Assembly (NCBI GenBank): GCA_015956445.1
Contig: WIUZ02000013.1
Location: 124,001 to 188,000 of the forward strand
Length of the DNA: 64,000 nt
Direction: 5' to 3'
From: Thelephora terrestris
Lineage: Eukaryota; Basidiomycota; Agaricomycetes; Thelephorales; Thelephoraceae
The notes beneath the pieces were generated by a model. The model searched no databases and was not told the origin of the DNA. It saw only the letters and a list, made by a program, of their open reading frames with translations. Positions within the stretch are counted from its first letter, which is position 1. Each line of letters begins with the position of its first letter. The position numbers were made by a program, and so were the translations under genes. Shown piece by piece: positions 1 through 64,000 of this stretch.

Positions 1-35
1 GAAAGAAGCTGATCGTGAAAACCGTTTGATAGGTT

Positions 36-2184
36 ATGGCCTACCTCGACCCATGGGATCTTCTTCATCTCGCCCGAGTCTCTAGGTGGTTCAGGGAAAT
101 TCTCTGTACTCTAAAGGCCGCCGGCTTGTGGAGGCAATCGATAAGATCTATCGGCCTGCCACCATGCCCAGATGGCATGACCGAGCCAGCCTACATCGCC
201 TTCGTGTTCGATAGCCAATACTGCGTATGTCGATTCTCTCTTGTTACCTGAGCAGCCCCTCGAATTTACGACCCGGTTTTCTTCTTAGGTATGCGGCAAT
301 TCACCCGCTCCACTCTTGATCCCACAACTCAAGATGAGACTTTGCGCCAAGTGCAAATCAAAGCAGTGCGTATTCCTGCTTGATGATATCCCTCACCTAA
401 CCGCGTTACAATCCAGCGTTCAGTGGTTTAACCCGCGAGCCGTTGCGAAACTCGTGACGCCTTCCAATCTTCAGGTGATCGCTACGAATTTGGTTACACC
501 ATGTGAGTGATGTCATCGACAATGCCGGAACGCAATCAGTATTGAGACATGGTTTGAAAGTCCCCTTGGGAAATGATCACGAGATGAATGCCTTTTACGT
601 CCCAGAGCTCAATTCGAATGCGCTTCGAGTCAGCTCATTTGGCGACCCGTCGATTGCGGTGAACCAGCTCATCAAAGCCGCCGCAGGTGCACAATCGGTA
701 CGTAAAATCAATACGACGCAGAAACCTCATAGACACGAGCCTTTCCTCGTCAGTTTTCTCAATCTCTGTGGGAGTGGTGTCTGGAACGGCAACGGGCGAG
801 GTGAACGCCCATTGACAATCGAGGCGTTTGGTGAAAACTGACCGACTCACAGAGCTTTCCGCCAGCTTTCCTCTCTAGGTTTCTCTCAAGAAATCGTTTC
901 CGCGGAGTGGCCGAATTCGGAACGGCAGCAGTTCGACCAAGCCATCCTCATGGGAGTTCGTGACTGGAGCGATAAATGTCAATCCTCCCTCTTACCCGTT
1001 TCGTTCCTCAACTGATCCTCCCATCAGATTGGAACGAGAATGTTGTCCCCAGACTTTTGCCAATCTTTCGGTCAGTTGAACAGGAGATCGAAAAGCAGAA
1101 GCACATGAAAGACATTGAGGCGCGGCAACAGGAATTTGCGACATGTTCCGCCCAGTTGATCGAAAGATACAAGCCCTTTCTTGACAACGCCGCCTTGAGA
1201 CTTGCACCTCAGGTCCAGAAGTTGCTCTCTGAAGACGACTACAAGACCCCGATAACTCCCGAGAGGTTCTCTTCTATTCACGACGAGCTCGTCTTGTGGG
1301 CCGATCGAGAGCTTGCCCCGACCTACTCTACCATGGCCGATTCGTTCCGTTCCACACATCGCGGCCTCCTATCTCCAAACACGTCCGGCGTTCCTGATCG
1401 CGAGCTGCTGGAAAAGGTGGTAACGATGTTCGGGTGCAAGTCCTGCAAGGCCGTTTTCGACTACAAGTCACACTCGAAGCACGGAAAGGAGTGCCTCAAG
1501 ACCATCCGGGCTCGAGCTGTCGGCTCGAAAGGTTCCGAACCGGCTGGGAAGTACGCGGTCACACTTGCCGTTCGTCTCCTCCGGTTGCTCGAGTTGCCTG
1601 AGGACTCTACACGCGCTTTGGTTGAGGAGACCTTCAGGGAAACGAAGTTCGTTTGTCTGTGCGGCAACCCGAAGTTCAGGAAACAGGTCGGGTTCTTTGA
1701 GTTGGTGCGTCCTGTTTCAACTTTAACACCATTCTTCGGTTTGGCTAACCGTTTATTCCGTTCAAGCTTCAGCACCTCATTTCCGAAAACGACGCCTACG
1801 AAGAGCTTGATAGCAAGGTCCAGCGAGGACTCAAGGGTCCGGATGAGCAATCAATTTGCTGCAAAGTTCCTTTGATCAACGACCACGACCCATCCATCCT
1901 CCCTTCCCTCATCCGACGCTTGGACCCTGGACAACCTCGGTGGAAATTCGAGACGAGATCCGCCAACGGACACGGCCCGAGCAAGCCCCGCCAGGCGTAC
2001 TGCGATCTGTGTTTCCAAGTGACTGGGGTCAGGAAGTTCTTGGGTAATGATAAGGAATTCATGTCATACCATATGGAGGCAAAGTAAGTTCGACCCGTCG
2101 AGTGTCTCGCGGGAGATCAGATCTGAGCGTTACGACGGATGCTGACGTACGCTTTTGTTTAGGCATGGGCGTCCCATAATGTGA
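36..2184 (+). CDS. F-box-type protein with C-terminal zinc-finger-like segment, multi-exon
   Basis: The N-terminus has the agaricomycete F-box pattern: MAYLDPWDLLHLARVSRWF, then a W..S and GLPPCPDGMTEPAYI segment (residues 1-60), which in this family recruits SKP1 in SCF ubiquitin ligases. Exon 1 is about 36-224 (GTATGT donor); exon 2 starts at 289 after TTCTTAG and brings a CAKCKSK cysteine pair. Exons between 320 and 975 are less certain. A long exon ends at 1704 and holds CKSCKAVF...HSKHGKEC; the next runs 1773-2083, and a short last exon (2163-2184) ends the protein HGRPIM. Together the last two exons make a C-x2-C...H-x4-H finger (YCDLCF...YHMEAKH). The start is the first ATG of the F-box. 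The finger suggests nucleic-acid or protein binding, but substrate and partner are unknown. The family is greatly expanded in mushrooms. Confidence 0.75.
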
Positions 2185-3226
2185 TCATAATACCAATTTT
2201 GGGACGACGATGCTGCGAAACGGTAATATATTGGTATTTATTGGTGCTCTGGATCACAAGCTGTCGCGAGGTTATCGCGATTCGGACTCTCTCAGTATTT
2301 AGATACCCGGGCTCTCGAAATGCAAATGTATTTTTGATCTGCAGACTCCGTGGTTCACTCGCAGAGGGGATGCCTGAAAAAGAACGGCATCAGCCTGCGG
2401 CGTCGTACGCGTGTCAACCTTTCGAGCAGGTTCACTCTCTGATGGAGACCGGACGGCAACCTATTGGTATCTTCCATTCCCGCTCGGTGTGGGTCTACCC
2501 CACGAGACACATTCGCAGTGGTTCGGTCATAAACGCGCGACCGTGGGCGCACAGCCTGGCTTTTTGGAAAGGATTCCATGTCTGGTCAAGCCGCATGCAT
2601 AATACATTTCGTGCGTTATTTGTGGAACATCTACTTTGCCCGACAGAGAGTATTTAATATCCTGTCGTCGCGCTCCGAGTCAATCATTCGCCTTGTCAAG
2701 TGAATCGGTTTTGCACCGATATATACGGCTGAATGCCTGACATTCATAAACTGTAAATCAACGCTCTCGGAGGTCCGCTTTTTCTTTCCTGAAGACCGGT
2801 TGGCAGCATCCCGGTGGCGTCGACTCTGTCCGCTGAGCGCTGAATATTGAATGCCGGGACGCGTGGGCATCAAACGATTGAACCTGATGACACAATGCAG
2901 CTAAGAATGTGCCCTCAGGCTTGATATTCTGTCTCATGTGCTACTAAGTATTGTGGTGGCCCCGGGATGGAAGGTAGGAGGAAGAAGACCGGCAGGGAAA
3001 ATAAGTCTACTGGAAGGCGATACATGCTGGCAATGAACGTGGTGAGATGGCAACGCATACATAGAACGATGTGCGGATATGATGGACGGGGTCCTAGGAG
3101 AACAAGAGTGACGAAAAATTCCGTTCAGGGACGAGGGGCCTGTCCGGATCCAAGTTTAGCGCCTCGAGAGGCCGGGCCCGATGGTGCACCAGGCACTACG
3201 TGTTAAGCTTGAAGATGGGACATACG
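2185..3226. other. Intergenic stretch, no gene recognised
   Basis: Short open frames exist on both strands but none shows a recognisable domain or a consistent exon pattern. The stretch separates the F-box gene from the convergent NLR-like gene and must hold both 3' untranslated regions. I see no repeat ends, tRNA or rRNA in it. Confidence 0.5.
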
Positions 3227-6203
3227 TCAGCAAGGATGGGAGGCAGCATCGTGTCTGGAAAACTCACCACTGGAATCTGATTTGCCCGAGTTAGACTGGC
3301 TTTCGATCGCTTGTTCAATTTCTTGGAGGAGTTTTCTGCAGTGCCCTGCGACATTCGCCGCCCCGAGCCTCTCATAGATCTCCAGTGCGGCCAAAACCTC
3401 AGATCTCGCCTCTTCTAGCCTATGTTGCCAAAGCCAAAGCCGAGCCTGTAATTGCATCGCACGACCCAGGCTGTATGCGTTGTCAACCGCGTGGGATTTG
3501 GCTTGTTGAATGTGGGTGTTTGCAGTGCCAGGCTCGCCTTCGAACCAGAATAGCACTGCCATATTGTAATGAATCCAAAATTGTGAATGTTGCCAATTGA
3601 AGAGGGATGCAATTCGGAGGGCTGTCTCGAAATGGTCCAACGCCTTCTCTTTCTCTCCCTTGTCACGATATATCGAGCCAAGGACTTGATGAGATTCGCA
3701 GAGCCGAAATTCTTGGCCTTTCTCCCGGATTAGATCGATCGCACGTGATGCCGCGTTTTCTGCACCGTCGAGTTGTTTGTCCTCAAGCAACAACGCAGCG
3801 AGTTCATTCAAACATTGCGCTTGATTGGTTGTGTCCCCGCGCCGTTCGAGGATTTCCGATGCTTCCACCGCTTGTCGGATTCCTTCCGTGTAAAGTCCAA
3901 GCATCCGATTGACATCGCATAGGAACCTTAATGTTCCAGCAACCTGAGCATCATCCCCCTTCTCCCTCTGGAGTGTTAAAGTGTGGATAAGCAGTCGCTT
4001 TTTTTCTGTGTGATTTCCGACTGATCCAAACAAGGCAGAAAGGTCAAACAAGCATTTGGCCTTAGATTGATGACCATCAGGGAGGTCTTCGATCTTCGAC
4101 CCTAGCAAAGTGTTCCGTGGCTTGTGCCAATAGAGGTGCTTCATAAAGTGACGACAAGCTTTCCAGACATCACGTGTGTTCGGGTTGATTGAAGTAAAGA
4201 CATCGAGCAAATGCTCAACATTTACATCCTCGGACTTTATCCACTCCGCTTCTTGGAATCCGGGTTCATCAGGATCAACGTGAACCGACAACCGGGTGAA
4301 GTAACGATCCTTGGTTGCACAGAGGAGAAGGGAAGATTCCGGATCAAGGGGGCAGAGGTAGTCTCTGATTGGAGCCAACATCGTGATGAACCCGTTGTTT
4401 CGGTGCGTCAAAGAAAGAATGCAGAACTTGTTGAAGGTGTCCTTTCTGTTGGAGGTCGTGGGGAATAACCAGTCGAGGTTTTTCTCGTCGATCCCTTGTG
4501 GAAAGAATGCGACAACTTCGAGGACTTCACGGGCACTGGGGGGGATTATTCGGAGAATTGGGGAAGGGATAAGTTTCCTCAACGTTGCGGAGGCGGCGAG
4601 TCTGTGGGATTTTGATGGAGGGTTAAGTTGGCGGAATGTTGGGGAACCGAGTGAGAGTTCGATCGTTGCAGCCAGACTCTCGTTGTGGTGTGTTGTCTGA
4701 AGTACCTGCACTCGGCGTTCGTCCCACTCCTTGGCCAATTGATCATAATCCCATCCGTTCTGAGAGGCCGTGGTAGCAAGCAGTGTGATTGAGAGCGCGT
4801 GGAAATCTAGTTGCCTCACAAGCTCGCTGATAACGGCTGATCGTCCGCCGTCGGTGTAAATGGCATAGAAGATGTTGCATGCCGATGCCGCCGACAGTGT
4901 GGGGACGACTGGACGCTTGCAGTGCGGGGGGACAGTGGTGATGCGCGAGGTGATCACCAGGCAGATGTTCTCGAAGCGGGTCAATTCCTCCACCACGGCG
5001 TATATCTTCTGGGAATCCGCTCCCTGTGGGTCGAGAATGGATTCAGCATTGTCGAGAAGGAGGATCATTTCCCTCGAGGCCAGGAATGGTCGCAAGAGTG
5101 TCAAATCCTCAGGGTTCTCGATGCCTACACCAATAGCTTGGGAGATCCGGGCGAGAAAATGGAGGTGCGAAGCTGGGAACCTATCGCAGCGGATGAATCG
5201 TCGGTTGTCGCCAAACCGGTCCTTGACGCGATCGTGGTGGAGGACAGCCAGCGCGATGGATGTTTTACCAATGCCCCCCGCACCGATGAGAGCGACGGGT
5301 TCGAGATTTTCGGTGAGACCGACAATCTCCTCGATCAGTTCATCACGTCCAAAACATGCCCTGGGGGGTGGGGGAGGAAATTCTCCCAGAGGAACACTAC
5401 GCAAAGGTAAGCAATGCGCCTCCGATCTTCACAAACACTGACCTGGCATGAGTCTCGGGGACCATCAGCGTCTCGCCGATGACGGATATAAGGCTGTACT
5501 TACTGATTGATGTTGTCCAATGGCATCCTCCGGACTTGCCATCATCTTGCGATGGATATCCGTGACTAGGACGTTGGTATTGATATCCAGTTCGATCTAA
5601 CGGGGGTGTTTATCAGATGCCACACAGGGAGCAGAACTGACTGAACGCACGTTGAAGGTTTGGCGGAGCCTATCGAGGTCCCGATTCCACCTGGCAATCT
5701 TATCTTTGTCGCTATTCGCGTTGAGGGCTTGAGAGGCCACGTTTCGTTTACCCAGCTTGTCAATCTCGCTCTGGATCCCGGCCAGGGTTCTGGAACGAGA
5801 GCTCAGTGAGCGAAATATTCTGCGTACACATTGCTGGCTCAACCCACGTAGTCAACTCCTCAATTGCCTCCAGCACTGACGGGCTGAGATCGCCCAATCG
5901 CCTTCCCTTCAGCCCCCGGTCGAGAATCTTGCAGACATCGGCGCATGCTCGCCCAAGATCGACGAAATCCTCTTGGTTGGCCAATGAGTCCTAGACAAGC
6001 GTGGATCAGAAACTAAGCATCGCAGAGGAAGCGGGGAAACATACCCGAATCATGGTCAGGAGGGCGCCTGCAATCCCAAAAGCGACTTGAGCTGGTGGAA
6101 TGTGGTGGCAGGCATCCCTCGCAAGGCTTATAACTTTGATTGCTGCACTCAACGTCGAGCGAACGCCATGGCGCCCTTTCTGTGTCTGGGAAGTTGAAGC
6201 CAT
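3227..6203 (-). CDS. NLR-like STAND NTPase: N-terminal helical domain, NB-ARC, TPR repeats
   Basis: Five exons read 6203-6045, 5990-5848, 5789-5651, 5596-5504 and 5419-3227, giving about 908 residues. The first four carry a helical N-terminal domain (ASTSQTQKG..., DSLANQEDFVDLGRACADVC) seen in many agaricomycete NLR-like proteins. The large last exon has the NB-ARC ATPase: FGRDEL, Walker A GAGGIGKT near residues 224-231, Walker B-like LLLDNAE near 298-304, and ITSR further on. Its C-terminal third is TPR-like, with repeated helix pairs such as NQAQCLNELAALLLEDKQLD and DKGEKEKALDHFETAL. Exons 1-4 join with clean phases and GT/AG borders; the exon 4-5 join at GGAG/GCG is the least certain. A start at an upstream ATG (to 6380) is possible. 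Such proteins are thought to work as nucleotide-switched sensors of non-self or stress; no ligand can be inferred. Confidence 0.88.
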
Positions 6204-7345
6204 CGTCGATGTTCGTGGTGGCAGTGAGGAAAGGGTGTGCGGTACACGCACTGTGTGGGAAGGCCTGAACCTGATGGGAAGACTCGTGGCGCTCCTCGTG
6301 TAAGCATAGCCTTTCAATAAGGAGAAATTCCAGTAACTTGCCACTTCAGCGTTCATCAAGAAATCCGGAGCGCTGGGCATTGGTTACATAAAGTCGGTGC
6401 TCCTTTTCGAAAACCGCCATCTTGAACTGTAATCCATGGCTACTGGCCGAATGAATCACTGTGGGACGACCAACAGAGTAAGTGACACAACGACTTGTAG
6501 AACCCCGCGGACTTTGGTTTGCTTCCCACCATCACCAAGTACGCCTACGTGGAAAGAGGACGACGATCGGATCTGTTTTCGTCGTCGCGATCATCTACTC
6601 CACGACTGGATTCCCTCCGCTTCAGCATAGGGGGTAGGAGCGCGTTCGCTTCAAGTTGATCAAGGGGATCTAACGGCAATGGCGAACGGCTAGACCAACC
6701 TCCGGTCGTGACTTCTGAACACCCTACACTCTTGAGTGTCCGGCATTTTGAAACGGTTCAGCCCCGGTGTCGGTCCGATACTCCAGAAAGCGAAAGGAAA
6801 TGGCGAGATGGCAGGAAGTGAGGGTGAGAGGACGGGAATTCGAGCAAGTTTCAGCCCCTGGTGTGTTCCTTTTATGTGTCCGAACCCGCTGCGACCCACA
6901 GGCTTTGCAGTCGTACGTTGCAACAGCCTGGCCGTTCCAATCCTCAAAGAAACACCAAGTTTTCCGAGCTCGGTTGCCGAATCTTATGGAGAAGACTCGA
7001 ATTCTCGATAGCCAAGTCGCATCTGGGCACCCCAATAAACTCCAGGCCCTCAAGTCGCACGTACAAGAGGATCCGCTTTACCGATGTGGCTACTCGGGAC
7101 GTTCAAGCTTACGGATCCGTGCCCTCCTCCCCGAAGCGAGGGCGACTGCTTCCTACATTCTCAACAGCTGTCGAGCCCCGCGACGTTCCTGTCACGTTGC
7201 TAGTGATTCATAACGGCCCTCCTCCCTCTCGTTCCGCTATCGAAGATGCCAAGGAGGGTATCGTGGGGGAACGTACTTCCCAGGATATCCTACGAGGGTA
7301 TTTCCCCGGCGCTCCCTCATATGAAGTTCGCTCACATTGGCTATT
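6204..7345. other. Gene-poor stretch between NLR-like gene and F-box fragment
   Basis: It holds the promoter side of the minus-strand NLR-like gene. Several overlapping plus-strand open frames run from about 6736 to 7345, but none matches a family I know and none keeps an exon pattern. The right part may be decayed sequence linked to the F-box fragment that follows. Confidence 0.4.
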
Positions 7346-7610
7346 CGCCTCCTCCAGTCGCTCGAGTTGCCTGAGGACTCTGCGCGCTTTGGTTGAGGAG
7401 ACCTTCCGCGAAACGATGTTTGTTTGTTTGTGCGGCAGCCCAAATTTAGGAAACAAGTCTGGTTCTTTGAGTTGGTGCGTCCTGTTTCCCCGTCAACTCG
7501 GTTCTTCGGTTATGCTAACCGTTCATTCCGTTCAAGCTTCAACACCTGATTTCTGAGAACGAAGCCTACGAAGAGCTCGATAGTAAGGCCCAGCTAGGAC
7601 CTAACATCAG
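7346..7610 (+). pseudogene. Truncated duplicate of the F-box gene (3' part, intron included)
   Basis: This piece closely repeats bases 1576-1838 of the F-box gene: the same LELPEDS / ALVEETFRET / FVCLCG stretch, then the intron starting GTGCGTCCTG, then the start of the next exon (HLISEN.AYEELDSK). The intron is kept, so the copy arose at DNA level and not through mRNA. Indels shift the frame relative to the parent (for example the loss of one base after GACTCTGCGCGC), and neither the F-box nor the last finger is present. Homology stops near 7610. It is best called a dead fragment. Confidence 0.8.
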
Positions 7611-8036
7611 GAAAATGGTCAGTGGTTTCCACACGATTCCAAACAATCAAGTTTGTTCACGCAATTCCATGGCCGAAGCCGGCGATTCCACGCACTTCCA
7701 TCAACTCACCGACACTTCCACGCGCTTCAACGAACGGGGGGAAGAATTCTGTGCGCTTCCATTAAAAACAGACAAACATGGAGGTGCTTGGAGGATGCCT
7801 GCTTGTTGATAAAGTCACATCGAGTTGCATCGATATACCATGCTCCAATCCACACTGAGCCAGTGGAATATGTACTTTAAAATTTGCCAAAAAATGGCCC
7901 ACCTATGCTACAGCCCCATGGCATTAGCTACGGTGCAGTAATCCACGTCCCGCTCGGGCGTTCAATGGCGCGGGCGTCCGCGATCGTGAACGCGTGTCTG
8001 TTAAAACATCCACTCCATCCACCACCACGATTATCC

Positions 8037-11000
8037 ATGCCAGCAACTCGCTCCACCACCAAACGACAACGAGAAACACAGAACTTCCGCCAGAGCATAG
8101 CACGGCAGAACTTTGGTGATTACCACAAGTGCAAGTCATGTGGTGGCCTCTTCTCCCTCTATCACAATGCACACAAGCGGCATGTTCAACTTTGTGAGGC
8201 ACGGAGCAAGAGGCTGAGGGATGAAGAGGCTCAGAGACTGGCAGAGAGATATACTCCAACCCCTGAACCTTACACTCATGTTTCTAGTGCTGAAGACACT
8301 GAGATTGGGCTAGGGGTTGAGTTTCCCATGGAGGTGGTCATGGACCATGGTGTGCCTGTCTTTGAAAACCTATGCTTGTCATTCCTATGCTAACTGACTC
8401 CAGATTATCCCATTCCATTGCCAGCCTTGGATGTGGGTGATGATGCCAAACCACCTCTACAGGGAGGTTCACTGGGAGCAACACCCCAAGGCAATCCCCT
8501 CAATATTGACCCACTGCTTGAAACCACCCCTCCTCCTGGTAAACCAAGGGACACATTTGGTATTGGAACAGCCCCAGAATATGAGGAGTTGGGCTCTCCC
8601 CAGCTTGGTCAGACTCTCATTGTCTACCACCCATTTGCAGGCCACCCTCCAGAGATTGTCAACACAGCAAATCTCACATGGACAAGAGAATTTGACCTCC
8701 CCCCCCCATCAGAAGAGCCATGGGCCCCATTCAAAACTCGTGCTGATTTTGAACAGGCTGAACTCTTCCTTCATCACAACTGCACAGACTCCATGATCAA
8801 TGATCAGCTTCAGCTAAACCAGAGGTCTTCCCCAACTACTCATACCATGAAGAATGCCCATCAGATGCACAAAATCCTTGCTGAGGCCAGTCAGCACCAG
8901 GACACATCATCAGTTTGTTTTTCAGATTTGTTGTGATATTTTCATGGGACTCACTTGGAAGTTTAGTTCAGGAGTGTGGAGATATCTGTCCCATATTCCC
9001 ATGGTGTGAAGAGTGAGGACAGAACCTACACTGTCTTCTTTCGTCCTGCAATGGAGGCAATCTTGGATGTCATTGAGGATCCTGACCTTCACCCATCATT
9101 CACATTTTATCCTGAGCGCCATTATGTCCTCAACCCAACAACTTGAAAGCCTATGCGTGTGTGGACTGATATCCACACAGGTGATGATTGGTGGGAACTA
9201 CAGGTACATTTTTCTCTGATTCAGTGATAAATCTGTACTGAGTTCAGTAGGATAGGATAGGGCCTGAGAAGGTTGTAGTTCAAATGACCTTATACTCAGA
9301 TGCCTCTAGGTTGGACAAACTTTCAAGGAAAAAGGTTTGGGGTGTATGGGCATGGATTGGAAATATCCCAAAACATATGCGAATGAGAGCTTCAGGGAAA
9401 GGTAGTGCGATTCTCCTTGGCTTCCTTCCAGAGGTTTGTTTACAATCCTACTCTCTGCTTGTATGTTAAACCCTTTTCAGGTCCCTGGGAAGCAGGGTGA
9501 TAATTCTTCTGCCCTTGCTGACCATCGAACATATGTGTACCATTCAGGTATCCTTGAGATGCTAAGATCAGCAATTCCTGCTGCAGGCAGAGAGGGTTTT
9601 ATCTTTGATGATGGAAGTGCATCTGGCTGTGCTGCACAGCTGGTCCTTTCAATCCTTTCAGTGGATTACGATGAGGCGTGAGTCATACTCTGACCAGCAA
9701 TCCCATGATCCTTTCACTGAATTATCCAAGTTCAAGGGCTGCTTCAATATTGGGATCCCAATCTGAATGGGTATGCCCAATATGCCTTGTTCCTCATGAC
9801 TTCCTCTGGGACCTCTCAGAGGTCATTTATCCTCTACGAAGTCGAGATGGAACCCTCAGGCTTATTGAGAAAGCTGAAGGCTGCAGCACCAAAGCAGGAG
9901 CTTATCAAGTCCTTTTGGATCAGTCAATCAGGAACATTCCAGTATTTCTTCATACTTGCAAGGGTTTTAGATGTCTGACTTTCATCTCAGAATACATTCC
10001 TCAACCACTTTAGCCTCCATTTGGTGGTTTACAGCACATTCTGTGCAGATGTCCTTCATCAAATTGAGCAGGGTATCTGGGGCCAACATGTCTGGAAGAT
10101 GATCAAATCAGGATATTTATCACATGTGGAACTACAGGTCCTGGATAACAAGTGAGTCAATTTGTTGAGAAATTCCAAAGATCCCTTTTTGATCAATGTG
10201 CATTAGCTTCAAAAGGCTCCCTCCATATTCTGATATCCATCACTTTCCAAATGGGGTATCAGACTTGTCAGGCATAACTGGAAAAGAGCAGGGCACTATC
10301 CTTCGTGTAAGCTCCAAATTTCTTGGCCAAGGCTGACAGTCATTAATATTTTGAAGTACATATCCCCCCTGATGCTTGGAGTCTGCGATGATCACAACAC
10401 AGATGATCTGCTTATCCCAGCTCTCAGGGCACTTGCCTGTGTTCTTACCCTTGCAAGGTTTCATGTTCATACATCAAAGACATTGTTGCTGTTAAGGCAC
10501 CAGATCCAACAGTTTGGACAACTTGCAAAGGTATGTCTTCAGCCTGATAGCAACTGGGATTTGGATATTGAATTCTGTCATTAGAAAATTCGTGAATCTG
10601 AAGCCCATAGAAACACCAAAGAGCTCTCATTCAACTGGCCCAAAATGCATTCTCTGACACACCTTGTTGAGAGCATTTGCAGGAGAGGTGTTATCTCAGG
10701 CTCTAGTACTGATCGTGGAGAGGCCCTTCACCCTCAGAATCGGAAGGACTGGGGCCGGTCAAACAAGCAGGCATCAGCCCAAAGCCAGGTCAGTTGGTTC
10801 TTTTGTTTCTCATTACTTAGTTAAGTAATTCTGTTGACAGATGTTGCGCATGTCACATGAGCGTGGGACAATACAGCAGATTCGATCTGAGGTGGATGGA
10901 TATGACAAATCTCAGTTATTGGGTAAGGGTGCCATTGCCGGTGCACCATCTAACCCCACAGAGCCAAGGGTTTTTCTATGTTCTCAAGTCAGGAGAAGCC

Positions 11001-11585
11001 TCACAGCCAGTGCATATGGGGCTATCCTATCTGAGAACCTTGGCATCAAGGATTTTGTTACTCCCCTCTCCGACCTTCTGCAGGGCAAGATGAGGCCTAA
11101 TGCAAGATTTAATCAAGTAGGTTGTTAGTTTTGTTGTTACCTTCACATTACTGATCTAATAGGTCAAAATGTTCTCTTCATGCCGAGTCTCCTATCTATG
11201 CCAAGAGACTGGTATTCTCCAGCAGGAGATTTTCCATGTCACATCAAAATGGCAAAACAGTGGCCCTCGATATGATTCAGTCATCATCCAAGGACAGCAG
11301 AGATCAAATTTTTTCTTTGCTGAAGTGCGTGGCCTCTTTTCTGTCTTAGTTGGTGACACAACATTTGGGGTGGCAATTGTCAAACCCTTCACTCAGAAAA
11401 CCAGAAACAAGGTCACTGGTTATATTGAACTGGAGGCAGCTAAGGAGGGCAGTTTTGAGTTCTGTTTCATTGAGAGTATTATCAGAACTGTTCACATTCT
11501 TCCACCAACCCCACACAACCCCTGGTCTGTAGTTCAAGACCTTACTGATGGTGATATCTACCTCAGAATTTCTCACCTTAAATAG
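8037..11585 (+). pseudogene. Plavaka-like DNA transposase, degenerate
   Basis: Exons spread over 3.5 kb show the layout of fungal Plavaka-type transposases. There is an N-terminal zinc-finger-like segment (CKSCGGLFSLYHNAHKRHVQLC), a proline-rich linker, then TYTVFFRPAMEAILDVIEDP, PERHYVLNPTT, RVWTDIHTGDDWWELQ, GVWAWIGNIPKHMR and LLGFLPE. After that come DFLWDLSEVIYPLRSR, SIRNIPVFLHTCKGFRC, ALHPQNRKDWGRSNKQA, and a C-terminal domain with GPRYDSVIIQ and FSVLVGDTTFG. The in-frame TGA at 9144-9146 between NPTT and KPMRVW shows decay; at least some other junctions also need introns. Start is the ATG before PATRSTTKRQ. It acts in cut-and-paste transposition in the family; this copy looks inactive. 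The family name is from recalled motifs and needs a profile search. Confidence 0.7.
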
Positions 11586-11660
11586 CTACAAATAGATGCA
11601 GGTGGACAGACATAAATTGTCCAGAACATGGTATTCCTCAACTTTCCATAACAACACCTG

Positions 11661-12262
11661 GACTTATCCCCTTATTGCTAAGGTCTCAAAATTTAGGAAT
11701 CAATTCAAAGTATGTGGTTTCTCTCCTAAAATACCGAAAAAGGCTATCAGGGTACAATATTTAAATAAGTCATGTGACATGGTCAATCAGCGGCTGATGG
11801 CTGAGAGTGTGGCAGACACATGCTCTTGTAGACTTATCTCCTTATTGCTAAGGCCTATAAATTTGGGAATCAACTCAGGGCATGTGGTTTCTCTCCTAAA
11901 ATACAAAAAAAAGCTATCAGGGTACCGTATTTAAATAAGTCATGTGACATGGCTGGTGGGTGAGGGCATGGCAGACCCATGCTCTTGTGGACTTATCCCC
12001 TTATTGCTAAGGTCTATAAATTTGGAAATCAATTCATAGTGTGTGGTTTCTCTCCTAAAACACCAAAAAAAGCTATCAGGGTACAATATTTAAATAAGTC
12101 ATGTGACATGATCAATCAATAGCTGATGGCTGCGAGCGTAGTAGAGCTATGCTCTTGTGGTCTTATCTCCTTATTCCTAAGGTTCAAAAATTTGGGAATC
12201 AAGTCATTTTATGTGGTTTCTCTCCTAGAATACAAAAAACCGCTATCAGGGTACAGTATTGA
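11661..12262 (+). repeat. Tandem repeat, four units of about 160-170 bp
   Basis: Four successive units start near 11661, 11831, 11990 and 12160. Each begins (G)ACTTATCYCCTTATT.CTAAGG, continues through a TGTGGTTTCTCTCCTA block, and ends around GCTATCAGGGTACARTATT(TAAATAAGTCATGTGACATG). Unit spacing is 170, 159 and 170 bases. The array lies directly behind the Plavaka-like transposase frame, so it may be the subterminal repeat region of that element; that link is inferred from position only. Confidence 0.85.
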
Positions 12263-12502
12263 ATGGTACAATATTGAACGATGTGCAGCAGTGGAGACTG
12301 ATGGTACAAAGATCCCTTCCTAATGTGAAAAGAAGTCCTCGCAGTGCAAAACATAGGGATCTTTCAGAACAGCAGGAACTTCTGATCCAACAACTCCTCA
12401 AGAGAGTTTCTCTCACTAAGATTGAAGGTTACAACGCATAATAATTTTTGAGCTAGTATATAAACAAAGTCACCCCTCACCTTCCTAGTCACCCCCACTA
12501 TT

Positions 12503-14235
12503 TTATTCCCCAGAACTATTTTCCTCTGCCTCTTCCCTAGCAGCTTGTGCTTTTATCGCCTGGAGTTGTGCAACTGAAAACTCCTTTTGCCTCCTCTGCT
12601 CTGCTGTGGCCTCCTTTCTCTTGACACCAAAAACCTCCTCCTCCAAGAAGCCAAAGAGCTTCTTCTCAGCTCTGGGTCCAAGTGCTTTGATCTCCAGAAC
12701 CCTATTGTTGAAAAATGTCTGGTACTCCAAATCTCCCACTGGGTCAGATTCAAAGTTACCTGTTCCACAAAGGAGGTAATATATCTGTGGACCAGTCAGA
12801 GTGAGAACAGCAATAGACCAAGATAGCCTACCACTGTTGCTAAAAAGGCAAGAAGTGCCTGTGGAATCGTATGCAGGTTGAACCGGTTCATTCTTGAGCG
12901 GGATGGATTTTTCAGAAACTTGATGGATGCTGGGCCACGGATGATTACACGAAGGGCCTAGTCACATAGCAATCAGTTTTCACAAAGAAAAATTTATAGT
13001 AGATCTTACCCTGACAATCTGCTCACTGCGCAAATACTCTTCTCCAACCCCAAGGAATTTGTTTCCATCCAGTAATCCGATGAAACCAGGGTGTTCAGAC
13101 TTGTTGAAAAGTTGGTCACGGAACTGACTTTGGGGGGTGTCTCCAAAGCCAAGAACTTCCATAGCAGCTCCACTCAGAGAAGAGACAATTTCACCCCGAA
13201 GCTCTCGAAGACCAAGCAGAAACTACTCATGGATATGTTAGCCAGCAACTAGAGTTGATGACAGCAGAGCACCTACACTAGACAGAAACTGTGGATGTTT
13301 ACGCTCATGGTTTCTGATCTCCCGATCTTCCAGGAACTCCACAATCCTCCGGCATGGATGATTGTCTGGGATATTGTCCCCTTCCCCAAAAGCCAAAGCT
13401 TGAGCAAGGTCCGCCTCGTGAATCCATGGACAGATCGACATCCCGTAAACTTTCGCAATGTGCGTCCACCGTTCCCGGGCCGCGCGTTTTTCCTGTCGTG
13501 ACATATGAGACCCGCCACCCTTCTGCCTGGGTTCCTGACGAACTGGATCTGAAACCGACGAGGCGTTCCCAAGCCGCTCGGCTGCGCGTCGGGCATGCGC
13601 GTTCGGGCCGGGACGATCTCTATGCTGTGAGACGGCCTGGGTTGGCGCTGGTGTAGAAAGTTGTTTCTGTGTCGTCCGTCCCTTTGCCTTCTGTGTCTTG
13701 GAAAGGTGAGGAGGGGGGAGCGCGGTCGAGTTATCGTCATCGCTGCCAGAGTCGGGGGCAGTGGGTAAAGTGCGACGATTTTTTTTCTTCTATTGGTGTG
13801 TGTTAGTATGTATTGATATGTGTGGAGTTTAGACCATTCATCAACGATGACATACCCAAGGCGTCAGCACGATGTCCTCATCGTCGAGGTCAGAAATCTG
13901 GGACGAGATGTGATGAACTTTTTTCTTCTGTTAGCATAGAGTCAGTTTGTGCCAATGAGGAAGTGAACGAATTGTGAGAAGCAACATACCAGCCTCTGCG
14001 AAACTTCCCCATCCTCATATTCCAACTCGTTATCATGCGACCGCCCATCGCCGCTGCTAAAATTTTCCTCGTCCTCATCCTGCTCCTCATTCTTACTCCC
14101 ACTGGCTACAATGGGCTGCTGCCGGAGTCTCTTCGACTGATTTCTCCCAGAGACCCTCTGACTCGGTGGGTTTTCCGGGTCATTTTCATTTTGCCTGACG
14201 GACTGCCGAGTCCGTCCCTTGAAAAATGTCAGCAA
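12503..14235 (-). CDS. DUF6698-like fungal protein, multi-exon, possibly decayed
   Basis: Minus-strand exons follow one another: an acidic, basic and proline-rich N-terminal region (EEQDEDEENFSSGDGRSHD), then WTHIAKVYGMSICPWIHEAD, then LRGEIVSSLSGAAMEVLGFGD, FRDQLFNKSEHPGFIGLLDG, EEYLRSEQIVRVR, ALRVIIRGPASI, and last GDLEYQTFFNNRVLEI...FLEEEVFG. The order (a GP.S/A loop after a basic helix, then an F/Y-rich segment and a terminal ..VFG) resembles the DUF6698 family of agaricomycete proteins of unknown function. The first exon has no clear ATG; an upstream exon before 14,235 is likely. One exon ends in a stop near 12,825 unless spliced, so decay is possible. It lies next to the transposase and may belong to the same mobile block. 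Function unknown. Confidence 0.5.
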
Positions 14236-16025
14236 CAGTGACTCGACAAATGATAGTACAACTACAGTTACACACCGGAAGTTTTCCTGCTAATGTACCT
14301 TTTGTGGAGGACCCGACTGGGTCTTCCAATGTGTAAGTGAACTGCGATGCAGATTTCGCACGAGTAAGTCCTAGTATGCCACGTGATCCGTTGGAACCAC
14401 CTTGCCAGCCCGGCGCTTTTCTGCCATCAACACCAACAAGTCTCTTGGAGACCGTTCGTTCACAACGTTCGTGTACCAGAGGGACAGAACAAAGGTGAGT
14501 GACCGCTGTATCCCTCCTCCCTGAGGACAAGGCAATGCTGACGTCTACTGTTTGCACATGTTGTCACACCCCCCGGTCAAAATCAGGCCTTCGCTCGATC
14601 GGGGCCCTGCGCGTACCTTGGCTTTCGACCATCACGACTGCAGCTTCACCGATACATCTTCCACTCTCTGCTGTCCCCCATTCCAAGGCGCTGACATCAA
14701 GAATGTCTATTGGCTATGTCCATCGACTGGCGCCGCCCGACTTCTCATCACACACATAAGGAGCGAAGCGACTGATCTCTCTTGACAACTACGGAGGTGC
14801 GTGCGTTCTCTCTCCTTATCCCAAACTCCCCACCCTGCCTGCATCAGTTTCTCAAACTCATTGCTGCTCCCTAGTTCTGCCACCGACACAACAACAAACA
14901 TCCCGGGCGTCCCAACACCTCCCCCATACCATTGAAAATGACACGGATACCTTCACTCCCGTCAGGTGAGTCCCCCCTCCCGCATGATCATGCCATATCC
15001 CATGCAACCCCTTCTCATCCTACAGCTGGCATCTTGCTCACATACATCTTGTATGTCAGCTTCCCATCTAGACTTCGACCCGCCTCAGCAAAACTTTCAC
15101 ATCTGCCACGACTCGGTGTCGACTCTGATCAGGCTGGCACCTTCAAATACCCATCGTCTCTCTCCAGCATTTCACACTGGCGTGCGCATCACATCACCTC
15201 GTCAACTCCCGGCCCAGGTCTCTCTTGCTGCACGTTACATCTCGGGACGGCCAATCGAAGGCACAATGTAGGCGGCGGGTCTATCAGGCACACATATGAC
15301 ACTATATGGTGGGTTTTCCATCTATACAGGACGTGCACCGTCTATGGTCCCTATGGTCCCTACCTTCGTGACTAGGGTATCCCCCGACTACTCGTTGTTA
15401 CCCGTAGTACTATGGAACCAATAAAATTATCGTTTCTCGTCAATAAACCTTGGACTGGGGAAGCAATAGCAGATCTGCACATTGCGGGTTGGTTCTAGGG
15501 GGGTCTCAAAATTGAATTATTTAAAATTTGTGATTTTTGGCAATTGGGGGTGCTTTGATGCGCATCCACGCACTTCCACGGGTTTCGGTGCACATTGATG
15601 ACATGACTTGCAATTCCATCCACTTTGACGACCCCGGGTGACGTTTCTACATGCTCTGACAAAACTGGGGTGGTGCTTCCATGCACATCCTTCCGACAGT
15701 CATTCGATAGAAACACGTGGAGAAACCGGGTCACGATGTTTCGCGATTTCGGCAATCCCAAGCACATCGACGCGCATGGCTAATGATTTGCCATTTTCCT
15801 GATGTAATGGTCCAGACGAGGGATCACTTTGGGGTAGAATCACTGAGGGCTCCATGATCGGTGTTCTGTGGGCGGCCTACTATGTTTGGATAATGCGGTC
15901 GCGAGTGGTGGGCGAAAGCGACAGGTGATCCATCCTCGTAGTCAATTATTTCTTTTTATTATGTATATATCCTTTGGGCGGCCTTCTAAGTCCTCCCAAA
16001 CTCCCCACACTTGCACCCTTGCACG
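14236..16025. other. Stretch without a supported gene
   Basis: Short frames near 14,500-15,400 have plausible donor and acceptor sites but no domain I recognise and no stable reading. The first few hundred bases may hold the 5' exon of the minus-strand DUF6698-like gene. Bases just before 16,026 are the promoter side of the DUF2235 gene, with a TATA-like ATGTATATATCC near 15,961. Confidence 0.4.
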
Positions 16026-18125
16026 ATGTCGACCCACCCGACGCCACACCCCAGGGTCATCGTTCTCTGTTTCGACGGTACCTCCAACAAATTCTGCGCC
16101 CAGGTAAATCACCACGCTCGTCTCGTCTTTTCCGATAAAGACCGCTTATGTATAAGGAATCGCCAGAACACAAACGTCGTCAAGTTCTACGGTCTGCTCG
16201 ATAAGCGTTCCCCCCTCGAACAGATCGTTTATTATCAGGTTCGTCACTTCCGGAAATAAGCGAGCATGATTTGCTTCCGCCGGCGTCGATTACAGCTAAC
16301 TCAGTACCCTGCAGCCTGGTATTGGAACTTATATCAATCCAGGAGTTGTCAGTCCAGCTTTGGAATGGATCGCAAAGATTGCAGACGAAGCCTTCGCATG
16401 GTTCGTCGTCCCCTCCTGTTGTTTGTCCGATTCTCAATCGAGATTCGGTCCTTGTCAGGTACCTCAACCAGCACGTCATGGGAGGATACCTGTTTCTCAT
16501 GGACAACTATCGGTCTGGAGACAAAATCTGTATCTTCGGTGCGTAGATCCTGTGATCCTCCCGTAGAACCGTCCCAGAGGAAGCTCAACAACCTGATTGC
16601 CGCCTGGCCCCACTTGCGAAACAGGTTTCTCTCGTGGCGCCTACACCGCACGCGCTCTCGCGGGGCTTCTTTTCAAGGTGAGCTCTCCTTTCGAGGACCA
16701 AACCCAGAGGCGCAACCCAGAACTCGAGCTCATAACTCTCCTCATTATCTCCGGCGGACTAAGATCGGGTTGTTGCCACGAGACAACATTGAGCAAGTTC
16801 CATTTGCCTATAGCCTTTACAAGCGCACGGACAAAGCTGGGATCGCTCTCGCTATCGAGTACAAGCAGACCTTCTGTACGGCCGTCACCATCGATTTCTT
16901 GGGGGTGTGGTCAGTGACCCGGTGTATCATCTTCGCTACGATCGGGCGTTAATAACCCCTCTTTAGGGACACTGTCGCGAGCGTCGGATTAATTTTTGGC
17001 CGCAGCCTCCCATTCACTTCCGCCAACTCGGCTGTCAGGGTCTTTAGGCATGCTCTATCTTTGGACGAGGTATTTGATTATATGAACACAGCGCCCGGCG
17101 CCTCGCTGATCTATCGTTCTTAAGCACCGAGCGCGGTTCCAGCCAAATATGTTCCACCGTGAATCGCCGCAAGACGCCGCTAGGCGCAAGGATGATTCCT
17201 CCCTTCCCGTCGAATCAGAGACGTTGGACCCGGAGGTTGGCGAGGGACCCCATCTGCAGCCCGGATTTGGGCACACAGGATGGCCCGGTATCACCATACA
17301 CAGGCATTCTACCAAGCACGAGCACCCTGGTACTGACCATCGAGCTCCCGGCAGCCGCAGGGCCCGCGGCCCGAGGAGTTCTCCCCCCGTACCTTCGTCG
17401 ACGGTCCTTATGTCATTAGATCCCGTTCCGCCCGTCCTAGAGGTCTGGTTCGCCGGGTGCCATTCCGACGTTGGCGGTGGTGCCGTCCCGGATAAATCCC
17501 GCTACTCACTTGCCGCCATCACCCTCCGATGGATGGTCAAACAAGTGATTCTCGCCCAGTGCGGAATTAGGTTCGACGAAGCAGCTTTGAGGAGGGCTGA
17601 TATCGACATTTCGAATCTAGTTTCCCTCTCTCCCACCCAGTCTCCCACTCAGTTGACCATGGACAACACATTGGATGCCGATGATGGAACTACCGTGACC
17701 ACCTCGCTGCCCTCACCGAGCTCACCCGGCGAAGATGACACCAGGTATTTTATGGTCCGGAGTAGAAATGACGGCGACGTTGTGGAACAGGATTGGCCGA
17801 GGAAACAGGACGTCGTGGCTGATATCCACGACGAGCTCTGGATTACCCCAATTTGGTGGCTACTGGAGTTTGTGCCGATAAAGTACGAGTGGCAGGAATT
17901 CGACGGGACGTGGAAATCCAAGTGGGGGTACGTACTCACGAGGTCTCGTCCCCCGATCCGACCGCTGACTTGTGCTCTTTTAGAATCAACTTGGGTTTTG
18001 GCCGGAAGATCAGGGACCTGCATCCAACTTTCCACGACTCCGTGCGCGAGAGGATGGCTACCATAGACCTCAACTATAAGCCCAGAGCCAGGTGGACGCC
18101 AGGAACGGAACGATACGTTGATTGA
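16026..18125 (+). CDS. DUF2235 alpha/beta-hydrolase-like protein (T6SS phospholipase Tle1-like fold)
   Basis: Nine exons join with consistent phases: 16026-16103, 16167-16238, 16315-16400, 16459-16538, 16625-16677, 16764-16909, 16967-17069, 17125-17927 and 17984-18125, giving 520 residues. DUF2235 landmarks follow in order: VIVLCFDGTSN at the N-terminus, NTNVVKFYGLL, PGIGTY, the nucleophile elbow GFSRG (about residues 106-110) in IFGFSRGAYTARALAG, VGLLPRD-like IGLLPRD, YKRTD, FLGVWDTVASVG and FAGCHSDVGGG, whose Asp and His are the expected acid and base region. The family is related to bacterial type VI phospholipase effectors and is common in basidiomycetes; the substrate here is unknown. 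The start is the first ATG before the FDGTSN strand. Its last two exons and downstream DNA are copied at 22738-24099. No break is seen in this copy. Confidence 0.92.
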
Positions 18126-18505
18126 GTCTCGGATGATTTTTGGTGACGATGATGACGACGATACCTATGAATGAATTGTGTGTACAAGTATCAAATGTAT
18201 GACAGACAAATTGCCAGCCTAGGACTTTGACCGTTGACTAAAAGTTTACCCGTATTGACCGGGTTCGGAACTCAAACATTCGTTTCCATGCGAGCGCTGC
18301 TCACGCTAGTCTCGCTCGTCGTATGCTCAAGGCCCGAAGTTCGCAGTCCCGGGAACCTGTAATTATATCAGAACGACGCGAAAGATATCGAGGACCTCCG
18401 ATCTGTCGTGCGGTGCCAATTCTGTGATTGCCGTTTTATTCTCTCCCACCTGGGTCGTCTCCCTTTCAACCTGTTTTCCCGTTAAATTCGTCAAAAATGA
18501 TATTC
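17142..18505 (+). repeat. Segmental duplication, parent copy (DUF2235 exons 8-9 plus downstream)
   Basis: This 1.36 kb segment begins inside exon 8 at the CCAAATATGTTCCACC region and continues past the stop codon through about 380 bases of 3' flank. It matches 22738-24099 closely base by base in the same orientation, including the last intron. The copies are separated by about 4.2 kb that contains the two membrane-protein genes. Confidence 0.92.
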
Positions 18506-18719
18506 AGTGAGGAAAAAATAGCGGAAAACCCCACTGCGCCGACCCCCCACGAAAACCACCAGATTCATCATCGACGTTGATATGCCAGTGCCAACGCTGG
18601 GCCCTCAAACACCATCCTCCTCTCCTTTTAAAGGTGCATAGAAATACTTGTTTATAGGGTGGTACATTGACTGTATTGTAAATATGCGGGTCATGGTGGT
18701 CAGGAGAGTCGTCCGTGAC

Positions 18720-20089
18720 TCATTCTGGGAGTTCGAAATACGATCCTCTTTTTGTTTCATCAGGGCGTTCGGGAGGTGGTCCCGCAATGCGCTGAACCCA
18801 AGAAAGCCCCCTAAACCAGTACCACGTCTTCCCAAGGAGCTGTGTCACCTGAATAAGCGGTGGGACAGCAACAAACAACGCGAAGACCTGAGAGAACGTC
18901 AGCTTTCTTACCCGTCGCACATAGAGCCGAACACACCTGGCCAAAACTGAGAGAGAAAGCGTTGTCCTGTGTACCGTAAGTGCAGAGCTCCACGACAGCG
19001 ATCCAATATCCCATCGGGAATGCGACGACGGAGATAAATTGGATTAATGGGTAGTAATATCCAACCGTTCTCCTAGATCCCTATTCAACGCGGACACTTG
19101 GAAGAGGAGCGAAAGCAACTGACCAAACTTTAACGAAGCGGGGGCGGTATGGTTCGCCCGGCGGCCAGATCTCCTCCCTCTTCCGTACAATGGCCATGAT
19201 CCAAGCGGCGATTATGGTAGCGAGTGGGACCGCGAAGATGATGACTGGGTATACCACCTGATATAGTACGGCCCAGTCCCAGAGGTATTGGAAAGGGATG
19301 GTGAGGTAGAAACCCTCAATTGCCGTGCGACCCTTGCAGGAAGCTTGGGCGAAATTTCTCACACCTTTTGGAAGGTAGGTGTAGATGAAGATAGCCAACC
19401 ACGCGAGTCCGGAAAACAGAACGACAGATCGTCTGAAGTAATTTTCGCGCCCTAGCAGGTTCTCCAACCGGTGGTGAGTTGACCAAAACGAACGTATGGA
19501 ATACCCGACGAAATAGATTGTGATGGGAGAGAGGACCAATGCGAGGACGACCAAGGCATGGAATCGAGTAAGGTCTTGTCGGATGATGGCGATAAGGCAT
19601 GTGAGCAACAGAGAATATATGGTGAGAACCTGCGACCAGAAGGCTTCTTTTACCCTCCTGGGTGAATAAAAGACGAGCACAGCTGGCGTAGATCAGCGTT
19701 GGTCCATCAAGACGGAGCCCCACATACCAACACAGAAAGTTGTGACATAGTCTACACAACGTGGAAAGATCAGAGAGTTGGAATACAAGTATCCGACGGC
19801 ACTCACTGGCAATCCGGACCAGCGGGCCTGAACATAATAAATCCAGTGAGAAAAGGTAGGATAATGAGTAGATGACGAAAATCATACCTGCAATTTCAGG
19901 GTTTGGACAAAAGTCGAACGGACAGTCATCGTCGCTGGGGGGTTTGGTGCAGTAGGCAGCAACATACCTCTTGATCTCGGTGAGATTGAGGCAATTGACC
20001 ATTGATTTTGAGACCCCATAGGTTACAAATGCATTGATGAAGTCCGTCTCGAAGCACTCAGTGGTATTTGCAGGAGATGAGGACGACAT
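18720..20089 (-). CDS. Multi-pass membrane protein of unknown function, paralog 1
   Basis: The minus-strand gene starts at the ATG of MSSSSPANTTECF (20089), with exon 1 to 19888 ending at CPNPEIAG. Small exons add GPLVRIAS and NYVTTFC. A long exon then gives VLVFYSPRRVKEAFWSQ, five or so hydrophobic helices, VGYSIRSFWS, and ends REEIWPPGEPYRPRFVKVW near 19,120. Further exons carry SLSFGQ and VFALFVAVPPLIQV, and the protein ends in YFELPE. The layout (a conserved extracellular-like Cys-rich start with CTKPPSDDDCPFDFCPN, then several membrane spans) suggests a plasma or endomembrane protein. I do not recognise a named family. It is transcribed away from its paralog at 20746, with which it shares most landmarks. 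An upstream in-frame ATG at 20149 is possible. Confidence 0.8.
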
Positions 20090-20680
20090 GTCACTGAGGG
20101 GGAGGATGGCAATTCGCGGCGGGATGCATGCCAAGATAAAGGCGGGCAAAATGCCAAGACAACTATGCTGATTTCGTTATGGACCGTGGTGCGTGATGCG
20201 CGCATGGATCGATCTGTTCCTTTGATTTCTATTGCTCCAATTTTAGCCCCCATGTTGATGTGGCAATGTGGCGGCAACGGTCAAAGGGACACCCGAAGGT
20301 GTAAGAATGGCGGATACTGCTCCGGTCTTGACAGACGGGCAATGCGGCCTCGGTATATTTGGAGCTCCTGGCCGGGGAAGAGCCTTAGAGGACGACGACG
20401 GTCCCACTGAAGAAAACAGACGCAAGACCGTGACGGTCATGCGGAATCAATCGATCATTCCACATCCCGGCTTTGCCGCATCGAGGGGTGCACTCTCGAC
20501 CTGCAACCATGTTGATATTTATATCGTTAAGGTCTAGACAGACCGCCCAAGGGTGATTATGGGGTGTTATCAGCGCATGCTTATCGATTCAATTCCGTGC
20601 CGACTGGAAATTGGCGAGTTACCCTCTCCCGTTCTATCAAAGTTTGAGCACCCTCAATCTCCTGAAGCGCTGACGCCCGG

Positions 20681-20697
20681 GGTGATAAATATTTAAC
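20681..20697 (+). promoter_or_regulatory. TATA-like box of the membrane-protein paralog 2
   Basis: The string GATAAATATTTAACA lies about 55 bases before the ATG at 20746, in the 656-base region shared by the two divergent genes. Position and composition fit a TATA element; no transcript evidence is available. Confidence 0.4.
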
Positions 20698-20745
20698 AAC
20701 TGGACGCGCTCGCCTTTCTCTGCACCTCACTACCCGTTACGCGTC

Positions 20746-22449
20746 ATGGCGTCCAACGACGAGCCACCGCTCACATACCCTCCAGACATAGGCTGCCTCC
20801 GGGGTTTGTTCCTTGGTCCCACTGCCTACTACATCGAAGAACTCAACTGCTCCATATCGGACGACACGGTGAACTTTTTGAACCTTACCGGATCACAAAT
20901 GAATATCTTGAGGCAGTTTGTAAATGTATATTGTTTGAAACCCCCACCGGAAGACATTTGCCCATTCGGTTTTTGTCCGAACCCTGATATTGCTGGCCCG
21001 TTGGTCAGGTTCTCGAGTGAGTCAGTTTCAACTTTCTACAACTTTGAGACGTGTTACTGATAGTATGGCTCAGACTATATCACCGGATTTTGTCTCAGTA
21101 AGCCATCGTTGTCTCCAGAAATATTATGTAAGGCCAGCTTACCTCCGGCTTCCAGTAATCCTCATCTTCTATTCGCCGAAGCGCGTCAAGGAGGCCTACT
21201 GGTCTCAGACGCTCATTACGTACTCCCTCCTGCTCACTTGTGGAGTTTCCCTAATCCGAGGAGAGCTAACCCGATATCACGCCATCGTCCTCATCTCCAT
21301 CGTGTGCTCGCCCGTCAACGTTTACTTCACAGGTTACTCTATCCGAGCCTTCTGGGGCTCCCATCGTCTCGACGCAGTGCTTGGGAAGAAGCAGTATCTG
21401 CGGCGGGCGCTGGTGTTCTTCTCCCTCGCCGTCTGGATCACAATCCTCGTCTATGCTTACCTCCCACGAAAATACACCAAGTTCACTCAGGACTCGTGTC
21501 GTTGGGACACCGTGGCGGAGAACTTCTTCCTCGGGTCTCCGTTTGTTTGGGCCGTCGCCTTAGCAAGGAGTAAGTCTTTTGGGGACCTGGTAGCATTCCT
21601 CGCGCTTCCCGTCATCGTCATCGTCGCCTGGGTCTTCGCCATCGTACGGAAGAGAAAGGAAATCTGGCCCCCCGGTGAATTGTACAGGCCGAGGTTTGGC
21701 AGAGTTTGGTGAGTCTATCGCAGTGAATTCAATGCTAGGAGTGTACTGAAGCTGCCTCGAAGGAGGAAAATAGTAACGGATTACATGTTCCTTCAGTTTT
21801 TGTCCGTTATCGCGACCCCCACAGCGTACTGGGTCGCGTATGTCGAAATCGGTGTCTTCAGTCAGTGGGACGTTGACTACAGCTTGACGTTCGGTCAAGT
21901 AAGTCCCGCCCGTATTTTCCAATCGGCGTGATACTGATACGCCCGTCCCACCAGCTGCTCGCCGTGTTCATGACCGTACCTCCGATGATCGAAGTAGGCC
22001 GTCTGGCCCCTAGGCTGTGGCGTTGGTTTATCAACATTCACTGGGTCCGGTACATAACCGGACGTCGAGCCCCCAGGGTCCCCGGTCCAGAAGAAATGGG
22101 GTCCCCTGCCCCCGATTTCGTTGACGAAAAGGAAGGAACGGCCGATGATGAGTCCGGTCTCGTGTATGAGCTACCTCTGTTGGGCAAAACGCGGGAAGCC
22201 GACGATTTGGAAGAAACTACCGAGCATGGTAAGTCTCAACTTTCGCCCCCGTCACTATATTTTTTCTACACGAATCTGCAAGCCTCTTCCCCCTTGTGGG
22301 ATCGAGGCTGTCCTAAAAACGGATTCCCGATTGCTCTCTCCCTTTTTTGCTGGCGAACAAGAGCATCACATCTGATATGCCGTTGATACTGTCATGATAC
22401 AGTTACTCTACTGGGTGACCATGGTACTGCGCTGGAGGCCAAATACTAA
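20746..22449 (+). CDS. Multi-pass membrane protein of unknown function, paralog 2
   Basis: It starts MASNDEPPLTYP at 20746. Landmarks shared with the minus-strand neighbour are CLKPPPEDICPFGFCPNPDIAGPLVR, LIFYSPKRVKEAYWSQ, TRYHAIVLISIV.SPV, FTGYSIRAFWGSH, LRRALVFFS, VRKRKEIWPPGELYRPRFGRVW and SLTFGQ followed by MTVPPMIEV. Several hydrophobic segments predict a multi-pass membrane protein. The C-terminus is longer and acidic (GPEEMGSPAPDFVDEKEG, then ELPLLGKTREADDLEE), and a final short exon after GATACAG ends LLGDHGTALEAKY with the stop at 22447-22449. The two genes share their upstream region, so they arose as an inverted tandem pair and may be co-regulated. Function unknown. Confidence 0.8.
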
Positions 22450-22737
22450 GTTGAGCGGGAGGAATTTTTTCATAGGAACCCGTAGATCTCAAAATCGGGA
22501 CGGCAATCCCTTGTATGGATAAGTGTAATTCGGTCACTGTATTTGTAGGTTGTCTCTTCATTTTAGTGTTTGTGTGTGTACGCGGTACCCGCGTAGAATG
22601 GGGAAATAAACAAATCGTCTAACTGGGACCCACCTTGAGTGTCCATCGATCAGGTCTCCGAGGTGCACCGTCACTACTGCGATCATGGAAATCACGAAAT
22701 CATCCAGCACGGACATGCTGTCGGCAATGAAAACATA

Positions 22738-23712
22738 CCAGCCCGATATGTTCCACCGTGAATCGCCGCAAGACGCCGCTAGGCGCAAGGACGATTCCTC
22801 CCTTCCCATCGAATCAGAGACGTTGGACCCGGAGGTTGGCGAGGGAACCCATCCGCAGCCCGGATTTGGGCACACAGGATGGCCCGGTATCACCATACAC
22901 AGGCATTCTGCCAAGCACGAGCACCCTGGTACTGACCACCGAGCTCCCGGCAGCCGCAGGGCCCGCGGCCCGAGGAGTTTTCCCCCCGTACCTTCGTCGA
23001 CGGTCCTGATGTCATTAGATCCCGTTCCGCCCGTCCTAGAGGTCTGGTTCGCTGGGTGCCATTCCGACGTTGGCGGTGGTGCCGTCCCGGATAAATCCCG
23101 CTTCTCACTTGCCGCCATCACCCTCCGATGGATGGTCAAACAAGTGATTCTCGCCCAGTGCGGAATTAGGTTCGACGAAGCAGCTTTGAGGAGGGCTGAC
23201 ATCGACATTTCGAATCTCGTTCATCTCTCTCCCACCCAGTTGACCATGGACAACACATTGGATGCTGATGATGGAATTACCGTGACCACCTCGCTGCCCT
23301 CACCGAGCTCACCCGGAGAAGATGACACCAGGTATTTTATGGTCCGGAGAAGAAATGACAGCGACGTTGTGGAACAGGATTGGCCGAGGAAACAGGACGT
23401 CGTGGCTGATATCCACGACGAACTCTGGATTACCCCAATTTGGTGGCTACTGGAGTTTGTGCCGATAAAGTACGAGTGGCAGGAATTCGACGGGACGTGG
23501 AAATCCAAGTGGGGGTACGTACTCACGAGATCTCGTCTTCCGATCCGACCGCTGACTTGTGCTCTTTTAGAATCAACTTGGGTTTTGGCCGGAAGATCAG
23601 GGACCTGCGTCCAACTTTCCACGACTCCGTACGCGAGAGAATGGCTACCATAGACCTCAACTATAAGCCCAGAGCCAGGTGGACGCCAGGAACGGAACGA
23701 TACGTTGATTGA
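22738..23712 (+). pseudogene. DUF2235 partial duplicate lacking the catalytic N-terminal half
   Basis: The piece keeps the exon 8 and exon 9 coding sequence (RESPQDAARRKDD..., FAGCHSDVGGG, WGINLGFGRKIRD, ending ERYVD) and the last intron. It has no FDGTSN strand and no GFSRG nucleophile elbow, so it cannot encode an active hydrolase. A frame open from about 22,685 would add an unrelated N-terminus. The reading frame itself shows little decay, which points to a fairly recent duplication. Confidence 0.85.
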
Positions 23713-24099
23713 GTCTCGGATGATTTTTGGTGGCGATGATGATGACGATATGTACCTATGAATGAATTGTGTGTACAAGTATCTAATGTATGACAGACAA
23801 ATTGCCAGCCTAGGACTTTGACCGTTGACTAAAAGTTGGCCCGTACTGAACGAGTTCGGAACACAAACATTCGTTTCCATACGAGCGAGACTCAAGCTAG
23901 TCCCGCTCGTCCTATGCTCAAGGCCCGAAGTTCGCAGTCCCGAGAACCTGTAATTATATCAGAACGACGCGGAATATATCGAGGACCTCCGATTTGTCGT
24001 GCGGTGCCAATTTTGTGATTGCCGTTTTATTCTCTCCCACCTGGGTCATCTCCCTTTCAACCCGTTTTCCCGTGAAATTCACCAAAAAAAATGATATTC
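22738..24099 (+). repeat. Segmental duplication, second copy (5'-truncated DUF2235 gene and flank)
   Basis: The copy matches 17142-18505 at high identity, with scattered substitutions and a few small indels (for example one copy of a CTCCCACCCAGT unit instead of two). The left break lies within what was exon 8; the right break lies at ATGATATTC, after which the F-box/LRR gene sequence begins. No transposon ends are visible at the borders. Confidence 0.92.
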
Positions 24100-25677
24100 T
24101 GCACTGAACTCGCCTGCCAGACGTGGTTGGCGCACCCTATCTGTGTGAGGGTGGGGCTGCATTTGTTCACGATACATAACACGTCCTGTGCAGAGAAGTA
24201 TGAGTCGTAGCAATACGAGCCATTCGGTCGTAGGATCGGGAGATTGATGTGGACTGCTTGAAGTTTGGAGACTTTGGATAGCGCGTTCGCAATCAACTCC
24301 TGAAATCGATCAACCAGCTGCTGAACTGATCTCCGGATAATCACTCACCAAGTCTTCCTGCCTGACAAAGACGAAAAGCTGTTCCAGGTTTGTGAAACCA
24401 GTACAAGCTTTGTCCAACACCCCCAGAGAAATAGTCATGCGATGAAGTGACAAGCGCTTTAGGTGTGGTCCATGGGTGGATATGAGAGCTGCAACAAGAT
24501 CGTCCGCTCTCGTGTCCATAAGAACCGCGATGGCGTGGAGTTGAAGGTGCTCTAACGGCGAAGAAGAAACTAGCAAGGGTATGTCCTTCATCCACGTCAG
24601 TTTCAAGGGGACATGTTCGATGGTGATAGTCAGAGAAATCAAATGGCGTAGCAACTGTGCACTCCGGCATCGTCGATCAAACTCAAGTAAGTTCTTTGAA
24701 AGTCTAATCAGGTGCCGTTCCGGGGTGAACAGTGATGCCTTACAAGTGAGAGGGAGACTTTCTTGATAGAAAGACTTTTTATTCCGTTCTTGTTGTGACA
24801 GATGGCGCTCGCGAGCGCTTCATGTGTCACTAGATGGCACCCTGCCAGTTCAAGTTCATCGAGACCTGACAAACTTTCAGAAATCCGTCCGAGGAGCTCA
24901 TCAGTGACGGCAAGAGAGCGCTGTGTTGTACTGGGTTCAGCATTGTGGTGGGGCGCGCTCCAAGAGTTGTGCATACCTCGCACATGATCGACAAACTCTG
25001 CAATGGCCTCACAAGGGATTTTAACCACAGGGGGAGAACCTTGATAATGGGTGAGCTGGGCGTGATCAATTTGATTCACCTTACGCTGGTAAATCGTGGG
25101 AGGATTGTATGGTCGTAGTTCTTATTGTGGCAGCCGTGTATCTCCAGTTCTTGTAGCGATGAATGCTTGAGTATTGCGAGAAGTATGCTTGAGCTTAATG
25201 AACCATCACGAGTCCAGGTACAAGATAGCAGATTCACACAGTTTTTGAGACCTTGCAGGCAGGAATTGATGAGATTGTCTAGGCAAATGCCGTCTAACCC
25301 CTTGGGAAAATACCGGATTTCTGATTGTCAGTGTATTAGACCGGCAAGCCAGGTCAATATCACAGTTCGTAGAAGAGATTCAATCACCTAATTTCCGAAC
25401 GTGCTTAGCTAGTTCTGGGGAAGACGACAGCATGCGGAAGATTTTGATGGCCTTCGGGAAACAAAATGTCAGATCCCAACATGGGCTTACAATTGAGTTG
25501 CAATACCTTCTCCTTGTGGTGCCAGGGGGTAACGGTGATGGTGTGGTAGAGAAATGGTTGCGTGAACTTGCAGAATATCTTGTTAATGAGGCACAAGGAA
25601 GCTAAGCTCTCGGGCTGAGCGACATTTTGTACAATGCTTGGGAGTAGTTTGAGCAGAAGGTCGTTGAACGTGGTCAT
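24057..25677 (-). CDS. F-box / leucine-rich-repeat protein, 3' end altered by the neighbouring duplication
   Basis: The start is the ATG of MTTFNDLLLKLLPSIVQNV (25677), an agaricomycete F-box followed by ASLCLINKIFCKFTQPFLYHTI. Later minus-strand exons read GLKNCVNLLSCTWTRDGSL, ILKHSSLQELEIHG, a TDELLGRISESLSGLDELEL repeat, RHLISLTITIEHVPLKLTWM, LVSSSPLEHLQL, STHGPHLKRLSLHRM and TLTQIGCANHVWQ, all typical leucine-rich repeats of this family. Such proteins are substrate receptors of SCF ubiquitin ligases; the target is unknown. Directly after VWQ the coding sequence runs into the right edge of the 22738-24099 duplication, which supplies a foreign tail and stop at 24057. The normal C-terminus is therefore probably lost. 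Exon borders in the middle are approximate. Confidence 0.72.
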
Positions 25678-26198
25678 GGATTGTGGGAACAAATTTAGCT
25701 GGGTTCTGCACCGGGCAATCAGCGCCCGCCGGCCGCAACTACCACCCAATAGGCACACTCACAGCAGTTTTCATTGGGACGTGTAAGTTGGCAGCTCCTG
25801 CCAGTTAATCATCGTTGTACATATGGGGGTCATCACGTTGCAGTGACAGTTCAGCTGCCAATCAAAAATCTTCCTGACATCTCGACTGGAAAGTTGCACG
25901 GCATGTACTGGAATGTGGATGTGGACATTCGGGCACTATACCTAATATTGGGTGGGCAGGGAAGCGTTACAAGCAAGGTAATTGGCTGATGCGAGGTCCT
26001 TGCTTTTCTCTCCCCATGTGGTGTATGTTCGCTGACCGTTTACTTGCAGTTGAACAGGTCCAGTCGAGGGTCCAAGGTACGAAGTCTTTAATGAGAAGGA
26101 TCCGACCCATGGGAACACCGCTGGACAAGAAGGGTACATCTTGTCTCACACGTCGTCCCCCCACTGAGTGTTTCATTAACTGTTGATGCAGCTCGAGG

Positions 26199-26911
26199 TT
26201 GCATCGAAACCCTGGTGGATCACATGGTCCTTCTCAGATCCCCCCATTGGAGTATGATTATGATTCATGTACTACTGCCTTCTGGCCATATCTGACCTTT
26301 GACCACAGTCAGGCCCCTCATGAAAGCCGGAGAGAGAGTAAGAGTGGGCGATGGCAACAGCCGGAAAACAAGTACATGATTTCTTTTGCGCCGTACCGAA
26401 ACATCGCTAACACCCTCGTACAGCTGGAAGCAGGACGAGCTTCCCACTCCAGAGGACTACCGGGCCGAATCTTACAACCACTACTGCGATGTAGCTGGAA
26501 AACACGACAAGGAATTCTTGAAGAAATACGACCAGGACCTCAACACAACTCTGATCTTTGTGGGTTCAATCCCCACGAGGCATTGATAAGCACGTGCTTA
26601 CTTAAACGATAGGCTGGTTTGTTGTCCGCCGTCACTTCCGCATTCATCATCCAGGTCAACTCTCAACTCCAGCCCAACTCAGGTGACCAAACCACCGCAC
26701 TCCTCTGTCTGCTCATATACAAGATTGACAACACTACCTTCGGGAACGTTCCCACCCCTCCACTGTGGGGTGGTCCTTCGTGGACGACAGTTCTGGCCCA
26801 AATATTGCTTGTCATCAGCCTTGCCTCTTCACTCTTCTCAGCCTTCTTGGTGGTTCTCGGCAAGGAATGGTTGGGCCATTACGAGTCAACCAACCCCCGA
26901 GAGACGGTCAT
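26199..26911 (+). pseudogene. DUF6535 membrane protein gene, 5' part (split by element E5)
   Basis: Exons read ...GRWQQPEN (to about 26371), then WKQDELPTPEDYRAESYNHY to TTLIF (about 26424-26559), then AGLLSAVTSAFIIQVNSQL from 26613. The DUF6535 hallmarks are present: a cytoplasmic start (DKEFLKKYDQDLNTTLIFAG), a first membrane span, an ALL.LLIY segment, a second span (QILLVISLASSLFSAFLVVLG) and KEWLGHYES. Coding is cut at codon ACG GTC AT by the E5 insertion; the rest of the gene resumes at 32170. The true start is unclear; an upstream exon is likely because no ATG opens this frame near 26,199. DUF6535 proteins are membrane proteins of unknown role, abundant in agaricomycetes. Confidence 0.85.
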
Positions 26912-28201
26912 TGTCAGCGTGCTGAATTTTACCCTCTTTTTGAACCATTTCTACACCCAACTTTCGCTCACTTTCCTTACCTATCCCCCTTTCTTATCTT
27001 ATCAGTTTCTCCACTCACGACTCACACGTCACCAAAGAACACGGACAAGGACACAGATGATATTACATGGCCACACCCATGACGAAGACACAAGACGACC
27101 AACCGACAGAGTTGAATCCGCACGGACTCTATGGACAAAGACTAAGGCGCACAAACCCTAGTCATCAAGACCTGGTCTGCCAGTACTCCTCAGCACTGGC
27201 AACCTCCTCCTCCGTCCCCTCCGAGGCACTCTCGATGGTTTCCTCATTGACCATCTCGACAACCCGAGCTTCCTCCAGACAATGAGCTACGGCCAACTGT
27301 ACTTCGGCGCGAAGGCGGCTCCTCGCTGAATCGACCATAGTCTGATCCCGAGTCCTCTGAGCTGACCAACCCTCCACTCTCTCGGTCAGTTGAGCCACCA
27401 GGCGTACGGCCTCCACTGCACGCTGGACCGACAAGAGCATAAGGTTTGTTAATCCGTTCACGTCCACGGACTCCACGGGGATTAGCTCGCTGCGATCCAG
27501 GCGACACCGCAACATCGTCGCGTCGGAATAAGACGGTGGATTCGATGTCTCCTCCCTGTTGGACGGTGTCGGGATTACTGGGACACATGCGATGGGCTGG
27601 ATGACGAGCACCACTGTAAGGAACCCATTGACGAGCACGGATGGAACATTGTCCACGCACCGGAGAGATCGAAGGAGGCAGAACCGGAACGGCCACCTCG
27701 TTCTCCCCTGCGTACTCCGACTCCGGCGAACTACTAACCGGGTTGACTGCCGTCTCCTCCGAAGTCTCATGAACGACCTCCTCCCCGCCATCGGCATGAA
27801 CTGGCGTGTGGTACGAACCCTCTGAGGCTAGCGGGACGTCAGCAGACAGGTCAAATATGTCAACCGGCATCCCGAACCTACAGGGGAAGCCATCCTGTCC
27901 GGAATTGACTCGTCCTCGGACTCGTCGCGAACCGCTGCCACCGAACGAGTACGGCAATGGCACAACCGCTCGCTCATGGACTCGACTCGAGCTCCCAGCA
28001 GTGGCAAGGCGTCGTCCAACGTATCAACCTAGAAGTGGAATGAGTTCCCTCAGTTAAACCCAGGGGAACATCACGCCAACCTTGGTGTCCAGCTCATTCA
28101 GATCCCTTCTATGACGGTTGAGCCGTCGGTCTACCTCGATCAGGTCCTTCTGAACGGTGTTGTTCCGTTCTTTCAGTGACTCCACCAGACAGTTGTGTTC
28201 T

Positions 28202-29154
28202 CACTGGGGGCAAGGGGTCAAATACCCGGTGGGTACATGCTGAATACATTGTGATCACAGTCAAAAAGTGATCACAATGTGCCCAGTGGGGAAATTTTGA
28301 ATACATTCAAAATGTACCTGGCCATGTGAACCCAATGTGCCCAGTGGGCACATTTTGATTGCGATCACAATGTACCCATCAATGTGATCTCAATGTGCCC
28401 ACTGGGGACATTTTGATTGTGATCACAATGTACACATCAATGTGATCTCAATGTGCCAGCTGTGCACATTTTAATTTCTTTCACAATGTTCCCATCAATG
28501 TGTTCCCAATGTACCCAGCTCATTACATAATAGTTTCTTTCACAATGTTGTCCACAATGTGTCCAGCATGTGGCTGAGCCACTCATTCAAAATTCTTTCA
28601 CAAAGTATCCAGTGATGTGTCTAGAATGTGTACAGCCATACACATAGTGATTTCTTTGAAAGTTCATGATGAAATTGAACAATATTGTGATTACATTGTG
28701 ATTACTTCAAAAAGAACCCCCTGGGAACATTATGGACACATCACTGGATAATCTTTGAAAGAATTTTGAATGAGTGGCTCAGCCACATGCTGGACACATT
28801 GTGGACAACATTGTGAAAGAAACTATTATGTAATGAGCTGGGTACATTGGGAACACATTGATGGGAACATTGTGAAAGAAATTAAAATGTGCACAGCTGG
28901 CACATTGAGATCACATTGATGTGTACATTGTGATCACAATCAAAATGTCCCCAGTGGGCACATTGAGATCACATTGATGGGTACATTGTGATCGCAATCA
29001 AAATGTGCCCACTGGGCACATTGGGTTCACATGGCCAGGTACATTTTGAATGTATTCAAAATTTCCCCACTGGGCACATTGTGATCACTTTTTGACTGTG
29101 ATCACAATGTATTCAGCATGTACCCACTGGGTATTTGACCCCTTGCCCCCAGTG
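28202..29154. mobile_element. H1: CACTG inverted-repeat element, family A, duplication TCT
   Basis: It begins CACTGGGGGCAAGGGGTC and ends with the exact inverse. Arms of about 400 bp pair with each other around a central part of about 150 bp that does not. It is 953 bp, the same length as H5. TCT flanks both sides. It sits in the coiled-coil exon of E5. It has no coding capacity. CACTG ends with 3-bp duplications fit a non-autonomous CACTA (CMC/EnSpm-type) element. Confidence 0.92.
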
Positions 29155-29722
29155 TCTTCACGCATCGCCAGCATCTCGCACTCAAACGTCACACGAAGCG
29201 TGTCGTTCATCAGGAGGAGCGTCTTCTTGGTATCTAGCATCTCCGAGTACATCCGGCGAGCATCGTCCTTCACCTCCTTCACCTCGTGTTTCAGCCACTC
29301 GTTCTACAAGCCAATCAGTGTTATCCCACAAGTGGGATGCACAGATCGGCTCACCGCTTTCTGTTCCGTTCGCAATAGAAACCAGAGATGGTGACCAATG
29401 GCAGCTGTGTAGTGCTGAGAGCGGGTAGCTCCAGGCCACCTTCCTTCGCCATTCCCTAGGTCGTAGATTCCCATCCGCAGAAGACCCCACAGCGATGAAG
29501 CCACAGGAGTCTCCCACAGCATGCGCAACTCGGTATTGAACGTCACCCCACGCATCAACTCTTGCAGTTTGTGGTCGATCAAGTTGTGATACCACAACTC
29601 GTCGTCCATGGTCAAGTAGTTGGGAGGTTTAGCGATCGACGCCTCCAGTTGCCGAGCATCCACTTTGTTGGCGGCTGCGAAGATCTATGAAAGCGATGTC
29701 AGTCAAACGCCAGAACCGGTGT

Positions 29723-31087
29723 CACTGGGGGCAGGGGTTGGTTTACTGAGTCAGTAAACTGTGAGTAAATCACAAGTAAATGGAAAAAGAACCCAGCCAA
29801 ATACTTGCCTGGCAAGCACAAAGCAAATTCACAATTTACTGAGCCAATTTACCAGCAATTTACTGGGTTCAGTATGCACTCAGTATGTTTGCAGTTTACT
29901 GGGTCATGTGACCACAGTTTCCCCATTAGGTAAACCTCGGAAAATTTCACAATTTCCTGAATAAATTTACCTGCAATTTACTGAGCAACTTGCCCAATCA
30001 GTATGTTTTTAATTTGCTGAGTGGTTTGATCACGGTTTACTGGACTCAGTAAATTGGAAAAAAACCAAACTGGTTTACTGACGACGTCCCTGATTGGTCA
30101 ATTTGAAAAATAACCGAAAATTTACCTGGACGTGTCATTGTCAGTAAACTGCAAGTTTTCTTTCAGTAAATTGGAAATACACGTCAGGTAAACTGGGAAA
30201 ACACGTGATGATTTGATCGTGGTTTACTGGACTCAGTAAATCAGAAAAAAACCTAACCAGTTTACTGACAATGTACCTGATTGGCTAATTTGAAAAAAAC
30301 TCGAAAATTTACCAGGACGTGTCTTTATCAGTAAACTGCAAGTTTTCTTTCAGTAAATCGCAAGTACACGTAAAGTAAACCAGAAAACACGTGTAAACTG
30401 TAAGTAAATTCAAAGTTTATGTGTTTTCTGGTTTACTTTACATGTACTTGCGATTTACTGAAAGAAAACTTGCAGTTTACTGATAAAGACACGTCCTGGT
30501 AAATTTTCGAGTTTTTTTCAAATTAGCCAATCAGGTACATTGTCAGTAAACTGGTTAGGTTTTTTCTGATTTACTGAGTCCAGTAAACCACGATCAAATC
30601 ATCACGTGTTTTCCCAGTTTACCTGACGTGTATTTCCAATTTACTGAAAGAAAACTTGCAGTTTACTGACAATGACACGTCCAGGTAAATTTTCGGTTAT
30701 TTTTCAAATTGACCAATCAGGGACGTCGTCAGTAAACCAGTTTGGTTTTTTTCCAATTTACTGAGTCCAGTAAACCGTGATCAAACCACTCAGCAAATTA
30801 AAAACATACTGATTGGGCAAGTTGCTCAGTAAATTGCAGGTAAATTTATTCAGGAAATTGTGAAATTTTCCGAGGTTTACCTAATGGGGAAACTGTGGTC
30901 ACATGACCCAGTAAACTGCAAACATACTGAGTGCATACTGAACCCAGTAAATTGCTGGTAAATTGGCTCAGTAAATTGTGAATTTGCTTTGTGCTTGCCA
31001 GGCAAGTATTTGGCTGGGTTCTTTTTCCATTTACTTGTGATTTACTCACAGTTTACTGACTCAGTAAACCAACCCCTGCCCCCAGTG
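29723..31087. mobile_element. H2: CACTG inverted-repeat element, family B, duplication TGT
   Basis: It begins CACTGGGGGCAGGGGTTGG and ends with the inverse. The two arms, each about 670 bp, pair along almost the whole 1365 bp, leaving a small loop near 30,405. The arms are filled with TTTACTG and its complement CAGTAAA. TGT flanks both sides. It lies in the first intron of the E5 gene. Open frames inside it are mirror images of each other and are not genes. Confidence 0.92.
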
Positions 31088-32169
31088 TGTGCGCGTGACA
31101 ATGCGCCTTTCGATAGCTGGGATATGCCACATTGGCGTTCGGCAGGAAGTAACCCTTGTTTTGCACAGAGCGCGGATCTGCAGACTTGATAGTGGCAGTG
31201 CTGTTCTCAGCACGGAAGACACGGTTGGAGATCATAGGCATGATGAGATGAGTAGTTGGTGGGTGGAGTGTTGATTTGGGAAGAAGGGAGTTTGATGGAT
31301 CCAACAGCCGGTTCGCGCTACGCTTTATCCGACCATCAACAGTGCTCGCGCCCTATTTGCCATTGGATCAGTCCATTGTTTCACCGATCCAGACCCCCCC
31401 ATACATTCGCCTCGACATTCAAGCCCCACTTGGCCCCTTGTTGTCCCGATTGGACGAGCTGACGCGTCGTCCTCTATTGGTCAGTCTTCACATGTGATAT
31501 TGTTCTTTGTCATTCCTTTCCCACACCATGTCATGACCCCTTTCTTGTTTTCTCACGAACCCTGACCCATTAGTCATTCCTTTGTCGTTTCTATTCTATG
31601 TTCCGGGCCGCTTACTGTTCTGGCTTACCCTCGGCCCTTCTTTGCTCTGAGTTATTATTAGATAGGGTTATCTCTGTCCCAGCCACTCTCCTATATAAGT
31701 ACCAGTAGAGTAGCTGAGGATTCCCTATCTTTGATATCTCGGGAAGTCCTCTTCTCCTTGTAGCATCGGTGTATTTGCTGCAGGCCACTGAAGAGCTTGT
31801 CGAGTAACTCCTTGAATTGTTCGCTCTCCTCTCTCACTCAGTCTTATTCTTTAACCGGTGTTTGAAGCTAGCTCGGACATGACATCGGGTTATGCACTGC
31901 TCTTTAGGATAAGTCAACAGTTTGAGTCGCCATCCTCGGGCTCTTGTTATCGCCCTCAGAAGACGATAGGGGTTAACCTGATAGAGGCTCGGTATCACTG
32001 TTGTGAATTCGGACAACCTACCGGAGAACGCTCGTCCCTTGCGTTTGGACCACGTATTATTTGGGTGGATATTGGGAAGTCGTTCCCCCATTGCCCCATT
32101 TAGTCTTGTTGGCTGGAGTGTTACTCGCCAACAGCACTGGTGTCTGACGGGCGAAGAGTGGCCCTGACA

Positions 32170-34088
32170 GTCATCGAACGTGGCCAGAATCGACAGCAAA
32201 AGCTAGAGAGCATTATAGCGTGGCACTTCCATCATGCGATGCAGTTGTTACCGTTGATGCTGCAAGCTGCGCTGTTCTTCCTCGGCTTTGCCGTTCCCTT
32301 GTCTCTCGTGGATATCAACACAACCATTGCTTTTGTTGCACTTGGTCTGACGTCATTCGGTGTTCTCTTCCACATTTCCCTCGTTATTGTCAGAGCAGCT
32401 GACAAGAGCTGTCCATACCAAACGTCCGCATCATACCTTCTTCGGCATCTGAGGCCACAATTCCCAAGCATAGTTCACTCTCTGAAGGTGAACAATCAAT
32501 TGCACCTTACTAGGGTCTTTTTGGGACTAGACGAAAACACACATTTGGTGGACCTCCAGTGTGTCTCATGGATTCTCTGGACATCCCTGGACAAAACTGT
32601 CCACTTGTCAACCTTGCGGCACCTTTTATCAATACCGACGCTTGACGGAATTGAGCCCACCCTCGCCTTAACTTGCTTCTACATCTTCACCAGCTGTGCT
32701 GGCCTCCGAAATAACAGGGTGGTGATTGTACAAGGGTGGGAACAACTTGCGATGGTGTCCGCCAGGTGTCTATTCCGTACACTGGAGCACCACTTCTCGA
32801 GCACGGATCCTCGGACCCCAAGTGTGCTGGAAGACCTTCGCCGACGTTACAACAGGGTCTTCCCTTTCAATGCTGATTTTAGGGGTCTTCCATACTACTT
32901 TACGATGGTTAGGATCCATGCTTGGGCCCATAGACATCAGGAACCCCGGGATGTACGGTGGGACAACTATACACCACCCGCTCAGGAACACATTCCGTTT
33001 GCACGGCACATGGTTGAGGTTGCTCAGGAAGAGTATCAAGGAAGAAAGGTACCATGCTGGATCCTCCGCTTTGCAATGCATTCCCTATCCCAGGACCCCC
33101 CCTCTCCAGCCTCCGTTATTGCTGACTGTTTGAAGATCGTAGCGATTGACCTGGACTTGGATGCTTCAAAGATCACGGTCTTGAACGAAAGGTGGGCTTA
33201 AAATTCATGAATCCACGCTTTTCTGACCCTGAGCCAGAGAACGGGTGGACTACTTCTCGAGCTGGATAATTCAGAGAATTAGAACTATGGTCGAGGCCAA
33301 CGATCCGGCCCCGATTCTTTTCAAGTGCAAGACCATCAGCGCACTAGTCCCACATGCAGTCTTTTTGGGGCGGCTTGGGCAACAAGAAATGGTCGATGCG
33401 ATTTCACTTGCTGTCAAAGCTACAACAGATGGGAGGTTCATATGGCGCTGCATTTGGCCGTATACCGCTACATTTTTTGCTGAACCTAATCCTCCATCCG
33501 TAAACTTGATCGTCACACTCGCATCGCCCTACATGCTCTGGGATAAGTTGCAGGATGGAATGGCAGTCGCTAGGTGGGCGGATGCAGCCTCAGAAGTCCC
33601 ATATACAGAGCAGGTTGGCCAGAATGTAGCCGAGGCCCTATTGCAGATTGTGGCTATTGATTCCCTACGACCACACATTCCTCTCAACACCTGGGCGCTT
33701 TTGAACAACAACCCTCCCCTCCCACCGGTATGCCGGGCGCGGTTCATGGGAACCAGGGTTGACACTGTCCACCATGTCTGAGGGCTTGAAAATACCGAGA
33801 TACTCAAATCATACTTCCTTCTTGTTTGGACGGAGTGGAACTACATTCTCCCTCGCGGTCAAAAAGGAAATGGAGATATCAATCCGCGAGGACTTTAGAG
33901 GAACCAACATGGAGTGTCACCGGATAGATCTCATCGACCGGTTGGAACACATTCTCGGGCAGTTGGATCAGGGGTTGGATTACTTCAACTGGCATCACCA
34001 GATGATCAACGAATATCATGTCTTGCGGGCAAAGAGAGAATATGGGAAGCTGAGGGAGGTATTGCGGGAGGTGCATGAAGGGCAGTGA
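32170..34088 (+). pseudogene. DUF6535 membrane protein gene, 3' part (resumes after E5)
   Basis: Coding resumes with GTC ATC GAA CGT at 32170: IERGQNRQQKLESIIAWHFH, followed by two membrane spans (LPLMLQAALFFLGFAV and FVALGLTSFGVLFHISLVIV) and SCPYQTSASYLL, all standard DUF6535 landmarks. Exon 4 ends at 33191 (GTGGGC donor); exon 5 starts at 33238 and reads ERVDYFSSWIIQRIRTMVEAND. Near the 3' end the frame has an in-frame TGA at 33779-33781 (between VHHV and GLENTEILKSYFLL) and, further on, a frame change before EISIREDFRGTNME; the conserved end LDQGLDYFNW...YGKLREVLREV stops at 34088. The gene is therefore dead both from the E5 insertion and from later decay. Confidence 0.85.
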
Positions 34089-34443
34089 CGACTCGAACTC
34101 TAAGTTGTACGCCTTCCAATTTTACCTCCAAATATGCTTAGGTATGCTAATTCTCCCGGACATGTAGGATATTGTTCAACCTCACTCGTGTTCCGTCCCA
34201 TTTTGTGCGCTACTCCCTCGGGTTTGTACGCCAGCCTTTGTCTCCTGGTGCGGTAATATTTTTAGGTGCTTCCGTCCTCTGTTCATTCTCTTTTTTTTTG
34301 TTTTTGTTTTGGAGTAGCAAACGGGTTTTGTGTTTGCTTGGTCATTTGTTAGAGGCGCTTGGGCTCTATATGACACCCGGAGGAAATGTGTTTTATGCAC
34401 TGGCTTGTGGCCGTGTGGGACTCGCACTTTGCGTGGTTTTGCG

Positions 34444-35303
34444 TTATCTGTTGCGACCGGGAGGTCGCTTTGGTGCAATACCCACTAAAACCCCCGTTTT
34501 TCCACACCAGTTTCTTGTTTCGTGTAGGTTGTTATGGAGGCATTTATTCCATGTCGTAAGGACAAGAGCTGGCTGGATGGCTTTCTTTTTGAATATTTTC
34601 GTGTTCGTCCTGATGCTGTCCATTTTTAGGCGTTGGTTCATCGTTTGGAGCCATTTGTTATGGATTTCGGATTCTGAGTGGTTTTTCGATGGATCTTTGT
34701 TCCAAGTTATGGTTCTCTCGCATCTAATTTTCCATATCATGTACATAGATTCGGATATGATGATTCTAAATAAACGGTTGAGGCCGGGGTCGGGTTTGTC
34801 TTTGTTGTTTTTTATGTTTGAGAGGCTGCATCCGATCAGTGCTCCGTAGTTGGTTGGGAGGGGGGTTTGTGATCTCTTCGTCCAGAGTTCGTTGGCGAGT
34901 GACCAGATCTTTGATTGTCCTGGTGCGTCACATTCTGTGATGATGTGTTCCATCGTTTCTTCAACGTCGCAGTGGCTGCAGGTGCCTCTTTGTTCGTAGT
35001 TCGGGATGTTCCTCCAGAATTTTCCGATCTTGAACGCGTTGTGGATGCTTTTCCATATGAATTCTTGTATTTTCTTTGGGAAGTCTTGGTGGCGCGTCGA
35101 TCTCCAGATTGTTTCGTGGGAGGGGGCCGAGCTGTGGTAGGCGATGGCGCAGGCTTGTATCCTGTTGAGGTTTAGTTCTGTGTTGTTGCGCTGGGGGGGG
35201 GCGGTTGGCGTTCTTGATGCCTCGGTAGAAGTCTTTTTGGGAGAGGGCGGATAGTTTTGCGCCGGAGGGGATCGTGTTTGTGGGGGGGGGGGGAGGGGGG
35301 CAT
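34444..35303 (-). pseudogene. LINE ORF2, C-terminal part with Cys/His knuckle
   Basis: Minus-strand reading gives GAKLSALSQKDFYRGIKN, then LNRIQACAIAYHSSAPSHETIW, FIWKSIHNAFKIGKFWRNIP, a C-x2-C...H-x4-C knuckle (CSHCDVEETMEHIITEC) and a basic tail ending PPGRNR at 34444. This is the usual end of agaricomycete LINE ORF2. A long C run near 35,180-35,300 breaks the frame. The piece joins to 38606 across E1 and its GGCAT duplication. Confidence 0.8.
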
Positions 35304-38300
35304 TGTCAGGGCCACTCTACCCCAACAACTACCAGTGCACTGAGCCGACTCCGCAGAGTACTCACTAGTCCGACTAGCTTGTGAGAGAACGATCACGTCT
35401 CTATTCTTCCGGTAGGTTGTCCGAGGTCACTGCAAGTCAGGTCGAAATCCTAAAGAGAAACCCAACCTAAACCGTACTTCGTTCGGTTTAACTAACAAGG
35501 GTTGATCCCTACAACAGGATTGATGACTCCACCAGTTGATCGACTGGACGCTCGAGGTGTTCTAATATGACTGCGGAGAGTCTATAGTTACGAGGCGCAG
35601 TTGACGCGCAGAGCGGGAGGGAGAGCAGATGGGGGATGTCTTGGATCAAACAAGAAACTCTGACTTGGCCTTAACTGCAACTGGGCTGAGAAGGGCAGAG
35701 GATTTCCTGAGGTAACAAAACTAAGGTACTACGATACAGCCACAGTTGCTACTTATACTAAAGGAGTGGCCATGACGTCAATACCCTAATATACCCTTAT
35801 CAAGTCCAGAACAAAGGGAGATAAGGAGTGTGAGAACGCTAAGTAAGGGAAGCGAACAAAGGTGACGCGTGGGAGAATAAAGGACAAAGGGCCTTACTAG
35901 CGTGTGAAGGGTTGCATAAAAGATAAGGAATGTCCGCATGAAACATAGGGGTAAAGATAACACTAGTCCTAAAAGAAAAAGGGGCATGGGATCATGAAAG
36001 TTCGTACCTGAGGATCACACCCAAGGGTCAGGTGGCAATCTCCCTTTACATAGTTGTACCAGCGGATTCGGGAGTAGAGCCATGCAAACATCCCTTGTTG
36101 TCTGTAGGCGGTAACAGCATCACGGACTAGTGGCAACCTCACATAGGTCCGAGCATGAGGAGCACAGGCCTAGACTCATGGGACATGAGGGATTACAGAT
36201 TCGCCGGCGTTTCACGCTAACGGCTACTCCACATGCGCTGAGCTAACCAGAAGTATCCTAAGGCGATGCTTCCGAATAGCGGCGAGTCCTTCCTCCGGTT
36301 AGGAGACTGTGATGTGACTGTCCACGTGTGTGATCAGGGTCCAGGGTTGATCGTAATCGTAAAGTCATGAGGGGTCGTAAAAGGGGTTCGTGATGTCATA
36401 AAGGGGTCATCAGGGTCTTGAGACCTATTTTTAGTGCGCGCGCGTTCTAGGCGTTCCGGAACGAAGTTCTTCCAAGGCCGTCCCGCGGGCCGAGGTGTCA
36501 GCTTGATGTAGTAAGCCAACGATGATGGTACAGGGGCGGAAGTTGATGTGACCCGGACCAATGAGGTTCGTCGAGGTAGGTCACGTGAAGGATCACCGAT
36601 CTAGGCTATAAGAAGGACGTCTTCTTGGAGCCATCCTTGATCAGCAACACCAGCAACTTCCCCATCATCTTACCAAAACATGTCTTTCCCCAACAACCAT
36701 ACCTACAAAGTCGCCAACGGCATCTCCACCATCTCTCGCATCGACCGTCGTGCCGCCGCTCGCAAGACCTACGCCTGTGCGGCTGGGACTCCCTATACCA
36801 CGGATGACCAGGTATGGGGGAGACCTAGAGCTTAGTAGTTTGCACTAACGCCTTCCTCTAGGTAGAGGAACATTCTTTTGGCGTTGATGTCAAACTAACG
36901 GCTTCTAGATCTTGGAGGTCGTCACGGAAGTGGACGCCGAACGTCTCAGGGAGACGATGCCTCATTTGATGGGGTTGACCTGGGACGACGAGCTCTGGGT
37001 CCGTACGATCATCGCCGAGAAGGTGGCCTTCCGAATGAGGGGTAGGTTCGGGGAGCTGGAGCATCCGATCAAGAAGGAGCTCTGGTACACCCTGCAAAGG
37101 GGAATCTACGATCAGGACCTGTTGGAGCACGGAGCGACCGTTCCTCGGGCCGTCCGTCATGCCACTGCCGCCACGTCATTGTTGTGGTCGCTCGTTCGGG
37201 AGGGGGAGAGCAAGGTAGGTTCTCCGTTTGAATATTCGAGTATGACTCTCGACTAATCAAACTGCCTAGGTTGAGCGTTTGGAGCGCGAAGTGAAGGAGG
37301 CGAAGGCAGACGTCCTTCGTCTGTCTGCGGAGGGTCTTCAGATGAAGGAGACCTTGGCAGCCTTCCAGCAGGGGACGAACGAGGCGTTGGAGGCAATGGT
37401 CGCCAACCATCAAGAGTTGATCGCCGGGTTGAAGGTTAGGGATAACAACATTAAGGGGGCGTTGGCCAGGAGGGATGAAAAGGTAATGCCGCTTTCATCA
37501 TTTGAGCAAAATGATGGAAGCTGACATTTCCTAGACCGAAGAACTCGAGAACGTGGTGGCCGTGTTGACAGCGCAGGTTGAGTCCTTGCAGGACAAGACC
37601 TGCAACTGTAAGGAGGGTCCAAAATTGGTTGGTCAGGGGACCGCCAATGTTCCGTTCGAGCTGGAGTACGCCGACGAGGTGGTACTCCCCTCTCCTAATC
37701 CGTCATCCTACGCGACGCCTCCGATTGAGAACGCGGTTCCCGTTCCGACTCCAGGTCCGGCTTCCACCTTGGCCGCTTCCGACAAGGAGAACTGTGGGCG
37801 TTGCGTCTTGCAGCCGATCCATCAGTTGGTGAAGATCGAGGGTGAGGTCATGGAGGTTGACCGAGCTGAAGATGCTCCGAGGGTCGCCGAGGTACGTCCG
37901 GTGACTAAGGGGCAACGTTGCAAACGTTCTCGACGCCGTCCTGCTCATCGCATGGCTCCATCGGCTTACCCATACCCGCGTCCAGTTGAGTCAGATGGTG
38001 ACCAGTCTGGTCGAGATAGGGGACGAGAGTTCCGCTATCGGATCAACCGTCCCTACCGACAGGTCGAGTCGGAGATCCAGCTTCGCCACCAGCTTCGACT
38101 CGCAAGACAGGATTCCGCCCAGGGGTCCGATGAGGGAGACGGAGGGTCGCTTGCCGACTACGTCGACAGTACTGTCGAGCAGTCACCCGGTGATGGAGAT
38201 GTGGGACCAGGTGTTCAGCAGTTCGGTGACATCTGGGAGGCTGATCGGTCCGCTCGAAGGTATCTCTTCCTATCGGCTTGAACTAGTCGTTCAGCTGAGT

Positions 38301-38605
38301 GCCGAAGATGGTGACGCCATGTTCGGGGAGGTTCTTGCGGGGAGGGGCCAGCACTACGATCGCCGGGATGGACAGTTGATGACCTTCAGGCCTGCCGTAG
38401 ATAGAGTCGACTTTTGAGGACGTTGTAGAAGCATTTGTATAGCCAGGTTGTTTCGTATTGCCGTGAATGTATGCGCGTTTGTGTGTTTTGAATGATTGGT
38501 GTGAAGGATAAGGAGTGTGAAGCATTCAAACATAAGAAGTGGTAAGAAGAATTCGAAGAAAGAGCGTGTTATAAAAAGTTTTAAAAATACCATGTTCCTG
38601 ACAGG
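35304..38605 (+). mobile_element. Element E1, alpha family: TGTCAG ends, 5-bp duplication GGCAT
   Basis: It starts TGTCAGGGCCACTCTACCCC and ends CCATGTTCCTGACA, with GGCAT on both sides (35299-35303 and 38606-38610). The length is 3302 bp and no other element lies inside, so it is the cleanest alpha copy. The first 1.37 kb are noncoding leader with the CCGGTAGGTTGTCCG motif near 35,410, shared with beta elements; the gene follows at 36680. The last 200 bp are not repeated at the left end, so these are not long terminal repeats. It is inserted in the LINE RNase H / C-terminal region. No transposase or polymerase is visible. Confidence 0.88.
36680..38281 (+). CDS. Spliced coiled-coil protein of element E1 (alpha family)
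   Basis: Four exons read 36680-36811, 36909-37214, 37270-37482 and 37535-38281, all in phase 0, giving 465 residues. Exon 1 encodes MSFPNNHTYKVANGISTISR and ends TTDDQ. Exon 2 has LTWDDELWVRTIIAEKVAF and ELWYTLQRGIYDQDLLEHGA. Exon 3 is a heptad-like coiled coil (LEREVKEAKADVLRLSAEGL). Exon 4 starts with more coiled coil, then VESLQDKTCNCKEG, an ELEYADEVVLPSPN linker, an Arg-rich patch RCKRSRRRPAHRMAPSA and an acidic end. No catalytic motif is visible. The basic patch and coiled coils suggest nucleic-acid binding and oligomer formation, but that is inference. Close copies lie in E2 and E3. Confidence 0.75.
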
Positions 38606-38734
38606 CATCTGGCAGTACGTCTTTTTGGTTTCCTTCATTTGCAAGTTTGTCGGCCTCTTCGTTTCCTGTTACTCCGCTGTGGCCTTTTACCCATACCATC
38701 TTGGTCGTGGTGCTGCAGTGTCTGATCCAGGCGG
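38606..38734 (-). pseudogene. LINE RNase H domain, C-terminal piece
   Basis: Reading the minus strand gives WIRHCSTTTKMVWVKGHSG then NEEADKLANEG, the VKGHSG...N..AD..A end of the RNase H fold with its catalytic His and Asp region. It continues the N-terminal piece at 39764-40078 across the solo LTR. Confidence 0.88.
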
Positions 38735-39385
38735 TGTCGTGACCGTATTTCGGACACTATCCGGAATCGCGACCTTCTCTCGACTATCGACAACCGCTGC
38801 GCGAGGTCTGGATGACCTCCCTCAGCATTCTCGACTGTCCCGACGAGGATTTGCCTGTCCCTTCACTTCGCCACACGTCCCTCTCTCCCTATTCTCCCTC
38901 GCAACTTCCTGACATTTTCCCTTTCGACCTGCGACTTAGACCTGCGACCTGCGACCTGCACCCTTCGACCTTAGACCTGCGACCCGCGTTCTCTAGTAGA
39001 TAGTTTCTCTCAGACTCTTATTCCTTCACACCTCGTCCCGATTACGTCCCGACCAGTCCCGATCGTGTCCCGACCATTTCCCGATCCTCCATCACGGCTT
39101 TTATCTTTAGCTTTCCTTTCCCTATCTCCATTTCCTGCGTCCCGATCACGTCTCGATCGATCGCTTCGCTCTCGACTCTAGGCCTCCCTCTGGTTTGTTT
39201 TCCAACCACATTCCTTTCCCTCGCTGTTCCCTTCGATCCCTTGCCTTCCCTATGTCATAGACGCGTCATTAGGTCTTTTGACATCACTTTGGTTCGTTTC
39301 CTTTGGTCCCTTCGTTCTCAGAGCCCCCAGTATTGTATATAAAGGCCCCTGTATTCGATAGACTCCAGCAATCACTCAGCAGCGT

Positions 39386-39423
<38 letters not shown>

Positions 39424-39763
39424 GAAGCCTAGCAGCGTTGCTACGGTCCTCCCTTCGGTTCCCTCGTCGTCTCGCCCTCGTTCTCGTCGTCCCTCTGGTC
39501 TCTCGTGTCCCGCTGGTGTCCCGATTTCTGACTATCTCGTCCCGACGTTTCCCGACGTTTCCCTTAGTTGACTATTGGTAGTTTCGTGCCCTGGCTTTCC
39601 TATTGCCTTCTGCCCCGTTCTCCCATTCTCTTCCCGACTTTCTCTCTCACCTTTCGTTAGCTTCCCGCAGATTTCCTAGAGGCTCGCACCTCTAAACCGA
39701 GGACCCGACCTTCTAACTGCCATCTCTGCCCTCTCGGACTCCGAAGGCTTTGTGGCTAGTTCA
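38735..39763. mobile_element. Solo LTR, probably Ty3/gypsy type, about 1.03 kb
   Basis: It starts TGTCGTGACCG, ends GGCTAGTTCA (TG...CA), and is flanked by GCGG on both sides. It holds a promoter-like GTATATAAAGGCCCC near 39,337. No internal coding region is linked to it, so it is a solo LTR left by recombination. The group is guessed from its end sequence. It lies within the LINE RNase H coding region and is thus younger than the LINE. Confidence 0.75.
39389..39421. repeat. (CT)n microsatellite inside the solo LTR
   Basis: An uninterrupted run of CT dinucleotides of about 32 bases follows the TATA-like box of the solo LTR. Confidence 0.95.
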
Positions 39764-40078
39764 GCGGTTAGCTCTTTGAAGGTAGATGCGTGTTTCGCAT
39801 ACATCCATCCCTGGTCCTCCCATTTTTCCAGGTTTTTTGTGAGTCCGTTGATCACATATTTCGAGTCGGTTTTGATGGTGATGGCTTGGTTGGGGGGGGG
39901 GGTGGTTTGTAGGACGTGTAGGACCGCAAATAGTTCTCCAGTCTGGTTGGATTGCAGCGGGCTGGGGACTCTGAAACCGATGTTTCTGGGGTCGTTTGCA
40001 CTGTACCAGACGCCACATCCAGCTTGTGCGGTGGTTTCTCCGTTGTTGATGCACGAGCCGTCGGTGTAGACCGTGATA
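39764..40078 (-). pseudogene. LINE RNase H domain, N-terminal piece
   Basis: The minus strand reads VYTDGSCINNGETTAQAGCGVWY, then SNQTGELFAVLHVLQ and TIKTDSKYVINGLTKNLEKW, the three strands and catalytic D, E and D positions of RNase H. It ends STFKELTA where the solo LTR enters. Upstream it is cut by H3 with an ATA duplication. Confidence 0.9.
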
Positions 40079-40332
40079 CACTGGGGACAAACCCCAGTTT
40101 CCCGGCCCGGGACATTGTAAATACATTGTAAGGAAATGGAAAATGTGCAGAGTTGAAGTACCGCGGAATTTGATGCTCGTAGAATTACCCGTTTTGGTAA
40201 TTTGCAGTACGCGCGTTCCTCCTCGACCGACGGTCGCCGCAGCTCGTGTCTGCATGGTAAATATCTACACATATTTTTGTAAGCACGTCATAATTACTCT
40301 TTATATAAAATCTATTAACTTGGGAAGGTGAG

Positions 40333-41592
40333 ATGGCGCGGATAAGGCAACGCGAGCAATTGATTTGTGCGTATCGCCTTTATATGCTCGTCTGTGAGCT
40401 CCTTCGGCGATCGTTGTCAAATTGTCTCAGGGACTTTGAGCGGCTATGCGAGGAGCTTCTGGATGATGCCAAAATTTTGCAGGCAATCCAAGGGACACGG
40501 TATCTTAACCTGTGCCTACACGTTCCACGGATCAGGAACCTCGAGTCAATTTGGAAGTATGCAGAGCATCCGGCCTTCCACACCCACTTTGAATCAATGC
40601 TAAGGGTCTCCCCGCCTATATTCAACATCATACTCAGCCTCGTCAGGGATCACCCAGTTTTCCACAATAATTCAAACGTGCCTCAGACCGATGTTAAATT
40701 CCAGCTTGCAATCACTCTCTACCGGTTGGGACACTATGGAAATGCAGCTTCGGTCGGGGATATCGCACGTAACTTTGGCTATTCGGAGGGTGCTGTTGAA
40801 TCCTTCACTCAACGCTGTTTTCAAGCAATCGAGTCTCTGCATGGAGCATTTGTCCGCCAGCTTACAGCAACTGAGAAGGAGGTGGAAAAATTGTGGATTG
40901 ATGACAAAGTTGGCTTCAAAGGACTTTGGAGAGAAGGATGGGTGATGTACGATGGAACAATTGTCCCCCTTCATGCAAAACCTGGCTATAACGGTGATGC
41001 TTACTACACCCGCAAATCAAACTATGGGCTGAATGTTCAGGTATTATCTTGAAATTGTGCATGCATTGAAATCACTGAAATCACAACTTAGATTGGAAGT
41101 GTACCGTCAAACCTCCGTATTGTTGACTATGTTCACGGTTTCACTGGATCAGCCCATGACGCAACAGTATTCGAACATTCTGCTGCGGTGAAGTATGAAG
41201 ACTGGTTTTTTGATGGGGAAGAATTTGCATGGACAGATTCTGCATATGGGGTAAGCCCATGCTCCATCCCGGTCCACAAAGAACCTGCTTCACAGCTTCG
41301 ATCAAATACGCTGTTTGACGTGCAAGTTTCACGTCTTTGAGTACGGTCCGAACACTGCATCGGCGAACTCAAAGGTCGTTTTCAGTGCCGCCGTGGACTC
41401 AGGGTCTTGATCAACTCTTATGAAGATCATGTTCGTGCCTTACAATGGATAACAGTCGCAATTATTCTTCACAATCTTGTGATTGATGTGAAAGCCAGGT
41501 TAGATGGAATTCTGGCGGTGCAGGAGGTTGTGGTAGAAGAGGATGAACCTTGGGTCAGAGGGTATGATCGAAACTCAGGCGAAGAGAAGTGA
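40333..41592 (+). CDS. PIF/Harbinger transposase (HARBI1-like DDE nuclease)
   Basis: It starts MARIRQREQLICAYRL. An N-terminal helical part has DVKFQLAITLYRLGHYGNAA and IARNFGYSEGAVESFTQRCF (helix-turn-helix-like). The catalytic core follows: VMYDGTIVPLHAKP (first Asp), YYTRKSNYGLNVQ, then after an intron near 41052-41095 IVDYVHGFTGSAHDATVFEHS and FAWTDSAYG (second Asp), and RSEHCIGELKGRFQCRRGLR (Glu). The end reads ALQWITVAIILHNLVID. Between DSAYG and RSEHC a TGA at 41337-41339 follows QVSRL where the family has an unbroken VSR.RVRSEH, so this copy may be inactive; an intron there is possible. The enzyme cuts and joins the element ends. Confidence 0.82.
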
Positions 41593-41683
41593 AAATACCT
41601 TGTTGCTGAATTACTGCATGCTAAGTACAGGATCTAGATAGCATAACATCAAGATTGAACAACTAGAATAGGGTCACCTAAAT

Positions 41684-43226
41684 TCAAAGTTGGTAGTGAC
41701 TAAACATAACCTCAGAAAAGTGATCATCATTCAAATTTTCCTCAGAAGCCAGCATATCGCCATCCGAACAGGAAGAACCAGGCTGCTGGTGAGTGTTCTC
41801 CAGCCTCTTTGTCAGCACCATTTGATACCTATCCACTTGTTCAAGCTGCTTCTTTGCTTCCTCAGGTGTAAATAAACCCGCCTGCATTTCCTGGAGAACT
41901 TGGCTACGTTCCTTCAAAAGCTGATCCTTCTCAAGCATGATAAGTCTAAGCTCCCTTTCACGCATCTCCGCCTCTTGCCTCTGGGTCTCCAGCTTTGTGC
42001 AAGCACTGAATTGTATCAGTATCGAAACATGAGGTTAATCATTGTATGGAATACCTAATTACAGATCCAACCATTTCAAACAGATCATCAGCACCCCGCT
42101 TTTTGGACCGAGGTTTTGGAGACACAGTTGCCAAAAAATCATTGACCGTGGTAGCAGACTTCTTGTGTGTCCACCGAGCCCTTTGTGTTGCAGCAGTTGC
42201 ACTCTCTCTAACTGGCGGCTGAGATGTAGAGCGAATCTGCTGCCTCGAGTATTGGCTGGGAGGTGGGGGGAGAGACTGTGTGCAGGGTGGCTGAGATGGC
42301 GGTGGTGACAGAAGACTATGCTGTGGAGAGGACGGCGGCACAGCCTCTAGCTCCTGAGAGATGGACAGTGAGTCATCTTGAGAAATTGCAGAGGAATCAT
42401 CGAATGGTTGGGTGAATGTGGGAGTAGCAATTTGCGAGAGAAGAACAGGATCAATCGGAATATTTGGTGAATGCGATCATTGGCGAGGCGGCGGCGGAAG
42501 ATAGACCGTGTGGTGACCATTAGGGCCGACACCTGTCGTGATCACTGGCGGTGTCACATTCGGTCGCACGCAAAAGATGCGGTGTAAAATTGGGAAGTAC
42601 GGACACTTCTCAACTATTTCATCTGAAGAGAGCCGTGAGCGGCGATTCAAACGATCTTATAATACAAACCTCACCCCAGATGTTCCGTGCAGACATACTT
42701 GTGGAATCATTAGGTCCCTCAGCGGGAACCATCAACTCATTTACCTCCACAGAGGTCTCGGGTTAATTATGCTGAACGCCTTCCCCAGTCTTCCGAAGGC
42801 GACGTGCATGAGTGTTGTATTGTTTTCGAAGCCTGTGAAATATAGTTCCCAGATTAATAAAACATCTTAAGTTGTGAATGGAGCTCACGTTTCAATGCGG
42901 GACTTGACACGGGCTGTGAGCTGGTCCGCGTGACCGGCGAACTGTTCTGGGAAGAGAGCTTCGGCGATTGACTTGAACATGGCTGTCTTCGACCTGCGTG
43001 ATGTGTTCTGTACGAAATATAGTCAGTGCATAGTGTAGCATGAAAAAACTCCCCAGTTTACGACCTCTGAGGGGTCCTTCTTCCCAAATAAAACCTTGAA
43101 ATTCTCCGGACGCTCGAGTTGGTCGAGCAACGCGAACACGAGTTCGTGCTTGTTTTTTGCCCAGTCAATGTCTTCGAGTGTTGGTTTCCCTGACCTGGTG
43201 CTATTAACTGCCTTGGCACGAGGCAT
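41684..43226 (-). CDS. Harbinger accessory protein (Myb/SANT-like DNA-binding)
   Basis: The minus-strand gene starts MPRAKAVNSTRSGKPTLE at 43226. Its first exon has IDWAKNKHELVFALLDQLERP, a Myb/SANT-like helix set, and the next exons SRRSKTAMFKSIAEALFPEQ, ADQLTARVKSRIET and NTHARRLRKTG. A long Pro/Ser/Gln-rich linker follows, and the C-terminal exon is a coiled coil (MRERELRLIMLEKDQLLKER) ending SEVMFSHYQL at 41684. In this superfamily the partner protein binds the element ends and brings the transposase into the nucleus. Exon borders in the middle, around 42,340-42,900, are uncertain. Confidence 0.72.
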
Positions 43227-44520
43227 CTGAAGAGTAATATAGAGTAGAAAGTGAGGAATTAAGAGGAACAGATGAGCGGTTTTCGCGGCGAACGGCGCGG
43301 TACTGCAAACTACCAAAACGGGTAATTCTACGAGCGTCAAATTCCACGGTACTTCAACTCTGAAGGACCCTAATGACCCACCTGGTACATCATAAATACA
43401 TTCAAAATGTCCAGGCCAATTTCCTTAGAGAGTTGCCAGCACAGGAAATGCTCAGTACATTCATGGTGTTCCTGGTCATGTGATCTCAGTGTTCTCATTA
43501 GGTAATCCATGGGAACATCATGAATTTTCCCAAAGAAATACCCATGATGTCCCTGAGTGGCTCATTGAAAGAAAACCCTGAGTGAACCCACAGTTTCCCA
43601 GGTCATGTGACCTTGATGTCCTGATTAGGTAATCTGAGGGTAAACCATGAATTTTCCCAGAGAAAATAACCATGGTGTTCCTGAGTGGCTCATTCACAGT
43701 GTTCTTTGCAGTGTTCCCAGTGGAGTGATCACGGTGTTCCGAGTCAGTAAAATTCAAATTGAGCCTCAACGGTGCGCCGGAAGTGTACCAGTGTGGTATA
43801 TCCTGAAAGTACTAAGGCCTTCGACCATGATGTACCAAAATTCAGCAAACCATCAGGAACTGTGGGAACACTGGAAGGAAACTGGGGATGCTGGGAGCAT
43901 CATAAACCCATTCAAAATGTTCCCAATTTCTCAGTTTCCTTTCAGTGTTCCCACAGTTTCCTGATGGTTTGCCGAATTTTGGTACATCATGGTCGAAGGC
44001 CTTAGTACTTTCAGGATATACCACACTGGTACACTTCCGGCGCACCGTTGAGGCTCAATTTGAATTTTACTGACTCGGAACACCATGATCACTCCACTGG
44101 GAACACTGCAAAGAACACTGTGAATGAGCCACTCAGGAACACCATGGTTATTTTCTCTGGGAAAATTCATGGTTTACCCTCAGATTACCTAATCAGGACA
44201 TCAAGGTCACATGACCTGGGAAACTGTGGGTTCACTCAGGGTTTTCTTTCAATGAGCCACTCAGGGACATCATGGGTATTTCTTTGGGAAAATTCATGAT
44301 GTTCCCATGGATTACCTAATGGGAACACTGAGATCACATGACCAGGAACACCATGAATGTACTGAGCATTTCCTGTGCTGGCAACTCTCTAAGGAAATTG
44401 GCCTGGACATTTTGAATGTATTTATGATGTACCAGGTGGGTCATTGCCAGGCACATTTTCCATTTCCTTACAATGTATTTACAATGTCCCGGGCCGGGAA
44501 ACTGGGGTTTGTCCCCAGTG

Positions 44521-47477
44521 ATAGGTGGGTTGTTGAAGGTTTCCGTACGCGGGGCTCTGGACATCCGTTCGGGCGGGGGGGTTTCTTGGGGGGTGAAGAC
44601 CCTGAAGCACGAGGCGAGGGAGTCCTCCATTCTGTATGGGCTTAGGGTGTAGGTTGTTTCCTCGGTTTCAGGGTCTGTTACAGCCCCGATTTCATTCGGT
44701 TCTGGGTGGGTCGTGTGTCTTCAGGGGGGTGGAGGATGCCTGGGTTCCATTTTTCGTTGATGGAGTTTAGCAGTTTTGCGGCACGTTCGATGCATTTATT
44801 GGGGTGTTTGCATTGGTTGTTCGTGGTGAGTCGGATCTGTGTGCATTTTGCGCATTTGCATTTTCGGTTGCCTTTGTGGTTTCTGGGGACATTTTCTGAT
44901 AGTTCGGTGGCGTCTTTTAGGGAGCGGATGCCGTGTTTATTCTTCAGGCATTTACCGTGTTTGTCGCACAGGGTGTCCGGTTTTTCTGTTGTTTTCGTTT
45001 GGGAGCTTCGGATCATGGGGAGTATTTCTCTCACTTTGGGGGTGGGGTATTGAGCTTTGAGACGGACACCGTGTCTTCTTGCGATTTTGAGCATTTCTTT
45101 CAGATCTTTGGGTATGTTTTTGTTTTCGTCTTCGTGGTCTTTGGATTGTCTGATCCGCGAGTGCCAGGCTTGGAGGAATTAGTTTGACCTCGTGCTTGGG
45201 TCAGTTTGGAGGGTTTTTGGTTCGCCCGGGACGTCGTTTTTGAGGATGGTGTCTGCCATGTATGCCCAGGTTGGGCGGTTTTCGTCGAGTTTGAGGTATG
45301 CTTGTACCCAGGTTAGCTGGATTGCTTCGTTTCTGGCGTTTATGTCCAGGACTTTGCGGCCGCCGCTGTCTTTATCGTTGGACATGTGGGCCATCGCAAC
45401 AGTGGGTTTATTTTCGCCGCTCCATGCGAAGTTGCAGATTAGTTTGTCGAGGGTTTTTAGGGCGGTTTCAGGCATCCCTTGTACTTTGGCTAGGCATTGT
45501 GTCATGCCACCTATGATCATTTGGGATATGAGTCTTCTGCCTTCCGTTGTGGGGTGGTTGGCTTCCCATTTTTTGAGGCCGGCAGCTATCTTTTCTATTG
45601 TGGGAGTCCACGGGGTCGCTTGGTCGACTCCGTTTCCTATCCATGCGCCTAGGACTCTGACTGGTTGGCCTTCTTCTGTGATGCGGACGTTGGTGGGGAT
45701 TGGGGTGTTCGTCGGGTTAAGTTTTCTGGTGGTTTTTAGGGTCTCTCTGTATTCCGGGGATCCGATCGGGATTATTTCTGTTTTCGCAATGTTGAAGACT
45801 GCTCCGGAGACTTTGCACCATGGGATGAGTGCTTCGTTTTCAAGGGTGGTTGAGATCGGGAGGGTGGTGAGGTCGTCTGTTTTGTGTAGGTATACCATGG
45901 TGCCGTCGGCGAATAGTTTGCATTTGATTTGTTCAGGGGCCCCTTCTATGGAGATTCCCCAGATGGGTGAGTTTCTGATTGCTGCAGCGAGCGGTTCGAT
46001 TCCAAGGTCAAATAGGAGGCATGGGAGGCCGTCGCCTTGGCGTACGCCTCTTCTGACGAGGAAGGGTTTGCCGATGATACCATTTATTATTATTGAGGTT
46101 GAGGCATTCTCGTAGAGATGTTTTACAATATTGATGAAGTGTTGTGGGATATCAAATTTTTCGAGGACTTTCCATAGGTATGGGTGGAGGATTTTGTCAT
46201 ACGCTTTTTCTTGGTCAAGGGCAACAATTGCGCCATTTACTCCCATGATTCTACCGTAGTCGATTGTAAGTTTTGCTAGTTTTACTTGGTCGTAGATATT
46301 TCTTCCTTTAATGAAGCCTGCTTGGTCTTGGTGAATGAGGAAGGGGGCTACTTCGGCGAGTTTGTTGGCTAGGGCTTTGGTCATTATTTTATAGTCCGTA
46401 TTAAGTACAGTGATAGGTCTGTAGTTGGTGGCGCTCTGTCTGTCGCCCTTCTTGTATAGGGGGCATAGCCATCCTTCGTTAAAGTGTGTTCCGGGGGAGA
46501 TGCCATGTTTCTCGATGTCGTTGAAGACTCTAGTTAGGAGGGTGGTGATGTCGCAATATGGGTTGACTTTAGCTTTGATGGCTGATATGTGCGCCTCGCT
46601 CGTCTTCTTCCAGAGTTCCATGGGGATGCCGTCGAGGCCGGCTGCTTTCTCGTTTGGGGAGTCATGTAGTGCCTTGCATACCTTGATGCTGTCGAGGTAG
46701 TTCGCTAGCTCGTTTTTTTGTTTGGGTGTGGTCTTCGTTGAGATGTTGTTCAGGACACGGTTGAGTTTCGTTGGGTCCGGTGGGAGGGTGGGGTCCCGGT
46801 CGATTTGTTGGAGAGATTCATGGTAGCGGCGTGCCTTATTGGCCATCTCAGGGGAGTTGTAGGTGGGGGTTGTGTCGGGTTCGAGGGGGTTGTAGAGGCC
46901 ATATACGGTATCTCTCGGTTTTTTTGCTCGGTTCGTTTTGATCCAGTCTCTGCAGATCGTTTTGGCGTGGACTAGGTGTCTTGTCTTCACATAGAGTCTA
47001 TTCGATTCAAAGAGAATTCTTTCCAATTCGAGGATTTCGGTCTTGATGACGATCGATTCGAGCATTTTGTCGTCTTCAGGGATTTGGTCGTTGTTGTTCA
47101 CCATGTTTAGGCATTTTTTGAGTTTTTCTATTTTGCTTGTGATGGTGGGGTGGATGACCTTCACTTTCGATCTGCATATTTTTGAGATTTCGGCTTTGAG
47201 CTTGGTGTATATTGTTTGTGGGTTCCTTTCGGCTGTTCAACGGTAGCGGTTTCCTTCTATTTCGTCAAAGGTTTTTTTGCCGATTTCATTTATGTCATTC
47301 ATTATGTCTTCGTGATCGAAGAGGTACATCGGTATCTGCCATCAGCCTTTGCCGATTATGGGGGCTTCTGGGGTCGATATTTTCGTGCTCACCAGCCAGT
47401 GGTTGGTTTCGAGGGTGGGTGGGGTTATGTCCCATTCTTTAGCCGTTCTGAGGAGGGTGGGGGATATGTATATTCTG
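44521..47477 (-). pseudogene. LINE ORF2, reverse transcriptase and connection region
   Basis: Minus-strand reading begins IYISPTLLRTAKEW at the E2 border. The RT blocks follow: AAGLDGIPMELWKK, GWLCPLYKKGDRQSATNYRPI, NTDYKIMTKALANKL, QAGFIKGRNIYDQV, VALDQEKAYDKILH (first catalytic Asp), VRRGVRQGDGLPCLLFDLGI and CKLFADGTMVY. The last is the catalytic box, where FADD is expected; here the second Asp reads Gly near 45,905. The connection region has QMIIGGMTQCLAKVQGMP and NFAWSGE. A stop near 45,179 shifts to another frame with a C-rich part (CKCAKCTQ, then NKCIERAAKLLNSINEKW). Two TAG/TGA-type stops also lie in the first 300 bases. The copy is inactive. Confidence 0.9.
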
Positions 47478-48033
47478 TGTCAGGAACATGGTATTTTTAA
47501 ACTTTTTATAACACGCTCTTTCTTCGAACTCTTCTTACCATCCCTTATGTTTTGAATGCTTCACACTCCTTATCCTTCATTCCCATCATTCAAAACACAC
47601 AAACGCGCAATTCATTCACGGCACTACGAAACGACATGGTTATACAATGCTTATAAACGGTCCATCAAAAGTCAACTCGATCTACAACAGGCCTCATGGT
47701 CATCAGTGTTCCATCCCGGAGATCGAAGAACCGGCCCCTGCTTGCAAGGAGCTCTCCGAACATGGCGTCCCCATCTTCCACGCTCAACTAAACCTCTAGT
47801 TCAAGCCGATAGGAAGAGATGCCTTCGAGCGGACCGATCAGCCTCCCAGATGTCACCGAACTGCAGAACACCTGGTCCCACATCGTCATCACCGGGTGAC
47901 TGCTCGGCAGTGCTGTCGACGTAGTTGACAAGAGACCCTCCGTCTCCCTCGTCGGACCCCTGGGCGGAATCCTGTACTGCGAGTCGAGTGAGGTGCCTTC
48001 GCTGGATCTCCAACTCGACCTGTCGGTTGGGAC

Positions 48034-51000
48034 GTGTCAGGAACATGGTATTTTTAAACTTTTCATAACACGCTCTTTCTTTGAACTCTTCTTACCATTT
48101 GTTGTGTTTGAATGCTTCACACTCCTTATCCTTCACTCCAATCATTCAAAACACACAAACGCGCATACATTCACGGCAATACAAAACAACCTGGCTATAC
48201 AAATGCTTCTACAACGTCCTCAAAAGTCGACTCTATCTACGGCAGGCCTGAAGGTCATCAACTGTCCATCTCGGAGATCGTAGTGTTGGCCTCTCCTTGC
48301 AAGGACCTCCCCGAACATGGCGTCACCGTCTTCGGCACTCAGCTGAACGACTAGTTCAAGCCGATAGGAAGAGATGCCTTCGAGCGGACCGATCAGCCTC
48401 CCAGATGTCACCGAACTGCTGAACACCTGGTCCCACATCTCCATCACCGGGTGACTGCTCGACAGCACTATCGACGTAGTCGGCAAGCGACCCTCCGTCT
48501 CCCTCATCGGACCCCTGGGCGGAATCCTGTCTTGCGAGTCGTAGCTGGTGGCGAAGCTGGATCTCCGACTCGACCTGTCGGTAGGGACGGTTGACTCGAT
48601 AGCGGAACTCTCGTCCCCCACCTCGACCAGAGAGGTCACCATCCGACTCAACTGGTCGAGGGTAAGGATTAGCCGACGCGGTCATACGATGAGCAGGACG
48701 GCGTCGAGAGCGTTTGCAACGTTGCCCCTTAGTCACCGGACGTACCTCGGCGACCCTCGGAGCATCTTCAGCTCGGTCAACCTCCATGACTTCATCCTCG
48801 ATCTTCACCAACCGATGGATCGGCTGCAGGACGCAGCGCCCACAGTTCTCCTTGTCGGAAGCGGCCAGAGTGGAAGCCGGAGCCGGAGTCAGAACGGGAA
48901 CCGCGTTCTCGATCGGAGGCGTCGCGTAGGACGACGGGTTAGGCGATGGCAGTACCACCTCGTCGGCGTACTCCAACTCGAACGGAACATCGGCTGTCCC
49001 CTGACCAACCAATTTGGGACCCTCTTTACAGTTGCAGGTCTTGTCCTGCAAGGACTCGACCTGCGCCGTCAACACCGCCACCACGTTCTCGAGTTCTTCG
49101 GTCTAAAGGAAATCTCTCAGTCATTGCATAAACCTGCAAAGGCTGAAAGGACCTTTTCATCCCTCCTGGCCAACGCCCCCTTAATGTTGTTGTCTCGGAC
49201 CTTCAGACCAGCGATTAACTCTTGATGGTTGGCGACCATTGCCTCCAACGCCTCGTTCGTCCCCTGCTGAAAGGCAGCCAAGGTCTCCTTCAATTGAAGA
49301 CCCTCTGCTGATAGACGAAGGACGTCTGCCTTCGCTTCCTTTACCTCCCGCTCCAATCGTTCAACCTAGGCAGTCTGGTTAGTCGAGAGTCATACTCGAA
49401 TATTCAGACAGAAAACCTACCCGGCTTTCTCCTTCTCGTACGAGCGACCACAAGAGACTAGTGGAAGCGGTAGCATGGCGGATGGCCCGAGGAACGGTCG
49501 CCCCGTGCTCCAATAGGTCTTGATCGTAGATCCCCCTCTGCAGGGTGTACCAGAGCTCCTTCTTGATCGGATGCTCCAACTCTCCGAACCTACCCCTCAT
49601 CTGGAAGGCCACCTTCTCGGCGATGATCGTACGGACCCAAAGCTCATCATCCCAGGTTAACCCCTTCAAATGAGGCATCGTCTCCCTGAGACGTTCGGCG
49701 TCCACTTCTGTGACGACCTCCAAGATCTAGAAGCCGTTAGTTTGACATCAAACGCCAAAAGAACGTTCCTCTACCTAGAGGAAGGCGTTAGTGCAAACAC
49801 ACGAAGCTCTAGGTCTCCCCCATACCTGGTCATCCGTGGTATAGGGAGTCCCAGCCGCACAGGCGTAGGACTTGCGAGCGGCGGCACGACGGTCGATGCG
49901 AGAGATGGTGGAGATGCCGTTGGCGACTTTGTAGGTATGGTTGTTGGGGAAAGACATGTTTTGGTAAGATGATGGGGAAGTTGCTGGTGTTGCTGATCAA
50001 GGATGGCTCCAAGAAGACGTCCTTCTTATAGCCTAGATCGGTGATCCTTCACGTGACCTACCTCGACGAACCTCATTGGTCCGGGTCACACCAACTTCCG
50101 CCCCTGTACCATCATCGTTGGCTTACTACATCAAGCTGACACCTCGGCCCGCGGGACGGCCTTGGAAGAACTTCGTTCCGGAACGCCTAGAACACGTGCG
50201 CACTAAAAATAGGTCTCAAGACCCTGATGACCCCTTTATGACATCGCGAACCCCTTTTACGACCCCTCATGACTTTATGATTACGAACAACCCTGGACCC
50301 TGGAACACACACGTGGGCACGGGGTATCAACATTTGGACACTGTGCTTCTAATCGGATAGTAACCCTATCTGATCTAGTTGTGCTTTGGAAGCAGAGTAG
50401 GCCCGAGCCGAGAACGGCGGCCGAAGAATATAATCCCTGGTGCCACTTAGGAAGAACAATATTCCCAGGTGCTATGCCTAATCAAGACTGGGTCTGATCA
50501 AGCGATTACGGCTGCAACTCCCAGGTTACTGCCTGTCCGTTGGTATCATACCACCTACCGACAACAAGGGATGTGTAGAGTTCCTTCGATCTCTAGCCAA
50601 TCACAGAAGCTTAGAGACGGTGCTCACCTGACCCTTGGGTGTGGTCTAGATTCAGGTACGAACTTTCATGACCCATGCCCCTTTTTCTTTTAGGACTAGT
50701 GTTATCTTCACCCCTATGTTTCATGCGGACATTCCTTATCTTTTATGCAATCCTTCACACGCTAGTAAGGCCCTTTGTCCTTTATTCTCCCACACGTCAC
50801 CTTTGTTCGCTTCCCTTACTTAGCGTTCTCACACTCCTTATCTCCCTCTGTTCTGGACTTGATAAGGGTATATTAGGGTATTGACATCATGGCCACTCCT
50901 TTAGTATAAGTAGCAACTGTGGCTGTATCGTAGTACCTTAGTTTTGTTACCTCAGGAAATCCTCTGCCCTTCTCAGCCCAGTTGCAGTTAAGGACAAGTC

Positions 51001-51357
51001 AGAGTTTCTTGTTTGATCCAAGACATCCCCATCTGCTCTCCCTCCCGCTCTGCGCGTCAACTGCGCCTCGTAACTATAGACTCCCAGCAGTCATATTAGA
51101 ACACCTCGAGCGTCCAGTCGATCAACTGGTGGAGTCATCAATCCTGTTGTAGGGATAAACCCTTGCTTGTTAAACCGAACAAAGTACGGTTTAGGTTGGG
51201 TTTCTCTTTAGGATTTCGACCTGACTTGTAGTGACCTCGGACAACCTACCGGAAGAATTGAGACGTGATCGTTCTCTCACAAGCTAGTTGGACTAGTGAG
51301 TACTCTGCGGAGTCGGCTCAGTGCACTGGTAGTTGTTGGGGTAGAGTGGCCCTGACA
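48034..51357 (-). mobile_element. Element E3, alpha family: TGTCAG ends, duplication GGACG
   Basis: It lies in minus orientation within E2, with 5' end at 51357 and 3' end (TGTCAGGAACATGG) at 48034; GGACG flanks it at 48029-48033 and 51358-51362. At 3324 bp it is nearly the same length as E1 and close to it in sequence. It holds no further insertion. It carries a full-length gene on the minus strand, followed by the 200-bp 3' region that matches the E1 end. Confidence 0.9.
48356..49957 (-). CDS. Spliced coiled-coil protein of element E3 (alpha family)
   Basis: It starts MSFPNNHTYKVANGISTISR at 49957 and follows the E1 exon plan: a 44-codon first exon ending TTDDQ, an exon with LKGLTWDDELWVRTIIAEKV, a coiled-coil exon (LEREVKEAKADVLRLSAEGL), and a last exon with VESLQDKTCNCKEG, RCKRSRRRPAHRMTASA and QDSAQGSDEGDGGS ending ARRHLFLSA at 48356. 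Differences from E1 are scattered and mostly single residues (for example QMRG for RMRG, STSLLWS for ATSLLWS), which suggests both were inserted fairly recently. No catalytic motif is seen; a structural or nucleic-acid-binding role is only inferred. It sits 1.4 kb from the 5' end of the element. Confidence 0.72.
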
Positions 51358-51532
51358 GGACGGTTGACCCGATATCGGAATCCTCTTCCCTCGCCTCGAC
51401 CAGACTGGTCACCATCCGACTCAACTGGTCAAGGGTAAGGATTAGCCAATGGAGCCATGCAATGAGCAGGACGGCGTCGAGAGCTTTTGCAACGTTGCCC
51501 CTTAGTCACCGGACGTACCTCCCACTGGGGGC

Positions 51533-52023
51533 AAGGGCACCTGGAATCAGTGATTACATCTTGATTGCATGGTGAGCTCATGTGCACTTTTCAATGATTG
51601 TAATTGCCGATTCCAGGTTGATTACATTTCAAATGTTACCTTGACATGTAATCCAACCAATGTCCACCAATTCCATCTGAAATGTTCTCAACAAATGTTT
51701 TTGGAATGTTTTTGACCTGTCGGCAAAAATGATACTGCAATGTAATCAGCATGTTGTTTAATTATCCGAGATGTAATCTAAATGTGCTCAAAAACATGAG
51801 ATTTTTTCACAATGTACCCAGTGGGCATATTCAGGAAACATTGCTTGGGAACATCTTGAGGAAAGTTCAAATGGAGTTGGTGGCAACAGTTGAATTACAT
51901 GTCAAGGTAACATTTGAAGTGTAATCAACCTGGAATTGGTGATTACAATCATTGAAAAGTGCACATGAGCTCACCATGTAATCAAGATGTAATCACCAAT
52001 TCCAGGTGCCCCTGCCCCCAGTG
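51533..52023 (+). mobile_element. H4: CACTG inverted-repeat element, family D, duplication TCC
   Basis: It begins CACTGGGGGCAAGGGCACC and ends with CCCCTGCCCCCAGTG. About 140 bp at each end pair; the middle is single copy, so orientation is defined (same as H7, opposite to H6). TCC flanks both sides. It is inserted in the last exon of the E2 gene. GATTACA/TGTAATC words recur in it. Confidence 0.9.
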
Positions 52024-55000
52024 TCCGAGACCCTCGGTACATCTTTGGCTTGGTCAACTTCCATGACCGCATCCTTGATCTTGACAGCTGACTGATCGGC
52101 TGCAGCAAGCAACACCGACAGTTCTCCTTGTCGGACTCGGCCAAAGTGGAGGCCGGAGCCGGAGTGGGAACGGGTTAGGCGATGGGAGTACCACCTTGTC
52201 GGCGTACTCCAACTCGAACGGAATGTCGGCTGTACCTTGCCCAACCAACACAGGACCTTCCTTGCAGTTGCAGGTCTTGTCCTGCAAGGACTCGACCCGC
52301 GCCGTCAACACGGACACCAAATCCTCGAGTTCCTCCATCTAGAAAGTGTCAGCTTCCCTCATTTTGTCTTCGAGATGAGGAAAGCTACCTTATCGTCCCT
52401 CTTATGCAAGGCCCCTTTGATGTTATTGTCCCAAACCTTCAGGCCGGCAATCAACTCTTCATGGTTAAGCACCATCTTTTCCAACGCCTTGTTCGTCCTC
52501 TTTTGGAAGTCGGCCATGGTCTCCTTCATCAACAGACCCTCAGCGGACAGATAAAGGACATCTGCCTTTGCCTCCTTCACCTCGTGCTCCAATCATTCAA
52601 CCTAGGCAGTTTGGTTAGTTGAGAGTCATACTCGAATATCCAAACGGAAAACCTACTCGGCTTTCCCCCTCTCAAACGAGCAACCACAACAGCGTGGTGG
52701 AAGCGGTGGCATGGCGGACGGCCTGAGGAATGGTAGCCCCATGCTCCAACAGGTCCTGATCATAGATCCCCCTCTGCAGGGTGTACCAGAGCTCCTTCTT
52801 GATCGGATGCTCCAACTCCCCAAACCTACCCCTCATTTGGAAGATCACCTTCTCGGCGATCATTGACCGGACCCAGAGCTCATCATCCCAGGTCAACCCC
52901 ATCCAATGTGGGATCGTCTCCCTGAGACATGCGGTGTCCACCTGCTTGACGATCTCCAAGATCTATTGGAAAAGAGTTAGAAGTAACATCAAGGTTATTT
53001 CAAACTCCCCCCCACCTGTTCATCGGTGGTGTAGGGAACCCCCGCCTCATTGGCGTAGGTCTTGCGGGCGGTGGCACGGCAGTCGATACAGGAGATGGTG
53101 GAGATGCCGTTGGCGACTTTGTAGGTGTGGTTGTTGGGGAAAGACATTTTGGTAAGATGATGGGGAAGTTGCTGGTGTTGCTGATCAAGGATGGCTCCAA
53201 GAAGACGTCCTTCTTATAGCCTAGATCGGTGATCCTTCACGTGACCTACCTCGACAAACCTCATTGGTCCGGGTCACATCAACTTCCGCCACTGTACCAT
53301 CATCATTGGCTTACTACATCAAGCTGACACCTCGGCCCGCGGGACGGCCTTGGAAGAACTTCGTTCCGGAACGCCTAGAACGCGCGCGCACTAAAAATAG
53401 GTCTCATGACCTTGACAACCCCTCTACGAACCCCTTTACGACCCTGATGACACATTTATGACATCACGATAACAACCAACCCTGGACCCTGATCACACAC
53501 GTGGACAGTCACATCACAGTCTCCTAACCAGAGGAAGGAATCGCCGTTATTCAGAAGGAGTGCCTTAGACTCCTTTTGTTTAGCTCAGCGAATGTGGAGT
53601 AGCCGTTAGCGTGAAACACCGGCAAATCTGTAATCCCTCATGCCCCATGAGTCTAGGCCTGACCTCCTCATGTTCGGACGTATGTTGAGGTTGCCACTAG
53701 TCCGTGATGCTGTTACCGCCTACAGACAACAAGGGATGACACATGGCTCTACTTGCGAATCCAGCTGGCAAAGCCAAGTAAAGGGAGATTGCCACCATAC
53801 CCTTGGGTGTGATCCCCAGGTACGAACTTTCATGACCCCATGCCCCTATTTCTTTTAGGACTAGTGTTATCTTTAACCCTATGTTCCATGCGGACATTTC
53901 TTATCTCTTATGCAATCCTTCACACACTAGTAAGGCCCTTTGTCCTTTATTCTCCCACGCGTCATATTTGTTCGCTTCTCTTACTTAGCGTTCTCACACT
54001 CCTTATCTCCCTTTATTCGGACTTGATACGGGTATATTAGGGTATTGACGTCATGGTCACTCCTTCAGCATAAGTAGCAACTGTGGCTGTATCGTAGTAC
54101 CTTAGTTTTGTTACCTCAGGAAATCCTCTGCCCTTCTCAGCCCAGTTGCAGTTAAGGACAAGTCAGAGTTTCTTGTTTGATCCAAGACACCCCCATCTGC
54201 TCTCCCTCCCGCTCTGCGTGTCGACTGAGCCTTGTAACTATAGAACCCCAGCGTTCATATTATAGAATACCTCAAGTGTCCAGTTGATCACCTGGTGGAG
54301 TCATCAAACCTGTTGTAGGGATAAACCCTTTGTCAGGGCCACTCTTCGCCCTTCAGGTACCAGTGCTGTTGGTGAGTCGCAACTCCAACCAACAAGAAAC
54401 AATGGGGCAAAGGGGAAACGACTTCCCTATATCCACCCAAAGTCTACGTGGTCCAAAACGCGATGGAAGAGCGTTCTCCGGTAGGTTGTCCGAATTCACA
54501 GCAGGAGTGCCAAGCCTCTATCTGACAAATCCCTATCATCGTCTGAGGGCAGATGTAAGAGCCTGAGGATGGCGCCTCAAACTGGTGCTTGATCAAGAGA
54601 GCGACGAGGAACTCCTTTTCGTAAGTGCGTTCGCCGATTCTTGATACAAGGCCGAGAGAGAGAGGAGAGCGAACGTGTTCAAGGAGTTACTCGATAAGCT
54701 CTTCAGTGGCCTACAGCAAATACACCGATGCTGCAAGGAGAAGAGGACTTCCCGAGATATCAAAGATGGGGAATCCTCAGCTACTCTACTGGTACCTATA
54801 TAGGAGAGTGGCTGGGACAGAGATAACCCTATCTAATAATAACTCAGAGCAAATAAGGGCCGAGAGTAAGCCAGAACAGTAAGTGGCCCGGAACATAGAA
54901 TAGAAATGATAAAGGAGTGACTAATGAGTCAGGGTTCGTGAGAGAACAAGAAAGGGGTCATGACGTCGTGTGGGAAAGGAATGACAAAGGATAATATCAC

Positions 55001-55818
55001 ATGTGAAGACTGACCAATGAGAGGGCAACGCATCAGCTCGTCTGATTGGGACAACAAAAGACCGAGTGGGGCTCGAATGTTGAGGCGAATGTATGGAGAG
55101 TCTGGGTCGGTGAAACGATGGACCGGTCCAATGGCGAATAGTGCACGGGCGCTGTCAATGGTCGGATAAAGCGTAACGCGAACCGGCCGTTGGATCCATC
55201 AAACTCCCTTCTTCCCAAATCAACAATCCCACCAACCACTACTCATTCACCATGCCCATGATCTCCAATCGTGTCTTCTGTGCTGAGAACAGTACCGCCA
55301 CCATTGAGTCTGCGGATCCTCGATCCGTAGGGAATAAGGGTTACTTCCTGCCGAACACCAATGTGGCCTACCCCAGCTATTGAGAGGTGCGACGTCACGT
55401 GTCGCCGATTGCTGACAACTACTGACATTGCATTCGCAGATCTTTGCAGCTGCCGACACGGTGGATGCCTGCCAGTTGGAGGCTACGATTACCAAGCCTC
55501 CCAACTACCTGACCATGGACGACGAGTTGTGGTTCCACAACTTGATCGACAACAAGCTGCAAGAGTCGATGCGTGGGGTGACGTTCAACACCGAGTTGCG
55601 TATGCTTTGGGAAACTCCTGTGGCGTCAGCGTTGTGGGGGCTTCTGCGGATGGGAATATACAACCTGGGAAATGGCGAAGGAAGGTGGCCCGGAGCTACT
55701 CACTCTCAGCACTACACAGCAGCCGTTGGTCACCGTCTCTGGTTCCTATTGCGGACAGACCAGAAAGCAGTGAGTCAATCTGTGCATCCCGCTTGTGGGA
55801 TAACACTGATTGGCTTGT

Positions 55819-56771
55819 CACTGGGGACAAGGGGTCAAATACCTGGTGGGTACATGCTGAACACATTGTGATCACAGTCAACAAGTGATCACAATGTGCC
55901 CAGTGGGGAAGGTTTGAATACATTCAAAATGTGCCTGGCAATGTGAGTCCAATGTGCCCAGTAGGCACATTTTGATTGTGATCACAATGTACCCATCAAT
56001 GTGATCTCAATGTGCCCACTGGGGACATTTTGATTGCGATCACAATGTACACATCAATGTGAACTCAATGTGCCTGCTGTGCACATTTTAATTTCTTTCA
56101 CAATGTTCCCATCAATGTGTTCTCAATGTACCCAGCTCATTACATAATAGTTTCTTTCACAATGTTGTCCACAATGTGTCCAGCATGTGGCTGAGCCACT
56201 CATTCAAACTTCTTTCACAAAGTATCCAGTGATGTGTCTAAAATGTGTACAGCCATACACATAGTGATTTCTTTGAAAGCTCATGGTGAAATCAAACAAT
56301 ATTGAGATTACATTGTGATTACTTCAAAAAGAACCCCCTGGGGACATTATGGACACATCACTGGGTAATCTTTGGAAGAATTTTGAATGAGTGGCTCAGC
56401 CACATGCTGGACACATTGTGGACAACATTGTGAAAGAAACTATTATGTAATGAGCTGGGTACATTGAGAACACATTGATGGGAACATTGTGAAAGAAATT
56501 AAAATGTGCACAGCAGGCACATTGAGTTCACATTGATGTGTACATTGTGATCGCAATCAAAATGTCCCCAGTGGGCACATTGAGATCACATTGATGGGTA
56601 CATTGTGATCACAATCAAAATGTGCCTACTGGGCACATTGGACTCACATTGCCAGGCACATTTTGAATGTATTCAAACCTTCCCCACTGGGCACATTGTG
56701 ATCACTTGTTGACTGTGATCACAATGTGTTCAGCATGTACCCACCAGGTATTTGACCCCTTGTCCCCAGTG
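55819..56771. mobile_element. H5: CACTG inverted-repeat element, family A, duplication TGT
   Basis: It begins CACTGGGGACAAGGGGTC and is 953 bp, the same length as H1 and very close to it throughout. TGT flanks both sides. It is inserted in an intron of the E4 gene two bases before the acceptor AG, so the second TGT copy recreates TGTAG directly before the exon. Confidence 0.92.
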
Positions 56772-57112
56772 TGTAGAACGAGCGGCTGAAGCGCGAGGTG
56801 AAGGAAGCGAAAGACGATGCTCGTAGGATGTACTCGGAGATGTTGGACACCAAGAAGACTCTCCTCCTAATGAACGACACTCTTCGGGTGACGTTCAAGA
56901 GTGAGATGCTGGCGATGTGGGAGGAACATAATCGACTGGTCGAGTTGTTGAAGGAACGAGATGACACCATACAACAGGACCTAATTGAGGTCGACCGACG
57001 GCTCAACCGTCATAGAAGGGCCCTGAATGAGCTGGACACCAAGGTTGGTGCGACTTCTCCTGGTCTTTAACCGAGAGAGCTCATGCCACTTCTAGGTCGA
57101 CACGCTGGATGA

Positions 57113-57613
57113 CACTGGGGGCAGGGGCACCTGGAATCAGTGATTACATTTTGATTACATGGTGAGTTCATGTGCACTTTTCAATAATTGTAATTGCCGA
57201 TTCCAGGTTGATTACATTTAAAATGTTACCTTGACATGTAATCCAACTGTTGCCACCAACTCCATTTGAAATTTCCTCAAGATGTTCCCAAGCAATGTTT
57301 CCTGAATGGGCCCAGTGGGTACATTGTGGAAACATCTCATGTTTTTGAGCGCATTTAGATTACATCTCGGACGATTGAAGAACATGCTGATTACATTGCA
57401 GTATCATTTTTGCCAACAGGTCAAAAGCATCTCAGAAACATTTGTCGAGAACATTTCAAATAGAATTGGTGAACATTGGTTGGATTACATGTCAAGGTAA
57501 CATTTGAGATGTAATCAACCTGGAATTGGCGATCACAATTATTGAAAAGTGCACATGAACTCACCATGTAATCAAGATGTAATCACCAATTCCAGGTGCC
57601 TCTGCCCCCAGTG
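57113..57613 (-). mobile_element. H6: CACTG inverted-repeat element, family D, duplication TGA
   Basis: It begins CACTGGGGGCAGGGGCACC and is 501 bp. TGA flanks both sides. The unpaired centre is inverted compared with H4 and H7. It lies in an exon of the E4 gene just after a TTCTAG acceptor. Confidence 0.92.
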
Positions 57614-57987
57614 TGACGCCTTGCCGTTGCTGGGCGCTTGGGTCGAATCCATGAGTGAGCGACTGTGTCACTGCCGCACTCGTTCGGTGGCAGCGGTTCG
57701 TGACGAGTCCGAGGACGAGTCAATTCCGGACAGGATGGCTTCCCCAATAGGTCGGGATGCCAGTTGACATATTTGACCTGTCTGCTGACATTCCACTAGC
57801 CTCTGACGGTTCGTATCGTACGCCGGCGCATACCGATGGCGGGGAAGAGGTCGTTCGTGAGACGTCCGAAGAGACGGCAGTCAACCCGGTTAGTAGTTCT
57901 CCCGAGTTGGAGTACGTGGGGGAGAACGAGGTGGCCGTTCCGGTTCCGCCTCCGTCGATCTCTCCGGTGCGTGGACAGTGTTCCATT

Positions 57988-58488
57988 CACTGGGGGCAGG
58001 GGCACCTGGAATCAGTGATTACATCTTGATTACATGGTGAGTTCATGTGCACTTTTCAATGATTGTAATCACCGATTCCAGGTTGATTACATTTCAAATG
58101 TTACCTTGACATGTGATCCAACCAATGTCCACCAATTCCATTTGAAATGTTCTCAACAAATGTTTCTGGGATGCTTTTGACCTGTCAGCAAAAATGATAC
58201 TGCAATGTAGTCAACATGTTCTTCAATCGTCTGAGATGTAATCTAAATGCGCTCAAAAACATGAGATGTTTTCACAATGTACCCACTGGGCACATTCAGG
58301 AAACATTGCTTGGGAACATCTTGAGGAAATTTCAAATGGAGTTGGTGGCAACAGTTGGATTACATGTCAAGGTAACATTTGAAATGTAATCAACCTGGAA
58401 TCAGCGATTACAATCATTGAAAAGTGCACATGAACTCACCATGTAATCAAGATGTAATCACTGATTCCAGGTGCCCCTGCCCCCAGTG
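57988..58488 (+). mobile_element. H7: CACTG inverted-repeat element, family D, duplication ATT
   Basis: It begins CACTGGGGGCAGGGGCACC and is 501 bp. ATT flanks both sides. It lies in the last coding part of the E4 gene, 374 bases from H6. Confidence 0.92.
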
Positions 58489-59417
58489 ATTCATGCCCGT
58501 CGATGGGTTCCTTACCCTGGTGCTCGTTGTCCAGCCCATCGCATGTGTCCCAGTAATCCCGACGCCGTCCGCCAGGGTGGAGACATCGAGTCCACCGTCC
58601 TATTCCGACACGACAATGTTACAGTGTCGCCTGGATCGCGGCGAGCTAATCCCGGCGGAGTCCGTCGACGCGAACGGATTAACGAACCTTACGCTCTTGT
58701 CGGTCCAGCGTGCAGCGGAGGCCGTACGCCTGGTGGCTCAACTGACCGAGAGAGTGGAGGGTTGGTCAGTCCAGAGGACTCAGGATCAGACTATGGTCGA
58801 TTCAGCGAGGAACCGCCTTTGCGCCGAAGTTCAGCTGGCCGTAGCTCATCGTCTGGAGGAAGCTCGGGTCGTCGAGATGGTCGACAAGGAAGTCGTCGAG
58901 AGTGCCTCGGAGGGGACAGAGGAGGAGGTTGCCAGTGCTGAGGAGTACTGGCAGACCAGGTCTTGACGACTAGGGTCTGTACACCTTAGTCTTCGTTCAT
59001 AGAGTCCGTGCGGATTCAACTCCGTCGGCTAGTCGTCTCGTGTCTTTATCGTATATGCGCCCTCTGTAATATCATCTGCGTCTTTGTCTGTGTTCCTTGA
59101 TGACGTGTGAGTTGTGATAAGAGAAACGGACAAGATAGAAAGGGGTATAGGTAAGGAAAGTGGGCGAAAGTTGGGTGTGAAAATGGTTCAAAAAGAAGCT
59201 AAAAATTCAGCACGCTGACACCCTTGCTTGTTAAACCGAACCAAGTACGGTTTAGGTTGGGTTTCCCTTTAGGATTTTGACCTGACTTGTAGTGACCTTG
59301 GACAACCTACCAGAAGAATAGAGACGTGATCGTTCTCTCACAAGCTAGTTGGACTAGTGAGTACTCTGCGGAGTCGGCTCAGTCACTGGTAGTTGTTGGG
59401 GTAGAGTGGCCCTGACA

Positions 59418-59571
59418 TTCTGTTGATACGGCCTTGGGACGCGTTGGGGGCATGTTGGTGGGAGTACTCCCTTTTGTCTGGGTGGGTGTTTCTCCATCCG
59501 TCTATGAGGTTTAGGTCGCTTTTTAGTGATCCGAGGGCGGCTACGGTGTTTGCGTCGTCGGGGTGGCAGGC
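59418..59571 (-). pseudogene. LINE ORF2, end of the AP endonuclease domain
   Basis: The minus strand reads CHPDDANTVAALGSLKSDLN, then LIDGWRNTHPDKREYSHQH and SQGRINR, the usual C-terminal part of the LINE endonuclease (LxDxWR..HP....YT, then S.SRIDR). H8 cuts it on the upstream side (AGG duplication) and E2 on the downstream side (TTCTG duplication). Confidence 0.88.
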
Positions 59572-60868
59572 ACTGGGGACAGGGGTTGGTTTACTGAGTC
59601 AGTAAACTGTGAGTAAATCACAAGCAAATGGAAAAAGAACCCAGCGAAATACTTGCCTGGCAAGCACAAAACAAATTCACAATTTACTGAGCCAATTTAC
59701 CTGCAATTTACTGGGTCATGTGACTATGGTTTACCCATTAGGTAAACCTCGGAAAAATTCACAATTTACTGAATAAATTTACCAGCAATTTACTGGGCCA
59801 CTTACCCAATCAGTATGTTTTTAATTTGCCAAGTGATTTAATCACAATTTACTGGACTCAGTAAACTGGAAAAAAACCAAACTGGTTTACTGACGACGTA
59901 CCTGATTGGTCAATTTGAAAAATATCCAAAAATTTACCTGGACGTGTCATTGTCAGTAAACTGCAAGTTTTCTTTCAGTAAATTGGAAATACACGTCAGG
60001 TAAACTGGGAAAACACGTGACAATTTGATTGTGGTTTACTGGGCTCAGTAAATCAGAAAAAAACCTAACCAGTTTACTGACAAGGTACCTGATTGGCTAA
60101 TTTGAAAAAAAAACTCGAAAATTTACCGGGACATGTCTTCATCAGTAAACTGCAAGTTTTCTTTCAGTAAATTGCAAATACACGTAAAGTAAACCAGAAA
60201 ACACGTGTAAACTGTAAGTAAATTCAAAGTTTATGTGTTTTCTGGTTTACTTTACGTGTATTTGCAATTTACTGAAAGAAAACTTGCAGTTTACTGATGA
60301 AGACATGTCCTGGTAAATTTTCGAGTTTTTTTTTCAAATTAGCCAATCAGGTACCTTGTCAGTAAACTGGTTAGGTTTTTTTCTGATTTACTGAGCCCAG
60401 TAAACCACAATCAAATTGTCACGTGTTTTCCCAGTTTACCTGACGTGTATTTCCAATTTACTGAAAGAAAACTTGCAGTTTACTGACAATGACACGTCCA
60501 GGTAAATTTTTGGATATTTTTCAAATTGACCAATCAGGTACGTCGTCAGTAAACCAGTTTGGTTTTTTTCCAGTTTACTGAGTCCAGTAAATTGTGATTA
60601 AATCACTCGGCAAATTAAAAACATACTGATTGGGTAAGTGGTCCAGTAAATTGCTGGTAAATTTATTCAGTAAATTGTGAATTTTTCCGAGGTTTACCTA
60701 ATGGGTAAACCATAGTCACATGACCCAGTAAATTGCAGGTAAATTGGCTCAGTAAATTGTGAATTTGTTTTGTGCTTGCCAGGCAAGTATTTCGCTGGGT
60801 TCTTTTTCCATTTGCTTGTGATTTACTCACAGTTTACTGACATAGTAAACCAACCCTTGCCCCCAGTG
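59572..60868. mobile_element. H8: CACTG inverted-repeat element, family B, duplication AGG
   Basis: It begins CACTGGGGACAGGGGTTGG and ends CTTGCCCCCAGTG; 1297 bp, with arms pairing nearly to the centre near 60,220. It matches H2 closely but lacks a stretch of about 55 bases per arm near the outer third. TTTACTG/CAGTAAA words fill the arms. AGG flanks both sides. It is inserted in the LINE endonuclease region. Confidence 0.92.
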
Positions 60869-61637
60869 AGGGCAGGCGGTCGAGGCAACCTTCGACGAGG
60901 TTGAAGTCACCTAGCATTAGGTTGGGTTTTAGGGCCAGGTTGCGGGCTGTTATGTCCTTGAGGTCCTCCCAGAACTTTTCGTTGTCTTTGGTGATGTTCG
61001 GGGTGTATATGTTAAGTATTTTTATTGTGGAGCCGCTGTGCCATTGGACTTTGGTGAGGATGGCTCTTCCGGGGATGATTTCCTCGCATGTTGTGAGATC
61101 AGGGTTTATTAGGCCTCTATTAGATACAAATGCTACTCCTGCGGCGTTGTTCATTTCGGGGAGGGCTGAGTGGAAGAGGGAGAGTTTCGTTTCGAACGCA
61201 CGGGAGATGCTTGCTGCAAGATTGTCGGTTAGGTGTGATTCTTGGATCGCGAGGATCGCGGTTCTGGATCTGTTCATTAGGCCGTATATTTCAAACCATT
61301 TTTCCCGGCGAAACCCGCCTAGGTTGCTGGTTCAGCCCCTCATGTTGAGGGTCAATACTTTGAGGAAGTCTTTGTTCCTTTGGGGGGGGTTGGTGTGGGT
61401 GGGACGTCCCTACCGGTTTGAGCCAGCGGGGGTTGGGTCTCGGTTGAGGAATCCTCGGTTCTGTTGTTGGGGTGTTTCGGGGAGGATGCGGTACAACAAC
61501 TCTGCCTCCGGTCGGGGGAAGGTTGTTGTGGCGTTGGCTTTGGTTAGCCAGGTGGCGGTGGTTTGTCTGTGAGGACTCGCCGGCGCCGGGGGGGTGGGGT
61601 ATAGGAGGACCATCTCCAATTTTCGATCTCTCGTCAT
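60869..61637 (-). pseudogene. LINE ORF2, N-terminal part: AP endonuclease
   Basis: After a low-complexity leader (PPAPASPHRQTTATWLTKAN) the frame reads LNMRG, then LGGFRREKWFEIYGLMNRSR, AILAIQESHLTD (catalytic Glu of the exonuclease-endonuclease-phosphatase fold), NNAAGVAFVSNRGLI, ILNIYTPN and PNLMLGDFNLVEGCLDR (Asp and Asn of the GDFN box). The domain is cut by H8 after DRLPSL. An in-frame TGA lies after LNMRG at 61332-61334. The enzyme nicks target DNA to prime reverse transcription in intact LINEs. Confidence 0.88.
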
Positions 61638-62147
61638 TGGAGGGGGGGTTGATGGCCGGAACTCCCCCTTCTCTGAGAGGTGAGGGTGTTGTTACCAGAT
61701 CTGTAGGGCAACTGCGGGGGGGTGTTACTTATTCTTTCATTACTAGCGGGGGGTTTTTGTGCCTCTAGGTAGAGCGGCTAGCACCACCAGGAGGTGAGAG
61801 TATGCTAGGTCCACGCGCGTTATCTGGATTTGGCGGCAAGGGTGTTAGCTTACGGCCACTCTTGTTATGTCAGCCGGTGGTTTAGCATTTTTGGCTTTCC
61901 TGTCCCACGTGCGGTCAGTATATTTGGGCCGTCAATGGCCGGCTCCTTTTTGTTTCGTCGTTCCAGCACCGAGCCGGGCTTTTCCCTAGGTAGATTGGTG
62001 GGTCGTTGACACGTGGGGGGTCTTAGGCTTATTTTATTTTAATTTAGAAGAGCGGGGGGGCGAAGCAAATGTATTTGTGTGGGTCCTTCATTTTGAGGGA
62101 CGAGCGTGGGCTAGTAGGACATGAGATACAAGACGTGGTTACTGTAG

Positions 62148-63887
62148 CTAGTTATTTGGTAGTCCACCTCCTCCCTTACCACGGGTGTTACCTCGCCTGC
62201 CTCCTCGGCCTCCTCTCAAGGAGCTGGGGGCGTTGTTGGGTGGCGCCAATGGGGTCGGGACATATGGGGTGCGGCCAGTGAAGAAGCATTCCGAGTCAAC
62301 GTGGTTAGTGGACTTACACCTCGTGCATTTGAGGTTGGTGACGGTTTCTCCAACGCCGGGGGCTATGGCATTGAATTGGACTGTCGCGAGAGTCTTGATC
62401 CAGGTTTCGACGTGTTCTTGGATGCGGATTGGGGTGAAGATGTACCAGTTCCATTGGGAGTAGGGTCTGCTGTGCTTCCCTTCACTCTGGATGGGGAAGG
62501 CTTGGACGGTGCTGATGATCCAGTCGGTGGGGTAGCTCCTCCTCATGACCGAGCATGGCGTATTGTCGTTGTGGGCGCGGAGGAATTCGTTAATGAAACT
62601 CTTGACGGTTGGGTCGGAGTCGATGGACCTTTGGATGAGGTTGACTACCGAGCTCTGTCGGTCTGGGTCGTAAGTGAGGTTCTTGATGCGACCGATGTAG
62701 TGGGAGGGGGGGGGTCGAAGGGGAGGACGTGGAGCGAGGTGTGCTGGTTAGAGATGAAGCAGTCGTGGAGTAGGATGTCGAGATTTTCCTCTGAGAGGGC
62801 GGAGACCATGTAGACCCAGGGTCGGCGGTTCCCTGGCTTCCTCTTTTTGAACCCCTTGGCCTGCTTGGGGGCAGTGACGACGGGGCGGTGGTGGCAGTTG
62901 AGGTGGGCGGCAATCGCTAGGACCATCTGTTCGGCGATGATGCCTTTCTCGTCTTCTGAGAAGGAGGCGTCGTGGGGATAGATGAGGGCTTTAAGATCGC
63001 CGATGGAGTTCCACCCAGCGGCAGAGGAAGGGTTGATCCCGATGAGGGGGTTGTCGCCGAGGAATCCAGTGATTTTGAGATTTGTGACATTCGTGTTTAT
63101 GGAGGGGGTCTGGTGGGACCTTGGGGGTTGGGATGAGGGGTAGGGGGATTGGCTCGGCTGGGCTTGGCGTCTGGGGGAGGGGACCGAGTTGTTCTGGAGG
63201 GCGGCTGTGGAGAGGTTTGAGCCAAGGGATAGGCGGGAGAGTTGGGCGTTGTTCTCGCCGGCGGGGGAGTTTCTGGAACTCGGGGGGGTCTGGTTGTGGC
63301 TACTCGTGGACAAGCCGAGCTGGTTAGGGGGGAGGGGGTTGTTCATCTGAGAGTTCGTCGAGCGCATGGCCGGCGATGGAGTACCTTGGTCGTCAGGGTT
63401 CGTATCTGCCCTCTTCCTTTTATTGGCGTGTTGGTTGGGGGTAGAGACAGTTAGGTTGTCAGTTTCCATGGGGTGGGAGTCCTGGGAGCTCTCGAGGCCG
63501 GCGAAGAAGTTTTGGGAGAGGGCATTGGCGAGGGTGGTTTTGACCTGGGCCTGGGAGGAAGTCGAGCTCACGAGGGATAGCTGGGTGAGGCTGTCGCAGT
63601 TGTTTTCTGATATGTCTTTGGAGTCAGAGTTGACGGGGTCTCTGTAGCTTTGGGGGGGTTGAGGAGGTGCGTGTCTTGTTTTTATTTGGGGGGCAGTCTC
63701 AGTTGTGGTGAGTGAAGTGGTGGCAGGGTTGGCAAGTGATTCCTGCAAGGGTTTTTTGGGGGGGGGGGGCCCCGGGTGGGGGTTTAGTGATTCTTCGGTT
63801 TTTGTTGCTGCGTTTCCTGGTGCCTTTACCCATTTTTGAGCGTAGTACCTTTGTCTTTTTTGCTTGAGGGGGGGGGAGTTGGCTCAT
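62148..63887 (-). pseudogene. LINE ORF1, gag-like nucleic-acid-binding protein with CCHC knuckle
   Basis: The start is probably MSQLPPPQAKKTKVLRSK at 63887. A basic, then long Ser/Pro/Asn/Gln-rich region follows, and then a more ordered part: LKITGFLGDNPLIGIN, IYPHDASFSEDEKGIIAEQM, VLAIAAHLNCHHRP, RPWVYMVSALSEENLDILL. A further frame carries WNWYIFTPIRIQEHVETW and a CCHC knuckle (CTRCKSTNHVDSEC) followed by a Gly/Arg tail. The frame changes at the long C run at 63757-63768 and again near 62,560-62,650, so this ORF1 is broken. ORF1 proteins coat LINE RNA. The order 5' UTR, ORF1, ORF2 places the LINE 5' end at or just beyond the window edge. Confidence 0.8.
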
Positions 63888-64000
63888 CCGGGGGATGTTG
63901 GATTGGGAGGAGGGTATAAATAATTTTAATTGTATTGTGTTTGGGGGCTGGCGCGTGCTAGTCACGGGGGGTTATTTACTAGAGTTGCGAGGACTCGTGC

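Follow-up and report, generated by a model that had tools for sequence, protein, structure and literature searches.

Five TG...CA-ended units with 5-bp target duplications and a spliced gene in Thelephora terrestris

How does a unit that ends in TG...CA, duplicates 5 bp of its target and carries a spliced gene of no recognised family come to be inserted again and again in a fungal genome? The question is raised by a stretch of 64,000 nucleotides from Thelephora terrestris (contig WIUZ02000013.1, positions 124,001 to 188,000; hereafter the window), in which an initial annotation proposed five copies, E1 to E5, of an element that starts with TGTCAG, ends with CTGACA and is flanked by exact 5-bp duplications. 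This proposal is borne out. The sequence TGTCAGGGCCACTC starts the five units exactly, with one further match in the 64-kb window that carries 2 mismatches (chance 0.63 at up to 2 mismatches), and CTGACA closes all five. When TGTCAG...CTGACA pairs lying 0.3-13 kb apart were counted (n = 126), an exact 5-bp duplication was found in 6, against 126/1024 = 0.12 expected, and duplications of 4, 6, 7 or 8 bp were found in 0 of the 126 for each length. E1 to E5 account for five of these six pairs; the sixth, an alternative E1 end at 30139, lies inside a nested CACTG insert and was dropped. A generic scan for TGTnnn...nnnACA with exact 5-bp duplications returned 18 pairs, versus 1-10 in six shifted controls. 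These are the six TGTCAG pairs and 12 others, 6 of which lie inside palindromic CACTG elements, and the 12 are treated as chance or palindrome effects.

The five units fall into two families (Table 1). After subtraction of nested inserts and their duplications, the net lengths are 3300 (E2), 3323 (E3) and ~3213 bp (E5) in family 1, and ~2934 (E1) and ~2926 bp (E4) in family 2; E5 contains E3, E4 and, besides these, a single CACTG element. Reconstructed empty sites agree for the three of five units that were tested (E1, E3 and E4), and for that reason E1 to E5 are regarded as real insertions; for the E2 and E5 sites there is no uninterrupted counterpart to compare with. Insertion of the unit is precise. 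Excision of E1 together with one duplication yields a 441-aa open frame, while four other offsets stop at 109-175 aa. The DUF6535-type host gene that E1 interrupts in an exon resumes after 32174 with profile positions 129-172 (22.5 bits, just under the Pfam cut-off of 23.9), and the two profile halves on either side of E1 abut at positions 128/129. The empty sites of E3 and E4 in E5 match the uninterrupted E2.

Table 1. Positions in the window of the five units, their genes and the elements nested in them, with the 5-bp duplications as they read on the + strand
Feature	Position	Strand	Description
E1	26912..32169	-	family 2, 5258 bp; duplication GTCAT/GTCAT; two nested CACTG elements
E2	35304..38603	+	family 1, 3300 bp, uninterrupted; duplication GGCAT; gene apparently intact
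E3	48035..51357	-	family 1, 3323 bp, nested in E5; duplication GGACG; gene apparently intact
E4	54331..59220	+	family 2, 4890 bp, nested in E5; duplication CCCTT; three CACTG elements
E5	47478..59417	-	family 1, 11940 bp including nested inserts; duplication TTCTG; stop in exon 2
DUF6535-type host gene, 5' part	26613..26911	+	profile 30-128; interrupted by E1 in an exon
E2 exon 1	36680..36811	+	44 aa, begins MSFPNNHTYK
E2 exon 2	36909..37214	+	102 aa, conserved helical domain
E2 exon 3	37270..37482	+	71 aa, coiled-coil segment
E2 exon 4	37535..38210	+	end of coiled coil, CxC and CxxC cysteine pairs, basic stretch, PAHRM
E2 probable intron 4	38211..38259	+	49 bp, unusually conserved
E2 probable exon 5	38260..38417	+	ends DRVDF, then stop
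E3 gene exon 1	49826..49957	-	exon 2 49421-49726, exon 3 near 49153-49365, exon 4 from 49102
E4 gene, exon 1 start to exon 2 end	55252..55769	+	exon 2 from 55440; exon 3 from 56777
E1 gene exon 2	29355..29684	-	exon 3 from 29303
CACTG...CAGTG element in E1	28202..29154		3-bp duplication TCT
CACTG...CAGTG element in E1	29723..31087		3-bp duplication TGT
CACTG...CAGTG element in E5	51523..52023		3-bp duplication TCC
CACTG...CAGTG element in E4	55819..56771		3-bp duplication TGT
CACTG...CAGTG element in E4	57113..57613		3-bp duplication TGA
CACTG...CAGTG element in E4	57988..58488		3-bp duplication ATT

The left tips of the two families can be aligned over 36 columns and are identical over the first 15 bases; at the right ends, CTGACA and a patchy A/T-rich similarity are shared, and conservation is much lower than at the left tip. 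Between the left and the right end of one element only TGTCAG or TGTCAGG is shared, which makes inverted tips of 6-7 bp. When the first 60 or 197 bases of the left end were locally matched with the reversed right end, the best match beyond the tips stayed within the range of 200 shuffles in all five copies. In a self-BLAST of the window (matches of at least 100 nt), none of the five copies showed a second LTR, an internal region or an end that is directly repeated at the opposite side, in agreement with the annotated lack of long terminal repeats. A solo LTR, by definition, is without a second LTR, and solo LTRs of a retrotransposon that holds the gene in its LTR are the most ordinary alternative to units that move as DNA, one to which the initial annotation gave little room.

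This alternative best accounts for the ends and the 5-bp duplications. The combination of TG...CA ends with a short target duplication, by which LTR-type elements are recognised, is present in all five copies, and solo LTRs would also bring the short inverted tips, the lack of any longer TIR, the 5-bp duplications without an evident target motif, and a conserved left tip beside a much less conserved right side, as U3 and U5 ends could be. Such solo LTRs are nothing unusual in fungi: examples with 5-bp duplications are documented in the accessible part of PMC10886601, and solo-LTR insertions of TCN3 in a basidiomycete reporter gene, with 5-bp duplications for TCN3, in that of PMC12810828. Duplication lengths of 3-6 bp for LTR elements, 4 bp for Ginger1 and 4 or 5 bp for Ginger2 are given in that of PMC10045372. 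Solo LTRs of Ty3/Gypsy or Copia elements, including fungal TRIMs such as Helenus, are thus like E1 to E5 in their TG...CA ends, short tips, 5-bp duplications and single-unit form, but differ in that E1 to E5 are units of ~3 kb with a spliced gene under purifying selection, for which a two-LTR copy was not seen in the window.

Membership in Ginger, which had been entertained on account of such ends, is not supported. Ginger1 and Ginger2 have TGTNR-type ends, and TDD-4 and TDD-5 of Ginger2 have 5-bp duplications; however, according to the available text of PMC2836005, their TIRs measure 40-270 and 50-180 bp, respectively, and their targets are CCGG/CCGT or RTATAY, whereas E1 to E5 have 6-7-bp tips, no recognised integrase gene and five unrelated targets (GTCAT, GGCAT, GGACG, CCCTT and TTCTG). 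Ginger as published is ruled out, as left and right ends share only TGTCAG(G). Kyakuja, of the KDZ group, is similar in being an Agaricomycotina DNA transposon that lacks TIRs and carries a non-transposase gene; excerpts of PMC12730594 describe its CA...TG ends, 7-bp duplications and KDZ transposase, together with TET/JBP genes carried by DNA transposons of this fungal group. E1 to E5 have TG...CA ends and 5-bp duplications, with no 7-bp duplication in any of the 126 pairs, and differ from Kyakuja in both respects; the existence of TIR-less DNA transposons in this fungal group nonetheless counts in favour of movement as DNA. The same excerpts describe PlavakaA (CMCT clade) of Agaricomycotina, with TGT...ACA termini, a Plavaka transposase and 2-bp duplications; the termini agree, but the duplication in E1 to E5 is 5 bp. 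Other fungal lineages in these excerpts differ from E1 to E5 in ends, duplication length or transposase. For hAT (8 bp; 5 bp in hAT5), no hAT transposase was matched in the cargo, and a hAT reading with CAGGG and 8-bp duplications was rejected because the 8 flanking bases differ between the two sides. The megB1 element of Tricholoma was dismissed as a short Alu-like element (PMC10627285, in part). Since Ginger, Kyakuja, PlavakaA and the other named lineages differ, what remains is an LTR-like end structure, and a described family with both these ends and this protein was not found in the open-access literature searched.

The gene inside the units is real, with predicted splice sites. It was annotated as one spliced gene of at least four exons per element, and the prediction now comprises four exons, with a probable fifth one in family 1, and GT...AG introns in E2. 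The first three introns, compared in E2, E1 and E4, are of phase 0 and occupy matching positions in the two families, and it is this correspondence, with the low dN/dS values given below, on which the judgement is based; the donor of E1 intron 1 is GC. Only in E2 and E3 does the gene appear intact. Exon 2 of E5 contains a stop, exon 1 of E4 has a TGA at its end, and in E1 one nested insert lies in exon 3 and another in intron 1. No other gene was recognised in the unit, and relative to the tips the gene has the same orientation in both families.

The first half of the gene is under purifying selection in both families. The dN/dS ratio (NG86) is 0.085 for E2/E3 and 0.18 for E2/E5 over exons 1-3 and a part of exon 4 (0.13-0.30 for single exons), and for E1/E4 it is 0.098 in exon 2, where the piece compared runs two codons into the intron, and 0.066 in exon 3. 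Differences between E2 and E3 at the first, second and third codon positions number 4/3/22 in exon 2, 3/0/18 in exon 3, 10/6/29 in exon 4 and 1/1/6 in the probable exon 5. A third-position excess was absent from exon 5 of E2/E5 (9/8/12) and, in the frames tested, from the C-terminal half of family 2 (E1/E4: 10/18/13, 7/9/9 and 7/3/4). Between the families, exon 2 retains 34% identity with an LTxDDELW core.

A gene that is spliced and constrained in the manner of a host gene might be just that, a family of host genes trapped between the ends of the elements, used by the host and spread by the elements as cargo. Captured genes are reported from fungal Helitrons. However, with proteins that are 34% identical, the two families still agree in gene orientation and left tip; this argues for long co-inheritance of gene and element, and tblastn (E up to 1) found no copy outside E1 to E5 in the window. 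We regard such a capture as most unlikely.

The coiled coil of the initial annotation is supported for family 1, where exon 3 and the start of exon 4 show a strong 3.5-residue periodicity of ILMVFYW that none of 2000 shuffles attained (164 did once alanine was included); in exon 3 of family 2 the signal is weaker (125 of 2000). A Pfam search with the E2 gene model placed no family above the cut-off and gave eight weak, mostly coiled-coil matches (best E 0.0032), and with exon 2 from each of the five copies, in E5 as far as the stop, one weak match was obtained, likewise below the cut-off; in these queries no transposase, integrase, polymerase, helicase or DNA-binding family was recognised, as had been noted for the four enzymes. 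The profile search of the cargo protein that had been proposed thus ended without a family. No catalytic signature was found in the encoded protein. A PDB sequence search with 91 residues of E2 exon 2 returned no match. The structure of exon 2 alone, modelled from 5 sequences, has five helices at low confidence (mean pLDDT 60), and Foldseek found no match for it in PDB or BFVD at E <= 0.001. In collections with few or no fungal genomes, where a miss carries little weight, the E2 protein gave 4 pattern stretches in viral contigs and the five-copy exon 2 alignment 116 there and 14 in one scan of genome contigs, none of them confirmed, and no relative was detected among plasmids (tblastn with the first 246 aa) or phages (blastn).

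Could such a protein itself do the mobilising, so that the units are autonomous elements of a new kind? No second gene was recognised beside its own in the unit, and purifying selection is seen in each of the three pairs tested for exons 2 and 3. On the other side stand the missing catalytic signature, the weak, sub-threshold and mostly coiled-coil nature of the Pfam matches, and an exon 2 that is modelled, with low confidence, as all-helical and not as an RNase H fold. We consider autonomy of this kind very unlikely. A broader proposition, that the units represent a new class of eukaryotic elements, single-unit, TIR-less and integrase-style, with a dedicated coiled-coil mobility protein unrelated to known transposases, whether or not a catalytic partner acts in trans, appears unlikely too, if less so.

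We infer instead, tentatively and with somewhat less than even confidence in the reading as a whole, that each of E1 to E5 is a mobile element of one unit and moves as DNA. A DDE-class integrase-type enzyme, encoded outside the element and supplied in trans, would recognise the TGTCAG/CTGACA tips and join them to a target cut 5 bp apart. The spliced gene, with its helical domain, putative coiled coil, cysteine pairs and basic tail, would be kept by selection for a product that serves the element, probably as a partner, specific to the element, that helps the missing enzyme in DNA binding or assembly. Movement as DNA accounts for a gene that lies wholly inside the unit, for its conserved small introns and for purifying selection. 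Against it, the tips look like LTR ends, no repeat beyond 6-7 bp was seen that one transposase could bind at both ends, a transposase with matching ends was not found in the window, the C-terminal half of family 2 and exon 5 of E2/E5 lack a third-position excess, and the protein has neither a DNA-binding family above the cut-off nor a fold match.

Between movement as DNA and solo LTRs, we lean slightly to the former because the small introns persist, and copying through an RNA sense to the gene should lose them easily; introns at three shared places in both families would be unlikely if the genomic RNA were of that sense. In addition, the literature searched offered no fungal case of a multi-exon gene that is under purifying selection and lies in a 3-kb LTR, and to our knowledge the only case of a gene in an LTR outside fungi is sag of mouse mammary tumour virus. 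The lack of a second LTR or internal region at any of the five copies in the window also counts against solo LTRs, a serious possibility to which we assign a probability clearly short of even. Both surviving readings are unusual. Units moving as DNA would form a lineage that combines retrotransposon-like ends with a lack of real TIRs and with a selected gene whose product has no recognised fold, and one could then look for the partner enzyme. Under the solo-LTR reading, a multi-exon gene is kept, introns included, inside the LTR of a fungal retrotransposon; the introns must then survive reverse transcription, and one has to ask how the RNA avoids being spliced.

Further features of the units and their surroundings were also observed. 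Probable intron 4, with 0/49 differences between E2 and E3 and 1/49 between E2 and E5 (38209-38257 in one comparison), is more conserved than the flanking exons, and alternative use of both frames is possible there. E2 and E3 resemble each other in a mosaic fashion that suggests recombination among copies: identity is ~98% over the initial 700 bp, falls to 83% at 36001-36400, where there are 182 gap columns, rises to 99% between 36401 and the end of exon 1, and lies at 90-94% across exons 2-5. Scans of the window for tRNAs and with Rfam at gathering cut-offs gave no match. In keeping with agaricomycete DNA, the window has a GC content of 0.50, short introns, the DUF6535-type gene, a STAND/TPR gene and a LINE-type reverse transcriptase; its RT, RNase H and zf-RVT matches fall in frames outside E1 to E5 and are read as LINE remains. 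The nested CACTG...CAGTG elements resemble the CACTA/EnSpm type, and CACTG ends with 3-bp duplications are described for CNIRT6 of Cryptococcus in the accessible part of PMC12810828.

The mobile-element copies E2 (35304-38603) and E3 (48035-51357) form a mosaic, in which segments that are 98-99% identical take turns with segments at 78-94%, and this alternation suggests that element lineages have recombined. In the spliced cargo gene carried by these copies, probable intron 4 (38211-38259 in E2) differs at 0 of 49 positions between E2 and E3 and at 1 of 49 between E2 and E5, and the flanking exons differ more in both comparisons.

A DUF6535-type host gene is broken by copy E1 into two pieces (26613-26911 and 32175-33201), the insertion point being the junction of two DUF6535 profile halves. 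Six of seven CACTGGGG-ended elements, each composed mostly of long inverted repeats, are nested within E1, E4 and E5.

Elements with CACTGGGG tips
Coordinates	Flanking duplication
28202-29154	exact, 3 bp
29723-31087	exact, 3 bp
51523-52023	exact, 3 bp
55819-56771	exact, 3 bp
57113-57613	exact, 3 bp
57988-58488	exact, 3 bp
59571-60868	exact, 3 bp

Distinct from this set is a near-perfect inverted repeat with AATGACCCACC tips at 43372-44445 (arms of 488 nt, 99% complementary). Pieces of reverse transcriptase, RNase H, zf-RVT and endonuclease (45179-47236, 39679-40287, 34447-35313 and 60834-61331), the last two kinds scoring below the Pfam cut-off, are read as LINE remains. Elsewhere, the frame at 3227-5428 is that of a STAND-type NTPase and includes tetratricopeptide repeats, and a 1.37-kb direct duplication (94.7% identical) occupies 17139-18505, which matches the Pfam Tle1-like phospholipase catalytic domain, and 22738-24099.
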